Below are positions 1-64,000 of a stretch of 64,000 nt of DNA, piece after piece. Each line of letters begins with the position of its first letter. Position 1 is the stretch's first letter. The position numbers and the translations under genes are program-made. The stretch is from NCBI GenBank assembly GCA_037447655.1, contig JBBHKE010001262.1, positions 16,659 through 80,658 of the forward strand. The letters run 5' to 3'. Below the pieces are notes generated by a model. That model saw only the letters and a list, made by a program, of their open reading frames with translations. It ran no database searches and was not told where the DNA came from. This DNA is from Zygnema cylindricum. Taxonomy: Eukaryota; Streptophyta; Zygnematophyceae; Zygnematales; Zygnemataceae.

Positions 1-487
1 CGGGTTTCAATCTTAGCCGTCATAAATACCTGCGCGGTATTTATTTCACACTTGAAACAAATGCGAGATATTCTTTTCGAGATATTCCGTATCCTGTACA
101 ATACAAACTTTATCTATGTCATAATATTTTGTTAAATGAAATAGTCTACGTGTAAACATTTACATAATTATCAAACCTTATACTACATAACACAGGTCTT
201 AGACTAATTGGATAAAACTGTCGCCTATCGACGACTTTGACAGATGTCAAGTACTAGGTTCAAATCCTGGGTTCGTCAAGTACCATTTTGGAAAATCTAC
301 CAATCTACTATCTCTCTCCCTCTGGATAGCATAGGTAGGCATGGCTCTAGCTCTCTCTCCAACTTTCAGTGATTGCGACAAGTGTGGGAGCTAAAGAGAG
401 GAGTTAGAGGCAGACTGCCTCTGCTTCTTTTGTGCATTTTATCTTTTATATAACTTAGAAAATACTAAAAAACCTTTAATTTATACA
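1..487 (-). repeat. H1 3' LTR (partial, cut by window edge)
   Basis: In element sense the LTR starts TGTATAAATT at 487. It matches 11074-11560 of the 5' LTR. It contains the conserved stem-loop (about 346-407) and an antisense tRNA-like unit (197-289). The remaining half lies outside the window. Confidence 0.85.
197..289 (+). ncRNA. candidate antisense tRNA-like Pol III unit (H1 3' LTR)
   Basis: Box A-like CTAATTGGATAAAACTG, then a T-arm CTAGG-TTCAAAT-CCTGG containing a B box, then TTTT at 286-289. The unit runs opposite to the element. Transcription is inferred only. Confidence 0.5.
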
Positions 488-500
488 AACCCCTTCTTTT
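488..500 (-). promoter_or_regulatory. H1 polypurine tract
   Basis: The minus-strand purine run AAAAGAAGGGGTT abuts the 3' LTR. This is the expected plus-strand primer site of reverse transcription. Confidence 0.7.
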
Positions 501-1543
501 CTAGTCACTTTTATTTTAAGTTTACACTTCTCTCCGCAGAAAATTAGTTTAGGGGAATGCAAAGGTTTGGTCATTATATTTGCTACCATTTCAATATCTG
601 GTTTATACTCTAAACTGCTTATCTTGTTTTCTACTTTCTCTCGAATGAAGCCAAGTCTAATGTCTATATGTTTGACTTTAAAGTGATGTTTAGGATTGGC
701 AGAAATGGCAATGGCTACCTGATTATCACAAAACACCTTTTGGACACCACTCTTAAGATGACCAAGCTCACCAAGCAAAGACTTGACCCACATTAATTCT
801 TTTACAGCAGAGCAAGATGCCATGTCCTCAGCCTCCATGGTAGAGTGGGCAATGACCTTTTGCTGCTTGCTGCTCTAGCTGAAAGCCCCTTCACCCACAT
901 ACAAAACAAACCTAGACGTGCATCTCCTCATAGGAGCATCCCCATAGCTGGCATCACTCCAAGTGGTGATGTTATTATTGCTCCCACTCAAATGCAACCA
1001 TAGATCTCTAGTCCCTATGAAATACCTAAAGACGCGCGTAGCTGCATCCGAATCCTTCTTAGTGGGAGCATTGATACCCCTACTTAGTACTCTTAAAGCT
1101 GTGGCTATATCTGGGCGGTTACAATTCATAAAATATATTAGGCTGCCGACTACTTGCTTATAAGGAATTGTCTACATAAATCTTTTCTCTTCAGGGCCTA
1201 ACTCATCATCCAAAATTATAACTCCCTCTTTCACACGCCCCTCACTTCCCTTTTTGCCTGGGGCAAATGTCTCCTCGTAGTCAATTCCCTCTTTCTGGGT
1301 AAATCCTTTCGCCAATAATTGAGTCTTATAGCGCTAAATGGTGTTATCCGGGTTGAGTTTTAGCTTAAATACCCACTTTCACCCAATTGGTTTCTTGGTA
1401 ATTGAGGCCATCTCCTCATTAATGGGTGTTTTCCACCGGTTTCTCTCAAGACAAGTCATTTCCTCATTATAAGTTTGAGGTTCATCGGGGTGAGACAGTT
1501 TGGTTTCTTTATTGTAAACTTGTCTCTCTTGCAATCTTTTGCT

Positions 1544-1548
1544 GCTTC
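1544..1548. other. E1 target site duplication, left (GCTTC)
   Basis: GCTTC here matches GCTTC at 7780-7784, the other side of E1. It is an exact 5-bp duplication typical of copia integrases. Confidence 0.85.
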
Positions 1549-2461
1549 TGTTGAAAAGAGGTAATTAATAGTTCACTTCTCTATTTTAGTTTTACTTTAA
1601 AGAAAGAGAGTAAGGATCAAAGGCACGCCATGGCTGTCGCCGTAATTAGAAAGTGGCAGATTTTTGAACTAGAGGATATTTTACTAAAATGTTGCCTAAG
1701 TCAAGATTTGAACCTGGGGCTGTGGACCTCTATATAGTCGTACGTCTTAACCACTAAGGCGTTATCGAAACGATACACGTGACTGGTTTCAAAGATATAT
1801 AAAGATTAACGCAACAACTAATTAAAAGTAGACTAACCAAAAGGAGCAATCCATGCATGTACGCGAATCTGAACCGTGTAAAATATGTTTTGATCGGACG
1901 ACCGACATTGTAGCCGCCACGCGAAGTGAGCTTTTGGCGTCATTTGGAGATAACGTTACGCGGTGCCACGTGGCGCCACATTATTTGATACCGGAGAAGA
2001 TGGGAGGAGGAACCATGGCTCCTGATTTGACAGGTGTCACCTTGTAGACCATGTCGTACAATGGCCGTACATTAAGTACATCTCCTATTGTACCTTCTTG
2101 TACTATATAGTGTTCCTATTGGACTAGGGTTTAGTAGTAGGTAGTCGTGAGTAGGCAGACAAAGAATTAGTGATGTTTAGGTACCTCTCTCTAAGAGAGC
2201 TTGTAACTATAAAGGTCATCTTTGACCAGCCATAACTTACTGCTGAGGGGAGCAAATTCAGTGATTTTTTTGCGTTTGACTCAAGGGAGTCTTGTCCTCA
2301 CAGGGATGAGGTAGTCTTGTCCTCACAGGGATGAGGGTGGTCAGAATATTTGTGTGCTAAGGCGGCACTTATTCAGTGGGAAAGTGGAAGGGGCAAATAT
2401 TATCCAAGAGGCTTTACATAGGCTGCTCATTCTGTGGGTCAATAGAGACCACACAAATTCA
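1549..2461 (+). repeat. E1 5' LTR
   Basis: Begins TGTTGAAAAGAG and ends ...ATTCA. It holds an antisense tRNA-like unit (1686-1760), a G-box within CCACGTGG near 1968, a GTAC array (2053-2105), TATAAAGG at 2218-2225 and a leader hairpin GACTC-AAGG-GAGTC at 2278-2291. The gag start in the LTR tail reads ATA (2442-2444), whereas the 3' LTR keeps ATG. Confidence 0.9.
1686..1760 (-). ncRNA. candidate antisense tRNA-like Pol III unit (E1 5' LTR)
   Basis: Read on the minus strand from 1760: acceptor-like GCCTTAG pairs 6 of 7 with CTTAGGC at 1694-1700. D-arm box A TGGTTAAGACG, B-box GGTTCAAATCT, then TTTT (1686-1689). The core is 67 nt. It is the clearest cloverleaf in the set. Confidence 0.55.
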
Positions 2462-5216
2462 GCTTTTGGGCCCACCCTCTAGGGTGCCTATATTTGATGG
2501 ATCAGACTTTTTGTATTGGGAAATGATGATGGAGGGAGAACTATTTGAGAAGCATCTATAGGGCATAGTGTCTGGACAAATTCGATGCCCACCTCCACCT
2601 AGGTTTGGAGGGACACGTTTTTCTGGCACCTCCGCCTCTACAGTTGGTAGAACAGCTGCCACTATCATCGAGGATGAAGATGAGGAAGGAGAGGAGATTG
2701 TCATGGAAGGAGAAAATTGAGGAGTTGCAACTCAAGTGACACCATTGCCGAAGGCGATACCGGCAGCAGCACCACCAGCAACGGCGACAAGGGTTCAGAC
2801 TGAAAGATCAGAGAATGAAAAGTGAAACTACAAAGACAAGGTTGCTAAGCTCTTAATTCGTAAAAGTGTAGCAAAGGGCATTGCCATACCCCTTATGCAT
2901 GTCAAGTCTTCATCTCAGATTTAGATATCACTAGTTAACAAATATAAGAGTGGATCATTCCAGCAACAACAATTGGCGGAACATAAGATTGTAGCTTATA
3001 CTTATAAAGGAGGAAGTATGAATAATTATTACAATGATTTAGGAGCGTTAGTTGGAGAGTTAGAGAGTGCATGTAACTCATGGTCTGAGAGACAAAGAGT
3101 GAACCTATTAATGATAAAACTACCTGAAGAGTATGAGAATATCATTAACCGATTGTGGGACATAAGAGATAGCAATTGGAATTGGGATGACACAGTGGGA
3201 ATGATTTTAGTGAAAGAAAGCACCATAGAGCTTAGGAGAGGGAGTCCAAGTGTTCAAGCATTGTCTGCAGGAGCTGATTGGAGGAAGCGTGATGAGGAGA
3301 GAGGGAAATATCCCTATCAAAACTTTGGTGGAAGAGGAAAAAGAGGTGGCAGATTTGATAGACAGGGGAGAGGAACTTCTCGAGGAGGATTATGTCACTT
3401 CTGCAAGAAACCGGGACACTATATGGCAGATTGTGTCAAACTTGTAGATCTTCGACTGAAAGATGGTCAAATAACCTCAAGGGACGGAGGAAAGAAAAAG
3501 GCTTTCCTAACTCACGTTCATGATGAGGAAGTGGAAGAAAAAACTGAACTAGAAGAGGAGCTTGAGGAGCTTCTTCTTAATCCGAAAAACACTGAAAAAC
3601 ATGTCGACATTCCACAGAGACAAAAGTGTGCTTTTGGAGGTAAGAGGGATCCACCTGAGGATGGGTGGATCATAGACTCAGGGGCTTCAATGCATATGTG
3701 CAAAGATAAGCGGTGGTTCACTAAACTAAGAAAGATCCCAACAGTTGAGATAGAGTACGGAGATGGTAGAGTAGAAACCACAAGTCTTGTTGGAATTGTT
3801 TGCTTGAAGGTTCTAGTTGATGGAAATGCCTCAATTGTAACACTCGTAGACGTTCTTTACATTCCACAGCTTAGCAAGAACGTAGTCTCAACAGTTGTCC
3901 TAGATAAGAAGGAGTTTGAAACAGGAACTAGGAAAGGAATCTTCACAACAAGCTTTGATAATGAGGTTTATATCATAGCTGAGAAAGGCAGTCAAGGAAC
4001 GTTCAGAATTGTTTTTTGCAATGAAAAAAGTGTTCTCTACTCGTGTGCAAGTGAGATGATGCTTTGGCATAAAAGGCTGGGGCATGTGCATCTAGATAGA
4101 TTAAAGAAAATGAAGAAAAAGGGAATAGTGGAGGGTATTACTTTTGAGGATGATGAGACCTTTGATGATTGCAGTGGATGTGCCCAAGGGAAGATTCATA
4201 GACTTCCATTTCCAAAGGCAACCACATTTAGGAGAGAGAAAGTATTAGATCTAGTTCACACTGATGTTTGGGGACCTGCTAAGTATGCTTCACATGGGGG
4301 TAAGAGATGGATGTTAACCATCACAGATGATTGGTCTAGATACACGAAGGTATACTTTCTCAGACATAAGTCAGAGGTATTAAGATGTTTAAAAGAGTAT
4401 AAAGTATGGAGTGAAAAGCTACATGAAACCTCAATAAAAGAGATAAGAAGTGATAATGGGAAAGAATACACCACAAGGGAATTTGAAGAATATCTTAAAG
4501 AAGAAGGAATTCATCATGAGAAAAGTGTTCCCTAAAATCCGGAACAAAATGGAGTAGCAGAAAGAGTGAATAAAACTTTAGGAGATATGTCCAGAAGTAT
4601 GTTAAGTGACAAGAGGATAGGGCTGCAGTTTTGGGCTAAGTCTATGAACTATGCTAATTTCATCAAAAATAGAGTTCTAACTTCAGCAAATAAGGAGGAA
4701 ACTCCGTATGAGAGGTGGACAGGAAGAAAGCCTGATTTGTGTAGTTTGAGAGTATTCGTAAGTCAAGTTTATAGTTTGGATTCCGATAAGACTAAATGTA
4801 AGTAAGAGGGAAGAGGGAAACCATGATATCTTGTAGGATATGATGAGAGCACAAAAGGATACCGAGTGTATGACTTGAAAAAGAGAGATATAATTTTGGT
4901 AAAAAACATAGTGGTGATGAATGAAGTGAAGTCCATTGATCCATTCAAATATTATACGGAAGTCAAAATCAGATTTGAAACGGATCAGTTTTCTGACTTT
5001 GACTTTGAAAATGAAAAGAAGAATGATGGAGAAAAAGGAAAATCTGCAAATTTATTAAAGGAAGAGGAAAGGACAATATCCGAGGCAGCGCCACAATACG
5101 AAGTGGAAATCGATAAGGATTTTGATGAGACATCGGAATTGGAAGATAGGGGAGTTGAAAATCTTCCTAAACGAAACCTAATGATGCCTTCCATACTGGC
5201 TTCCGATTTTGAATGA
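2442..5216 (+). pseudogene. E1 gag-protease-integrase
   Basis: One frame runs from the lost start (ATA at 2442) to 5216 with several stops, for example near 2559, 2718, 2823 and at 4533-4535. Gag begins with the PBS-encoded block LLGPPSRVPIFDG. The zinc knuckle CHFCKKPGHYMADC is at about 3393-3434, protease WIIDSGASMHMC at about 3666, GAG-pre-integrase LWHKRLGHVHL near 4063, and integrase HTD, RSDN and the VAER glutamate at about 4258, 4450 and 4558. The stop at 4533 replaces the usual tyrosine before NPEQNG. Key catalytic residues remain, so decay is mostly by point stops. Confidence 0.88.
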
Positions 5217-6765
5217 GGAAGAAGAAGTAGTAAACGACTTCAAGAATGACAAGTAAATAACCAACTCACAAAGATGTCTCACCTGAATGAACCTCAGACA
5301 TACTTAGAGGCCATAAACACCCGAGAAAGTAGCCGGTGGATCACAACTATAAATGAAGAAATGGCCTCTATCATGTAAGCCAATACATGGGAGTTGGTAG
5401 ATTGTCCACCGGATCGAAAACCGATCGGATGTAAGTGGGTTTTTAAACTTAAATTAAACCTCGATAATACCATTGAGAGGTACAAAGCTAGGTTAGTTGC
5501 AAAAGGTTAAACCCAGAAAGAGGGGATTGGGTACGAAAAACCTTTGCACTTGTAGTCAGATTTCCTTCTGTTACAATCCTTTTAAGTATAGCCGCAGCCG
5601 CAGTTGAGGATATGGAAATACACCAGATGGATATTAAAACGACCTTTTTGCACGGAAAGTTAGAAGAAGAAATTAACATGAGGCAACATGAAGGATTGGT
5701 GGAAAGTGGGGAAGAAAGCAAGGTTTGTAAATTGATAAAATCACTATATCGGCTTAAGCAAACCCCGCGACAATGGAATATAAAGCTAAACGAATTTCTG
5801 ACCTGTTTGGGGTATATCAGAACTAGTTCAGATCACTCTATATATTTATTTGAGGATGAGAATGGAGTGATATTTATTGCTATTTATGTGGATGATTTGT
5901 TGGTCTTAAGCAAGTGCTTAGATAAAATTAACAAACTAAAAAAGGATCTTAGAAGCCGATTTGACATGAAAGATCTCGGCGAAGCAAAGTATATTTTGGG
6001 AATTCAGATGGAGAGAGATAGAGGGAATAGAATTATAAGACTCACTCAAAAAGAAACAATCGATAATATGCTAGAAAAATTTTAGATGGAAAAAGCAAAC
6101 AAATATACTACTTCTATGGATTTGAAGAAAGTGTTTAAGGGGAGTGAAGAGAGAAAAATATTGATCATTAATGATGAGATGGATGAGATAAAAAGAAAAT
6201 TTATGGAAAATATCCCTTATTGGCAGATTGTAGGCAGTTTAATTTATTTTATGAACTGTACCCGTCTAGATATAACTGCAGCAGTAGGTGTCTTTAGTAA
6301 AAGTCTAAATGAACCAAGATAGAGAGACTGGGAGGCTGCCAAAAGGGTGATGAGGTATCTGGTGGGAACAAGGGAATTATGGTTGCATTTGGGAGGGGAG
6401 CACACAGACATCACCACTTGGAGTGATGCCAGTTATGGAGATGTGCCTTTAAGGCGGTGTACGACTAGATATGTGTTGCAATTGGATCCGGTGCATATTG
6501 TTGGAGTAGCAAGCAACAAAAAGTAGTTGCTCAGTCCAGTATGAAGGCTGAATACATGGCTTTCTGTGCTGCCACTAATGAATTAATGTGGGTTAAATAT
6601 CTTCTTGAAGAACTTGGGTTCATGAAGTCTAGAACTCAAAATGTTTTCTGTGATAATCAAGCTGCTATCTCTATTGCAACCAATCCGAAACATCACTTCA
6701 AAGCTAAACATATAGATATTAGACTAAACTTTGTCAGAGAGAAGGTTGAAAATAAATTTTTTTAA
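5217..6765 (+). pseudogene. E1 reverse transcriptase-RNase H
   Basis: The RT N-terminal block [16 protein letters not shown] is near 5415 in the gag frame. A frameshift near 5537 moves RT into the next frame, where IYVDDLLVLSK (about 5885) keeps the YVDD catalytic pair. A TAG at 6083-6085 and further stops follow. RNase H has WSDASYGD near 6420, another frameshift near 6480, then CDNQAAI and KHIDIRL up to 6765. The order and spacing are those of plant copia pol. Confidence 0.87.
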
Positions 6766-6880
6766 CTGGTTCATAAAACTGATAGAGAAAAGATTGCATA
6801 CATAATAACAAAACTAGTGCCTTCCCCTAAGTTGATTTATTGCAGAGAAAACTGTGGATTAAAATTAAAAAGTGACTAGG

Positions 6881-6892
6881 AATTAAGGGGAG
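6881..6892 (+). promoter_or_regulatory. E1 polypurine tract
   Basis: AATTAAGGGGAG directly precedes the 3' LTR start TGTTG. Near-identical tracts (AAAATAAGGGGAG) precede the 3' LTRs of H2, Ec, E and H. Confidence 0.8.
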
Positions 6893-7779
6893 TGTTGAAA
6901 AGAGCTAATTAATAGTTCACTTCTCTATTTTAGTTTTACTTTAAAAAAAGAGAGTGAAGATCAAAGGCACGCCATGGCTGCCGCCATATTTAGAAAGTGA
7001 CAGATTTTTGAAGTAGAGGATATTTTACTAAAATGTTGCCTAAGTAAAGATTTGAACCTGGGTCTGTGGACCTCTATATAGTCGTACGTCTTAACCACTA
7101 AGGCGTTATCGAAAAGATACACGTGACGGGTTTCAAAGATATATAAACATTAACGGAACAGCTAATTAATAGCAGACTAACCAAAAAGAGCAATCCATGC
7201 ATGTACGCGAATCTGAACCGTGTAAAATATGTTTTGATCGGACGGCCGGCATTGTAGCCGCCATGCAAAGTGAGATTTTGGCGTCATTTGGAGATAGCGT
7301 CACGCGGTGCCACGTGGCGCCACATTATCTGATACTAAAGAAAATTGGAGGAGGAACCATGGCTCTTGATTTGACTGGTGTCACCTTGTAGACCATGTCG
7401 TACAATGGCCGTACAATAAGTACATCTCCTATTGTACCTTTTTGTACTATATAGTGTTCTTATTGGACTAGGGTTTAGTAGTAGGTAGTCATGAGTAGGC
7501 AGACAAAGACTTAGTGATATTTAGGTACCTCTCTCTAAGAGAGCTTGTAACTATAAATGTCATCTTTGACCAGCCATAACTTACTGGTCAGGGAGCAAAT
7601 TCAGTGATTCTTTTTGCGTTTGACTCAAGGGAGTCTTGTCCTCACAGGGGTGAGGGTGGTTAGAATATTTGTGTGCCTGGGTGGCACTTATTCAGTGGGA
7701 AAGTGGAAGGGGCAAATATTATCCTAGATGCTTTACATAGGCTGCTCATTCTGTGGGTCAATGGAGACCACAAAATTAA
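6893..7779 (+). repeat. E1 3' LTR
   Basis: Partner of 1549-2461 with scattered changes and small indels. It retains the gag ATG (7761-7763), TATAAATG at 7552-7559, the GTAC array and an antisense tRNA-like unit at 7030-7104. It is followed by the right duplication GCTTC (7780-7784). Confidence 0.9.
7030..7104 (-). ncRNA. candidate antisense tRNA-like Pol III unit (E1 3' LTR)
   Basis: Same 67-nt core as at 1694-1760 (7038-7104 here), with box A, box B and TTTT (7030-7033) on the minus strand. Confidence 0.5.
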
Positions 7780-7784
7780 GCTTC

Positions 7785-8985
7785 TTGTTCCTCCCTTAAA
7801 CTAGATTGTTGTAATAGATGGCTCCAGTTTGGATTCTTCTGAATAGTTTTTACTTCTCCCATATCCATTGATTCCAGGTCGATTCCACCACGTCTTCCGC
7901 TTCGGTTGGAGTTGATATCAGGGGTTCCACATTAGGGTCTTTCTTGATCTGATCTATAACTGCAAGATCACCATTTTCTTGAAATCTTAGATAGTTAGGA
8001 AGCTCAAAGTCATCAATTTTTTTTGACTTAAATCTGATTCTGACTTTCTTTGTATGGTTACAAGGATCTATAGATTTCCCTTCATCTATAACCACTAGAT
8101 GCTTCACTAAGATTAAATCTTGTCTTTTGAGATCATAGACTCTATATCCTTTTACATCTTCATCATATCCTAGTAGATATCATGGTTTTCCTTTTGGATC
8201 TAACTTCCAGTTTGACCGATCTGTGTCTAAACTGAACACTTGATTACCGAAAACCTTTAAGTGTGAAACATTTGGTTTTCGGCCTGTCCATCTCTAATAA
8301 GGTGTTTGGCCTTTTATTGCCAAAGTAAGGACTCTATTATTGAGATAATTTTCACAGTTCATTGCTTTGATCCAAAACTTCTTTCCTATCTTCTTATTTG
8401 ACAGCATACTCCTAACACTATCACTCAGTGTTCTATTAACTCTTTCAGCTACACCATTCTGCTCAGGATTTTTAGGAACTGTCTTTTAGTGTTGCACTTT
8501 CAGAAAATTCTCAAACTGATGAGAGGTATACTCTCCCCAATTATCACTCCTCACTCTCTTAATAGAGGTTTCATGGAGTTTCTCACTCCATGCTTTATAT
8601 TCTTTAAAAGTTTGTGGGGCCGCTGACTTATTTTTCAAAAATTACACTCTAGAATACCAAGAGCAATTGTCACTGATTGTCATCATAAACCTCTTACCCC
8701 CAGGTGAATGCAATTTGGCCGGTTCCTAAATATGAGTGTGTGCTTAGTCTAAAACTTTTTCTCTTTTATAAGTGGCTTTTTTTTGGAAAGAGTAACCTGT
8801 GTGCCTTACCTTCCGCACAACCACTACTTTCACTTAGGTTTTCACTTTCCCCAAACTGAATTCCTTCCACTATTCTGATCTTTTTCATTCTTTTCAACTT
8901 ATCTGAATGCACATGTCCAAGCCTCTTATGCCACAATATTATATCATTACACCAACATAGTAAAGTTTCTTATTTTTATTGCTTA
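7785..8985 (-). pseudogene. H1 integrase and linker
   Basis: Minus-strand integrase, C-terminal part first on the plus axis. The linker block HLVVIDEGKSIDP lies near 8090. The NPEQNGVAERVNRTL catalytic glutamate region is near 8450, the RSDN aspartate region near 8545, and the GAG-pre-integrase end near 8800-8930. Stops and frame changes occur throughout (for example in the region before the first aspartate). No functional product is expected. Confidence 0.82.
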
Positions 8986-10167
8986 AAATCAGCCTAAACT
9001 TCCTTCGCTACCTTTTTCAGCAGTGAAATTAACTTTTTCCTCAAAGCTAGCGGTAAAGGTTCCCTTCCTAGTGCTAGTCTCAAAACCCTTATCATCCAAC
9101 ATAGACATTGACATGAGGTTTTTGTTCAACTCTAGAATAAATAACACATCAGAGAATGTCACTATGGATGTCTTCCATTCCACTAAGATTTTCAAATCTA
9201 CTGATCCTACCATAGTAGTGGTGACTATCCTCCCATCCCCGTACTCTATCTCTACGGTGGGAATCTTTCTTATCTTCGTGAAGAGGTGTTTATCCTTACA
9301 CATGTGTATGGAGGCACCGAAATCCACAATCCAACCTCCTCCACCTTTCAAATATACAAAAGCACATTTTTTCTTTCGAGGAATTTCAACCTCTGTCTTT
9401 GCCTCCAACTCTTCATCCAACAATAGATCATCGTCTTTATCCTCAGATTCCTCCTCTTGTACTTGAGTCACAAGAGCCTTTTTATTTCCTCTTGGAGATC
9501 CACCGATCTACCCCTCTTTCAAACAAAGTTTTGTTAGTTTAGTGCACTACGCCATATAGTGGCTTGGTTTCTTACAAAAATGACACAAACCCTTAGGAGC
9601 CCTCGGTCTGAACTCATAGGTCTGATTTTTCTGCCCCCCCCCTCCATAATTTCCGACTAGTTTTTTGGAATCGGTGTTCCTCCTATCGGTCCCCTGCCAA
9701 GGCTTGCCAACTCTTTCCTCCTCTTCGTATCTCAATCGTGTTCTCCCGAACGAGAATCATCCCTACCATTCAATTTCATATCCACCTTGAGTCAACAAGT
9801 CCTGCACACGGTTGACTATGTTCTCGAACTCATGTGGTAACTTCATGAGCAAGCAGTTAACCTTCACCTTTTCATTTTCAATCTCTCTAGCACTCTCTAG
9901 CTCCATAAAAAGTTTTGCGAGCTCATTACAAATATCTAACAACTTCCCCCCTTTGTATATATATGCTTCAATTTTCTGATCAGCCAACAACTGTTGGTGA
10001 ATTGTACCACTTCGGTACATCTATATGAAAGCCACCCAAAGATCTGATGCCCTCTCTACCTACAAATGAGGAGATGCAAGCCCTTGAGTAAGATGGCCGA
10101 GGATGAATTGCTTTGCCGCCATATTGTTGTAGTCCTAGGTATCAATATCATTGTCTCTGGTCCTTAG

Positions 10168-10259
10168 AATAGGTGACATGAATGCCAAACCGGTTGCTAT
10201 TTGTATCATTCTCTTTGTTCCTTGGAATAGGTGACATGAATGCCAAACCGATTGCTATC
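10168..10259. repeat. 33-bp direct repeat in H1 gag
   Basis: AATAGGTGACATGAATGCC... occurs twice with one change (10168-10200 and 10227-10259), 59 bp apart. It is a local duplication inside gag. Confidence 0.8.
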
Positions 10260-10502
10260 AGTGTGATCGTCTCCTTCTCCTTCCAGTTGTCCACCACCTC
10301 CCCTTCCTTTGTCTCCTCCGTTGGAGATGGATCTGCATCTTTAGTGAATGTGCTTCCTCCAAACCCTAGAGGGATGCTAAGACTAGATAGATGCATCACC
10401 CGTCCACTCATTATTCCCCAGAACCTTGTTACACATAGAGCTCCTATCATAATACTTTCCCAGTATATGAAGCCAATGCCATTAAAGATAGGCACCGTAG
10501 AG

Positions 10503-10517
10503 TGTGGGCCCATAACA
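10503..10517 (-). promoter_or_regulatory. H1 primer binding site
   Basis: The minus strand reads TGTTATGGGCCCACA straight after the LTR. It pairs with the anticodon arm (GGGCCCAUAAC) of initiator tRNA-Met rather than the tRNA 3' end. Confidence 0.75.
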
Positions 10518-11560
10518 TGTAACTCTGAGACCTCCATAGGTCATCAGGATGGGCAACTCACACGAAGCCTTTAAAATAACCTTGACCCTTTAGTGTTTCA
10601 GCAAAAATAATTGCCACTGTGGCAGAAGAAAACTCTGACCACCTTTACCATTGTGAAAGAAAGACTCCCTTGAGTCGATAGGAAAAATAATTTATGTAAT
10701 TTCTCCCCTGAGCAGTTAGTTAAGGTGGGTCAAAGTTGACGTTTTGTACAAAAGCTCTCTCGGAGAGAAGGTCCAATCAACCAGATTTTTCTAAGTCCTA
10801 CCTCTCTCTAAAAATCTATATATTGACGTACGACACCAATCACAATACAATGTCGTTCATAAAGGTACAAGTGCTGGTGTACTTTCTATACGGACATTGT
10901 ACGACATGGCCAGAAAATCAACACATGTCATATCTAGATTCGTTCCTGTAATTCCCGGAGATGCCGCAATCCATTGTGGTTGTGCCACGTGTAAATCGAT
11001 GTGGCGATGAGCGCAAACCGCCGAAATCCTATTCCGCGATCTGTACTTTATTAGCGGCCGTCCGATCGAAACCGGGTTTCAATCTTAACCGTCATAAATA
11101 CTTGCGTGGTATTTATTTCACACTTGAAACAAATGCGAGATATTCAAATCGAGATGTTCCGTATCCCATACAATACAAACTTTATCCATGTCCTAATATT
11201 CGTTTAAATGAAATAGTCTACGTGTAAACATTTATATAATTATCAAACCTTATACCACGTAACCTAGGTCTTAGACTAATTGGAAAAAACTATCGCCTAC
11301 CAACGACTTTGACATACAGAAGGTACTAGGTTCAAATCCTACGTTCGTCAAGTCTTATTTTGGTAAATCTACCAATCTACTATCTTTCTCCCTCTGGATA
11401 GCATAGGGAGCCATGGCTCTAGCACTCTCTCCAACTTTCAGTGACCGCCACAAGTGTGGGAGCTGAAGAGAGGAGTTAGAGGTAGACTGCCTCTGCTTTT
11501 TTTCTCCATTTTATCTTTTACAAAACCTAGAAATTTTTAGAAGAACCTTTAATTTCTACA
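10518..11560 (-). repeat. H1 5' LTR
   Basis: 1043 bp, TGTAGAAATT...GTTACA in element sense. It includes the stem-loop, an antisense tRNA-like unit (11266-11361), a G-box (CCACGTG near 10986), a GTAC-rich promoter (10830-10910) and the leader hairpin GACTC-CCTT-GAGTC (10663-10676). The gag ATG is at 10537. Confidence 0.9.
11266..11361 (+). ncRNA. candidate antisense tRNA-like Pol III unit (H1 5' LTR)
   Basis: Box A region TTAGACTAATTGG, T-arm CTAGG-TTCAAAT-CCTAC, then TTTT at 11358-11361. Copy of the unit at 197-289. Confidence 0.5.
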
Positions 11561-12880
11561 GCACTCGCCGCCAAATGGTTACGGCAACAAGTACATTCTA
11601 TCCGTGTTAAGGCTTGTGTGCGGGGTTTAGGTGGAGGAGGGGAGAGAGAGAGAGAGGGGGTCTTGTCATCATAATTTCCCAGTATATGAAGCTAGTTCTA
11701 TTAAAGATGGGCACCCTAGAGTGTGGGCCAATAACATGTAACTTTGAGACCTCCATAGGTCATCAGAATGGGCAGCTCACACAAAGCCCCTAGGATAACC
11801 CTGACCTTTTAGTGTTTCAGCAAAAAAAACTTCCACTCTGGCAGAAGAAAACTTTGACCACCTTCACCCTTGTGAAAGAAAGACTCCCTTGAGTTGATAG
11901 CAAAAAGAATATATGAAATTGCTCCCCTGAGCAGTTAGTTATGGTGGGTCAAAGTTGACCTTTTGTACAGAAGCTCTCTTTGACAGAGGGTCCTATCTAC
12001 AAGATTTTTCTAAGTCCTACCTCTCTCTAAAACTCTATCTACTGACATACGGCACCAATCACAATACAATGTCTTTCAGAAAGGTACAAGTGCTATTGTA
12101 CTTTCTGTACGGAAATTGTACGACATGGCTAGAAAGTTGACACATGTCATATCTAGATTCGTTCCTGTAATTCCCGGAGATGCCGCAATCCATTGTGGTT
12201 GTGCCACGTGTCATTCGATGTGGCGATAAGCGCAAACCGCCGAAATCCTATTCCGCGATCTCGACTTTCTTTGCGGTCGTCCGATCGAAACCGGATTTCA
12301 TTATTAGCCGTCATAAATACTTGCGCGGTATTTATTTCACACTTGAAACAAATGCGAGATATTTGTTTCGAGATGTTCCGTATCCCCTACAATACAAACT
12401 TTATCGATGTCCTAATATTCCGTTAAATGAAATAGTCTACGTGTAAACATTTATATAATTATCAAACCTTATACTACGTAACCCAGGTCTTAGACTAATT
12501 TGATAAAACTATCGCCTACCGGCGACTTTGACGGACAAAAGGTACTAGGTTCAAATCCTAGGTCCGTCAAGTACCATTTTGGTAAATCTACCAATCTACT
12601 ATCTTTCTCCCTCTGGATAGCATAGGTAGGCATGGCTCTAGCTCTCTCTCAAACTTTCAGTGATTGCGACAAGTGTGGGAGCTAAAGAGAGGAGATAGAG
12701 GCAGACTGCCTCTGCTTCTTTTCTGCATTTTATCTTTTACAAAACCTAGAATACTACTAAAAAAACCTTTAATTTCTACAGCACCTGCCGCCAAATGGTT
12801 ATGGCACCCAGTACATTTTTTTGTGTTGAGCTTGTGAGCGGGGTTTAGGTGGAGGATGGGAGAGAGAGAGAGGGGGCGAG
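11561..12880 (-). repeat. tandem duplication of gag start, H1-type LTR and flank
   Basis: After H1's 5' LTR comes a flank of about 100 bp (11561-11661). Then a short gag fragment (11662-11736, VIGPHSRVPIF on the minus strand), a second complete LTR (11737-12780, 1044 bp), and the same flank again (12781-12880, beginning GCAC.TGCCGCCAAATGG). The unit gag-start/LTR/flank is thus repeated head to tail with moderate divergence. Unequal exchange or a segmental duplication explains it better than a second insertion, because the flank is copied too. Confidence 0.8.
12486..12580 (+). ncRNA. candidate antisense tRNA-like Pol III unit (second H1-type LTR)
   Basis: Best H1-type copy. Inner hairpin TCGCC-TACC-GGCGA, perfect T-arm CTAGG-TTCAAAT-CCTAG (12545-12561), TTTT at 12577-12580. 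Confidence 0.55.
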
Positions 12881-12970
12881 GATGCTTAGATGAACATATT
12901 TATTGAATGAGAGGGAGATGCATGAGAATTATGAGTGGGAGAGGAAGGGGAAAATGGAAAGGGGGAAAGA
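12781..12970. other. non-LTR spacer with GA-rich simple repeat
   Basis: It contains the duplicated flank and a (GA)n tract near 12860, then purine-rich sequence up to a family-C LTR. I see no coding signal. It may be the original genomic target of H1. Confidence 0.5.
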
Positions 12971-13326
12971 TGTTGTTTTGAAAAGTTAGTTTCGTGCGTA
13001 CGCGACATTTTGTGCGCACGCGGCGTTCATGCGTAAATTATTACCGGAAGTAATGTGGTGGTACGAATGGAGGTTCGAATGGATTTGCGGATTGGGGGGG
13101 TAGTTATACGATCGAAATTAAAGGGACGTGAGGAACTATTTGAGTGGTGTGTAATGGGGTGAGAAATGGACGGCGGATCGCGAAGCGATCCGATCCGAAA
13201 TATTTGAAATGTTGAAAAATGATGTCGCTCGTACGAAACATAATGCGACATGCGCATTTATGGAAAAAGGACGCCGCAAGTACGGAGCGTCTTATTTGGC
13301 AAGTGGACGTGAATGCGTCAATCGGC
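12971..13326 (+). repeat. truncated family-C LTR
   Basis: Starts TGTTGTTTTGAAAAGTTAG and aligns with the first third of the solo C LTR at 54762-55942, including the perfect hairpin GGATCGC-GAA-GCGATCC near 13167-13183. It stops abruptly at RT-derived fragment M. Confidence 0.75.
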
Positions 13327-13977
13327 AAACCTTGCTCTTCTTCCTTTGCTCCACAAATTAATTGAGCTGTTGCATAAAGATATCCTCTTTAAACTCTCCA
13401 TGTAGGAAGGCAGTCTTGATGTCCATTTGATGTTCATATATGACTTCTGCTACAGCTAGATTGAGAAGTATCCAAATGGAGGGAAACCTGATGACCGTGG
13501 CAAATGTCTCCTCGTAGTCAATTCCCTCTTTCTGGGTAAATCTTTCACCACTAACCAAGCCTTGTAGTGCTCAATGGTGTTATCCGGGTTGAGTTTCAAT
13601 TTAAATACCCACTTACAACGGATTGGCTTTCTGTCATGAGAACCGACCTCCAATTCCCATGTATCGACTGTCATAATCAAAAACATCTTCTCATAAATAG
13701 TTGTCTTCCACCGGTTCCTCTCAAGACAGTTCATCGTCTCACCATAAGACTTCGGTTCATCCAGGTGAGACACTTTGGTTACCTTGTTGTTAACTTGTTT
13801 CTCTAGCAGTATTTTGCTCCTTCTCCTTCCACCCTCAAACTTTGATGCCGGAATAGATGGCTCTCGTGGATTCTTTCGAACAGTTTTGACTTTTCCCTTA
13901 TCTTTTGATTCCAAGTCTATTTCCACCACGTCTTCCGCTTAGGTTGGAGTTGGCACTAGGGGTTTTACGGATGAATC
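13327..13977 (-). pseudogene. M: copia RT N-terminal fragment
   Basis: Minus-strand piece covering the integrase-RT linker (SIPASKFEGGRRRSK, about 13830-13860) and the RT N-terminus (DRKPIRCKWVFKLKLN, about 13590-13635; then TAFLHGEFKEDIFMQQ near 13370-13410), with frameshifts and a stop. It ends before YVDD on one side and is broken by the H2 LTR on the other. No LTR remains for it here. Confidence 0.8.
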
Positions 13978-14108
13978 TGTTGAAATCACTAGATTTATGT
14001 AGTATTTTGTAGGTCTGAATGGCTTAATAGAAAAAGAAAAGAAAAGGGCAGGCAATCTGCCTCCTCCTCTTTCCTCTATGCCCGATACTTGTAGTAGTCA
14101 ATGAAAGA
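13978..14108 (+). repeat. H2 5' LTR, first part
   Basis: TGTTGAAATCACTAG... up to the 3' side of the conserved stem-loop (GTAGTCAATGAAAGA), where E3 is inserted. The LTR continues at 20525. Confidence 0.85.
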
Positions 14109-14198
14109 TGTTGAAATTAATAGATTCCTAGAGTATTTTCTAGGTTTAAATATGTTTGTATAAAAGAAAAGAAAAGGATGGGCAGCCTGCCTCCGCCT

Positions 14199-14247
14199 CC
14201 TCTCTCTAGCCCCCATACTTGTTGTAGTCACTGAAGGGTAGAGAGGG
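14199..14247 (+). other. conserved LTR stem-loop (E3 5' LTR)
   Basis: Stem CCTCTCTCTA/TAGAGAGGG closes a large loop with CTTGTTGTAGTCACTGAAG. The same loop with different stems recurs in the other A-type LTRs (19576-19624, 41022-41068, 45275-45335, 51838-51898, 60634-60696). Confidence 0.65.
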
Positions 14248-14301
14248 TGGTTGATCCATGGCTGCCTTAGTTCAACAGGCAGTTATTTTTAGTAGGTTAC
14301 T

Positions 14302-14394
14302 AAAAATATATCTGACGGACTCGGGATTTGATCGCGGTACCTGCGGTTCGTCAAGTTGGCCGATAGCGGTCAGCTTTATCCTATTAGACTAGGA
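14302..14394 (-). ncRNA. candidate antisense tRNA-like Pol III unit (E3 5' LTR)
   Basis: Minus strand: box A-like TAGTCTAATAGGATAAAGC, B-box region GATCAAATCCC, then T5 (14302-14306). Confidence 0.5.
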
Positions 14395-14923
14395 CCAATG
14401 CTAAATGATATATTATGTGATAGATATATATAAATTTAGGGAGGAACAAATCTATTTAACTAAAATTGTATACGGCATGCATAGATACAGTTTTATGAAA
14501 GTACCAAGTACGATTCTATTTCAAAACGGATACCACGCATTTTGTTTCGACATTGAAACAAATGTCGCGCAAGTATTTATAACAGCTAAGATTGCGTCTC
14601 ATTGCTAATCCAATGGCGCACATCATCGCCAAAATCCCGGAGTGGTCACTTTGGCTTTTTGTGACGTGGCATGACCTGGAGCCACGTGGAGAGATGACAT
14701 TCCGTCATGGGAATTCTGAGGAATGTACGGACGAGTAAAAAGCAAACACGCGTCCGCTTAATAGCCTTGTCGTACATTGGCCGTACAAAAGGTACACCGA
14801 CAGTAGTACTTTTTGGTACGTACAGTAATCTGATTGGTCCGTACTTCAGTAGATAGAAGTTATTAGAGGGAATCACGACTTAGAAAATTTTGGTAGGTAG
14901 TCACGTCTCTTTTTGAGAGTTTG

Positions 14924-14931
14924 TATAAATT
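14924..14931 (+). promoter_or_regulatory. TATA box of E3 5' LTR
   Basis: TATAAATT just after a TTTGAGAG inverted repeat, about 200 nt upstream of the gag ATG. It is conserved in the 3' LTR (20304-20311), H2 (21178-21185) and E1 (2218-2225). Confidence 0.6.
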
Positions 14932-15124
14932 GGCATTTTTACTGCCTCATAACTTATTAGCTGGTTGGCCGTATTCAGTGACTCTTTTTGCTACGGACTC
15001 AAAGGAGTCTAGGCTGTATAAGGGTGCAGTCAAACTATCATTTTGCCTTCTTAGACAGCAGTGGTTGTGGCTTGAAGTGGGTTAGTTAAATACTATCTAG
15101 AGGCTTCCTGTATTCTGTGGTCCA

Positions 15125-16612
15125 ATGGAGGACACAGAATTGCAGGTTATGGGCCCACCCTCTAAGGTGCCCACCTTCAATGGATTTGGGCTCTTCTATT
15201 GGGAAGTCATGATGATGGGAGCTTTGTGCAAAAAACGATAATGGGGTATTGTTAGTGGACAAGTGAAACGTCCATCTTCGGGAACTCCACCAGGATTTGG
15301 AGGAGTAAGGTTTCTTGCAGTAACAGCTGCCTTAGCGGAGGAGGCAGATGATGGGGACAACATTTTTTCTGAAAAGGGGAAAGGAAAGGAGACACCCCTC
15401 ACTCCTATTGCCACAGTCCCGGGATCGGCGACCGTGAAGACCGCGAAGAACGATACTCAAATGTGGAAGGATGTAAACATGGCTGCCAGGAACTTCATTT
15501 TCAGGCACCTCACTGAAGTTTTGGCCACTCCTCATCTTCACATTTACAAGGCTGAGGAGTTGTGGGTGAGTTTGGTGGAGATTTATAGAGTTGGAACTAT
15601 TCAGGAGCTCCAGTTGGCTGAGCAAAAGCTAGTGAGTTACACTAACAAAGGAGGAAAGATGTTAGATTACTGTAATGATCTTTCTTGTTTGTATATGGAG
15701 ATGGAAAGTACCGGATGGACAGGTACAATGAAAATGAAAGTTAACACCCCTATCATGAATTTACTGGATGAGTACGAGAACAGAGTGTACATGGTACAAG
15801 AAATGGTTGATAGTTCATGGAAATGGAACACAGTGGTAAGGATGATACTTGTGCAGGAAAACACAATGAAGATTAAGAGAGTAGGAAAGAGCATTCAAGC
15901 TCTAGAAGTAGGAGGGGATCGATGGGGGAAAGACGTGAAGAAATTGTACAAAGGAGAAAGAGATCATTTTGGAGGACCGAGGCCCCCAAAGTGTCTTTGA
16001 CATTTTTGCAAAAAGCCGGGACACTTCATTGCAGATTGTGTCAAGCTGTCGGAGCTGAGGCTCCAAGAGTACTGTGGAGGGGGTTTTTCCGGAGGGAAGA
16101 AAAAGGCAATTGTGGTTGCAAAAGTGACTAGAGAAACCGATGATGAGTCTTTTGAGAGGATGGGGAGCTTCTTCTTGACGAGAATCTGGAGGAGAAGGAG
16201 ATCCCTCGTAGACAGAAATGTGCACTTGGAGCAATTCGGGAGGCTCCACAAGAAGGATGGATCATCGACTCATGTGCATCCATGCATATATGTCGTGATA
16301 AGGAACTCTTTACTAAGCTAAGAAAAAAATCCCTACTGTAAAGATAGAGTATGGATATGGGAGAGTGGTAACTACAGATCTAGTGGGATCAGTAGATCTG
16401 AAAGTCTTAGTGGAGGGTAAGACTTATAAACTTACATTCTCAAATGTACTATACATTCCTCAGCTGAGTAAAAATCTTGTCTCTACGTCTGTGTTAAATG
16501 ACAAAGAGTTTGATACCTTCACTAGAAAGGGAGTCTTTACAGCTAAGTATGGGATGAAGTTTACTTCACAACAGATAAGGGTAGCCGAGGAATGTTTAGG
16601 CTTAACATGAGT
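15125..16612 (+). pseudogene. E3 gag-protease
   Basis: ATG at 15125 lies 20 nt inside the LTR; gag starts MEDTELQVMGPPSKVP. A TAA at 15239-15241 stops it after 38 codons, then the frame stays open to 16000 through the gag helices. The zinc knuckle is broken by TGA in place of its first Cys (CL*HFCKKPGHFIADC, about 15990-16040). The protease region (16110-16330) is frameshifted and its DSGAS is degraded. The segment 16365-16610 is the post-protease strand region. About 240 residues of gag remain readable. Confidence 0.87.
15145..15159 (+). promoter_or_regulatory. E3 primer binding site inside gag
   Basis: GGTTATGGGCCCACC follows the LTR with no gap. It is the exact complement of GGUGGGCCCAUAACC in the anticodon arm of plant initiator tRNA-Met, and it is read as gag codons (VMGPP). 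The tRNA sequence is from memory of the family. Confidence 0.85.
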
Positions 16613-17510
16613 AATGAAAAAAAGAATGCTTACTATGTTGGTGGTCCTAAGTTGATGATTTGGCATAAGCGGTTGGGCATGTATATTTTGATAGGTTGAG
16701 GGAAATGAAAAAACTTGGGGTAGTAGAAGGCATTCAGTTTGGGGACAATGAAATGAGGGATGATTATAGTGGCAGTGCTCAAGGGAAGGCTCACAAACTT
16801 CCCTTTTCCAAAGCCGCCACATATTGAGGTGAGAAAGTAATAGATTTGGTCCACACTGATATTTGGAGACCTGCAAAAGTACCTTCGGTTGGAGGAAAAA
16901 GGTTTATGATAACAGTAACCGATGACTTGTCTAGATACTCTAGAGTATACTTTCTAAAAACAAAGTCTGAAGCATCAACTTACTTCAAAGAATATAAAGC
17001 ATGGAGTGAGAAGTTGCATGAAACACCCATTAAAAGGATAAGGAGTGATAATAGGGGGGAATATACCTCTAACCCGTTTGAGGAATATCTGAGAGATGAG
17101 GGAGTACAGCACCAAAAAATTGTACCATATAACCCAGAACAAAATGGGGTAGTTGAGAGGTTTAATCGAACACTAGGAGATAGTGCATGCAGTATGTTGG
17201 CCGACAAGAAAATAGGAAAGAGATTTTTGGCAGAGGCAATGAACTGTGCACAGTACATTAAGAATAGAGTCCTTACCTCAACTGTAAAGGGAGTGACACC
17301 TTATGAGAGATGGGTTGGAACGAAACCAAATATTTCACACCTTAAAGTGTTCGGTAGCCAAGTTTACAGTCTTGACACGGATAGGAAAAATCGGAAACTA
17401 GATGCTAAGGGAAAACCTGGATACTTTGTGGGATATGATGAGGATGTTAAGGGGTATAAAGTCTATGATGAGCAAATAACGATATCATCCTGGTCAAACA
17501 CCTAGTTGTC
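16613..17510 (+). pseudogene. E3 GAG-pre-integrase and integrase
   Basis: Starts with a damaged IWHKRLG zinc-finger region (16660-16830, one stop). The open stretch 16846-17505 carries integrase HTD (16852), RSDN (17041) and NPEQNGVVERFNRTL with the catalytic Glu near 17155, followed by the RWVGTKPN and GYFVGYDED C-terminal blocks. A frameshift at about 17500 separates it from the linker/RT frame. Confidence 0.87.
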
Positions 17511-19475
17511 ATGGATGAAGGAAAGTCATTTGATCCCTTCAAATATACAAATAAGATAAAAATCAAATTCGAGTCCGAAAGTGAGGAGAACTCGGTCGTT
17601 CCCGTAAAGGACATGAGTGAAACCGTGATTGCATATTCAGCGGAGATCCGAGATACAGAAGACTCACAGGAAACCTCACATACTCTTATGGACCTCGAGG
17701 AGATAGAACAAGCGGGATCAGAATCGGCTTCCATGGACAGGGGAGCCGATGAGACAGTGAGAAGAAACCCAAGAATTCCATCCATTCCAGCTTCGAAGTT
17801 TGAGGGAGGAAGGAGGAGCAGCAAAAGGATACAAGAAAAACAAGTCTCTTATTATGTAACTAAACGATCTCACCCAGATGAGCCTCAGTCTTACTCAGAG
17901 GCAAAGAATAGTCCAGAGAAAAAAAGATGGATTAGAGCCTTAAATGATGAGATGACTTCTATCATGGAAGCAAATACTTGGGAACTAGCGGATTGTCTTC
18001 CAGACAGAAAACCTATTCGGTGTAAATGGGTATTTAAACTAAAACTGAACCTAGATAATACCATTGAAAGATATAAGGCTCGATTGGTAGCAAAGGGGTT
18101 CACCCAAAAGCAGGGGATTGACTATGATGAGACCTTTGCTCCAGTTGTTCGGTTCCCATCAGTAAGGATTCTCCTCAGTCTGGCAGCAGCGGAAGACATG
18201 GGAATACACCAGATGGACATTAAGACTGCTTTCCTTAATAGTGAGTTAGAGGAAGAAATTTTCATGAGGCAACCCGAGGGGTTCGTGGAAGATGGAGAAA
18301 AGAAGAAAGTTCGCAGGCTCATAAAGTCCTTTTTATGGACTGAAAATGGCTCCCCGACAGTGGAATAAGAAACTTGATGAGTTTCTCACCGATCTGAGAT
18401 ACATCCGTATCACCTCTGACCATTCTATCTATATGTTTGAAGATGAGAATGGTGTCATTTTTATTGCAATTTATGTGGATGATCTACTTATGTTAAGTAA
18501 GTCTTTGGAGAAGATCAATAGGCTTAAGAAAGATCTTAGCGGCAGATTTGATATAAAGGATTTAGGGGAGGCAAAATATATTTTGGGGATCCAAATAGAG
18601 GGAGATAGGGGGAAGAAGATTATCAGACTTACTCAAAAAGAAGCAATAGGTAATATGCTTGAGAAATTCCAGATGGAAAATGCTAACAGTTGTACCACTC
18701 CCATGGACTTGAAAAAAGTAAGTGATGGGAGTGTAGAAGGAGGAGTGATGATCTTAGACGATCAGATGAGTCCAGAGGAGAGAGAGTTTATAAAGTCTAT
18801 CCCTTATACACAGGTCGTAGGAAGTTTAATCTATTTTATGAACTGTACCAGGCAGGACATAGGGGCAGCAGTTGGAGTACTTAGTAGGAGTCTTAATGAT
18901 CTTAGGAAGAGAGACTGGGAGGCAGCCAAGAGAGTCATGAGATATTTGGTTGGAACCATAGAATTATGGCTGCATTTGGGAGGGGAGAACAGTGATATCA
19001 CCACTTGGAGTGATGCCAGTTATGGGGATGCACCTATGAGAAGATGCACTTCTGGATATGTTTTGTATGTGGGGGAAGGTGCTTGCTGTTGGAGCCGTAA
19101 GCAACAAAAGGTGGTTGATCAGTCTACTGTGGAGGCTGAGTATATGGCGTCTTGTTCTGCTGTAAAAGAACTAATGTGGGTGAAGTCATTGTTGCAAAAA
19201 CTGGGATATATGAAGGTGAGAGTGCACCAAATCTTTTGTTATAATCAAGCTGCAATGCAATTCCAGCCAATCCATGACACCATTTCAAAGCAAAACATAT
19301 GGACATAAGATTTAGCTTCGTAAGACAAAAAGTTGAAAATAAAATCTAAAATCTTGTGTATAGACCTGATCAAGAAATGGTGGCTAACATGATGACCAAA
19401 CCTGTGCCCTATCCTAAATTAAAATATTGTCGGGAAAAATGCGGGTTTAAAGAAAAATTAAAATTAGACTAGAAA
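17511..19475 (+). pseudogene. E3 linker-RT-RNase H
   Basis: 17511-18368 encodes the acidic linker, SIPASKFEGGRRSSK and the RT N-terminal half (DRKPIRCKWVFKLKLN; TAFLNSELEEEIFMRQ). A frameshift at about 18345 leads into 18346-19308 with IYVDDLLMLSK (YVDD intact, about 18470), TPMDLKK, and RNase H WSDASYGD (19010), VEAEYMA (19132) and a CYNQAAM variant of CDNQ (19240) that replaces a catalytic Asp. A last frameshift precedes the MMTKPVP tail. These two long readable stretches make it one of the better preserved RTs here. Confidence 0.88.
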
Positions 19476-19485
19476 ATAACGGGAG

Positions 19486-20524
19486 TGTTGAAATTAATAG
19501 ACTATTAAAGTATTTTTTAGGTTTAAATATGTTAGTATAAAAGAAAAGAAAAGGACGGGCAGCCTGCCTACACCTCCTCTCTCTAGCCCCCATACTTGTT
19601 GTAGTCACTAAAGGGTAGAGAGGGTGGTTGATCCATGGCTGCCTTAGTTCAACAGGCAGTTATTTTTAGTAGGTTACTAAAAATATACCTAACGGACCCG
19701 GGATTTGATCCCGGTACCTACGGTTCGTCAAGTTGGCCGATAGCGGTCAGCTTTATCCTATTAGACTAGGACCAATGCTAAATGATATATTATGTGATAG
19801 ATATATATATATATTTAGGGAGGAACAAATCCATTTAACTAAAATTGTATACGGCATGCATAGATACAGTTTTATGAAAGTACCAAGTACGATTCTATTT
19901 CAAAACGGATACCACGCATTTTGTTTCGACATTGAAACAAATGTCGCGCAAGTATTTATAACGGCTAAGATTGCGTCTCCCTGCAAATCCAATGGCGCAC
20001 ATCATCGCCGAAATCTCGGAGTGGTCAATTTGGCGTTTTGTGACGTGGCATGACTTGGAGCCACGTGGAGAGATGACATTCGGTCATGGGAATTCTGAGG
20101 AATGTATAGACGAGTGAAAAGCAGACACGCGTCCGCTTAATAGCCTTGTCGTACATAGGCCGTACAAAAGGTACACCGGCAGTAGTAATTTTTGGTACGG
20201 TACAGTAATCTGATTGGTTCGTACTTCAGTAGATAGAAGTTATTAGAGTGAATCAAGACTTAGAAAATTTTGGTAGGTAGTCACCTCTCCCTTTGAGAGT
20301 TTGTATAAATTGGCATTTTTACTGCCTCATAACTTATCGGCTAGTTGGCCGTTTTCAATGAATCTTTTTGCTACGGACTCAGGGGAGTCCAAGCTGCATA
20401 GGGAAGCAATCAAACTATAATTTTGCCTTCTTGGACAGCAATGGTTGTGGCTTGAAGTGGGTTAGTTAAATACTATCTAGAGGCTTCCTGTATTCTGTGG
20501 TCCAATGGAGGACACAGAATTGCA
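19486..20524 (+). repeat. E3 3' LTR
   Basis: Partner of 14109-15144. Stem-loop 19576-19624, antisense tRNA-like unit 19679-19773, TATAAATT 20304-20311, gag ATG at 20505. Purine tract AAAATAACGGGAG precedes it. Confidence 0.92.
19679..19773 (-). ncRNA. candidate antisense tRNA-like Pol III unit (E3 3' LTR)
   Basis: Perfect T-arm CCGGG-ATCAAAT-CCCGG on the minus strand (about 19698-19714), box A TAGTCTAATAGGATAAAGC, T5 terminator (19679-19683). Confidence 0.55.
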
Positions 20525-21398
20525 AAGAAGAAAGAGAGTGGTGGAGCCATGGCTGCCTGAGCTCCATAGGTAGGACTTAAGAGTGACATGAGTGACTCTG
20601 AACAAAAAGGTTCATTCCAGCAGGACTCGAACCTTCGTCCGGCAGAGCGCGGTGTAGCCGTGAGCTCTAACCAGTATGTCGTAGGAGTTCGTTAAAGTAC
20701 ATAGGGTGTGATAATTACTTAAACTGTATTATCATCTTTCATGAGATTAACAGACATATGAATGATGGTACATAGAACTAGTTAACATTTAGTGTGAATG
20801 TGATCCCGCACGAAACAAATGAATCGGATATTTGTTTCGACTGCTAACATTTAATGTCGGTTTTTATCCAACAGCACATACCGCCGCCCAGATCCCGGAA
20901 TGGTCACATTGGCGTTTTTTGGATGTGGCATGACCTGGCGCCACGTGGAGAGATAATATTTGGTTGCGAGAATTCCGGAGAACATAAAGACGAGTACCAT
21001 GTGGACATGCGTCCACTCAATGGCCTTCTCGTACACAGACAGTATAGAAAGGACATAGGCCATAATACCTTTCTGTACTTTACAATTATTTTATTGGATC
21101 GTACTGTAGTAGATAGGGGTTTTGAGAGGGAAGACTTAGAATTTATTTTGATATGCACCTCTCTCTTTGAGAGTTTGTATAAATTAACATCTTTGCCACC
21201 TCATAACCTATCGGTTGGTTAGCCGTTTTCAGTGATTCTTTTTGCTACGGACTCAGGGGAGTCTATATTACACAGGGTGGCATTTAAGTTGTGAATTTGA
21301 CAGCTTAGGCCGCAGTGGTTGTGGCTGAAAGTGGGTTTGCTAAAAACTACCTAGAGGCTTTCTCAATTCTGTAGTCGAATGGAGGACACAAAAATGCA
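20525..21398 (+). repeat. H2 5' LTR, second part
   Basis: Continues 13978-14108 after E3: AAGAAGAAAGAGAGTGG..CCATGGCTGCC. Then an antisense tRNA-like unit (20604-20690), G-box near 20941, TATAAATT 21178-21185, leader hairpin 21250-21263, gag ATG 21379, end TGCA at 21398. Total LTR length is about 1005 bp. Confidence 0.88.
20604..20690 (-). ncRNA. candidate antisense tRNA-like Pol III unit (H2 5' LTR)
   Basis: Minus strand: D-arm TACTGGTTAGAGCTCACGG, perfect B box GGTTCGAGTCC (20623-20633), T5 (20604-20608). It is closest of all units to canonical Pol III control boxes. Confidence 0.6.
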
Positions 21399-22566
21399 TG
21401 TTATGGGCCCACCTTCTAGGGTACCCAACTTCAATGGATCTGGGTTAATCTATTGGGAAGCCATGATGACAAGGGCTTTGTGCGAAAAACGATACTGGGG
21501 CATTTTCAATGGACAAGTAAAAGGTCCACCTCAGGGAACTCCACCAAGGTTTGGTAGAATAAGGTTTTCTACAGCAGCATGTGCTGCTGCAGAGGAGGGA
21601 GATGATGGGGACAACAGTGTGTCCGAAAAGGGGAAAAAGAAGGAGACGCCTTTTACTCCTATTGCTCCTAATACCACGACACCCAGAGCGACGGCCGTCA
21701 AGACCGCGGAGAATAACACCCAAACGTTGGAAGACATCAACATGGCTGTGAAAAACTTCATTCTAAGACACGTCACTCAAGTTTTGGCAACCCCTCATCT
21801 TCACATTCACAAGGCCGAGGAGTTGTGGGTGAGTTTGGTGGAAATCTATTGTTGGTATGATTAAGGAGCTCTAGCTGGCCGAACAAAAGTTAGGGAATTA
21901 TACTTACAAAGGCGGAAAGAAGTTAGACTATTGTAATGATCTCTCTTGTTTGTATATGGAGATGGAGAGTGCTTGGGTGGACAGGTAAAATGAAGATGAA
22001 GTTAACACTCTCATCATGAAGTTACCCGACGAGTATGAAAACATAGTGTATCATGTACAGAAATTGACTGACAGTTGATGGAAGTGGAACAACGTGGTCC
22101 GGATAATACTTCTGCAAAAGAAAACAATTGAGATCAGGAGAGGGGGAAAGAGCATCCAAGCTCTAGTTGCAGGAGGAAACCGATGGGGGAACGATCCAAA
22201 GAAATTGTACAAAGGAGAGAGAGATCAATTTGGGGGACCAAGCCCCCCTAAGGGTCTTTATCACGTTTGCAATAGTTCGGACACTTTATAGCGGATTGTG
22301 TCAAGGTGTCACAGCTGAGGCTCCAAAAGAACCGTGGAGGGGGTTTTTCCGGAGGGAAGGAGTAAGCACTTTTGGTCACAAAAATGAAAGGAGAGACCAA
22401 TGAAGAGTCCTCTAAGAAAAAGGATGTAAAGCTTTTTCTTGACAAGAGTATAGAGGAGAAAGAGATCCTTTAGAATCATAAGTGTGTTGTTGAAGTAATT
22501 GTAGAAGCTCCACAGGAAGAATGGATCATCGACTCAGATGATTCCATGCATATGTGTCATGATAAG
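21379..22566 (+). pseudogene. H2 gag and protease start
   Basis: ATG at 21379 inside the LTR is intact and the frame stays open for 161 codons (MEDTKMHVMGPPSRVP ... WVSLVEIY). Frameshifts and stops follow (21865-22093). 22094-22291 holds the basic stretch before a ruined zinc knuckle (YHVCNSSDTL). The protease motif reads WIIDSDDSMHMC (22520-22560), so the catalytic DSGA is lost. After GATAAG at 22566 the homology breaks. Confidence 0.85.
21399..21413 (+). promoter_or_regulatory. H2 primer binding site inside gag
   Basis: TGTTATGGGCCCACC follows the LTR end. It matches the initiator tRNA-Met anticodon arm except for the first base, and is read as gag HVMGPP. Confidence 0.8.
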
Positions 22567-22700
22567 TGTCGAGCGTGCCAGGGAACCGGGAGGTTCAGGT
22601 AAGATGTCCAAGGAGGTGTGCATGAGAAACCTGCAATCCACCCCAATGCTGATGCTTTCCCGGATCTGTGACAATGCCCATCTCTGTTCCTTTATGTCTT
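22567..22700 (+). other. foreign filler segment in H2 protease region
   Basis: About 135 bp replace about 100 bp of expected element sequence between GATAAG and GTCTTAGTGG. The segment is unlike copia. It reads CRACQGTGR in one frame, a CxxCxGxG zinc-ribbon-like signature, followed by TTCAG/GTAAGA, which resembles an exon end and splice donor. A captured host-gene scrap from break repair is possible; origin unknown. Confidence 0.45.
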
Positions 22701-23245
22701 AGTGGAGGGTAAGACTAAAGTACTCACCTTCCCAGATGTACTCTATATTCCTCAATTGAGTAAAAATCTTGTCTCTATGTCAGTGTTAGATGACAAAGAG
22801 TTTGATACCTTCACCAGAAACGGAGTCTTTAAAGCTAAGTATGGGGATGAAGTCTACTTCACGGCAGATAAGGGTAGCCAACGAATGTTTAGGCTTAACC
22901 TGAGTTATGAAAAGAATAATGCTTACTATGTTAGTGGTCCAAAGTTGATGATTTAGCATAAGCGGTTGGGGCATGTGCATTTTGATAGGCTTAAGGAAAT
23001 GAAGAAGCTTGGTGTAGTAAAAGGCATTCACTTTGGGGATAATGAAATGGTGGATGATTGTAGTGGCTGTGCTCAAGGTAAGGCTCATAAACTTGTTTTT
23101 CCCAAAGCCGCCACATATAGGGGTGACAAAGTACTAGATTTCGTCCACACAGATATTTGGGGACCTGCAAAAGTACCTTTGGTCGGAGGGAAGAGGTTTA
23201 TGTTGACAATAATCGATGACTGGTCTACATACTCTAGAGTCTAAT
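22701..23245 (+). pseudogene. H2 GAG-pre-integrase and integrase N-part
   Basis: Readable from VEGKTKVLTFPDVLYIPQLSKN through the HxxxH zinc finger. TGG to TAG at 22954-22956 breaks LWHKRLGH. HTDIWGPAK carries the first catalytic Asp (about 23147). It stops at WSTYSRV where D1 is inserted and resumes at 29531. Confidence 0.87.
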
Positions 23246-24246
23246 TGTTGATTTGAGGCAGCTGGTGCCACTGAAGAAGATGAAGAAGCACCGGCAGTTG
23301 CCATGATAATCAATTGTGCAAAGAGGAAACTCTCACGAAATCCCACAAACAACCAACTTCACAATGAAGCTCCAAACAAACCAGACACACCCAAGGTCTG
23401 CAAATTTGCCACAATATAAAATATACACCAAAGAAACCACATGCAGAATTTCACAAAGTTCTGTTAAAAGATCACAATGATCTTATAATTCAACCACACC
23501 ATAAAACTGCTTCGCAGTTTTTCCTACACAGCAATCCTACTTTTCTTAAAGTAATCTAAGTCCTATATATACAAGTGAGCCTACGATTGATCACACCGTA
23601 CTACAAATAGCGTGGTCAAATGGTACACTACTCTTCATTAACAAAAATCCCACCGTCGAATGCACATAATTATTTCCACCAATCAGACTGCAGCTAGAAA
23701 TGAAATAGTACGCAGTTAAAGTTCGTCCGCTGAAATGACGGTACAGTCAATACTTCTCTTCCAAAAATGACGGCGGACTTCGTCTGCTTTCCACATATTC
23801 TTTCATCACCAAAGATGAGCCTCCACGTATAAATTTGGTCCTCAAATGTAACTGTACATTTTCTTCTAGAACAACCAAACTTGACTTTCTCACGGACCGA
23901 CACGTGTGCCTAAAGTGCACCGAATCTGTGTACTCCCTTTCGAGTTACAAACTCACTAAATCATGTCCCCGTCAATTTATCTTCACACAAACTGACTCAT
24001 ATTCAGAACACCTTTCTTGCGCAGACTGCTATGACTGCTATGACTGCTATGACTGCTATGACTGCTATGATCTGTCAGCGCAGCTGTGATATTAGAGCAG
24101 CGCAGCTGCGATGTCAGATCAGAGCACCATAGCAGCACGGCAACAAGTGTAGAGTGCTCAAGGTTTCTAGCTGCGATGTCAGACTTAGCGCAGCATGGTA
24201 ACATAGCAGCAAGATATAGAGAGAACTTAAGGTTTCCAAAACAACA
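23246..24246 (-). repeat. D1 3' LTR
   Basis: In sense TGTTGTTTTGG...CAAATCAACA. It contains five 9-bp GACTGCTAT repeats (24024-24068), a TATATATA box (about 23563-23572) and a hairpin AAAACTGC-GAA-GCAGTTTT (about 23503-23520). Confidence 0.95.
24024..24068 (+). repeat. 9-bp tandem repeat in D LTR
   Basis: GACTGCTAT five times, identical in the other D1 LTR (29303-29347) and degenerate in the solo D LTR (about 42774-42830). In element sense it lies in U3 near the LTR start. Confidence 0.9.
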
Positions 24247-24259
24247 CTCCCCTAAACCT
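24247..24259 (-). promoter_or_regulatory. D1 polypurine tract
   Basis: The minus strand AGGTTTAGGGGAG directly precedes the 3' LTR start TGTTG. Confidence 0.75.
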
Positions 24260-24269
24260 TTAGACTCTC

Positions 24270-27200
24270 TCAGCCTTTGAGTCCACATTCCTCTCTACAG
24301 AACTTCAACTTAGGAGCAGGTAAAGACTTAGTCATCATATCTGCTACCATCTTCTCATCCGGAAGATAACTTAGCTTTAAAATTCTGTTCATCACCTTCT
24401 CTCTTACAAAATGCAGTTTGATGTCAATGTGCTTGCTTTTGAAGTGATGACTCGGGTTGGATGCAATCGCAATAGCTGCTTGGTTGTCACACCACACTAT
24501 TTGAGGTCCGGATTGCATAAAATGAAGTTCTTGGAGGAGCGACTTCACCCATAGTAACTCCTTGACAGCTGAGCTTGCTGCCATATATTCAGCCTCCATT
24601 GTAGACTAAGCTGTTACCTTTTGAAGCTTGCTGCTCCAGCAGCATGTTCCAGTTCCAATCTTCAAAATGAAACCAGTGGTGGAACGGCGGCTTGGCATGT
24701 CTCCATAGCTAGCATCGCTCCATGTCTGAATTTTGACTTCATCTCCACCGAGAGCAAGTCTAAGATTCCGTGTTCCTACAAGGTACCGAAAAACCCTCTT
24801 TGCGGCCTCCCAATATGTTTTCCTTGGATTCTGCAAACTTCGACTCAAAGCGCCAACTGCTGCCGCAATATCCGGCCTTGTGCAGTTCATGAAGTAAATT
24901 AGGCTACCAACAATCTGTCGCAATAGAATGGTGGCCATAAAATCTGCCTCCCCTGACTCCAAGGTATCGTCAAAAATGATTCCTCCATCAGTCTCCATGC
25001 CTTCCACTTTCTGCTTAAATTCCATGGGAGTGGCACTTCCGTTTGCCTCAGCCATGCCAAACTTTTCAAGCACATTTCCTATCGCTTCACGTTGCGTTAG
25101 ATGGATTGTTCTCCTATCTTTATCCCTTTCTACTTGAATTCCAAGAATATACTTTGCCTCACCTAAGTCCTTCATCTCAAATCTTGAATTTAAGGCTGCC
25201 TTTATTTTGTTAATTTAATTTAATGACTTGCTTAACAACAACAAATCATCTACATATACCGCAATGTACATAATCCCATCTTTACCTTCCATAACATAGA
25301 CTGAGTGATCTGAGCTAATCCTGACGAATCCTAGACTGGTAAGAAACTCATCTAGTTTTAGGTTCCACTGACGTGGAGCTTGCTTCAAACCATACAAGGA
25401 TTTCAATAGTTTACAGACCAGATTTTCTTTTCCAGTCTCTTCATACCTTTCAGGCTGCTTCATATAAATTACTTCCTCTAAATCTCCATGCAAGAAAGCT
25501 GTCTTAACATTGATTTGATGTAGTTCCATATTCTCAATGGCCGCTTAGGATAACAAAATTCTAACAGTTGGAAATCGGACAACCGGAGAAAAAGTCTCTT
25601 CATAGTCAATTCCCTCCTTCTGACTATAGCCTTTAGCAACAAGCTTAGCCTTATATCTTTCAATAGAGTTATCTGGATTCAGGTTTACTTTAAAGACCCA
25701 CTTACAGCCGATGGCTTTTCGGTCTGGTGGAAGCTCCACAAGCTCCTAAGTTTGAGCCTCCATTATCGATCGCATTTCATCGTTAGCCGCAGCGATCCAT
25801 TGATCTTTTTCCGGAGCTGAAAAAGCTTCTTGTATTGTGACCGGTTCCATCATGCTGGCAGATAATAGAGCAGTTTTGCAGCTTCGCAATTTCGCAGCGT
25901 CGCAGCTTTGCAGCTTCGCAGCATCGCAGCTTCGCAATTTCGCAGCGTCGCAGTTTTGCAGCTTCGCAGCGTCGCAGCTTTCCAGCTTCGCAGCATCGCA
26001 GCTTTGCAGTTTTGCAGCGTCGCAGTTTTCAGTCAGATCCACTGATTCGACAGAAAATAGCGCAGCTTCGCATTGTCGCAGCCTGCTGCTTTGCCTTTTT
26101 CCCCCCGGAAAATCTGAGGCTGGAATTGTAGGATCCGTAGGTTGCCGCCGAGGAAGAGGTGGTGGAGGAGGAGGATGATTCTCCACAAAGGGACCAGCCG
26201 GAGGGTCCAAAGTGGGACTAGAAGAAGCGAGAGGAACACTTTCAAAAATAACATATTCTTTGATTTTGGAATCTTTTTCAAAATCTGTCATACCAAAAAC
26301 ATCTACCGATCTGCTCTCTTCTTTAACCTGAATATTTCTAGCAGTCTGAAGAGTATTCCTATCCCTATTAAATACTCTATAGCCCACGGATTCATCATCA
26401 TAACCCATAAAAATTCCTGGAATCGATTTTGGACTAAGCTTAGAAATAGGAAGATTATCCAAAATAAAACATTTACTCCCAAAAACTCGGAAGTGACTAA
26501 CATTTGGTTTTCTTCCGGTCCACACTTCATATGGTGTTTTCCCTTTTACTGCTCTAGTCTCTATTCTACTTCTAATATACGACGCACATGAGAAAGCTTC
26601 ACCCCAAAATTTGAAATCTATTCCTTTATCTAGTAACATAGATTTTGCACTTTCTGTTAGAGTTCGGTTGAGTCTTTCGGATACTCCATTCTGTTCCGGA
26701 GTATAAGGAACTGTAAATTGGCGAGAGATGCAATTGTCTTCTAAATATTTAGAGAATGTATGAGAAATATATTCCCCTCCGTTGTCGGACCGAAGGGAAA
26801 GGATCGGTTTCCCATGAAGTTTTTCGGCCCATACCCGAAAATGCTTGAAGTGAGTGAGCACTTCACTCTTTTCTTTCATAAAGTAAACCTTGCTATATCT
26901 TGAGAAGTCATCCGTAAAAGTGACCAAAAACCGGTTGCCACTGAGTGAAGGAACTTTTGATGCCCCCCACACATCCGAATGAATAATTTGCAGCAAATCC
27001 GTTGCCCGGTTATCCGCTGTCTGAGGTAGTGGCAGCTTATGAAGTTTTCCCAAAGCACATCCATCACATACATGGGACTCTGTTTCTCCTAATTTAACAC
27101 CATCTATCATATTTTGCTTTACCATTTTATCAAGCCTTTCATGATGAACATGACCGAGCCTCTTATGCCACAAAACATATTCCGGAAGGACACTAGAATA

Positions 27201-28583
27201 TGCAAAGTCAATTTCATTACCCAAGTCCATCCGGTACAACAAGTTTGGGCCAATAGTTCCTACCAAAGCTACCTTCCCATCTTTGCTTACTACCTTTTTC
27301 CCATTCTTTTGTAAAATTTCAAAACCTTTCATTTGTGCTACCGAAGTGGAAAACAAATTTTTTGTAAACTTTGGGATATAGAGAACATCATGCAAGGTTC
27401 TCTTTACAATCTGACCATTGATGTCACATGCTAACTCCACGCTTCCCTTTGCCGTAGCCTCCACACCGCTGTCATCCGCGTAATAAATGCGACGAGTGGG
27501 AATTGGAGTAAGCGTTTTGAAGTAAGCCCGGTTGCCGCACATGTGGGAGGAGCATCCGGAGTCCATAATCCATCCGTTCTCTCGAGGACCCTCCATGAGA
27601 TCTTTTGCAAGGGCAAAGAACTCGTCATCATCCGATTGCGGAAATCTGACCACATCTTTCTTTTCTTCCGGTGGTTCATCTTGTGACGTCTCATCAAATG
27701 CAAGGAATGCCGCATTTTTAATCGGCAGTTTTGATGTCGGAAATTTTGGTGATGAATCCTCCGATCGCACCCTCCATCCTGCACGATAAATTCCTATTTC
27801 ACACGCTTTTATAAATGCCGGACACAGCCAGAAAACATGACCTTGACCAAAGCAATAGACACACCTATCATATTGCCTATAATTCCGATTAGGGGTAAAG
27901 TTTCTGTTTCCAGAAAAACCAACCGGCTTATATGTCTGTGCATTGTAAGCAACCACTGATTGACCACCATTTAATGCTATCTGAGTTGCCTCTTCGTCTA
28001 GGATATAAGCCTGAGCGACTGCTATATTCCATTTACTCTTCTCTAACCGTCTTAGCTGCTCCGCTGCTCCTCTATATTCAGTAGGAAGCCCTCTTATTAG
28101 AATCATAGCTTGATGATAAGGAGGAAAACTCCCCCCGGAACATGCATTCTCCGATAATAGAAGTTTCAAGCCATTACAATATGAGTTCATGTCAAACCCT
28201 GTATATTTATAGTCCCAAATTTTTCCAGCAATAACAACCTCATTCTGCTCACTAGCTAAGACATAAGATTCACTCAAGGCCTTCCATATTTCAGATGCTG
28301 TAGAAATATTGATATATGTCATGTTAAGATCTTCTGACAAAAGTAACTTCAACACATGTAATGCATCTTCATTTTTCTTTCCAAACTCCGGATCCGTATC
28401 CACAAGAATACCCGAAATCACATCATATAATTTCACTTGTTTCAAATAAGACTTAGTCAAATCCGCCCAATAAAGATACTTTTGCCCATTAAACACCGCG
28501 ATCCGTGAGGGAGGGTCCGTGACTTGTTGATTTGAGGCAGCTGGTGCCACTGAAGAAGATGAAGAAGCACCGGCAGTTGCCAT
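24270..28583 (-). pseudogene. D1 gag-pol polyprotein, four internal stops
   Basis: The start ATG at 28583 lies 59 nt inside the 5' LTR (MATAGASSSSS). In order: gag; zinc knuckle CVYCFGQGHVFWLC (about 27830-27870); protease WIMDSGCSSHMC (about 27550); GAG-pre-integrase LWHKRLGHVHHERL (about 27150); integrase HSDVW, RSDNGGEY and VSER; an eight-residue repeat linker; RT with YVDD in IAVYVDDLLLLSK (about 25240); RNase H WSDASYGD, MEAEYMA, CDNQAAI and KHIDIKL to 24270. All catalytic motifs are intact. Stops: TAG 25746-25748 (from Trp), TAA 25545-25547, TAA 25215-25217, TAG 24606-24608 (from Gln). At least two fit C-to-T decay at methylated cytosine. Confidence 0.93.
25871..26032 (-). repeat. coding minisatellite (CDAAKL) in D1 polyprotein
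   Basis: Six full and one partial copy of a 24-bp unit encode SCDAAKLQ-type octapeptides between integrase and RT. D2, a relative at 53-58 kb, lacks this block at the same position, so the array expanded in or near D1. It would be a flexible, probably non-catalytic spacer. Confidence 0.9.
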
Positions 28584-29525
28584 GATAATCAATTGTGCAA
28601 AGAGGAAACTCTCACGAAATCCCACAAACAACCAACTTCACAATGAAGCACCAAACAAACCAGACACACCCTAGGTCTGCAAATTTGCCACAATATAAAA
28701 TATACCTCAAAGAAACCATATGCGGAATTTCACAAAGTTCTGTTAAAAGATCACAATGATCTTATAATTCAACCACACCATAAAACTGCTTCGCAGTTTT
28801 TCCTACACAGCAATCCTACTTTTCTTAAAGTAATCTAAGTCCTATATATACAAGTGAGCCTACGATTGATCACACCGTACTACAAATAGCGTGGTCAAAT
28901 GGTACACTACTCTTCATTAAAAAAAATCCCACCGTCGAATGCACATAATTATTTCCACCAATCAGACTGCAGCTAGAAATGAAATAGTACGCGGTTAAAG
29001 TTCGTCCGCTGAAATGACGGTACAGTCAATACTTCTCTTCCAAAAATGACGGCGGACTTCGTCCGCTTTCCACGTATTCTTTCATCACCGAAGATGAGCC
29101 TCCAGGTATAAATTTGGTCCTCAAATGTAACTGTACCTTTTCTTCTAGAACAACCAAACTTGACTTTCTCACGGACCGACACGTGTGCCTAAAGTGCACC
29201 GAATCTGTGTACTCCCTTTCGAGTTACAAACTCACTAAATCATGTCCCCGTCAATTTATCTTCACACAAACTGACTCATATTCAGAACACCTTTCTTGCG
29301 CAGACTGCTATGACTGCTATGACTGCTATGACTGCTATGACTGCTATGATCTGTCAGCGCAGCTGTGATATTAGAGCAGCGCAGCTGCGATGTCAGATCA
29401 GAGCTTGATAGCAGCACAGCAACAAGTGTAGAGTGCTCAAGGTTTCTAGCTGCGATGTCAGACTTAGCGCAGCATGGCAACATAGCAGCAAGATAAAGAG
29501 AGAACTTAAGGTTTCCAAAACAACA
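28525..29525 (-). repeat. D1 5' LTR
   Basis: 1001 bp partner of 23246-24246. TATATATA at about 28843-28852 (minus), then two leader hairpins (AAAACTGC-GAA-GCAGTTTT and AAGATCA-TTG-TGATCTT) and the gag ATG at 28583. The sequence after the LTR (AGTCACGGACCCTCC) occupies the primer-site position but does not clearly match initiator tRNA-Met. Confidence 0.95.
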
Positions 29526-29530
29526 CTACT

Positions 29531-32044
29531 TTCAAAAAACAAAGTCTGAAACACCAACTTCTTTCAAATAATATAAAGTGTGGAGTGAGAAGTTGCATGT
29601 ACCCCCATTAAGAAAATAAGGAGTGATAATGGGGAAGAATAAACCTCTAACCAGTTTGAGGAATACTAGAGAGATGAGGGAGTTGAGAACCACAATACTG
29701 AACCATATAACCCAGAACAAAATGGGGTAGCTGAGAGGTTGAACTAAACACCAGGAGATAGTGAATGCAATATGTTGGTCGACAAGAAAATAGGAAAGAG
29801 ATTTTGGGCAGAAGCCATGAACTGTGCCAACTACATTAAAAATAGAGTCCTAACCTCAGCCGTAAAAGCAATGACACCTTATCATAGATGGGCTGGAAAG
29901 AAACTCGATGTCTCTCACCTTAAAGTATTTGGTAGCCAAGTTAACAATCTGGACACGGATAGGAAACACTAGAAACTAGATGCTTAGGGAAAACCACGAA
30001 ACTTTGTAGGATATGATGAGGATGTCAAGGGATATAAAGTTTATGACTTAGCAAAGAAAGATATCATTGTGGTCAAACACCTTGTTGTCATTTATGAAAG
30101 AAAGTCATTTGACCCTTTCAAATATACCAAGAAGATAAGAATCACATTTTAGTCTGAAACTGAGTAGAACTCGGTCGTTCCCGAAAGGAACATGTGTGAT
30201 ATAGTGATTGCAGATTCGAGGAGATCCAAGATACAGGAGATCTATCGAAAACCTCACATATTTTTATAGACTTCTAGGAGACAGAAGAGGAGGAACCGCA
30301 ACCGAGTTCCATGGATAGGGGAGCCGATGAGACATTAAAGATAAATTCAAGACTTCCTTCCATTCAAGCTTCGGAGTTTGAGAGAGGGAGAAGGAGCAGC
30401 AAAATGATACAAGAGAAACAGGCCGCTCATAAGGTACTAAGCTCTCTCACCTAGATGAGCTTTAATCATACTTGGAGGCAGCGAACAGTGTAGAGAAAGA
30501 CAGATGGATTAGAGCCATAAATGATGAGATGGCCTCCATCATGGAAGCAAATACTTGGGAACTAGCGGACTATCTTCCAGACAGAAAACGGATTAGGTGT
30601 AAATGGGTGTTTAAACTAAAACTGTACTTAGATAATACCATTGAAAGATATAAAGCTCGGTTGGTAGCAAAAGGGTTCACCCAAAAGGAGAAGATTGACT
30701 ATGAGGAGACTTTTGCTACAGTTATTCGGTTCCTATCAGTAATGATTCTCCTCAGTCTAGCGGCAAGCGAAGACATGGAAATACACAAGATGATATTAAG
30801 ACCGCTTTTCTCAATGGTGAATTAGAGGAAGATATTTTCATGCGGAAACAAGAGGGGTTCGTGGAGGAAAGAGAAGAGAGCAAAGTATGCAGGCTCATAA
30901 AGTCGTTATATGGACTGAATGAGGCTCCTTGACAGTCGAAAAACAAACTAGATGAGTTTCTCACCGGTATAGGATATATCCGGATCAGCTCTGATCATTC
31001 TATCTATATATTTGAAGATGAGAATGGTGTGATTTTTCTTGCAATTTATGTGGATGCTTTGCTGGTGTTAAGTAAGTCTTAGGAAAAGATCAATAAGTTA
31101 AAAGAAAGATCTTAGAAGCACATTTGACATGAAGGATTTAGGGGAGGCAAGATATACTTTGGGAATTCAAATGGAGAGAAATAGGGGGAAAAGGATCATT
31201 AGACTTACTCAAAAAGAACCAATAGGTAATATGCTTGAGAAATTCCAGATGGAAAAGACAAACAGTTGTACCACTCCTATAGACTTGAAAAAAGTAAGTG
31301 ATGGAATTTTAGGAGGAGTGATAATCTTAGATGATCAAATTAGTCCAAAAGAGAGAGAGTTTAGAAGTCTAACACCTACAAGCAAGTTCTAGGAAGTCTA
31401 ATATACTATATAAACTGTACCAGGTCGGACATAGCGGTAGCAGTTGGAGTACTCAGTAGGAGTGTTAATGATCTTAGGAAGAGAGACTGGGAGGCAGCCA
31501 AGAGAGTCGTGAGATATCTGGTGGGAACAAGAGAGTTATGGTTACATTTGGGAGGGGAGCACACTGATATCACTACTTGAAGTGATGCCTGTAATGGGGA
31601 TGCACCTATGAGAAGATGCACTTCTAGGTATGTGTTTTATGTGGGTGAAAATGTTTGCTATTGGAGTAGCAAGCAACAAAAGGTGGTTGTTCAGTCTACT
31701 ATGGAGGCTGAGTATATGCCTATTGTTCTGTTGTGAAAGAGTTGATGTGGGTCAAGTCCTTGTTGTAAGAACTGGGGTATATGAAGGAGGGAGTGAATGA
31801 AGTCTTTTGTGATAATCAGGCTGTTATTGCAATTGCAGCCAATCCAAAATTTCATTTCAAAGCTAAGCATATGGACATAAGGTTGAGTTTTGTAATAGAA
31901 AAAGTTGAAAATAAAATTGTAAATCTTGTTTATAGATCTGATGAAGAAATGGTGGCTGACATGATGACCAAACCTCTACCCTCTCCCAAGTTAAAACATT
32001 GTAGGGAAATATGTGGATTGAAAGAGAAGTTTAAGTTAGACTAG
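29531..32044 (+). pseudogene. H2 integrase C-part, RT and RNase H
   Basis: Resumes integrase after D1: NPEQNGVAERLN near 29715, then KKIGKRFWAEAMNCANYIKN (29780-29840). The linker has several stops. RT N-terminus 30472-30825 (IRCKWVFKLKL). The catalytic box reads YVDA instead of YVDD (about 31045), a lethal change. RT C-part 31129-31392. RNase H WSDA is damaged near 31575; CDNQAVIA and KHMDIRLS are at 31800-31880, with the MMTKPLP tail. Heavily decayed. Confidence 0.86.
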
Positions 32045-32057
32045 AAAATAAGGGGAG
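32045..32057 (+). promoter_or_regulatory. H2 polypurine tract
   Basis: AAAATAAGGGGAG abuts the 3' LTR start at 32058. Confidence 0.8.
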
Positions 32058-32183
32058 TGTTAAAATCACTAGATTTATGGAGTATTTTCTAGCTATGAAT
32101 AGCTTAATAGAAAAATGAAACAAAAGCGCATGCAGTTGCCTCCACCTCTTTCCTCTATCCCCATATTTGTTGTAGTCATTAAG
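32058..32183 (+). repeat. H2 3' LTR, truncated
   Basis: About 126 bp matching 13978-14108, ending in the stem-loop at GTAGTCATTAAG, then directly Ec integrase. It breaks at nearly the same LTR position where E3 entered the 5' LTR. Confidence 0.85.
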
Positions 32184-34347
32184 AGAATCATGAGTGATAA
32201 TGCGGGAGAATATACCTCTAACCAGTTTTAGGAATACTTGAGAGATGAGGTAGTTCAGCACTAGAAAATTGTACCCTATAACCCAAAACAAAATGGGGTA
32301 GTTGAGAGGTTGAACCGAACACTAGGAGATAGTGCAAGCAGTATGCTGGCCAACAAAAAAATAGGAAAGAGATTTTGGGCAGGTGCCATGAACTGTGCCA
32401 ACTATATTAAGAATAGAGTCCTCACCTCAGCTATATAGGGAATGACACTTTATGAGAGATAAGTTAGAAGGAGACCAGATATCTCTCAACTTAAAGTATT
32501 CGTTAGCCAAGTTTACAATCTTGACAAGGATAGGAAAAACTGGAAACTAGATGCTAAGGGAAAACCTGGATACTTTGTAGGATATGATGAGGATGTCAAG
32601 GGGTATAAAGTCTATGACTTAGCAAAGAGAGATATGATTTTGGTCAAGCACCTGGTTGTCATTGATGAAGGGAAGTCATTTGACCCTTTTAAATATACCA
32701 AGAAGATAAGAATCAAATTTGAGTCTGAAGGTGAGGAGGACGCCATCTTTCCCGAAATGGACATAAGTGAAACTAGGATTGCAGATTTAGGGGAGATCCC
32801 AGATATATGAGATCCACCGGAAACCTCTCATATTGCTATGGACTTCGAGGAGACAGAAGAGGGGTAACCACTACCGACTTCCAAGTATAGGGGAGCTGAT
32901 GAGACAGTAAGGAGAAATCCAAGACTTCCCTCCATCGTAGCTTCAAAGTTTGAGGGAGGGATAAGGAGCAGCAAAAAGATACATGAAAAACATGCCGCTC
33001 ACAAGGTTACTAAGCTATCTCACCCTGATGAGCCTTAGTCATACTTGGAGGTAGTGAACAGTCCGCGGAAAGATAGATAGATAAGAAACATAAATGATGA
33101 AATGACCTCTATCATGGAAGCAAATAATTATAAACTAACAGATTGTCCACCGGACAGAAAAACCGATTGGTTGTGAATGGGTGTTTAAACTAAAACTAAA
33201 CCCAGATAATACCATTGAGAGATATAAGGCTCGATTGGTAGCAAAGGAGTTCACCCAAAAGTAAGGGATTGACCAAGAGGAGACCTCTGCTCCAGTTGTT
33301 CGGTTCCTATGAGTAAGGAATCTCCTCAGTCTTGCAACAGCGGAAGACATGGAAATACACCAAATGGATATTAAGACTGCTTTCTTAATGGTGAGTTAGA
33401 TGAAGAAATTTTCATGAGGCTACTAGAGGGGTTTGTGGAGGAAGGAGAACAGAGCAAAGTCTGCAGGCTTATAAAGTCCTTAAATGGACTAAAGCAGGCT
33501 CCGCGACTGTGGAATAAGAAACTAGATGAGTTTCTCACCGGTCTGGGATATGTCCAGATTAGCTCTCACCATTCTATCTATATATTTGAAGATGAGAATG
33601 GTGTCATTTTCATAGCAATCTATGTGAATGATCTGCATCTACTAAGTAAGTCTTTGGAAAAGATCAATATGTTAAAGAAAGATCTTAGAAGCAGATTTTA
33701 TATGAAAGATTTAGGTGAGGGAAGATACATTTTGGGGATCCAAATGGAGAGAGATAGGTGGAAAAGGATTATCAGACTTACTCAAAAAGAAACAATAGGT
33801 AATATGCTTGAGAAATTCCAGATAGAAAAGGCAAACACTTATACCACTCCCATGGACTTAAAAAAAGTAAGTCATCAGAGTGTAGAAGGAGGAGTGATAA
33901 TCTTAGATGATCAGATGAGTCCAGAGGAGTGAGAGTTTATGAAGTCTATCCCTTATAGACAGGTTGCATGAAGTTTGATCTATTTTATGAAGTGTACAAT
34001 GCTGGACATAGTGGCAGCAGTAGGAGTCCTCAACAGGAGTCTTAACGATCTTACGAAGAGAGATAGGGAGGCAGCCAAGAGAATCATGAGATATTTGGTA
34101 TGTACTAAAGGGTTATGGTTGCATTTGGGAGGGGAGCACACTGATATCACTACTTGGGATGATGCCAGCTATAGGGATGCACCTATGAGAAGATGCACTT
34201 TTGGGTATGTGTTGTATGTGGGGGAAGGTGCTTCGTGTTGGAGCTGTTAGCAACAAAAGATAGTTACTCTGTCTTCTATGGAGGTTGAGTATATGGCCTC
34301 TTGTTTTGATGTGAAAGAGTTGATGTGGATCGAGTCTTTGTTGCAAA
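32184..34347 (+). pseudogene. Ec integrase-RT-RNase H
   Basis: Integrase from the SDNAGEYTSNQF region (second catalytic Asp, about 32200) and NGVVERLNRTL (about 32295), with stops. Linker up to 33000. RT N-terminus near 33170-33270 has several stops; 33414-33932 is an open RT segment whose catalytic box is YVND (second catalytic Asp to Asn, about 33628). RNase H 33975-34250 reads WDDASYRD. It ends at LMWIESLLQM where E is inserted. Confidence 0.86.
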
Positions 34348-35311
34348 TGTAATTTTGTGACCTCCATTGGTACACAATTGTCCAGCTTATGTGAAGCCTC
34401 TAGGATAGTATATGCACTCTTGACTTTGACGATGAATAAGTCCCACCCTGGGACGCAAAAAATCAGACCGACTACATCTATGTATAGCCTTGACCCCTTT
34501 GAGTGCGCTGCAAAAAGAATCACTGAAATTGCTCCTTTGAACATCAAGTTATAGCTGACCAAAGTTGGTCCATAAATACGAGTGCACTCTGGGAGAAAGG
34601 CTGAAAAACCAAAAATATTCTAAGTCCTAAGCTACCTCTCTAAACCTATTACTAGGGTACTCGACCAATCACATGACTCTAAAGTACAAGAAGGTACAAG
34701 TACCGTTTTACTTCTTATAGGGCCATAGTACGGCATGACCGGTCCGCTGACGCGTGTCACTTCCGGAGCCATAGTTGCTCCTCCCGTGATATCCGCTGTC
34801 CAACCATATGTTGCCACGTGTCATCCGTCGACATCTGGTCCGCAAACTGCCAAACTGCTATTCTAGTATTCCGGCTCCATTGTGAGCCGTTCGATCAGAC
34901 TCGGACATTTGATTTCGTCCGTCAAAATTAAATGTCGATTCGTATATTTTGTGCGGTCTCGATTTCGTGCGGACCGGTATGTTTCCATTCATAAATCTTC
35001 CCGTAAATAGTTAAATGGAGTATCCGACGCTGTACTACTTTAAATAAATATCGCGCCTACTGCGTCTATCGATTACTTCAAAACCTACTGGATAAGGCAG
35101 ACGGCTAGTCCGTACGGCGGTCATCCAAAGGTCACTCGATCAAGTCCCACAATTGACAGTCTATATTTTGCAAAAACTATACTAGTGATCTGTCTGCCTC
35201 TTTAGCTGCAAGAGGTAGCCATGGTTGCTTGCAAGTCCTCACTGACTACGACAAGTATGAGGGCTGTAGTAAGGTCACAAGAAAGACTACAAAATACCTC
35301 TCTTTTAAACA
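34348..35311 (-). repeat. E 3' LTR
   Basis: TGTTTAAAAGAG...AAAATTACA in sense. It keeps the gag ATG codon context (MEVTKL), the conserved loop (about 35240-35262, plus-strand complement) and an antisense tRNA-like unit (35081-35169). AAAATAAGGGGAG (35312-35324, minus) precedes it. Confidence 0.9.
35081..35169 (+). ncRNA. candidate antisense tRNA-like Pol III unit (E 3' LTR)
   Basis: Box A ACTGGATAAGGCAGACGG (tRNA-Arg-like D arm), B-box region GATCAAGTCCC, TTTT at 35166-35169. Confidence 0.5.
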
Positions 35312-35324
35312 CTCCCCTTATTTT

Positions 35325-36940
35325 CTAGTCTATCTTTTGCTTCAGTCCACACTTCTCCCTACAAAATATCAATTCAAGAAGGAACCGGTTTAGTCATCAT
35401 ATCTGCTACCATCTCACCATCTGGTCTATATTCCAAACTAATGATTTTATTCTCAACTTTCTCCCTATCAAAGCTCAAACAAATATCCATGTGTTTTGCT
35501 TTAAAATGGTGCTTAGGGTTTGCTGCAATTGCAATCGCAACTTGATTGTCACAAAATATCTTTTGTACTCCATTCTTCATGTATCCCAATTCTTGAAGCA
35601 AAGATTTCACCCACATTAATTATTTCACTGCCGAATAAGAGGCCATATACCCAACCTCCATGGTGGACTGAGCAATCACCTTTTGTTGCTTACTGCTCCA
35701 CCAACAAGCCCCATTCCCATCATACAACACATACCTAGAAGTACACCTCCTCATCGGAGCATCCCCATAATTGGCATCACTCTAAGTAGTGATGTCAATA
35801 TTATCCCCTCCCAGATGCAACCACAAATCTCTCGTTCCTACCAAATACCGCATGACCCTTTTGGCCGCTTCCCAACCTTTCTTCGTAGGATCATTCAGAC
35901 TCCTATTTGATACTCCCACAGCTGCAACTATATTAGGACGAGTATAGTTGATAAAATAGATCAAACTATCGACAACATGTCTGTACAGAATAGTTTGCAT
36001 GAACTTGCTTTCCTCAAGTCCTAGCTCATTATCCAAGATCAAGACTCCCTCTTTTGAGCTCCCCTCATTTCCCTTCTTTAAGTCCATTGGAGTCGTACAT
36101 CTATTTGCTTTTTCGATTTGAAAATTTTCAAGCATATTCCCAATTGCTTCCTTTTGAGTTAGTCTAATTATTTTCTTTTCTCTATCCCTCTCCATTTGAA
36201 TTCCCAAAATATACTTTGCCTCCCCCAAATCTTTCATTTCAAATCTACTCTTTAGATCCTTTTTCAATCTATTAATTTTCACCATTGATTTACTCAAAAC
36301 AAACAAATCATCAACATATATGGCAATGAAAATTATACCTTCCTCATCCTCAAATAAGTAGATGGAATGATCTGAACTTCCAAAACTGTTCAAAAACTCG
36401 TCCAACTTTTTGCTCCATTGGCGTGGAGCTTGCTTTAGTCTGTAAAGGGAATTTATCAATCTGCACACCTTGATTTCTTCTCTTTTCTCCACAAATCCTT
36501 CCGGTTGTCGCATGAAGATCTCTTCTTCCAATTCTCCGAGTAAGAAAGCGGTTTTGATGTCCATCTGGTGCACTTCCATGTCTTTTGCTACCGCGTGACT
36601 AAGTAGAATCCCGACGGAAGGGAATTTAACAACTTGAGCAAAAGTCTCCTCATAATCGATTCCCTCTTTCTGTGTGAACCCCTTTGCCACTAATTTGGCT
36701 TTGTATCACGCGATAGTGTTATCTCGATTGAGCTTCAACTTAAATACCCACTTGCATCCTATTGGTTTTCTATCCAGAGGACAATCCACCAACTCCCAAG
36801 TGTTTGCTTCCATAATAAAAGCCATCTCATCATTAATAGTTGTCACCCATCTACCACCTTCCTGACTATTAACTGCTTCCGAGTAAGTCTGGGATTCGCT
36901 CAAATGTGACAACTTAGTTACCTTGTTGTTCACTTGTCTC
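35325..36940 (-). pseudogene. E RT-RNase H
   Basis: 36706-36933 encodes the RT N-terminus ([16 protein letters not shown]). 35782-36690 is a 302-codon open stretch with TAFLLGELEEEIFMRQ, IYVDDLFVLSKS (YVDD intact, about 36310), the TPMDLKK block and the RNase H start. A stop near 35783 precedes WSDA. RNase H resumes with CDNQVAIAIAANPKHH and KHMDICLS (35374-35616). It is one of the longer uninterrupted RT stretches in the window. Confidence 0.88.
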
Positions 36941-36942
36941 TC

Positions 36943-38320
36943 TTAAAGTCTCTTGCTGCTTCTCCTTCCTCCTTCAAATTTTGACGTTGGGATGAACGGT
37001 AATCTCGGGTTTCTCCGAACAACTTCACCTTCTCCCCTATCCGTGGAGTCCATCTCCAGTCGTACATCGTCTATTCCCGGTATTTCCTCGTTTTCTTCCT
37101 CGGTTTGAATCGGAAGTTGTGACTCCAAGAGAGGGTCACTCTCGGTCAGATTTTTCTCTTCCTCTGCACTGTCAAGCTGAACCGGAGTCGGTTATTAGAA
37201 TCTGCATCTAACTCACTTTCGGATTCAATTCTAATTTTGACACGTTTAGTGTACTTAAAGGGATCTATGGATTTTCTTTCATCCATAACTACCAATTGTT
37301 TTACTACAATTATGTCTTCTCTTCCGAGATCATAAACTTTATACCCTTTAACGTTCTCATCATACCCTAGTAAGTATCCCAGCTTTCCTCTAGCATCTAA
37401 TTTCCAATCAGATTTTTATGTGTTTAAACTAAACACTTGACTTCTAAACACCTTTAAGTGTGATATGTTAGGTTTTCTCCCGGTTCATCTTTCATAAGGT
37501 GTTTAACCTTTTACTGCTAAGGTAAGGACTCTATTTTTGAAATAGTTAGCAGAATTCATAGCTTTTGCCCAAAAAAATTTCCTTATCTTTTTATCCGTCA
37601 ACATACTACGGGCACTATCAATTAATGTCCAATTTAGTCTCTCAGCTACACCATTTTGTTCTGGGTTCTTTAGGACAGTCTTTTGGTGTTGAACCCCTTC
37701 CTATTTCAAGTAATCCTCAAACTCATTAGAAGTGAATTCCCCCCCATTGTCACTTCTCACTCTTTTTATATGTGTCTCATGAAGCTTTTCACTCCATGAT
37801 TTATATTCCTTAAAATAAACCGAAGCCTCAGATTTGTTTTTCAAGAAATATACCCTAGAGTATCTAGACCAATCATTAGTGATAATAAGCATAAATCTTT
37901 TCCCTCTAACTGATGGCAATTTGGCCGGTCCCCATATGTCAGTGTGAACCAAATCTAAAATCTTTTCACCCTTATATATTGCGGCTTTTGGAAAAGGCAA
38001 TCTGTGGGCTTTTCCTTGAGCACACCCACTACAATCATCCAAAGTCTCATTATCTTCAAAATGTATGCCCTCAACTACACCCATTTTTTTCATTTCGTTC
38101 AATCTATCTAGATGCACATGCCCCAATCTTTTATGCCACATCATCAAATCACTTACACCGGCATTGTAAACTCACATCTTTTCATTACTCAAATTCAGCC
38201 TGAATATTCGTTGGCTACCCTTTTAAGCTGTGAAGTACGCTTCATTCTCATAGCTAGCAACAAAGACTGCTTTCTTAGTACTAGTCTTAAAGCCCTTATC
38301 ATCTAAGACCGACGTATAGA
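36943..38320 (-). pseudogene. E integrase and linker
   Basis: 37701-38147 is open: LWHKRLGHVHLDRL, HTDIWGPAK, RSDNGGEFTSNEFEDYLK (first and second catalytic Asp). The NPEQNGVAERLN segment (about 37625-37670) is in another frame with a frameshift. The linker at 36943-37250 has SKFEGGRRSSKRL. Stops separate the parts. Confidence 0.86.
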
Positions 38321-38332
38321 TTAGATTCTTGT

Positions 38333-39709
38333 TCAACTCGGAATAAAAAGAACATCAGAGAATGTGACTATATATGTCTTTCCATCAACTAAGATTCTCA
38401 GATCCACTGATCCCACCGAATTGGTGGTCACTATTCTCCCATCCTCATACTTTATCTCTACTGTAGGGATCTTTTTTATTTTTGTAAACAATGGTTTTTC
38501 TCTACACATATACATAAAGGCTCCTGAATCAATGATCCATCCTTATTCACGAGCTTCTTTCACTCCACCGAAAGCACACTTTTGCCTTCTTGAAATCTCC
38601 GACTCACCTTTCACCTCCAACTCCTCGTTGAGGAGAAGTTTTCCATCGCCATCATCTGTATCCTCTCCCATGACTTGTGTTGCCACAAACGCCTTTTTTT
38701 TCCTTGCGGCCGGTTTTCTAATTGATTTTTCATTCAATCTCAACTCCGTCAACTTGGTGCACTCCACCATGTAGTGGTCCGGCTTCTTACAAATTGGCAA
38801 AGCCCCTTCGGAGCCCTCGGTCTAGATCCGTCATGGTTTCCTCTTCCTCCTCCACCAAAGTTCCCATAAGGTTTCTTGGAATCTGTATCCCCCCAGTTAG
38901 TACTAGTTGTCAATGCTAGAACACTCTTTCCTCCCCTACGATTCTGAATTGTGCTTTCCCAAACCAAAATCATCCCCACAACAGAGTTCCAAGTCTAAAG
39001 ATGAGCGAACAAATCATGAACCTTGTTAAGAATGTTCTCATAATCATCTGGGAGTTTCATTAACAAAGTGTTCATCTTCTCTTTCTCGGTCTCTCTTTTA
39101 CCTGCACTCTCCAACTCCATGAATAACCCAGCCAAGTCATTACAAAAATCTAACATCTTTCCCCTTTTGTACACATATGCCTGTACCTTCTGATCTGTCA
39201 CCTTCTGCTGCTGAATCATACCACTCTTGTTAATGATGACAAGAGCTTCCCACAACTCGTCTGCCCTATCCACATGAAGATGAGGTGTAGCCACTCCCTG
39301 AGTGAGACACCCGAGAATAAAATGAATCGCCACAGTGTTGTTGAAATCCCAGATTAAGGTATCATTTGCCTCAGTTTTTTGAGCATCTGCTACTGAAGCT
39401 GATCCAGTAGCCATCACTGTGAGTTTCTCCTTCCACTTCTCCTTCTCCTTCTCGTGTCCAACACGATGCTTTCTCCAACATCTTCTACCTCTTCTGCCCC
39501 CGCAGATCTTCCTATGAACCGAGATCCTCCAAACCTTGGTGGAACTCCCAATTTTGCGGATGGTCCACGCACACGGCCTCTCACAATGCCCAACATCCGT
39601 TTTTCAAACACTGACCCCTTATTATGGTTTCCCAATAAATGAACCATGTTTCATTAAAAATAGGCACCCTAGAGAGTGGGTACATAACATGTAATTATGT
39701 GACCTCCAT
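38333..39709 (-). pseudogene. E gag-protease
   Basis: ATG at 39709 lies 20 nt inside the LTR (MEVT*LHVMYPLSRVP; stop at codon 5, where the 3' LTR copy has Lys). The primer site is degenerate (TGTTATGTACCCACT). Gag helices 38995-39417. A 1-nt loss splits the zinc knuckle between GLCQ (frame ending 38749) and CKKPDHYMVEC (38800-38543). Protease WIIDSGAFMYMC (about 38510-38550) keeps DSGA. Confidence 0.86.
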
Positions 39710-40637
39710 TGGTACACAGAATGTCCAGCTTATGTGAAGCCTCTAGGATAGTATATGCAATTTTGACTTTGACAATGAATAAGTCCCACCCTGGGACGCA
39801 AAAACTCTGAATAAGTATACCTATGTATAGGGTGGAATCCCCTTAGTCCGCTGCAAAAAGAATCAATGAAGAAGTTATGATTGACCAAAGTTTGTCCATA
39901 AATACAAGTGTACTCTAGGAGAGAGGCTGAAAAATAAAAAATATTCTAAGTCCCAAGCTACCTCTCTAAACCTATTACTAGGGTACTTGACCAATCACAT
40001 GACTCTAAAGTAGAAGAAGGTACAAGTATCGTTGTACTTCTTATACGGCTATAGTACGCCATGGTCGGTCCGTTGACGCGTGTCACTTCTGGAGCCGTTG
40101 TTGCTCCTCCCGTGATATCCGTTGTCCAACCATATGTTAGCACGTATCATCCGCCGACATCGGGTCCGCAAACGGCCAAACTGTTATCTGGCATTCCGGC
40201 TCCACTGTGAGCCGTTCGATCAGACTCGGACATTTGATTTCGTCCGTCGAAATTAAATGTCGATTCGTATATTTCGTGCGGTCTTGATTTCGTGCGGATT
40301 GGTATGTTTCCATGCATAAATCGTCCCGTAAATAGTTAAATGGAATATCCGATGTTGTACATCTTTAAATAAATATCGCGCCTACTACGTCTATCAATTA
40401 CTTCAAGACCTACCGCATAAGGCGGACGGCTAGTCCGTACGATGGTCATCCATAGGTCACTTGATCAAGCCCCACAATTAAAAGTCTATATTTTGCAGAA
40501 AACTATACTAGTGATCTGCCTGTCTCTTTAGCTGCAAGGGGTTGCCATGACTGCCTGCAAGTCCTCAGTGAATACGATAAGTATGAGGGCTGCAGTAAAG
40601 TCAGAAGAAAGACTACAAAATACCTCTCTTTTCAACA
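39690..40637 (-). repeat. E 5' LTR
   Basis: TGTTGAAAAGAGAGG...ATTACA in sense. It holds the stem-loop (about 40555-40605), an antisense tRNA-like unit (40406-40494), a GTAC array and the gag ATG at 39709. Confidence 0.9.
40406..40494 (+). ncRNA. candidate antisense tRNA-like Pol III unit (E 5' LTR)
   Basis: Copy of 35081-35169: box A CTACCGCATAAGGCGGACGG, B-box region GATCAAGCCCC, TTTT at 40491-40494. Confidence 0.45.
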
Positions 40638-40642
40638 AAAAA

Positions 40643-40920
40643 AACTAGGGTATATGAAGAAGGGAGTGCATGAAGTGTCCTGTGATAATCAAGCTGCCAT
40701 TGCAATTGCAGCTAATCCAAAACATCATTTCAAGACTAAGCATATGGACATAAGGTTGAGTTTTGTAAGAGAAAATGTTGAGAATAAGATTGTGAATCTT
40801 GTATATAGATCAGATGAGGAAATGGTGGCTGATATGATGACAAAACCAGTGCCTTCTCCCAATTTAAAATATTGCAAAGAAAAGTGTGGACTAAAACTGA
40901 AGTTAAAGTTAGACAAGAAA
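40643..40920 (+). pseudogene. Ec RNase H tail
   Basis: Continues Ec after E: GYMKKGVHEVSCDNQAAIAIAANPKHH, then KHMDIRLSFVREN and the MMTKPVPSPNLKYC tail. The catalytic CDNQ Asp is kept. The polypurine tract AAAATAAGGGGAG ends at 40930. Confidence 0.87.
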
Positions 40921-40930
40921 ATAAGGGGAG

Positions 40931-41940
40931 TGTTGAAAATATTAGATTTTTATGGTATTTTCTAGGTCTAAATAGATCAGTACAAAATAAAAAGAAAAGG
41001 GCGAATAACCTGCCTCCACTTCTCTCTCTACCCACCATACTTGTTGTAGTCACTAAGGGATAGAGAGGGTGGTTGAGCCATGGCTGTCCTAGTTCAACAG
41101 GTAGAACTAAAGAGTGACTTATGTCACTCTCAACAAAATGTTGAGTCAAGTAGGACTCAAAACCTCTGACCGGCAGAGCGAGGCTTAGCCGTCAGCTCTA
41201 ACTGGTCTGTCATAGAAGTTCGTTGAAATATATAGGGTGTTATATTTATTTAAACTATGTTTTTGACCTTGAATCCGATTAACGGAATGACGAATGAAAC
41301 AACATAAAACCAAGTAATATATAGTCCGACACATTATCTCGCACAAAACAAATGAATCGGACATTTTTATCGACGGCTAATATTACATGTCGGTTTGTAA
41401 TTCGACGGCACATATCGCAGCCGAAATCGCGGAACGGTCACCTTGGCGGTTTGTGGACGTGGGGTGACCTGGCAACACGTGGAGAGATAACATTCGGTTG
41501 TGAGAATTCTAGGAACAGAAGGACGACTTAAAAGTGGACACTCGTCCACTCAATGGCCTTGCTGTACGCAGGCTGTACAGAAAGTACATCGGTCGTAGTA
41601 CTTTTTTGTACCCTACATTCGTTTGATTGGTTTGTACGTTAGTAGATAGGGGTCGTGAGAGGGGTTTAGAACTTAGAGAGTTTATTAGGTAGTGATCTCT
41701 CTCCTTTAGGGGGTTTTGTATAAACTTGGCCTATTTGCCACTACATAAGTAATCGGTTAGTTGGTTGTTTTCATTGATTCTTTTTGCTACACACTCAGTG
41801 GAGTCCAAGCTCCACAAGAATGTTGTCAAACTGTCAGTTTGCTCTCTTGGGCAGCAGTGGTTATGGCTTGAAGTGGGTTAATTAAAAATTATCTAGAGGC
41901 CTCTTGAATTCTGTAGTCCAATGGAGGACACAAAATTGCA
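40931..41940 (+). repeat. Ec 3' LTR
   Basis: 1010 bp, TGTTGAAAAT...AAATTGCA. Stem-loop 41022-41068 (CTCTCTCTACCC/GGGATAGAGAG), antisense tRNA-like unit 41135-41213, GTAC array near 41565-41640, leader hairpin near 41793-41805. Confidence 0.9.
41135..41213 (-). ncRNA. candidate antisense tRNA-like Pol III unit (Ec 3' LTR)
   Basis: Same type as H2: ACTGG..TTAGAGCTGACGG on the minus strand, a damaged B box (AGGTTTTGAGTCC), TTTT at 41135-41138, followed by a GAGTGAC..GTCACTC hairpin. Confidence 0.45.
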
Positions 41941-44318
41941 ACTACCATATTGAAATGCATCCTCCAAATGACACACATGCGTTCACAGACGCAACAAACT
42001 GTTGATTTGAGGCAGCAGATGCCACTGAAGAAGATGAAGAAGCACAGGCAGTTGCCATGATAATCAATTGTGCAAAGAGGAAACTCTCACGAAATCCCAC
42101 AAACAACCAACTTCACAATGAAGCCCCAAGCAAACCAGACACACCCTAGGTCTGCAAATTTGCCACAATATAGAATATACACCAAAAAAACCACATGCAA
42201 AATTTCACAAAGTTCTGCCAAAAGATCACAATGATCTTATAATTCAAACACACCCAAAAACTGCTTCGCAGTTTTCCTACACAACAATCCTATTTTTCCT
42301 AAAGTAATCTAAGTCATATATATACAAGTGGGCATACAGTTGATCACAGTACTAAAACTAGCGTGGTCAAGTGATACACTACTCTTCATTAACAAAATCC
42401 CACCGTCGAATGCACATAATTATTTACACCAATCAGACAGCCGCTAGAAATGAAATAGTACGCGGTTAAAGTTCGTCCGCTGAAATGACGGTACACTCAA
42501 TACTTCTCTTCAAAAATGACGACGGACTTCGTCCGCTTTCCACGTATTCTTTCATCACCGAAGATGAACCTCCACGTGTAACTTTGGTCCTCAAATGTAA
42601 CTGTACCTTTTCTTCTAGAACAACCAAACTTGACTTTCTCACGGACCGACACGTGTGCCTGAAGTGCACCGAATCTGTGTACTCCCTTTCGAGTTACATA
42701 CTCACTAAAACATGTCCCCGTCAAATTTATCTTCACACAAACTGACTCATATTCAGAACACCTTTCTTGCGCACACTGCTATACCTGCTATGACTCTGCT
42801 ACGACTGCTATGACTGCTATGAGTGCTATGATCTGTCAGCGCAGCTGTGATATTAGAGCAGCGCAGCTACGATGTCAGATTAGAGCAGCATAGCAGCACA
42901 ACAACATGTGTAGAGTTCTCAAGATTTCTAGCTGCGATGTCAGACTTAGCGCAGCATGGCAGCATAGCAGCAAGATATAGAGAGGACTCAAGGTTTCCAA
43001 AACAACACAAAGAACAATTAGGGTAAGATGAAAATCACAACAGACCTTAAAACAGTACGTACACACACCCAATAAAATGCATACGTAGATGCATTAACAA
43101 TCCGTACACTGATGGAACAGCATGCGCGCTGAGACGCATGAATAACATCTAGGGTTACATGAAAATCACAAGAAACCCTAAGACAAATGCATAAATAATG
43201 CATAATAAAGAAGTATATTAATAACATATATAAATTACAACAAATGAGTATATCACACATAAACAAAAATATAATCCGATAATAAATGTATCATTTAAAT
43301 GCATGACCTAATCGAGAACCATAAATTACTACATCTTTGGGCCCTACTTTTCACGCTAAGCATTGATGATATCGCTAACAAAGCTCATAGCTATATATAC
43401 ACTTGTGAGCTGTCAACAAATCACTTACTCTCAAAATATCCAACGTAAATTACGTAACTGTCATTATGTCCTATTTAACCATAATAAATTGCTACTAAGA
43501 ATAAACTAAACGTAAGCGTACACCTGAGAGTCAAGCAATCATAAGCGTACACTTGTCTACAAGTACGACACATAAACACATACAATTTAAAGTGTCCAAA
43601 CCCTAAATGATCACGTAAATCAAACTTGTCATATTCAACACTATTTTATTGATACAAAAAAGACAAAACATCGTTGCTCGAAATATTTACAAGTACACAC
43701 AATCTTATGCTGAGTCATGGTGAATAAGTCAACAAGACTTCGCGAATCTCGTCTAAGCATCAAGGACGTCCAATAAGAAAATATCTTGTGATTGACGTGA
43801 TTTCGCGTCCCCACTCCTTGAGAAATAACGGCGGCCTTTGTCCGTCGTCCTTAGCTTTTATTCGGCACCCTTGATGTCACCACGTGGTCCCAAAGTCCAC
43901 TTGACGAAATGACGTCAAACCATCCAAATTTGTCCGTACCGCGATTACTTACTTTGCTATCAATTACGCCCACCAAATTTAAATTACACCTATCAAATAA
44001 AATTCTTTGTACCGTCGCGTCTTTTTTTATAAATGCTATTTGCGCATTGTATTTCGTACGTGCGACATACCATTTCAACCTCTTCGAATATTTTACGTCG
44101 GATTGCTTCGCGATCCGTCGTCCATTTCTCCAACGCTTTGTATAAATTACGTGCGTTGGTTTGCGTCACTCAAATTATTATTTCGTACGTCAAACTTCAA
44201 TTAATTTCACTTCTCCCCCAACCCGAAAATCCATTCATACCACCAAATTACTTTCGCTAATTACGTACGCACGCAAACACGCGCATGCACGTACGAAACT
44301 GAATCCTCTAAAACAACA
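41941..44318 (-). repeat. C2: family-C LTR, split by solo D LTR
   Basis: In sense it begins TGTTGTTTTAGAGG at 44318 and matches the solo C LTR at 54762 over the 5' part, including the GGATCGC-GAA-GC hairpin (about 44104-44120). The 3' part (41941-41999 and 43008-43600) is AT-rich and poorly matched to the other copies. The left end is lost where the Ec LTR abuts. I see no gene in it; the short open frames look random. Confidence 0.65.
42000..43007 (-). repeat. solo LTR of family D
   Basis: 1008 bp matching both D1 LTRs, with flanks CAAAC (41995-41999) and CAAAG (43008-43012). The 9-bp repeat array is degenerate. No internal region is attached, so it formed by LTR-LTR recombination. Confidence 0.92.
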
Positions 44319-44418
44319 GAATCATCCCTACCACTGTATTCCATCAAGCAAGTCTTGCACAATGTTGACTATATTTTCGAACTCATGTGATAACTTCATG
44401 AGCAAGAGGTTAACCTTT
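44319..44418 (-). pseudogene. 100-bp copia gag scrap
   Basis: A minus-strand fragment homologous to H1 gag near 9757-9860 (the block ending PHEFENIVN). It is trapped between the C2 LTR and the Ef LTR; both insertions probably targeted the same old element. Confidence 0.7.
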
Positions 44419-45420
44419 TGCAATTCTGTGTCCTCTATTGGACTACAGATTTCAAGAAGCCTCTAGATAGTTTTTAACTAACCCACTTTCAGCCACAACC
44501 ACTACTGCCCTAGCGGACAATTTGATAATCTAACTGCAACTTTGGGTAATCTGGACTCCTCTAAGTATGTAGGATAAAGAATCACTGAAACAGCCAACCA
44601 AGCGATTAGTTATGGGGTGGCAAAAATACTAATTTATACAAACTCTCAATAAGAGAGATTAATGTCTAAAAAAGTTTCTAAGTCCTAAACCCCTCTCACA
44701 ACCCCTATCTACCATAATACAATCCAATCAAATCACTATATAGTACTGAAAGATACTACGGCCGATGTACTTTTTGTACGGCAGGTGTACAACAAGGCCA
44801 TTAAGTGGACGCATGTCCACTTTAAACTCGTCCTTATGTTCACCGGAAATCTCGAGAGCAAATGTTATCTCTCCACGTGTCACTAAGTCACGCCATGTCC
44901 GAAAACTGCCAAAGTGACCATTGCGGGATTTCGGCAGCGATATGTGCCGTCGGATCAAAAACCGACATTTAAAATTAGTCGTCGAAACAAATGTACAATT
45001 TATTTATTTCGTGCGAGATCAAGTTCGCACTATATTACTTGGTTCTATGTTCTTTTATTCGTCATTCCGTTAATCGAATTTAGGATCATAACACAGTTTA
45101 AATAATTATCACACCCCATGTATTTTAACTAACTCTTTTGGCAGACCGGTTAGAGCTGACGGCTACGCCTCGCGCGGCCAGTCGGAGGTTCGAGTCTTGC
45201 CGCACTCAACCTTTTGTTGAGAGTGACTTATGTCACTCTTTAGTCTTGCTTGTTGAACTAAGACAGCCATGGCTCCACCACTCTTTCTCTCCTTCAGTGA
45301 GTGCAACAAGTATGGGGGCAAGAGAGACGGGGTGGAGGCAGACTGTCTGCATTTTTCTTGTCATTTTCCGCAAATATATTTTGACCTAGAAAATACCCTA
45401 TAAATCTAGTAGTTTCAATA
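44419..45420 (-). repeat. Ef 3' LTR
   Basis: 1002 bp; sense start TATTGAAACT (TG mutated to TA), end GAATTGCA. Stem-loop 45275-45335 with outer stem CCACC/GGTGG, antisense tRNA-like unit 45138-45215. The tract AAAATAAGTGGAG lies at 45421-45433. Confidence 0.88.
45138..45215 (+). ncRNA. candidate antisense tRNA-like Pol III unit (Ef 3' LTR)
   Basis: D-arm GACCGGTTAGAGCTGACGG, B box GGTTCGAGTCT (45187-45197), TTTT 45212-45215, then a GAGTGAC-TTAT-GTCACTC hairpin (45231-45238 region). Confidence 0.55.
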
Positions 45421-45433
45421 CTCCACTTATTTT

Positions 45434-46910
45434 CTAATCTAACTTTGATTTCAATTTTTATCCACACTTTTCTCCGCAATGTTATAACTAGGGAGAAAGC
45501 ACTGGTTTTGTCATCATATTAGCCACCATTTCCTCATCAGATCTTTATACAAGATTCATTATCTTATTCTCAACTTTTTCTCTCACAAAACTAAATCTTA
45601 TGTCCATATGCTTAGCCTTGAAATGATGTTTTAGATTAGCTGCAATTGCAATGGCAACTTGATTATCACAAATTAGTTCATGTACTCCCTCCTTTATATA
45701 CCCTATTTCTTGCAACGAGGACTTGACCCACATCACCTCTTTCACAACAGAAAAAGAGGCCAAATACTCAGCCTCCATAGTAGACTAAACAACCACCTTT
45801 TGTTGTTTGCTGCTCCAACAGTAAGCACCTTCCCCCACATAGAACACATACCCAGAAGTGCATCTACTTATAGGTGCATTCCCATAACTGGCATTACTCC
45901 AAGTAGTGATATCATTGTGCTCCCCTCCCAAATGCAACCATAACTCTTTGGTTTCTTCCAGATATTTCATTACTCTCTTTGCTGCCTCCCAATCTCTCTT
46001 CCTATGTTTGTTAAGACTCCTACAGAGGACTCCTATGGTTGTCACTATGTCCGGCCTTGTATTATTTATAAAGTAAATTAGACTTTCTACGACCTGTCTA
46101 AAAAGAATAGACTTCTTAAACTCTCTCTCCTCTGGAGTTGGTTGATCATCTAAGATCATCACTCCTCCTTTTACACTCCCATCACTTACTTTCTTCAAGT
46201 CCATGGGAGTGGTACAACTGTTTACCTTTTCTATCTAGAATTTCTCAAGCAAGTTACCAATTGTTTTATTCGGAGTAAATCTGACAATCCTTTTCCCCCT
46301 ATCTTTCTCCATCTGGAATCCTAAAATATATCTTGCCCCGCCTAAATCTTTCAGGTCAAATCTGCCACTAAGATCTTTCTTTAACTTATTGATCTTTTCC
46401 AAAGAATTACTTAACAAAAGCAAATCATCCACATAGATTGCAATAAAAATGACACCATTCTCATCTTCAAACATATAGATAGAATGGTCAGAGGTGATCC
46501 GGATATATCCCACACCATTGAGAAACTCATCTAGTTTCTTGTTCCACTGTTGGGGGGCCAACTTTAGTCCATATAAAGACTTTATAAGCCTGTACACTTT
46601 ACTCTCTTCTCTATCTTCCACGAACCCTTGTGGTTGCCGCATGAAAATTTCTTCCTCTAACTCATCATTAAGGAAGGCAGTCTTAATATCCATCTGGTGT
46701 ATTTCCATGTCTTCAGCTGCTGGAAGACCGAGAAGAATCTTTACTGATAGGAACGGAACAACTAGAGAAAAATTCTCCTCATAGTCAATTCCCTCCTTAT
46801 GGATGAACCCCTTTGCTACCAATCGAGCCTTATATCTCTCAATGGTAGTATTTGGGCTTAGTTTTAGTTTAAACACCCATTTTGAGGAAATCGGTTTTCT
46901 GTCCTAAAGA
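45434..46910 (-). pseudogene. Ef RT-RNase H
   Basis: 46235-46876 is open over the RT N-half and catalytic region (TAFLNDELEEEIFMRQ; IYVDDLLLLSN with YVDD intact, about 46420). 45785-46204 carries TPMDLKK and RNase H WSNASYGN (the catalytic Asp region is altered). 45545-45778 has CDNQVAIAIAANLKHH. CAG-to-TAG-type stops separate the parts. The RT active site looks intact but the frame is broken. Confidence 0.87.
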
Positions 46911-48116
46911 CATTCCGCTAGTTCCTAAGTATTTGCTTCCACGATAGAGGCCATCTCATCCTTTATGTCTCTAATCATTCTGTCTCTCCGGAGTGTTCAC
47001 TGCCTTTGAGTATGACTAAGGATCATTTGGGTGAGATAGCTTAGTTACCTTGTGAGCAGTCTGTTTTTTTTCTATCTTTTTGCTGCTCCTTCTTCCTCCC
47101 TCAAACTTCGAAGTTGGGATGGAGGGAAGTCTTGGATTTCTCCTTACTGTCTTATCGGCTCCTCTATCCATAGAAGCCGGTTCTGGTTCCCCCTCTTCCG
47201 TCTCCTCTTAGTCCATAGGAATATGTGAGGTTTCCGGTAGATCTCTTGTATCCTAGATCTCCCCTGAATCTACTATCATTGTTTCAGTCATGTCCCTTTC
47301 GAGAACAACCAATTTCTCCTCACTTTCGAACTCAAATCTGATTCTTATCTTCTTGGTATATTTGAAAGGGTCATATGACTTTCCTTCATCCATAACAACT
47401 AGGTGTTTGACTAGAATGATATCTTGTTTTGCTAAGTCATAGATTTTATATCCCTTGACATCCTCATCATATCCTACAAAGTATGTGGTTTTCCCTAAGC
47501 ATCTAGTTTCCAGTTTTTCCTATCCGTGTCAAGATTGTAAACTTGGTTACCGAATACTTTAAGGTGAGAGACATCGAGTTTCTTTCCAGCCCATCTCTCA
47601 TAAAGTGTCATTCCTTCTACGGTTGGGGTTACGTACCTATTTTTAATGTAGTTGGCACAGTTCATGGCCTCTGCACAAAATCTCTTTCCTATTTTCTTGT
47701 GGACCAACATACTGCATTCACTATCTCCTAGTGTTCGGTTTAACCTCTCAGCTACCCCATTTTGTTTCGGGTTATATGGTACAATTTTCTGGTGTTGAAC
47801 TCCCTCATCTCTCAAGTATTCGTCAAACTAGTTAGAGGAATATTCTCCCCCATTATCACTCTTTATTTTCTTAATGGGGGTTCTGTGCAACTCCTCACTC
47901 CAGGCTATATATTATTTAACGTAAGTTGGTGTTTCAGACTTTGTTTTTAGGAAGTAGACTCTAGAGTATCTCGACAAGTCATCGGTTATTGTCAACATAA
48001 ACCTCTGCCTTCCTACCGAAGGTACTTTTGCTGGTCCCCAAATATTTGTGTGGACCAAATCTAGTATTTTTTCACCCCTATATATGGCGGCTTTGTGAAA
48101 AAAAGTCTGTGAGATG
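46911..48116 (-). pseudogene. Ef linker and integrase
   Basis: 47495-47815 carries VPYNPKQNGVAERLNRTL with the catalytic Glu. KSDNGGEYSS and HTNIWGPAK (first Asp changed to Asn) follow upstream to about 48080 with stops. The linker contains SKFEGGRRSSK near 47100. It breaks at TCACAGAC near 48112. Confidence 0.85.
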
Positions 48117-49410
48117 TGAAACTCATGTGCTTCACAAGCACCCCTTTAATCTTACCAAGAATTCCCGGGCCTTTTTCCTCTGTACGGTCATTAAAGTACG
48201 GAAAAAGGAGCGCACTCAGCCGGACCAGATTCTTCTATTTTTCTAACTAAACGGAACACACTTTATTTCGCGCCTTACGGAGGCCGGACGACAAAGTTAC
48301 TTCGTTCCAAAGATTACCATCCTGTTACATGTGACCAGTTGCCAACTGTCCCATTGGGGGCTACATTGTGGAACGTCACGTAACTTTTGGGATAGTCTTG
48401 TAGATTTTTCTGTTGGCTATCAGTAGGACGTTAGTTCAGGTCCACCAGCCGGGTAGAGCATTTATTAATGTGAGTCAAAGTTAGGCGTTTCACGTGAATT
48501 TAGAACTTTGTTGCTCAGGATTCTGTCATAGAAAACCACGAGGCCTCTAATCTAGCCGGAGATAGTCGCCTAACTTTTGCCCTGAGTGTAGTACAACATG
48601 TTTTGTCTTATGTCCGTACGATAACAATTCCTGGCCGGTGATTGGCTCTTGGTATTGCTTTGACTTTGGTACTATCGGTAGGACAAACTTTGCTTGTATA
48701 AGGCACTTGGGGCCGAGGGAGACAGGTTGCTGTTTCAGTACTGTCTCCTGAGAACAACCCTTGAAATTCTAGCAAACTTTCTTGTGGAGAACTTTTGTTT
48801 TGCTTGTGATTGTGACCCTATTGCCATCTTGGTTTGCATCTGTCCTTTGTGGAAATCGTAGTCCGGTTGGGTGGTTGGCAACGCCTTTCTTGTTTTGGGT
48901 GGTTTGGGGACTGGTGTTTGTTGGAAACCAAGAAGGGTCTTACCGGTTCCGGGTCGCACAAACCGAGGAGTTAAGGAGGCCTTACCTGTTCCGGGGTTTT
49001 CAGGGGGAGATTTCGTCTCCTTTTGGTTGTTCACGTTACGTTTCGGGGGTAGGTTGAGCTCGCTTGCTATTATTCCACATTCTAACTTATTTTCTCTATT
49101 TTTCTAAGGGCAAGGTGATATTGTTAATTCTGAGACAACATTTTTATATTTCTATCCTTTCATTTTTCTGAGTGGAAGCATCTGGGATCTCTCTTTGGTA
49201 GTCTTTTTTGGGGCTCTGGTTGGGTTTCTTCCGGGGTCGATTACCAGAATCTTTTGTACCAGAATAGTGGATTTTGAGAGGATTTTTGTTAGGCTTCCTA
49301 CAAATAGTCACAGTACTGAAACAGCTACTTGTCACTTTAGGTTAAAGAGGATAGGTGCGCAGATCAGAGTACTTTTATAAGGGAATTTAGATCTTCTTCT
49401 CTAGTCAGCT
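48117..49410 (+). other. U: non-coding leader or LTR-like region of unknown element
   Basis: There is no similarity to the copia LTRs here. It contains a TATA-like TTGTATAAGGC (about 48693), a further TATAAGG at 49376, and T-rich tracts. It could be the LTR/leader of another retroelement upstream of the gag-like frame, or host promoter DNA. I cannot define terminal repeats. Confidence 0.35.
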
Positions 49411-50973
49411 ATGGGGGAAGGAGAAGTGTAGGATAAGAATCTTCCGGGTGTTTGATCGCACGATCAGAGAGGCAGAAAGCGGTGGCCCAGGAGGAAGAGT
49501 CACAGGTGCCCGAGGGAGCACCCCCCTTTGGCTCACCTGTACATATAGAGCGGTTTCTTGAGGGAGAGATGCCCACGGGGGTTGCGGTCGACACTCCTCC
49601 TACGCACCCAGAGGGGAGACTCTCTCCTCCACCTCCTGTTGTCTTTTCCCCCAAGAATTTCCCAACGTTGTCTGAGTCAGTCAGAGCTAGGGCTTCCGAG
49701 AAGGCGGAGAGGCCGCCCTTATCCCCTAAAAGCCGTAGAAAGGGGTTGGCCCACAAGGAAGCGGTCCCTGGTCACCTTCCCGAGATTGGTCGCTATACCC
49801 GATCTAAGGCACCGATAGGAGAAATGTACATGAATCGTAAGATTGTGATTGATCCTAACCGGCCAGGTCGCAAAGAAATCTTAGCCCTTCGTGATCTCCA
49901 TGAGTTGAAGGTTAAGAAGGAATTAGTGCAGTGGGTAGCCAGGTCAGATTGAGCCAGAGTGGTACGCCCAGTGGGAGGTGTAGTGGAGATACTCAGCATT
50001 TCATCAGAGAGTGGCTCCCCAACCTCCGTACCGAAGCAACCAGGAGGACCATCAACTTCCTACTAGCAACCCACCCCATTTCAAGACACCGCAACTAGCT
50101 GGCCGGCTCACGGCGGGGCAGTCCCTCGGACACGGGCCGTGGAAGGGACCAGCAAGCAAGGGTTACCCAAGCCAAAGAAGGGGTACAGGTTCAATTATCG
50201 GGACCGCAAGGGCAGGTTCCAGCCCCGACCTAAAGCGGAACCGTTCTTCCATTCCGATTCCACCTCTATGAGCACAAAGTCTTCTTCTGTTCCGGCGGTT
50301 CGACCATCAGAGGGGTTGTGGCGTTCAAGACCCACCGATCCCGAGGTATCGTGTTTGGGGATTGCGGTTCTCTCAGATGTGGTGAGCACTACACAAAAAC
50401 TGGTTGACATCTTGCGATCCCAAAGTCAGGCTACGGCGCTGGCTGGACCCGTCACCATCGATTAGGAAGCTCTTGAAGAAGAGAGAAAGAGGGCCCTCGA
50501 ACAGGAATTGCTCCTCATAACAGAGGCTAGACGAAGATCAAGAGGGATCCTTAGTGGACAAGTAGCTCGTCTTAGAGAAAAAGGTCCCTCGGCTGAGAGA
50601 CAACCTATAGTGTTGATAACCCCTACGTAGATGCTAGCTCCCGGGATTTCTTCGGAACTTAGACCGGAGTCTCCTCTTCAGCAGAAAGGGGGGGAACAAC
50701 AGGACCTAACAAACAGGGGACGGGTGTAGATTTACCGGATAATGTTGCAGCCGCCTCCACTGAGCGTCCTACTGTTGTCTTAGTGGCTGGGTCTTCAACT
50801 GCGGAGGCCGTGGTATTATTACAACCCGACCAAAGACAACACATCTCCCTTGGGCTTTCCACTCCTCCTCCATCTCCACCTCAGGCATCCTCTCCTTCTC
50901 CTTCTGTTTCTCCGGCCGCTGCAGTCCGTGGGTCACCAGGACCACCTATCTTACCCTACAAACACAACGTTGT
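49411..50973 (+). pseudogene. U: unclassified Pro/Ser-rich gag-like frame, part 1
   Basis: One frame runs from about 49440 to 50680 interrupted only by TGA/TAG stops (about 49950, 50068, 50463, 50629). It encodes a Pro/Ser-rich segment, a charged block (NRKIVIDPNRPGRKEILALR), a basic KKGYRFNYRDRKGRFQPR stretch and a coiled-coil-like EEERKRALEQELL. After a frameshift near 50690 a Pro/Ser-rich stretch (50783-50970) runs into the solo LTR. There is no zinc knuckle, protease or RT. I do not recognise the family. The long open reading suggests a once-real protein, possibly a gag of a different retroelement. Confidence 0.5.
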
Positions 50974-51980
50974 TGCAATTTTTTGCCCTCCATTGGACCA
51001 CAGAATACAAGAAGCCTCTAGATAGTTTTTAACTATCCCACTTTAAGCCACAACCACTGCTGCCCAAGAAGGCAAACTGAAAATTTGACTTCTCCCCTGT
51101 GTAGCTTGGACTCCTTTGAGTCCGTAGCAAAAAAAATCACTAAAAAGGGCCAACCAGCCGATAAGTTATGAGCCGGCAAAAATGCCAATTTATACAAGGC
51201 TCTCTTAGAGAGAGAGGTGTCTATCTACCAAAAATTTCCTAAGTCCTAAATCTCTCTCACAACCCCTATCTACTAAAGTACGAACCAATTATATTAGTGT
51301 AAAGTATAGAAAGGTACTACGGCCGATGTCTTTTCTGTACGGCCGGTGTACGAGAAGGCTATTGAGTGGACGCGTGTCATTTTTCCACTCGTTCGTATAT
51401 TCTCCGGAATTCTCGCGACCGAATGTCATCCTTCCTCGGGTGCCACGTCATGCCACGTCCATAAAATCCAAAGTGACCATTCCGCGATCTCGGCGATGAC
51501 GTGCGCCATCGGATTAAATCCGACATTAAATGTCGATCGTTTAAAATAAATGTCCGTTTTATTTGTTTCGTGCGAAATGACGTTCGCACTAAACCTTAAC
51601 AAGTTCTATGTTCGTTTCGTCCATATTTTAGTTAAATCATTTCAGTGAAGTACAATAATTTATATATAAATGAAACTCTATATCATCTAACGGACTTTCT
51701 ACGACAGACTCGTTAGATCTAACGGCTACGCCGCGCTCTACCGGTCGGGGGTAGGAGTCCTGCCGAACTCAACATTTTGTTGAGAGTGACTTATGTCACT
51801 CTTTAGTCCTTCCTATTGAGCTGAGGCAACCATGGCTCCATCGCTCTCTCGCTTCTTCAGTGACTACAACAAGTATGGGGGAAAGAGAGAAGAGATGGAG
51901 GCAGGCTGCCATCATTTTCTATATATGTTTTCGCTAATTTACTTTAGACCTAGAAAATACAAAAACTAGTTATTTCAACA
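50974..51980 (-). repeat. solo A-type LTR in U
   Basis: 1007 bp related to the Ef and Ec LTRs, with flanks GTTGT (50969-50973) and GTTCT (51981-51985). Stem-loop 51838-51898 (outer stem CCATC/GATGG), antisense tRNA-like unit 51701-51778, leader hairpin GGACTC-CTTT-GAGTCC (51108-51123). Confidence 0.9.
51701..51778 (+). ncRNA. candidate antisense tRNA-like Pol III unit (solo LTR)
   Basis: H2/Ef type: ACTCGTTAGATCTAACGG, degenerate B box GGTAGGAGTCC (51750-51760), TTTT 51775-51778. Confidence 0.45.
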
Positions 51981-53166
51981 GTTCTTGCCTACTCTCCTCC
52001 TCACCGACTTTCTCTCGATTCGAGCGAAGGAACTCCTCCACCAGAAACCTCCAGAAGGCGTACACGGAGACAGACTCCTTTCCCTCGTAGTCCTCAGTCA
52101 TCTCTATCCCCTTCTCCACCAATCCCTCAAGAACCACCGGTGATTAAACCTATTTTCCACATTCCATCGGTGGAAACAGTTTGCCGAGGAAACGGGCCTC
52201 TCCTGGGTATAGAGAAGTAGGACTTTGGGCTGCTTTTCCCAAGGTGATAAGCTCCTTGTTTCCGAAGGACAAACTCTAGGGAGATACAGGTCATCTCGCT
52301 ATCCCACCAGTAACCGGAACTTTCTCAGTGGGGGGGAGTGCCATCTCTTGTTAGGCAGCTCCTTCTACCGGAGAAGGAGGCGGGCCCGCGCTAGACGACG
52401 TAGATCCAAGGGTAATTTCACCGGTTCAATTTGTAAGCCCAACCGGACCATCCTCTTCTTAGTTCACCAACCTTGTAGAGGAGGAAAAAAAAATGGGGGA
52501 CTCAAGGATCTTTACAAGAAATATCTCGGGAATCGCTTTCTCTGATTTCGAATTGCTGTGGAAGTCGTTCACCCAATCTGAAATCAACAAATACAGGGGC
52601 AGAGCCATTCCGGATGACTTCGAGACCACGCTTTTCCCCATGATGGTGAACCATCTTGCTGGGGGCGCTTTGGCAGACTATAAGGAGCGACAACCTCTTC
52701 TGATGGCTCCCATCATCAAAATTTCAGACCCTATCCTTAATGAAGCAGTCTTGCAGGCGGAAGCAGACTTGGCTGCCTCTGCAGCCGCTCCTGTCACCGC
52801 CCTCTTCACAAAGGACATGAAACTGCAGGCACAAGGACGAGCCTATGTCGCTCAGCTTCAGGCCATCCAGGAGGCCAGAGCAGCCACTCGGATGGTTGCA
52901 AACCCAACCCCCTGCACCACTCTTTTGAATGCCTGGAGACTCCTTTACACCTAGAGGAATGAATCTGCTATCAAGGAATTTTCGAAATTCTGTTGCCAAA
53001 AGAGTGAAACACCCAGACTCTTTCTAACAGATTGTCCAGCCTCTATCAAAAGACCAGACTCTCAACCATTGATCTTTCGGCCATGGCAACCAAATATTTC
53101 ATTGCCGTCCGAAATTCATTCAGACCGACGGGGCAGGCCGCACTCGATAACTGGATTGCGGGACAG
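51981..53166 (+). pseudogene. U: gag-like frame, part 2
   Basis: The Pro/Ser-rich frame resumes after the solo LTR (about 73 codons to 52219), then stops and frame changes. 52493-52954 is an open 153-codon helical segment (MGDSRIFTRNISGIAFSDFELLW ... ALADYKERQPLLM ... Ala-rich), resembling a capsid-like or scaffold domain by composition only. Another short piece (MATKYFIAVRNSFRPTGQAALDNW, 53079 on) runs to the junction with D2 at 53166. No family was recognised. A capsid role is a guess from position after a basic/Pro-rich region. Confidence 0.4.
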
Positions 53167-54761
53167 TTATGTCTTAGCTAGTGAGCAGAATGAGGTTATA
53201 ACAGCTGGAAAAATTTGAGATTATAAGTATAAGAGGGGGGGTATGAGCTCATATTGTAATGGCTTGAAATTTCTTTTGTCATAAAATACATGTTTCCGGG
53301 GGGAATTTTCCTCCCTATCATCAAGTTATGATTCTAATGAGAGGGCTTCCTTCTAAATATAAAAGAGTAGCGGAATAGCTAAAGAGGTTAGAGAAGAATA
53401 AATGGAATATAGCTGTAGCTCAAGCTTATATCTTAGAGAAAGAGGGCACTCAGATAGCATTAAATGGTAGACAGTCAACGGTAGCTTACAATGCACAGAC
53501 ATATAAGCCGGTTGGATTCTCTGGAAATAGGAATTTCACTCGTAATCCGAGTTATAGGCAATATGATAGGTGTGTCTATTGCATTGGTCAAGGTCATGTT
53601 TTCCGGCTATGTCCGCCATTTTTAAAAGTGTTTGATATAGGAATTTATCGTGCGGGATAGAAGTTGTGGTCGGAGGTTTCACCATCAAAAGTGTCCGCAT
53701 TAAAACTATCGGTTAAAAAAACGACAATTTTTGCAACTGATAAGACGTAACAAGTTGAACCGACGGAGGAAAGAGACGAAGTGGTCAGATTTTTGCAATC
53801 GGATGATGATGAGTTCTTTCCTCTTACAAAAGATCTCATGGAGGGACCTGAAGAGAACGGGTGGATTATGGACTATAGATGCTCTTCCCACATGTGCGGC
53901 AACCGGGCTTACTTCAAAACCCATACTCCAATTCCCACTCGCATGATTTATTATGCGGGTGACACCGGTGTGGAGGCTTTGGCAAAGGGAAGCGTAGAGT
54001 TAGCTTGTGACATCAATGGCCAAGTTGTAAAAAGGACATTACATGATGTTCTCTGTATTCCAAAGTTTAAGAAAAAAATGTTTTCCACTTCGTTGGCCAA
54101 AATGAAAGGTTTTGAAATTATACAACAAAATGGGAAAAAGGTACTAAGCAAAGATGGGAGAGTAGCTTTGGTAGAAACTAGAGGCCCAAACTTGTTGTAC
54201 TGGATATACTTGGCTAATGAAATTGACTTTGCATACTCCAGTGTCCTTTCGGAAAATGTTTTGTGGTATAAGAGGCTCGGTCATGTTCATCATGAGAGGC
54301 TTGATAAAATGGTAAAACAAAATATGGTAGATGGTGTTAACTTAGGAAAAAAAAACTCTCATGTATTTGATGGGTGTGCTTGGGGAAAGCTTCATAAGCT
54401 ACTTTTACCTCAGACTGCGGATAACCGAGCCACGGATTTGCTGCAAATTATTCACTCAGATGTGTGGGGACCGTCAAAAGTCCCTTCTCTCAGTAGAAAC
54501 CGGTTTTTTGTCACTTTTACGGATGATTTCTCAATATACGGCAAGGTTTACTTTATGAAAGAGAAGAGTGAAGTGCTCATTCACTTCAAGCATTTTCGGG
54601 TGTGGGTAAAAAAGCTTCACGGAAAACCGATCCTCTCTCTTCGGTCCGACAACGAAGGGGAATATATTTCTCATGCATTCTCTAACTATTCAAAAATAAA
54701 CAGCATTTCTTGCCAATTTAGAGTTTCCTATACCCTGGAGCAAAATGGAGTATCAAAAAGA
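53167..54761 (+). pseudogene. D2 gag (partial)-protease-integrase
   Basis: Gag from the middle of the helical region, zinc knuckle CVYCIGQGHVFRLC (about 53570-53612), then protease WIMDYRCSSHMC (about 53860), where DSG has become DYR, so inactive. 53781-54773 is a 330-codon open stretch with LWYKRLGHVHHERL, HSDVWGPSK and RSDNEGEY. It breaks at NGVSKR where the C LTR is inserted. Confidence 0.86.
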
Positions 54762-55942
54762 TGTAGTTTTTGAAAAGTTAGTTTCGTACATACGCGACGT
54801 TTCGTGTGTACACAATGTTTTTTGAGTACTTGACATGATTTTAATGCGTATGCTATTTGGATTTTACTATGTCGGTTCTAATTGATTTGCAGATTGGAGG
54901 AGTAATGGTACTAATTGTTTTTGGGACGTACGGAACTATTTGAGTGGCGCGAACAAGCAGAAGAAAAAGTACGCAGTTTGTAAGTCAAATGTACGGCGGA
55001 TCGCGAAGCGATCGAATTTGGAATGTTTTGAAAAAGTACGCCGCAAGTACAAATCATAATGATGACAAACAGATTTCGAACTGAAAGTGGCGTGAGCGGC
55101 ATTTATGGAAAAATGACGCCGCTGGTACGGACTAATTTGGATGGGGTGATGTCATTTCGCCAAGCGGATTTTGTGACCACGCTTCACGACATCAAGGATG
55201 CCGAGGAAAAGCTACAAACGGCGGCGGCGTCATTTTGTTGGGGGACGCAAAATCCCGTCTATCACACGATATTTCTTTTGGACGTCCCGAATTCTTTTGA
55301 TGAGATTCGTGGAGTCTTGGAAATATTTGCAACAATGGTTTGTCTTATGTGCATTAGTTATTAGTGTAGATCTACTCATTCTAACATACCACAAAGTATT
55401 CGGGTATACTCACATTAATAGTGGTACCAGGTAGATTGCGTACAGTTGGTATGCCTCCGTGCACTCAGTAGTGAGCTCTAAGTGTATAAGTGTGAGACTT
55501 AGTCAATTTTTGGACTTAGGAACTTTCAGTATCAAAATTTGTTTTTGGTCATTTTTGGTGATTTCATCTGAGGAATCTGTTGGTAGAATTATCTGAAATT
55601 TTGCATGTGTGTTTCTCCTTGTATTGGTAATACTGTGGCATTTTTTCAAACCTATTGTGTATCTGGTTTGTTTGGAGCTTCATTGTGACGTTGATCTGAT
55701 TAATCAAAGTTATGGCAAACTCTTTTTCTGCAACTTGGCCTAGGTGATGTGATAATTATGTTTGGTATTTTTTTATGAAATTTTGTGGGGATGCTTATTG
55801 ACCTTAGGAATATCTGTTATGTAGTTTCAGATTGTTTTGTTTATTCTATAGAATTCTGAGTGGATTCCAATAAGGTTGTTTTTGGGGTAGTCTGTGGAGC
55901 TTCCAAGGGTAAATCCATGGCTGGAAATGGATATGGACAACA
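54762..55942 (+). repeat. solo LTR of family C
   Basis: 1181 bp, TGTAGTTTTTG...GGACAACA, flanked by AAAGA (54757-54761) and AAATA (55943-55947). Joining the flanks restores the integrase NGVS.R LN.T. It has the hairpin ATCGC-GAA-GCGAT near 55000. Its tail encodes MAGNGYGQQ from an ATG at 55917, so family C also puts gag's start in the LTR. Confidence 0.92.
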
Positions 55943-55947
55943 AAATA

Positions 55948-58199
55948 CTCAACCAAACTCTAACAAAAGTGCAAAATCTATGTTTTTAGATAAAGGGATA
56001 GATTTCAAATTTTGGGGTGAGACTTTCTCTTGTGCTTCATATATTAAAAATAAAATAGAAACTCGAGCCGTGGAAAAGAAAACACCATATGAAGTGTGGA
56101 CCGAAAGAAAACCTAATGTTAGTCACTTTCGGGTTTTTTTGTAGTAATTGTTTTATTCTGGAAAAACTTCATATATTCAAACTTAGTCTGAAATCAGTTC
56201 CCAAAATTTTTATGGGATATGATGATGAGTGTGTAGGCTCTAGAGTACATAATAAAGATAGGAAAACTCTTCAAATAGCTATGAATATTCAGGTTAAGGA
56301 AGAAACTCAATCGGTGGATGTTTTTGGTATGATATATTTTGAGAAGAATGCCAAAATCCAAGAATATGTAATTTTTGATAGTGTTCCTTTTACCTTTTCC
56401 ACCACCTCTTCCTCATCTAGCCATAGCGCAACATCTCCTATTCATAATCCGGACACTCTTGCTGTTCCACTTGTCTAGGATACAGGACCACCTCCACCTC
56501 CTCCTCCTCCTCCTTGGCGCCCACGTACGGATCAAACAGTTCCAACCTCAGATTTTTTGGGGGAAGAAGGCAAAGCAGGCTCCAATGTAAACTAGTGGAG
56601 CATTCTTTATTTTTTGCCAACCCGATGGAACCGGTCACAATACAAGAGGCTTTTTCAGCTTCGGAAAAAGATCAATGGATCTTCACAGTAACGATGAAAT
56701 GCGATCGTTAATGGAGGCTCAAACTTGGGAGCTTGTAGAGCTTCTGTCGGATCAAAAGCCTATAGGCTCTAATTGGGTCTTTAGAGTTAAGTTGAATCCG
56801 ATAATTCTATTGAAAGATATAAGGCTAGGCTTGTTGAAAAATAGAATAGTTAGAAGGAGGGAGTTGACTATGAAGAGACTTTCTCTCTGGTTGTCCGGTT
56901 TCCAACTATTAGAATTTTGTTGTCTTTAGCGGCCATTGAGGATATGGAATTACATCAAATGGATGTTAGGACCGCTTTCTTGCATAGATGTTTAGAGGAA
57001 ATGATTTACATGAAGCATCCTCAAATGTATGAAGAGACCGGAAAAAAAATATGGTCTGTAAGCTGTTGAAATCCTTGTACAGTCTCAAGCGGGCTCCCCG
57101 TAAGTGGAATCCTAAACTAGAGTTTAAAACTTCTCTCAAATTTGTGAGGATTAGCTATAACCCCTCAGTCTATGTTATAGAAGGGGAAGATGGGATTATT
57201 TACATTACAGTGTATGTAGATGATATGTTGCTGCTAAGTAAGTCATTAAATGAGATTAACAAAATAAAGGCCGCATTGAAATCAAGATTTGAGATGAAGG
57301 ATTTAAGGGAGGCAAAGTATATTCTTGGAATTCAAGTAGAAAGGGATACAGATAAGAGAAACATCTATCTAACGCAACATGAAGCAATAGCGAATGTGCT
57401 TCAAAAGTTGAGCATGGCAGAGGCAAATGAAAGTGCCACTCCTATGGAATTTATGCAAAAAGTGGAAGGCATGGAGACCAATGGAGGAGTCATTTTTGAT
57501 GACACCTTCGAATCAGGGGAGGCAAATTTTATGGCCACCATTCCATACTGGCAGATTCTCGACAGCCTAGTCTACTTCATGAACTGTACGAGGCCGAACA
57601 TTACCCCAGCAGTTGGTGTTTTGAGCTTGAGTTTACATAATCCGAGGAAATTGGATTGGGAGGCAGCACAGAGGGTTCTTTTTTTCCTTGCAGGGACACC
57701 GAATCTTCGACTTGCTGTCGGTGGAGATGAAGTCAAAATTCAGACTAGGAGCGAAGCTAGCTACGGAGACATGCCAAGTTGTCATTCCACCAACGGATTC
57801 ATTTTGAAGATTGGAAGTGGAACATGCTACTGGAGCAGCAAGCTTCAAAAGGTATCAGCTCAGTCTAGAATGGAGGTTGAATATATGACGGCAAGTTCAG
57901 CTGTGAAGGAGTTATTGTGGTTACAGTCTCTCCTTCAAGAACTTTATTTTATGCAATCCAAACTTCATATTGTGTGGTGTGACAACCACGCAGCTAGTGG
58001 GGTTGCATCTAACCCGAGTCATCACTTCAAAAGCAAACACATTGATATCAAGTTGCATTTTGTGAGAGAGAAGGTAATTAACAAAATTTTGAAACTCGGT
58101 TATCTGTCGGATGAGAAGATGGTAGCACATATGATGACTAAGCCTTTACCGGCACCTAAATTGAAGTTTTATATGTAGGAATGTGGACTTAGTGGCTGA
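55948..58199 (+). pseudogene. D2 integrase end, RT and RNase H
   Basis: Resumes with LNQTLTKSAKSMFLDKGIDFKFW. Linker with a Pro run (about 56485-56515), then MEPVTIQEAF. RT N-part frameshifted (56700-57050). 57051-58178 is an open 375-codon stretch with VYVDDMLLLSK (YVDD intact, about 57205), TPMEFMQK, RNase H RSEASYGD (WSD changed to RSE), CDNHAASG (CDNQ changed) and KHIDIKL. A TAG ends it at MTKPLPAPKLKFYM. Confidence 0.86.
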
Positions 58200-58222
58200 G
58201 AGAGTCTTAAGGTTTAAAGGAG

Positions 58223-59019
58223 TTGTTTTTTGAAACCTTTAGTCCTCTATATATCTCGTGTGTGAAAAAGAGATTTCGAACATAGTCATTTTTGTCTACA
58301 GGATGAATTGTTGTAGACAAAATTTAGTGTTGTATGTAACTCTAAAGCAAGTACACAAATTCGGTACACTCCAAGCACACGTGTCGGTCAGTGAGGAAGT
58401 GAAGATTGTTTGTTCCGTGCGACAAAGTACAGTTTCATTTGGGGACCGGATTTACACGTGGAGGTTCATCTTCGGTTATGAAAGAATGCGCGGATGGCGG
58501 ACGGAGTCCGCCGTCATTTTTGGAAGAGAAATATTGACTGCGTCGTCATTTCAGCGGACGAACTTTGACCGCGTACTATTTTATTTTAGCGGTTGTAAGT
58601 TTTTAGGTTGATGTAAGTATTTGTGTACGGTTGACGGCGGGGATTTTGTTTTGATAAATTTTAGTGTACCGGTTAACCACGATAATTGTGTACGGCGCGA
58701 TGAGTTGTAGGTTCACTTGTATATTTAGGACTTATAATATTTTTGGAGTTAGGAATTCCTTGTATGGAAAATCTGCAAAGAAATTTTTGTGGGTTTTTGA
58801 ATTACAAGATCATTGTGATATTTTGGCAAAACCTTGTGAAATTCCGCATGTGGTTTGTTTGTTTCATAATAGATATTTTGGCAAATTTTCAGACCTAGAG
58901 TGTTTCTGGTTTACTCGGGGCTTTATTGTGAAGTTGGTCATTTTTGGGTTTTCGTGAGAGTTTCCTCTTTATGTATTGAATATCATGGCAACCGCTGGTG
59001 CTTCTTCTTCTTCTTCTAG
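58223..59019 (+). repeat. D2 3' LTR, truncated
   Basis: Diverged family-D LTR starting TTGTTTTTTGAAACC (terminal TG lost) and ending in the gag-start serine codons (ATGGCAACCGCTGG at 58985) where G integrase begins. Two leader hairpins of D1 are degraded here. Confidence 0.8.
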
Positions 59020-59020
59020 G

Positions 59021-59976
59021 GAACCGGTTGTCTCAAGTAAACAGTTTCCTCTTTATTTGCTAAAGTTAAGATTATATTTTTGATGAAGTTAGCGTAGTTC
59101 ATAGATTCAGCACAAAATTGCAATCCTATTTTTTTATCAGTTAGCATACTTCTATACATATCTCCTAGAGTTCTATTGTCTCTTTTTGCTACTCTATTTG
59201 TTCCGGATTATAAGGAACATTTTTCTTATAATGAATTCCTTCCTCTTTAATAAATTCTTCAAATTCCCTTGAGGTGTATTCTTTCCCATTATCACTTCTT
59301 ATCTCTTTTATTGAGGTTTCATATAGTTTTTCCCTCCATACTTAATATTCTTTGAAACATCTAATACCTTTGACTTATGCCAAATAAAGTTTACCTTAGT
59401 ATATCTAGACTAATTATTTGTGATGGTTAGCATCCACCTTTTTCCCCCATGTGAAGCATACCTAGCAGGTACCCAAACATCAGTATCAATCAGATCCAAT
59501 ACTTTCTCTCTTCTAAATGTGGATACCTTTGGAAATAGAAGTCTATGAATCTTTCCTTTGGCACATCCACTACAATCATCCGAGGTCCCTTCATCTCCAA
59601 AAGTAATTCCATCCACTATTCCCTTTTTCTTCATTTTCTTTAAATTATCTAGATGCACATGACCCAACCTTTTGTGCCAAAGCATCATATCAGCAACTCC
59701 TCCCATTTTTCCTTCCATAAAAATTTCCTCCCCTTCCTCGCCATCATCGATGATGGTGGTAGATGTTCTAACGGTTGTAGTGGTGGAGGTGCGAGAAAAA
59801 CGTGTTCCTCCAAACCTCGGTGGTGGTGGGAATCAAATTTGTTCGGACACTATGCCCCATAGGTGCTTCTCAAAGTGTTCTTCCTCCATCATCGTTTCCC
59901 AATAAAAGAATTTGGATCCATCAAATATGGGCACCCTAGAGGGTGGGCCCATAACTTGCAATTCTCTGGTCTCCAT
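59021..59976 (-). pseudogene. G gag-integrase deletion fusion
   Basis: ATG at 59976 (METRELQVMGPPSRVPIFDG), gag N-terminus of about 75 residues with a frame problem near 59835. At a GGAGTTGC junction (about 59698) the sequence passes straight to ADMMLWHKRLGHVHL. About 1.6 kb (rest of gag, knuckle, protease) is missing. Integrase reads IDTDVWVPAR, then degrades with stops to NYANFIKN near 59080. No activity expected. Confidence 0.82.
59942..59956 (-). promoter_or_regulatory. G primer binding site inside gag
   Basis: The minus strand AGTTATGGGCCCACC differs by one base from the initiator tRNA-Met anticodon-arm complement and is read as gag QVMGPP. Confidence 0.75.
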
Positions 59977-60526
59977 TGACCCACAGAATGGGCAGCTCTG
60001 TAAAGCCTCTAGGATAATGTATGCCCTTTCCTCTTTCCTCATGAATAATTGCCACCATGGCACAAAAGTATTCTGACCACCCTCACCCCTGTGGGGACAT
60101 AAATCCCCTAAGCCAAACGCAAAAATAATCACTGACTCCTCTGAGCTGTAAGTTATGGCTGGTCAAATGTGACCTTTATAGTTATAAGCTCTTTTAGAGA
60201 GAGGTACCTAAATTTCACTAAGTCTTGGTCTACCTACTCACAGCTACCTATTGCTAAACCATAGTCCAATAGGAACATTCTATAGTACAACAAGGTACAG
60301 TGGTCGAAGTACTTCTTGTACAGCCATTATATGACATGGCTTTCAAGGTGACGTCTGTCAAATCAGGAGCCATGGTTCCTCCTCTCGTCTTCTCCGTTTT
60401 CCAATTATGTGACATCACGTGGCATCGGGTGACGCTATCTCTAAAACCCGTCAAAAGCTCATTCCGGGTGGCAGTTGCAACGACGGCCATCCGATCAAAT
60501 ATATTTACAAGGTTTTGATTCGCGTC
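59957..60526 (-). repeat. G 5' LTR, partial
   Basis: Ends GAATTGCA in sense; U5, leader, promoter region (GTAC motifs near 60295-60320) and a CACGTGG G-box near 60418. The 5' half, where a tRNA-like unit would be, is missing, replaced by H's LTR at 60527. Confidence 0.8.
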
Positions 60527-60769
60527 TGAAATTCTATGGGCTCCATTGCCCACAGAATTCGCAGATCCAAAAGAAGCTAATCTAGTAGTGTCATTTTGGC
60601 ACAAACTACGAATTAGCCTAGACAGCCATGGCTCTAGCTCTCTCTCTGGTCTTCAGTGACTGCAACAAGTATGGGGACCGGAGAGAGTTGAGCTAGAAGC
60701 AGGCTGCCTTTGCTGACTTACTCTATTTATTTTTCCAATACAGACCTAGAAAATACATAAATTTCAACA
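60527..60769 (-). repeat. H 3' LTR, 243-bp deleted form
   Basis: Keeps both LTR ends, the gag ATG (60546) and the stem-loop (60634-60696), but lacks about 985 bp including promoter and both tRNA-like units. The break lies in an imperfect short repeat (AATCTAG..AGT) present at 62866-62876 and 63849-63860 of the full LTR. Confidence 0.85.
60634..60696 (-). other. conserved LTR stem-loop (H 3' LTR)
   Basis: Strongest copy: CTAGCTC..TCTCTCTGGTC pairs with GACCGGAGAGA..GAGCTAG around the loop CTTGTTGCAGTCACTGAAG (element sense). The stem differs in sequence from the other LTRs while pairing is kept. Confidence 0.7.
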
Positions 60770-60782
60770 CTCCCCTTATTTT
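60770..60782 (-). promoter_or_regulatory. H polypurine tract
   Basis: AAAATAAGGGGAG abuts the 3' LTR, identical to H2, Ec and E. Confidence 0.8.
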
Positions 60783-60787
60783 CTAGT

Positions 60788-61276
60788 CTACTTTCTTTTC
60801 AACTCCCAATAAAAATATATATATATAAATATATTTTTCCTTCTTCTCTTTTTCTTCTTTCTTTTCTCCTCGTAAAACTTCTTTCTTTTCTCCTCATAAA
60901 ACTTTAAGTGAATACTCTCGTATTTTAAAAGGTCCATTAGATGAGCTGAAATAAACATTCCATCTTGCTGATCACACATTTTATTAAGCATACCATTTTC
61001 CATAAATCCGAGCAAAGATTTTATCCCACTCATTTCTTTTCCATCTACACAGAATTCGATTTCCCTCTTGCAATTCAAAAAACCAGCCCCATCTCCAATC
61101 TTCAACTCACACCCAGATGCTAACCCTTTTACAGGCACACCTTCATAAATGACATCACTCCAATTAGTGATGTCAAAAACATTACCCCCCAAAATTATCC
61201 TTAAATCAAGATTCCCCACTAAGTTCCTCATAAAATCTACATCTTCCGAACTCATATTTTTATCCATGATACTCAC
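60788..61276 (-). pseudogene. H RNase H remnant with lysine-rich tail
   Basis: Aligns with copia RNase H: MRNLVGNLDLRIILGG (for MRYLVGTRDLWLHLGG), WSDVIYEG, CDQQDGMF (for CDNQAAI), then a diverged SIHLKFYEEK in place of HIDIRLHFVREK. Two catalytic Asp positions survive and the third is uncertain. The C-terminus has a duplicated KFYEEKRK unit (27-bp repeat, about 60840-60910) and a basic tail. It overlaps the gag frame at its start in another frame. Activity is unlikely but not excluded. Confidence 0.7.
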
Positions 61277-61917
61277 CCCATTTTCTCAACTTTTCCTCAC
61301 TCGCTCCCATGGAATTCTTTCCACTCTCACTTTTTAACTTTATTCCCAATATATATTTATCCTCCCTTAAACCTTTCATTAAATATTCCTCTTCTCCCCT
61401 ATCTTTTAAAACCTCCTTTAGATTTACTTCTCCCCTTTCCTCGAAAGTCGTTGAAGTCTCGTTTTCCCACCAGTTTTCTGTTTTCAAAATATCTTTTAAA
61501 TTATCCTCACTATTTTTATTTTTTCCTTTTTCAATTATAGATTCTAGATTTGACTTTCTATAATTCTTGACATCTTCGTCATGTCTAATTCCCTCAAGTA
61601 TCTTCTCTCTCTTTACTTCCCTTATACCTCCAAAAGCACACTGTTGCTTTCTTATAATTTCTGTGTGTTTTTCTCTCTTCTCCATTCTACCAATGTGAGG
61701 AAGCTCAAAAAAATCTTCAACCTCTTTCTCCTCTTCCCTTTCTTCCTCCTCATCCACATTCCAACTTCTAAGTTCTTCCAAACAAGGGCACTCCTCCAAA
61801 TAATGACCAGGTTCTCTACAACAGAAGCAAACACCATTTTTCAAAGTTCCCCTTTCTTTTCCTCTCCCTCTCTTTCCACCAAAGTTCCAATAAGGTTTAC
61901 CTTCATCTTTCTTCCTC

Positions 61918-62030
61918 TCATCACGCTTCCGCCAACCACCGCCGTTCCTCTCATCACGCTTCCGCCAATCACCACCAGCTCCGTTCCTCTCATCACGCTT
62001 CCGCCAATCACCACCAGCTGTAAATACATT
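61918..62030 (-). repeat. triplicated coding repeat in H gag
   Basis: The 45-60-bp unit encoding GGDWRKRDERNG occurs three times before the zinc knuckle; E1 has a single GADWRKRDEE at the same place. It adds basic residues likely to bind RNA. Confidence 0.85.
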
Positions 62031-62797
62031 CACCTTGTCACTTCCCCTATGAAGCTCCAAAGTGCTTTCCCTCATAAGAATTATCCCCATGGTAAAGCTC
62101 CAAGTCCATGAGGAACCATCAATTGCCTGCATACGACAAATTATGTTTTCGTACTCATCTGGGAGATTCATGATTAGTGTATTAATCTTTCTCTCCTCAG
62201 ATTCTACATATCCCGCACTAGCAAGCTCAACATATAACGCAACAATGTCATTGCAAAACTCTATCATGTTACCGCCTTTATAAATATAGGAATCTATTTC
62301 TTGTTTTACTAATTGTTTCCTCTGAATAGTCTCACTCTTATAAATTTGACTTAGTGCTTCCCATATCTCTGAAGACGTAGTTAAATTTATAAGAGTGATA
62401 GCTATAAACTTAGATACGTTTCTAAGTATGAGATGTTTTGCTATGGTGTTTTATACTCCCAGATTTTAATGTCACTTTCTTCAGTTTTAGTTGTAACCCC
62501 TACAAGTGGAACCATAGTCGAGAGCTTAGCTCCCCTCACCATCGGTGTTCATTTTCCCTTCTCCCATTTTCCCCTTCCAAGGCAATGATTTTGCCTTCAC
62601 CTTCCTTTGCAACTGAAATACGGTTGGTTTTCTGGGAAACCCCAAATGATTCCCCGTAGTTAGTTCCTCCAAAGCCCAATGGCGGACACCTCACTTGTCC
62701 CGAAACAATTCCCCATAAGTGCTTTTCGAAAAGCAACCCCTCAATCATAAACTCCCAATAAGTGAATTCTGTTCCATCAAACATAGGCACCCTAGAT

Positions 62798-62812
62798 AGT
62801 GGGCCCATAACC
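62798..62812 (-). promoter_or_regulatory. H primer binding site inside gag
   Basis: The minus strand GGTTATGGGCCCACT follows the LTR end and pairs with the initiator tRNA-Met anticodon arm at 14 of 15 positions; it is read as gag VMGPL. Confidence 0.8.
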
Positions 62813-63631
62813 TGAAATTTTATGGGCTCTATTGCCCACAGATTTCGCAGATCCAAAAGAAGCTAATCTAGATAGTGCCGACTCCAAGTTGATATAACCT
62901 CAAATGAATGATCCCTTGACAATTAGAACCCCAATACACCTTCACCCTTGTGAAGAGAAGACCTTCTGTGTGCTCAGTTCCACCACAGAATGCAAAGTTT
63001 GAATATGTGTTTTGGACAATATTCCCCACTTTGACTTTCCCGTTGAATAAGTGCCACCCTGGCACGCAATGACTCTGACCAGCTACACCCCTGTGTTGCT
63101 TGGACTCCCTTGAGTTCGCAGCAAAAAGAATCACTGAATTTGCTCACCCGAGCATTAAGTTATGGCTGGTGAAAGATGACCTTTATAGTTACAAGCTCTC
63201 TTGGAGAGAGTTACCTAAATATCACTAAGTCCTGGTCTGCCTACTCACGACTACCTACTACTAAACCCTGGTCCAATAGGAACACTTTATATTACAAAAA
63301 GGTACAATGGGCGATGTACTTATTGTACGGATATTGTACGACATGGTCTACAAGGTGACACCTGGTAAATCGGGAGCCATGGTTCCTTCTCCCATCTTCT
63401 CTGGTATCAAATAACGTGGCGCCACGTGGCAATGCATGACGTTATCTCCGAATGCCCCCAAAAGCTCACTTCGCGTGGCGGCTACAATGTCGGTCGTTAG
63501 ATCAAAACATAATTTACACTGTTTAGATTCGCGTACATGCAGGAATTGTTCCTCTTCGTTAGTCTAGTGTTAATTAGCTGATGCGTCAAGGTTTATATTC
63601 CTTTGAAACAAGACACCCGTATCGTTTCGTT

Positions 63632-63708
63632 AGCGCCTTGTTGGATAAGGCATACCACTACAATCAATTCTATATACCCAGGTTCAAATCTGGTTAGGAG
63701 CAGTTTTT
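63632..63708 (+). ncRNA. candidate antisense tRNA-like Pol III unit 1 (H 5' LTR)
   Basis: Acceptor-like GCGCCTT pairs 5 of 7 with the 3' segment AGGAGC. Box A TTGTTGGATAAGGCATACC, T-arm CCAGG-TTCAAAT-CTGG, then TTTTT (63704-63708). Confidence 0.55.
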
Positions 63709-63790
63709 GGTTATTTGTTGGTTTGTTAAAATTCTCTACTTGTTTCCTGATAAAAACCTATTATAACAAACGTATTCCATTGTTGACTCT

Positions 63791-63868
63791 AAGTTATAGG
63801 CTAAAGCTATCGGCTGTTAGAGGGTGGTAGGTACTAGGATCAAATCTTGAATCTAGCAGTATCATTTT
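63791..63868 (+). ncRNA. candidate antisense tRNA-like Pol III unit 2 (H 5' LTR)
   Basis: Box A TATAGGCTAAAGCTATCGG, B-box region AGGATCAAATCTT, TTTT 63865-63868. It lies about 80 bp after unit 1; this is the only LTR in the window with two units. Confidence 0.45.
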
Positions 63869-64000
63869 GGTACAAACTAGGAATTAGCCTATCCTCTTTA
63901 GACAGCCATGGCTCTAGCTCTCTCTGTGGTCTTCAGTGGCTGCAACAAGTATGGGGACCGGAGAGAGTTGAGCTAGAAGCACGCTGCCTTTGCTGACTTA

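Follow-up and report, generated by a model that had tools for sequence, protein, structure and literature searches.

Among the closest described systems are the Helenus elements (TRIMp3; Kojima 2024, PMC10886601), whose LTRs contain tRNA-like sequence in which boxes A and B are conserved and which mostly does not represent a functional tRNA. These elements are 311–1263 bp long, non-coding and non-autonomous, and the tRNA-like part is taken to be their own promoter; the fungal members have links to Copia, and an anticodon-part primer-binding site is found in most (PMC10886601). A word search of that paper for antisense or opposite orientation found no mention of either. The available parts of two papers on foamy viruses name A/B box sequences in the U3 cassette of feline foamy virus (PMC8674446, PMC7693620). 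The initial annotation of the DNA considered here proposed that an autonomous copia group with antisense tRNA-like units had not been described. This agrees with the open-access literature, since no such group is among the matches listed there, but tRNA-like LTRs (Helenus, PMC10886601) and Pol III cassettes in foamy-virus U3s (PMC8674446) had already been published.

Our analysis of one 64-kb stretch of DNA (the window) suggests that the LTRs of several old copia families carry a backward Pol III promoter resembling that of a tRNA gene, together with a stop signal. All fifteen tRNA-like units originally proposed have the described content in their intervals (table 1); they are held by 14 LTRs, not 13 as first counted, units 14 and 15 lying in the same LTR. 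The uniform reversed direction also claimed for them is borne out, as each of the fifteen is antisense to its own element. The unit-bearing LTRs belong to about six related lineages of coding-type Ty1/copia elements, within which the copies are not independent, and those seen whole are about 0.89–1.05 kb long. Copia gag, integrase and RT domains lie between them, and the gag - integrase - RT order, the LTRs and the primer-binding site identify the elements as Ty1/copia; their reading frames are broken, so we claim no activity for them. The primer-binding site, TTATGGGCCCACC, complements the anticodon region of initiator tRNA-Met and presumably fits a plant-type tRNA-iMet. Identities in three protein searches, two of which scored only the candidates with the most words in common, were no higher than 22–44%, so the host is at most perhaps plant-like. 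What is left of an LTR starting at about 32058 has no room for a unit, and this fragment is excluded from every count. Integration beside Pol III sites was considered as a purpose of the units: judged by eye, one insertion (14109–20524) entered an LTR that continues at 20525, close to a unit, and others are in coding regions, numbers too small to support it.

Table 1. Positions of the candidate antisense units, of LTRs without a unit and of a primer-binding site in the window (CM, covariance-model match; WM, found in the weight-matrix scan; A+B, score for boxes A and B in that scan; p, per-LTR shuffle test)
Feature	Coordinates	Strand	TATA-like block	Box A	Box B	T-run	LTR and remarks	Support
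Unit 1	159..289	+	159-167	200-218	257-267	T4 286-289	antisense in 3' LTR, minus-strand element	CM E 0.0027; WM
Unit 2	1686..1803	-	1795-1803	1744-1762	1704-1714	T4 1686-1689	antisense in 5' LTR 1549-2461	CM E 0.00026; WM
Unit 3	7030..7147	-	7139-7147	7088-7106	7048-7058	T4 7030-7033	antisense in 3' LTR 6893-7779	CM E 0.0058; WM
Unit 4	11231..11361	+	11231-11239	11272-11290	11329-11339	T4 11358-11361		CM E 0.019; WM
Unit 5	12450..12580	+	12450-12458	12491-12509	12548-12558	T4 12577-12580		CM E 5e-6 (match 12530-12569); WM
Unit 6	14302..14432	-	14424-14432	14373-14391	14324-14334	T5 14302-14306	5' LTR 14109-15144	CM E 6; WM
Unit 7	19679..19809	-	19801-19809	19750-19768	19701-19711	T5 19679-19683	3' LTR 19486-20524	CM E 0.0034; top A+B score
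Unit 8	20604..20723	-	20715-20723 (A/T-rich block)	20664-20682	20623-20633	T5 20604-20608	5' LTR 20525-21398 (insertion cuts its start)	CM E 4 (partial); WM
Unit 9	35039..35169	+	35039-35047	35080-35098	35137-35147	T4 35166-35169	3' LTR 34348-35311 (minus element)	p 0.085; no CM
Unit 10	40364..40494	+	40364-40372	40405-40423	40462-40472	T4 40491-40494	5' LTR 39690-40637 (minus element)	p 0.090; no CM
Unit 11	41135..41254	-	41246-41254	41195-41213	41153-41164 (one base extra)	T4 41135-41138	3' LTR 40931-41940	p 0.020
Unit 12	45097..45215	+	45097-45105	45138-45156	45187-45197	T4 45212-45215	3' LTR 44418-45420 (minus element)	A+B rank 2; per-LTR shuffle; no CM
Unit 13	51659..51778	+	51659-51667	51701-51719	51750-51760 (damaged)	T4 51775-51778	5' LTR 50973-51985 (minus element)	p 0.109
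Unit 14	63592..63708	+	63592-63600	63633-63651	63681-63691	T5 63704-63708	LTR 62813 to window end (minus element)	CM E 7.9 (partial); WM
Unit 15	63749..63868	+	no clear TATA at expected 63749-63757	63789-63807	63837-63847	T4 63865-63868	second in unit 14's LTR	A+B rank 18
Same-type LTR without unit	59957..60769	-					unit removed by deletion; internal control	
LTRs of second copia group (B type) without unit	23245..24248; likewise 28524-29527, 41996-43008	-						
Primer-binding site TTATGGGCCCACC	15147..15159	+					adjoins a 5' LTR	

The likeness to tRNA genes is supported by a covariance model, by a scan for paired boxes and by shuffles of the individual LTRs. The covariance model was built from 20 eukaryotic tRNAs and run over the whole window without filters; the top six of its 17 matches are units, read on the antisense strand (E 5e-6 to 0.019), as are nine of the 17 in all. 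Some matches to this model comprise the T arm and a local stem only, without a cloverleaf. Weight matrices for boxes A and B gave 229 candidates, the top ten of which are units, each followed by T4–T5, and the nine candidates that reach at least 18 bits are all units, compared to a mean of 1.42 and a maximum of 4 in 60 shuffles of the whole window. Both the model and the matrices were made independently of the window, and that they choose the unit sites first in 64 kb, with T33 and A73 also in agreement with tRNA numbering, argues against sense Pol II promoter elements that have come to resemble tRNA boxes through convergence. The TATA-like block described below does read well in the sense direction, and read that way it has the boxes immediately upstream, but we regard such convergence as very unlikely.

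When each LTR was shuffled separately and box A, box B and T4 were demanded together, 11 of 15 LTRs gave p<=0.02 on the antisense strand, so that in this window the tRNA scores are not, as the initial annotation had allowed they might prove to be, merely those of shuffled LTRs. Three more (L12, L13 and L14) gave p=0.085–0.109, and L15, from which the unit is deleted, gave none. On the sense strand p<=0.05 was reached in none of the 15, and none of the three B-type LTRs of the second copia group gave a signal. In pairwise comparison with 23 tRNAs, 12 of the 15 units score above all 50 of their own shuffles (units 10, 11 and 13 do not), and for unit 8 the opposite strand scores higher (46.1 vs 43.0). 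The units do not pass as functional tRNA genes, since no cloverleaf is detected: ARAGORN with default settings reports no tRNA in the window, an Rfam search of the window at E<=10 gives four weak matches with no tRNA among them, and RNAalifold predicts no pairs. With relaxed settings ARAGORN finds units on the right strand in three of five predictions at the 90% threshold and in seven of 32 at 80%; below 80% predictions flood the output, so we do not take this as evidence.

Boxes A and B are present in the right order and at a permitted distance for a type-2 Pol III unit. Thirteen of the 15 units have an intact box B core (GWTCRANYC), while the box is damaged in units 11 and 13. Its signal is one of location rather than number, since the window does not clearly exceed 100 shuffles in raw counts: GWTCRANYCC occurs eight times in the 64 kb when both strands are counted, every time inside a unit (shuffle mean 3.9, maximum 12), GWTCRANYC 16 times (13 inside units; 16.1 in shuffles) and GGTTCRA 15 times (eight inside units; 16.0 in shuffles). 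Box A is weaker; its 3' half (GG..A21..C25) is retained, while losses are frequent at T8 and elsewhere on the 5' side. All fifteen units have the same spacing between box A and T33, and T33 and box B lie 22, 23 or 31 apart, a fixed-then-flexible order that is as expected of type-2 promoters. A downstream run of at least T4 is found throughout: the terminators originally reported are T4–T5 in 15/15 units and start 13–19 nt past C61, compared to such a run in 36 of the 212 non-unit candidates for boxes A and B (a figure obtained by subtraction).

Ahead of box A there is a TATA-like block, at 41–42 nt in 14 of the 15 units (41 in 13 units; units 13 and 15 have 42 and 40, respectively). The strict TATA pattern is satisfied in 13/15, CAA start motifs are present in 3/15, and the sequence beyond the block is near-constant in length too, at 25–27 nt in 12/15. 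TATA-like positions at -31/-24 affect type-2 genes experimentally, according to the available part of PMC7279448. In 11 of 15 LTRs the block can also be read as a sense TATA (TATATAA or TTATTTAAA) and for this reason cannot be attributed solely to Pol III.

Conservation of the units was assessed against their surroundings. An alignment of whole LTRs (genafpair) was set aside, as the units are misaligned in it because one LTR holds two of them; conservation there is highest in the downstream half of the LTR, and none of the top 40 windows is a unit window. Its replacement, centred on the units and partly guided by the motifs, covers only the unit and flanks of about 130 and 90 nt, so what it indicates holds relative to the adjacent flank and not to the whole LTR. 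In this alignment box B is the most conserved nine-column window, and another LTR block, CAGCCATGG, is conserved almost as well. Twelve positions that are invariant or nearly so in tRNAs average 1.46 bits, compared to 0.97 over all columns, a value equalled by 14 of 20,000 random column sets and by none of the other 102 positions to which the set was slid; T8 of box A has 0.28 bits. A21, C25, T33, G53, A58, C61 and A73 are identical in all fifteen units. Box B varies between lineages at 54, 57, 59, 60 and 62 around the fixed G53, A58 and C61, and positions 57, 59 and 60 are also variable in tRNA genes; A54, present in three lineages, is found within the yardstick tRNAs only in the initiator tRNA. 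Within the window the boxes thus change more slowly than most of the flank; the initial annotation had said that change at the rate of the flanks would count against its proposal, and this is not what is seen here. Such a sequence might nevertheless be a passive relic, that is, a tRNA gene or tRNA-headed SINE that inserted backwards in an ancestral LTR and has merely been inherited. Common descent yields a shared position and orientation, and box A and some copies of box B have indeed decayed, but across the lineages the tRNA-invariant positions and the T-run have been retained better than most of the U3 around them, and we hold this history to be improbable. A promoter kept while most of the sequence around it changed suggests that the elements may carry a small backward control gene.

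No pairs are predicted by RNAalifold for the units as a set, and the constraint therefore looks promoter-like; the result is consistent with selection on DNA. Single-unit folds are clearly above shuffles (z <= -2.3) in four of the 15 (units 5, 7, 8 and 11), and T-arm pairing is modestly so (70.7% of cells vs 64.6%; 12 of 500 shuffles are equally high). The missing shared structure, and a box B that is the most conserved block next to a weak box A, are also what would be seen if the boxes were simply a TFIIIC site that acts as an insulator or enhancer-blocker for the LTR and is transcribed by Pol III little or not at all. A pure TFIIIC site, however, requires neither the T4–T5 run found in every unit nor the TATA-like block at its near-fixed distance, and we judge this reading to be rather unlikely.

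The antisense orientation is also what complementarity to a tRNA requires, and for this reason we considered whether the sense genomic RNA might bind its primer tRNA through a tRNA-complementary U3, as in the 3' half of the bipartite primer-binding site of Ty3, where, according to the available part of PMC5371799, pairing takes place between a 3' U3 segment and the T arm of tRNA-iMet. The primer-binding sites here match the anticodon part of tRNA-iMet, but over the 15 units plant iMet ranks from 5th to 23rd of 23 tRNAs and human iMet is the lowest on average (both comparisons use iMet sequences only). The TATA-like block and T-run are not predicted by such pairing. A Ty3-like arrangement was therefore rejected on the comparison with iMet sequences, and we give it hardly any weight.

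Our preferred reading, which we consider reasonably probable, is that the ancestral U3s of this copia group contained an antisense type-2 Pol III unit with a tRNA-derived promoter and its own terminator. Boxes A and B would be bound by TFIIIC, and the TATA-like block, which lies about 41 nt ahead of box A, by TFIIIB; transcription by Pol III would start in U3 and stop at T4–T5, giving a product of ~86–100 nt; as the stop precedes the 5' end of the LTR, the predicted antisense RNA would stay within the LTR. We infer the factor binding, the transcription and the RNA ends from motifs, their order, orientation and spacing, and conservation. With less confidence, we suggest that any benefit to the element would be regulatory and come from the occupancy by TFIIIC, TFIIIB and Pol III beside its own promoter, which might keep U3 open or compete with sense transcription; the lack of a predicted shared fold favours occupancy over a structured RNA product. 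It is conceivable, if unlikely, that the TATA-like block is shared, serving TFIID and sense Pol II in one direction and TFIIIB and the antisense unit in the other, so that competition for the TBP site would form a self-limiting switch in each LTR, kept through the splitting of the lineages.

If the units are transcribed, these would be, to our knowledge, the first autonomous Ty1/copia elements known to have a U3-borne antisense Pol III gene of their own. They would offer a clean system for studying the effects of Pol III occupancy on Pol II promoters and on repeat silencing, and the tRNA-like reads from such repeats would be a warning to tRNA annotators and small-RNA mappers. Two scans of viral contigs found no relatives. 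The tRNA-derived SINEs (PMC10886601) have a degenerate tRNA head kept for its boxes A and B, much like the units, but are independent non-LTR elements, whereas the unit here is fixed at one place in the LTR. The U3 of Ty3 is complementary to a tRNA T arm, a likeness to the units, but in the available part of PMC5371799 that site is specific to the primer tRNA and the units are not primer-like. Cassandra also has a Pol III small-RNA promoter within its LTR; unlike here, it is of the 5S rRNA type and drives the element's own transcript, and the element is non-autonomous (PMC10886601). Helenus shares tRNA-like sequence in the LTR, but is a short non-coding TRIM, whereas the LTRs here enclose coding sequence for gag, integrase and RT, with the unit running antisense; transcribed units would carry the Helenus/Cassandra idea beyond promoters in tiny parasites, to a regulatory component within coding elements. 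A comparable case is that of foamy viruses, autonomous LTR elements in whose U3 Pol III drives the synthesis of short RNAs, according to the available parts of PMC8674446 and PMC7693620; their cassettes are those of animal retroviruses and make hairpin pri-miRNAs, whereas no shared RNA hairpin is predicted here, and units that are transcribed would be a counterpart of the foamy-virus strategy beyond animal retroviruses.

All 15 tRNA-like units listed in the initial annotation are present and 15/15 are antisense, but they lie in 14 LTRs and not in the 13 that had been counted. Read in antisense, each unit opens with an A/T-rich, TATA-like block, which is unclear only in unit 15, and a segment resembling box A; C32-T33 follow at the spacing of a tRNA, and after them come box B, A73 and a T4-T5 run. 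Box B is damaged in two units, 11 and 13. The whole analysis covers one window and about six related lineages (table below). C29, C32 and T33 are identical in 15/15 units though they lie outside both boxes. One LTR carries a tandem pair of antisense units, by eye one F2-like and the other nearer F1. In F4 units the T-run lies within the loop of a short palindrome (e.g. CTCAAC-ATTTT-GTTGAG) adjoining a larger stem-loop, and weaker versions occur in other lineages.

Lineages, by our own grouping of the units, and positions of associated features
Feature	Units	Position (strand)	Remark
Lineage F1	1, 4, 5		
Lineage F2	2, 3, 14		
Lineage F3	6, 7		
Lineage F4	8, 11, 12, 13		
Lineage F5	9, 10		
Lineage F6	15		
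Tandem pair		63592-63868	
Palindromes of F4 units		41120-41145, 45205-45225, 51770-51790	
Primer-binding site		2464, 15147, 21401 (+); 59954 (-)	overlaps apparent gag start ATGGGCCCACC, M-G-P-P, judged by eye
Deleted LTR		59957-60769 (-)	
Second copia group		23245-29527	

The 64-kb window holds many Ty1/copia elements, nested within one another. All seven frames tested match at least one copia domain (Pfam); six belong to the studied group and between them cover gag, gag-pre-integrase, integrase and RT (one gag match being under Pfam's cut-off), and the seventh belongs to the second copia group. Since these frames are fragmented, the copies are decayed representatives of a coding lineage. In the studied group, LTRs typically have the ends TGTT ... 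CA; 15 were placed and used as the LTR set, a short fragment at ~32058 being excluded. In the deleted LTR the unit's place is gone through deletion, and this LTR appears rearranged, with an LTR-end-like piece where the unit is expected. The second group has LTRs of about 1 kb and an open frame of 961 aa in which CDAAKL motifs recur; it lacks a tRNA-like unit.

Comparison of tRNA-like scores with shuffled LTRs had been set beforehand as a test, and within the window the units came through it. When A, B and T4 were all required (200 shuffles per LTR), 11/15 LTRs had p<=0.02 on the antisense strand, ten of them at the floor of 0.005; three LTRs gave p 0.085-0.109 and the deleted LTR gave no score. 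The sense strand, its scores compared with the antisense shuffles, reached p 0.05 in 0/15 LTRs, and the second group's LTRs scored 0/3. A weight-matrix scan for A+B found 229 candidates in the window, of which the top ten are units; at >=18 bits all nine candidates are units, against a mean of 1.42 (maximum 4) in 60 shuffles, and at 12 bits there is no excess (17 in the window, 20.3 in shuffles). A covariance model of 20 eukaryotic tRNAs, built without use of the window sequence (ARAGORN recognises them as the tRNAs intended) and run with filters off, gave 17 matches at E<=10: nine in units on the right strand, two overlapping units on the wrong strand and six elsewhere. Its best six matches are units on the right strand (E 5e-6, 0.00026, 0.0027, 0.0034, 0.0058 and 0.019) and the seventh has E 0.27; these values are rough because the calibration was short, and in some matches only the T arm and a local stem are used. 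GWTCRANYCC occurs eight times on both window strands, always in units, a total not beyond the shuffle range (mean 3.9, maximum 12). In pairwise comparison with 23 tRNAs, 12/15 units score above all 50 of their own shuffles.

The top match of every unit in that comparison is an elongator tRNA, which bears on whether the units are complements of the primer tRNA. In the studied group the 5' LTR is followed by a primer-binding site resembling TTATGGGCCCACC, which matches the anticodon part of initiator tRNA-Met and so suggests that half a tRNA serves as primer; initiator tRNA-Met scores low against the units, which therefore seem not to be complements of the primer. A working tRNA gene was rejected, as default ARAGORN and Rfam report no tRNA in the window and RNAalifold predicts no base pair across the 15 units. 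The T-arm helix is paired in 70.7% of cells where shuffles give 64.6%, and 4/15 units have single folds that clearly outdo those of shuffles. The constraint therefore looks like that on promoter sequence rather than on a structured RNA product.

In an alignment centred on the units, with equal weight per lineage, the best-conserved 9-column window is box B (1.59 bits), closely followed by CAGCCATGG, a distinct block (1.54 bits); the T-run, the TATA-like block and the 3' half of box A rank next. Past the terminator, on the LTR-start side, lies a strongly conserved CAGCCATGGC block (columns 313-325). The expectation that the units change more slowly than their flanks held in part. Over all 227 columns the mean is 0.97 bits; at the twelve positions (near-)invariant in the tRNA set it is 1.46, a value reached by 14/20,000 random column sets and 0/102 other positions of the slid pattern. 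Regional means are 1.81 (T-run), 1.41 (box B), 1.28 (anticodon-like), 1.25 (TATA) and 1.08 bits (box A), and the linker and near flanks have 0.62-0.84, but the CCATGG side nevertheless has 1.12 and, against tRNA-type constraint, T8 has 0.28 and A14 0.62 bits by strict columns, values that we read as partly due to the D loop differing in length by one base from lineage to lineage. In the whole-LTR alignment conservation is higher in the downstream half than in U3. The TATA-like block lies 41 from T8 in 13/15 units (42 and 40 in the other two), and the box A-T33 distance is invariant in 15/15, with T33-box B at 22, 23 or 31; spacing alone is moderate evidence, since the stretch beyond the TATA-like block is also near-constant outside F2.

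In the likeliest reading, TFIIIC would occupy boxes A and B and place TFIIIB onto the TATA-like block, and Pol III would then make an antisense RNA of ~86-100 nt (counted from 10 nt upstream of T8 through the end of the T-run) ending within the LTR. PMC7279448 reports an influence on type-2 genes of positions -31 to -24, which stand for TATA-like boxes, and PMC11700998 gives angiosperm tRNA genes an upstream TATA in 22-32%, CAA in 78-82% and poly(T) in 67-72%; a strict TATA pattern is found in 13/15 units and CAA in 3/15. Because the block reads in the sense direction as TATATAA or TTATTTAAA in 11/15 LTRs, one TATA might possibly serve both Pol II and Pol III, which is our boldest reading.

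The claim of novelty needs narrowing: among the papers listed, largely open-access ones, none showed an autonomous copia group whose LTRs carry tRNA-like units in antisense, but tRNA-like LTRs are already known in Helenus (PMC10886601). The same paper says that not a few Repbase LTRs resemble part of a tRNA, only short ones having been followed up. Helenus elements are there short and non-coding, unlike the coding lineage of the window. In foamy viruses U3 is a source of Pol III miRNAs, and for the feline virus A/B boxes are named.
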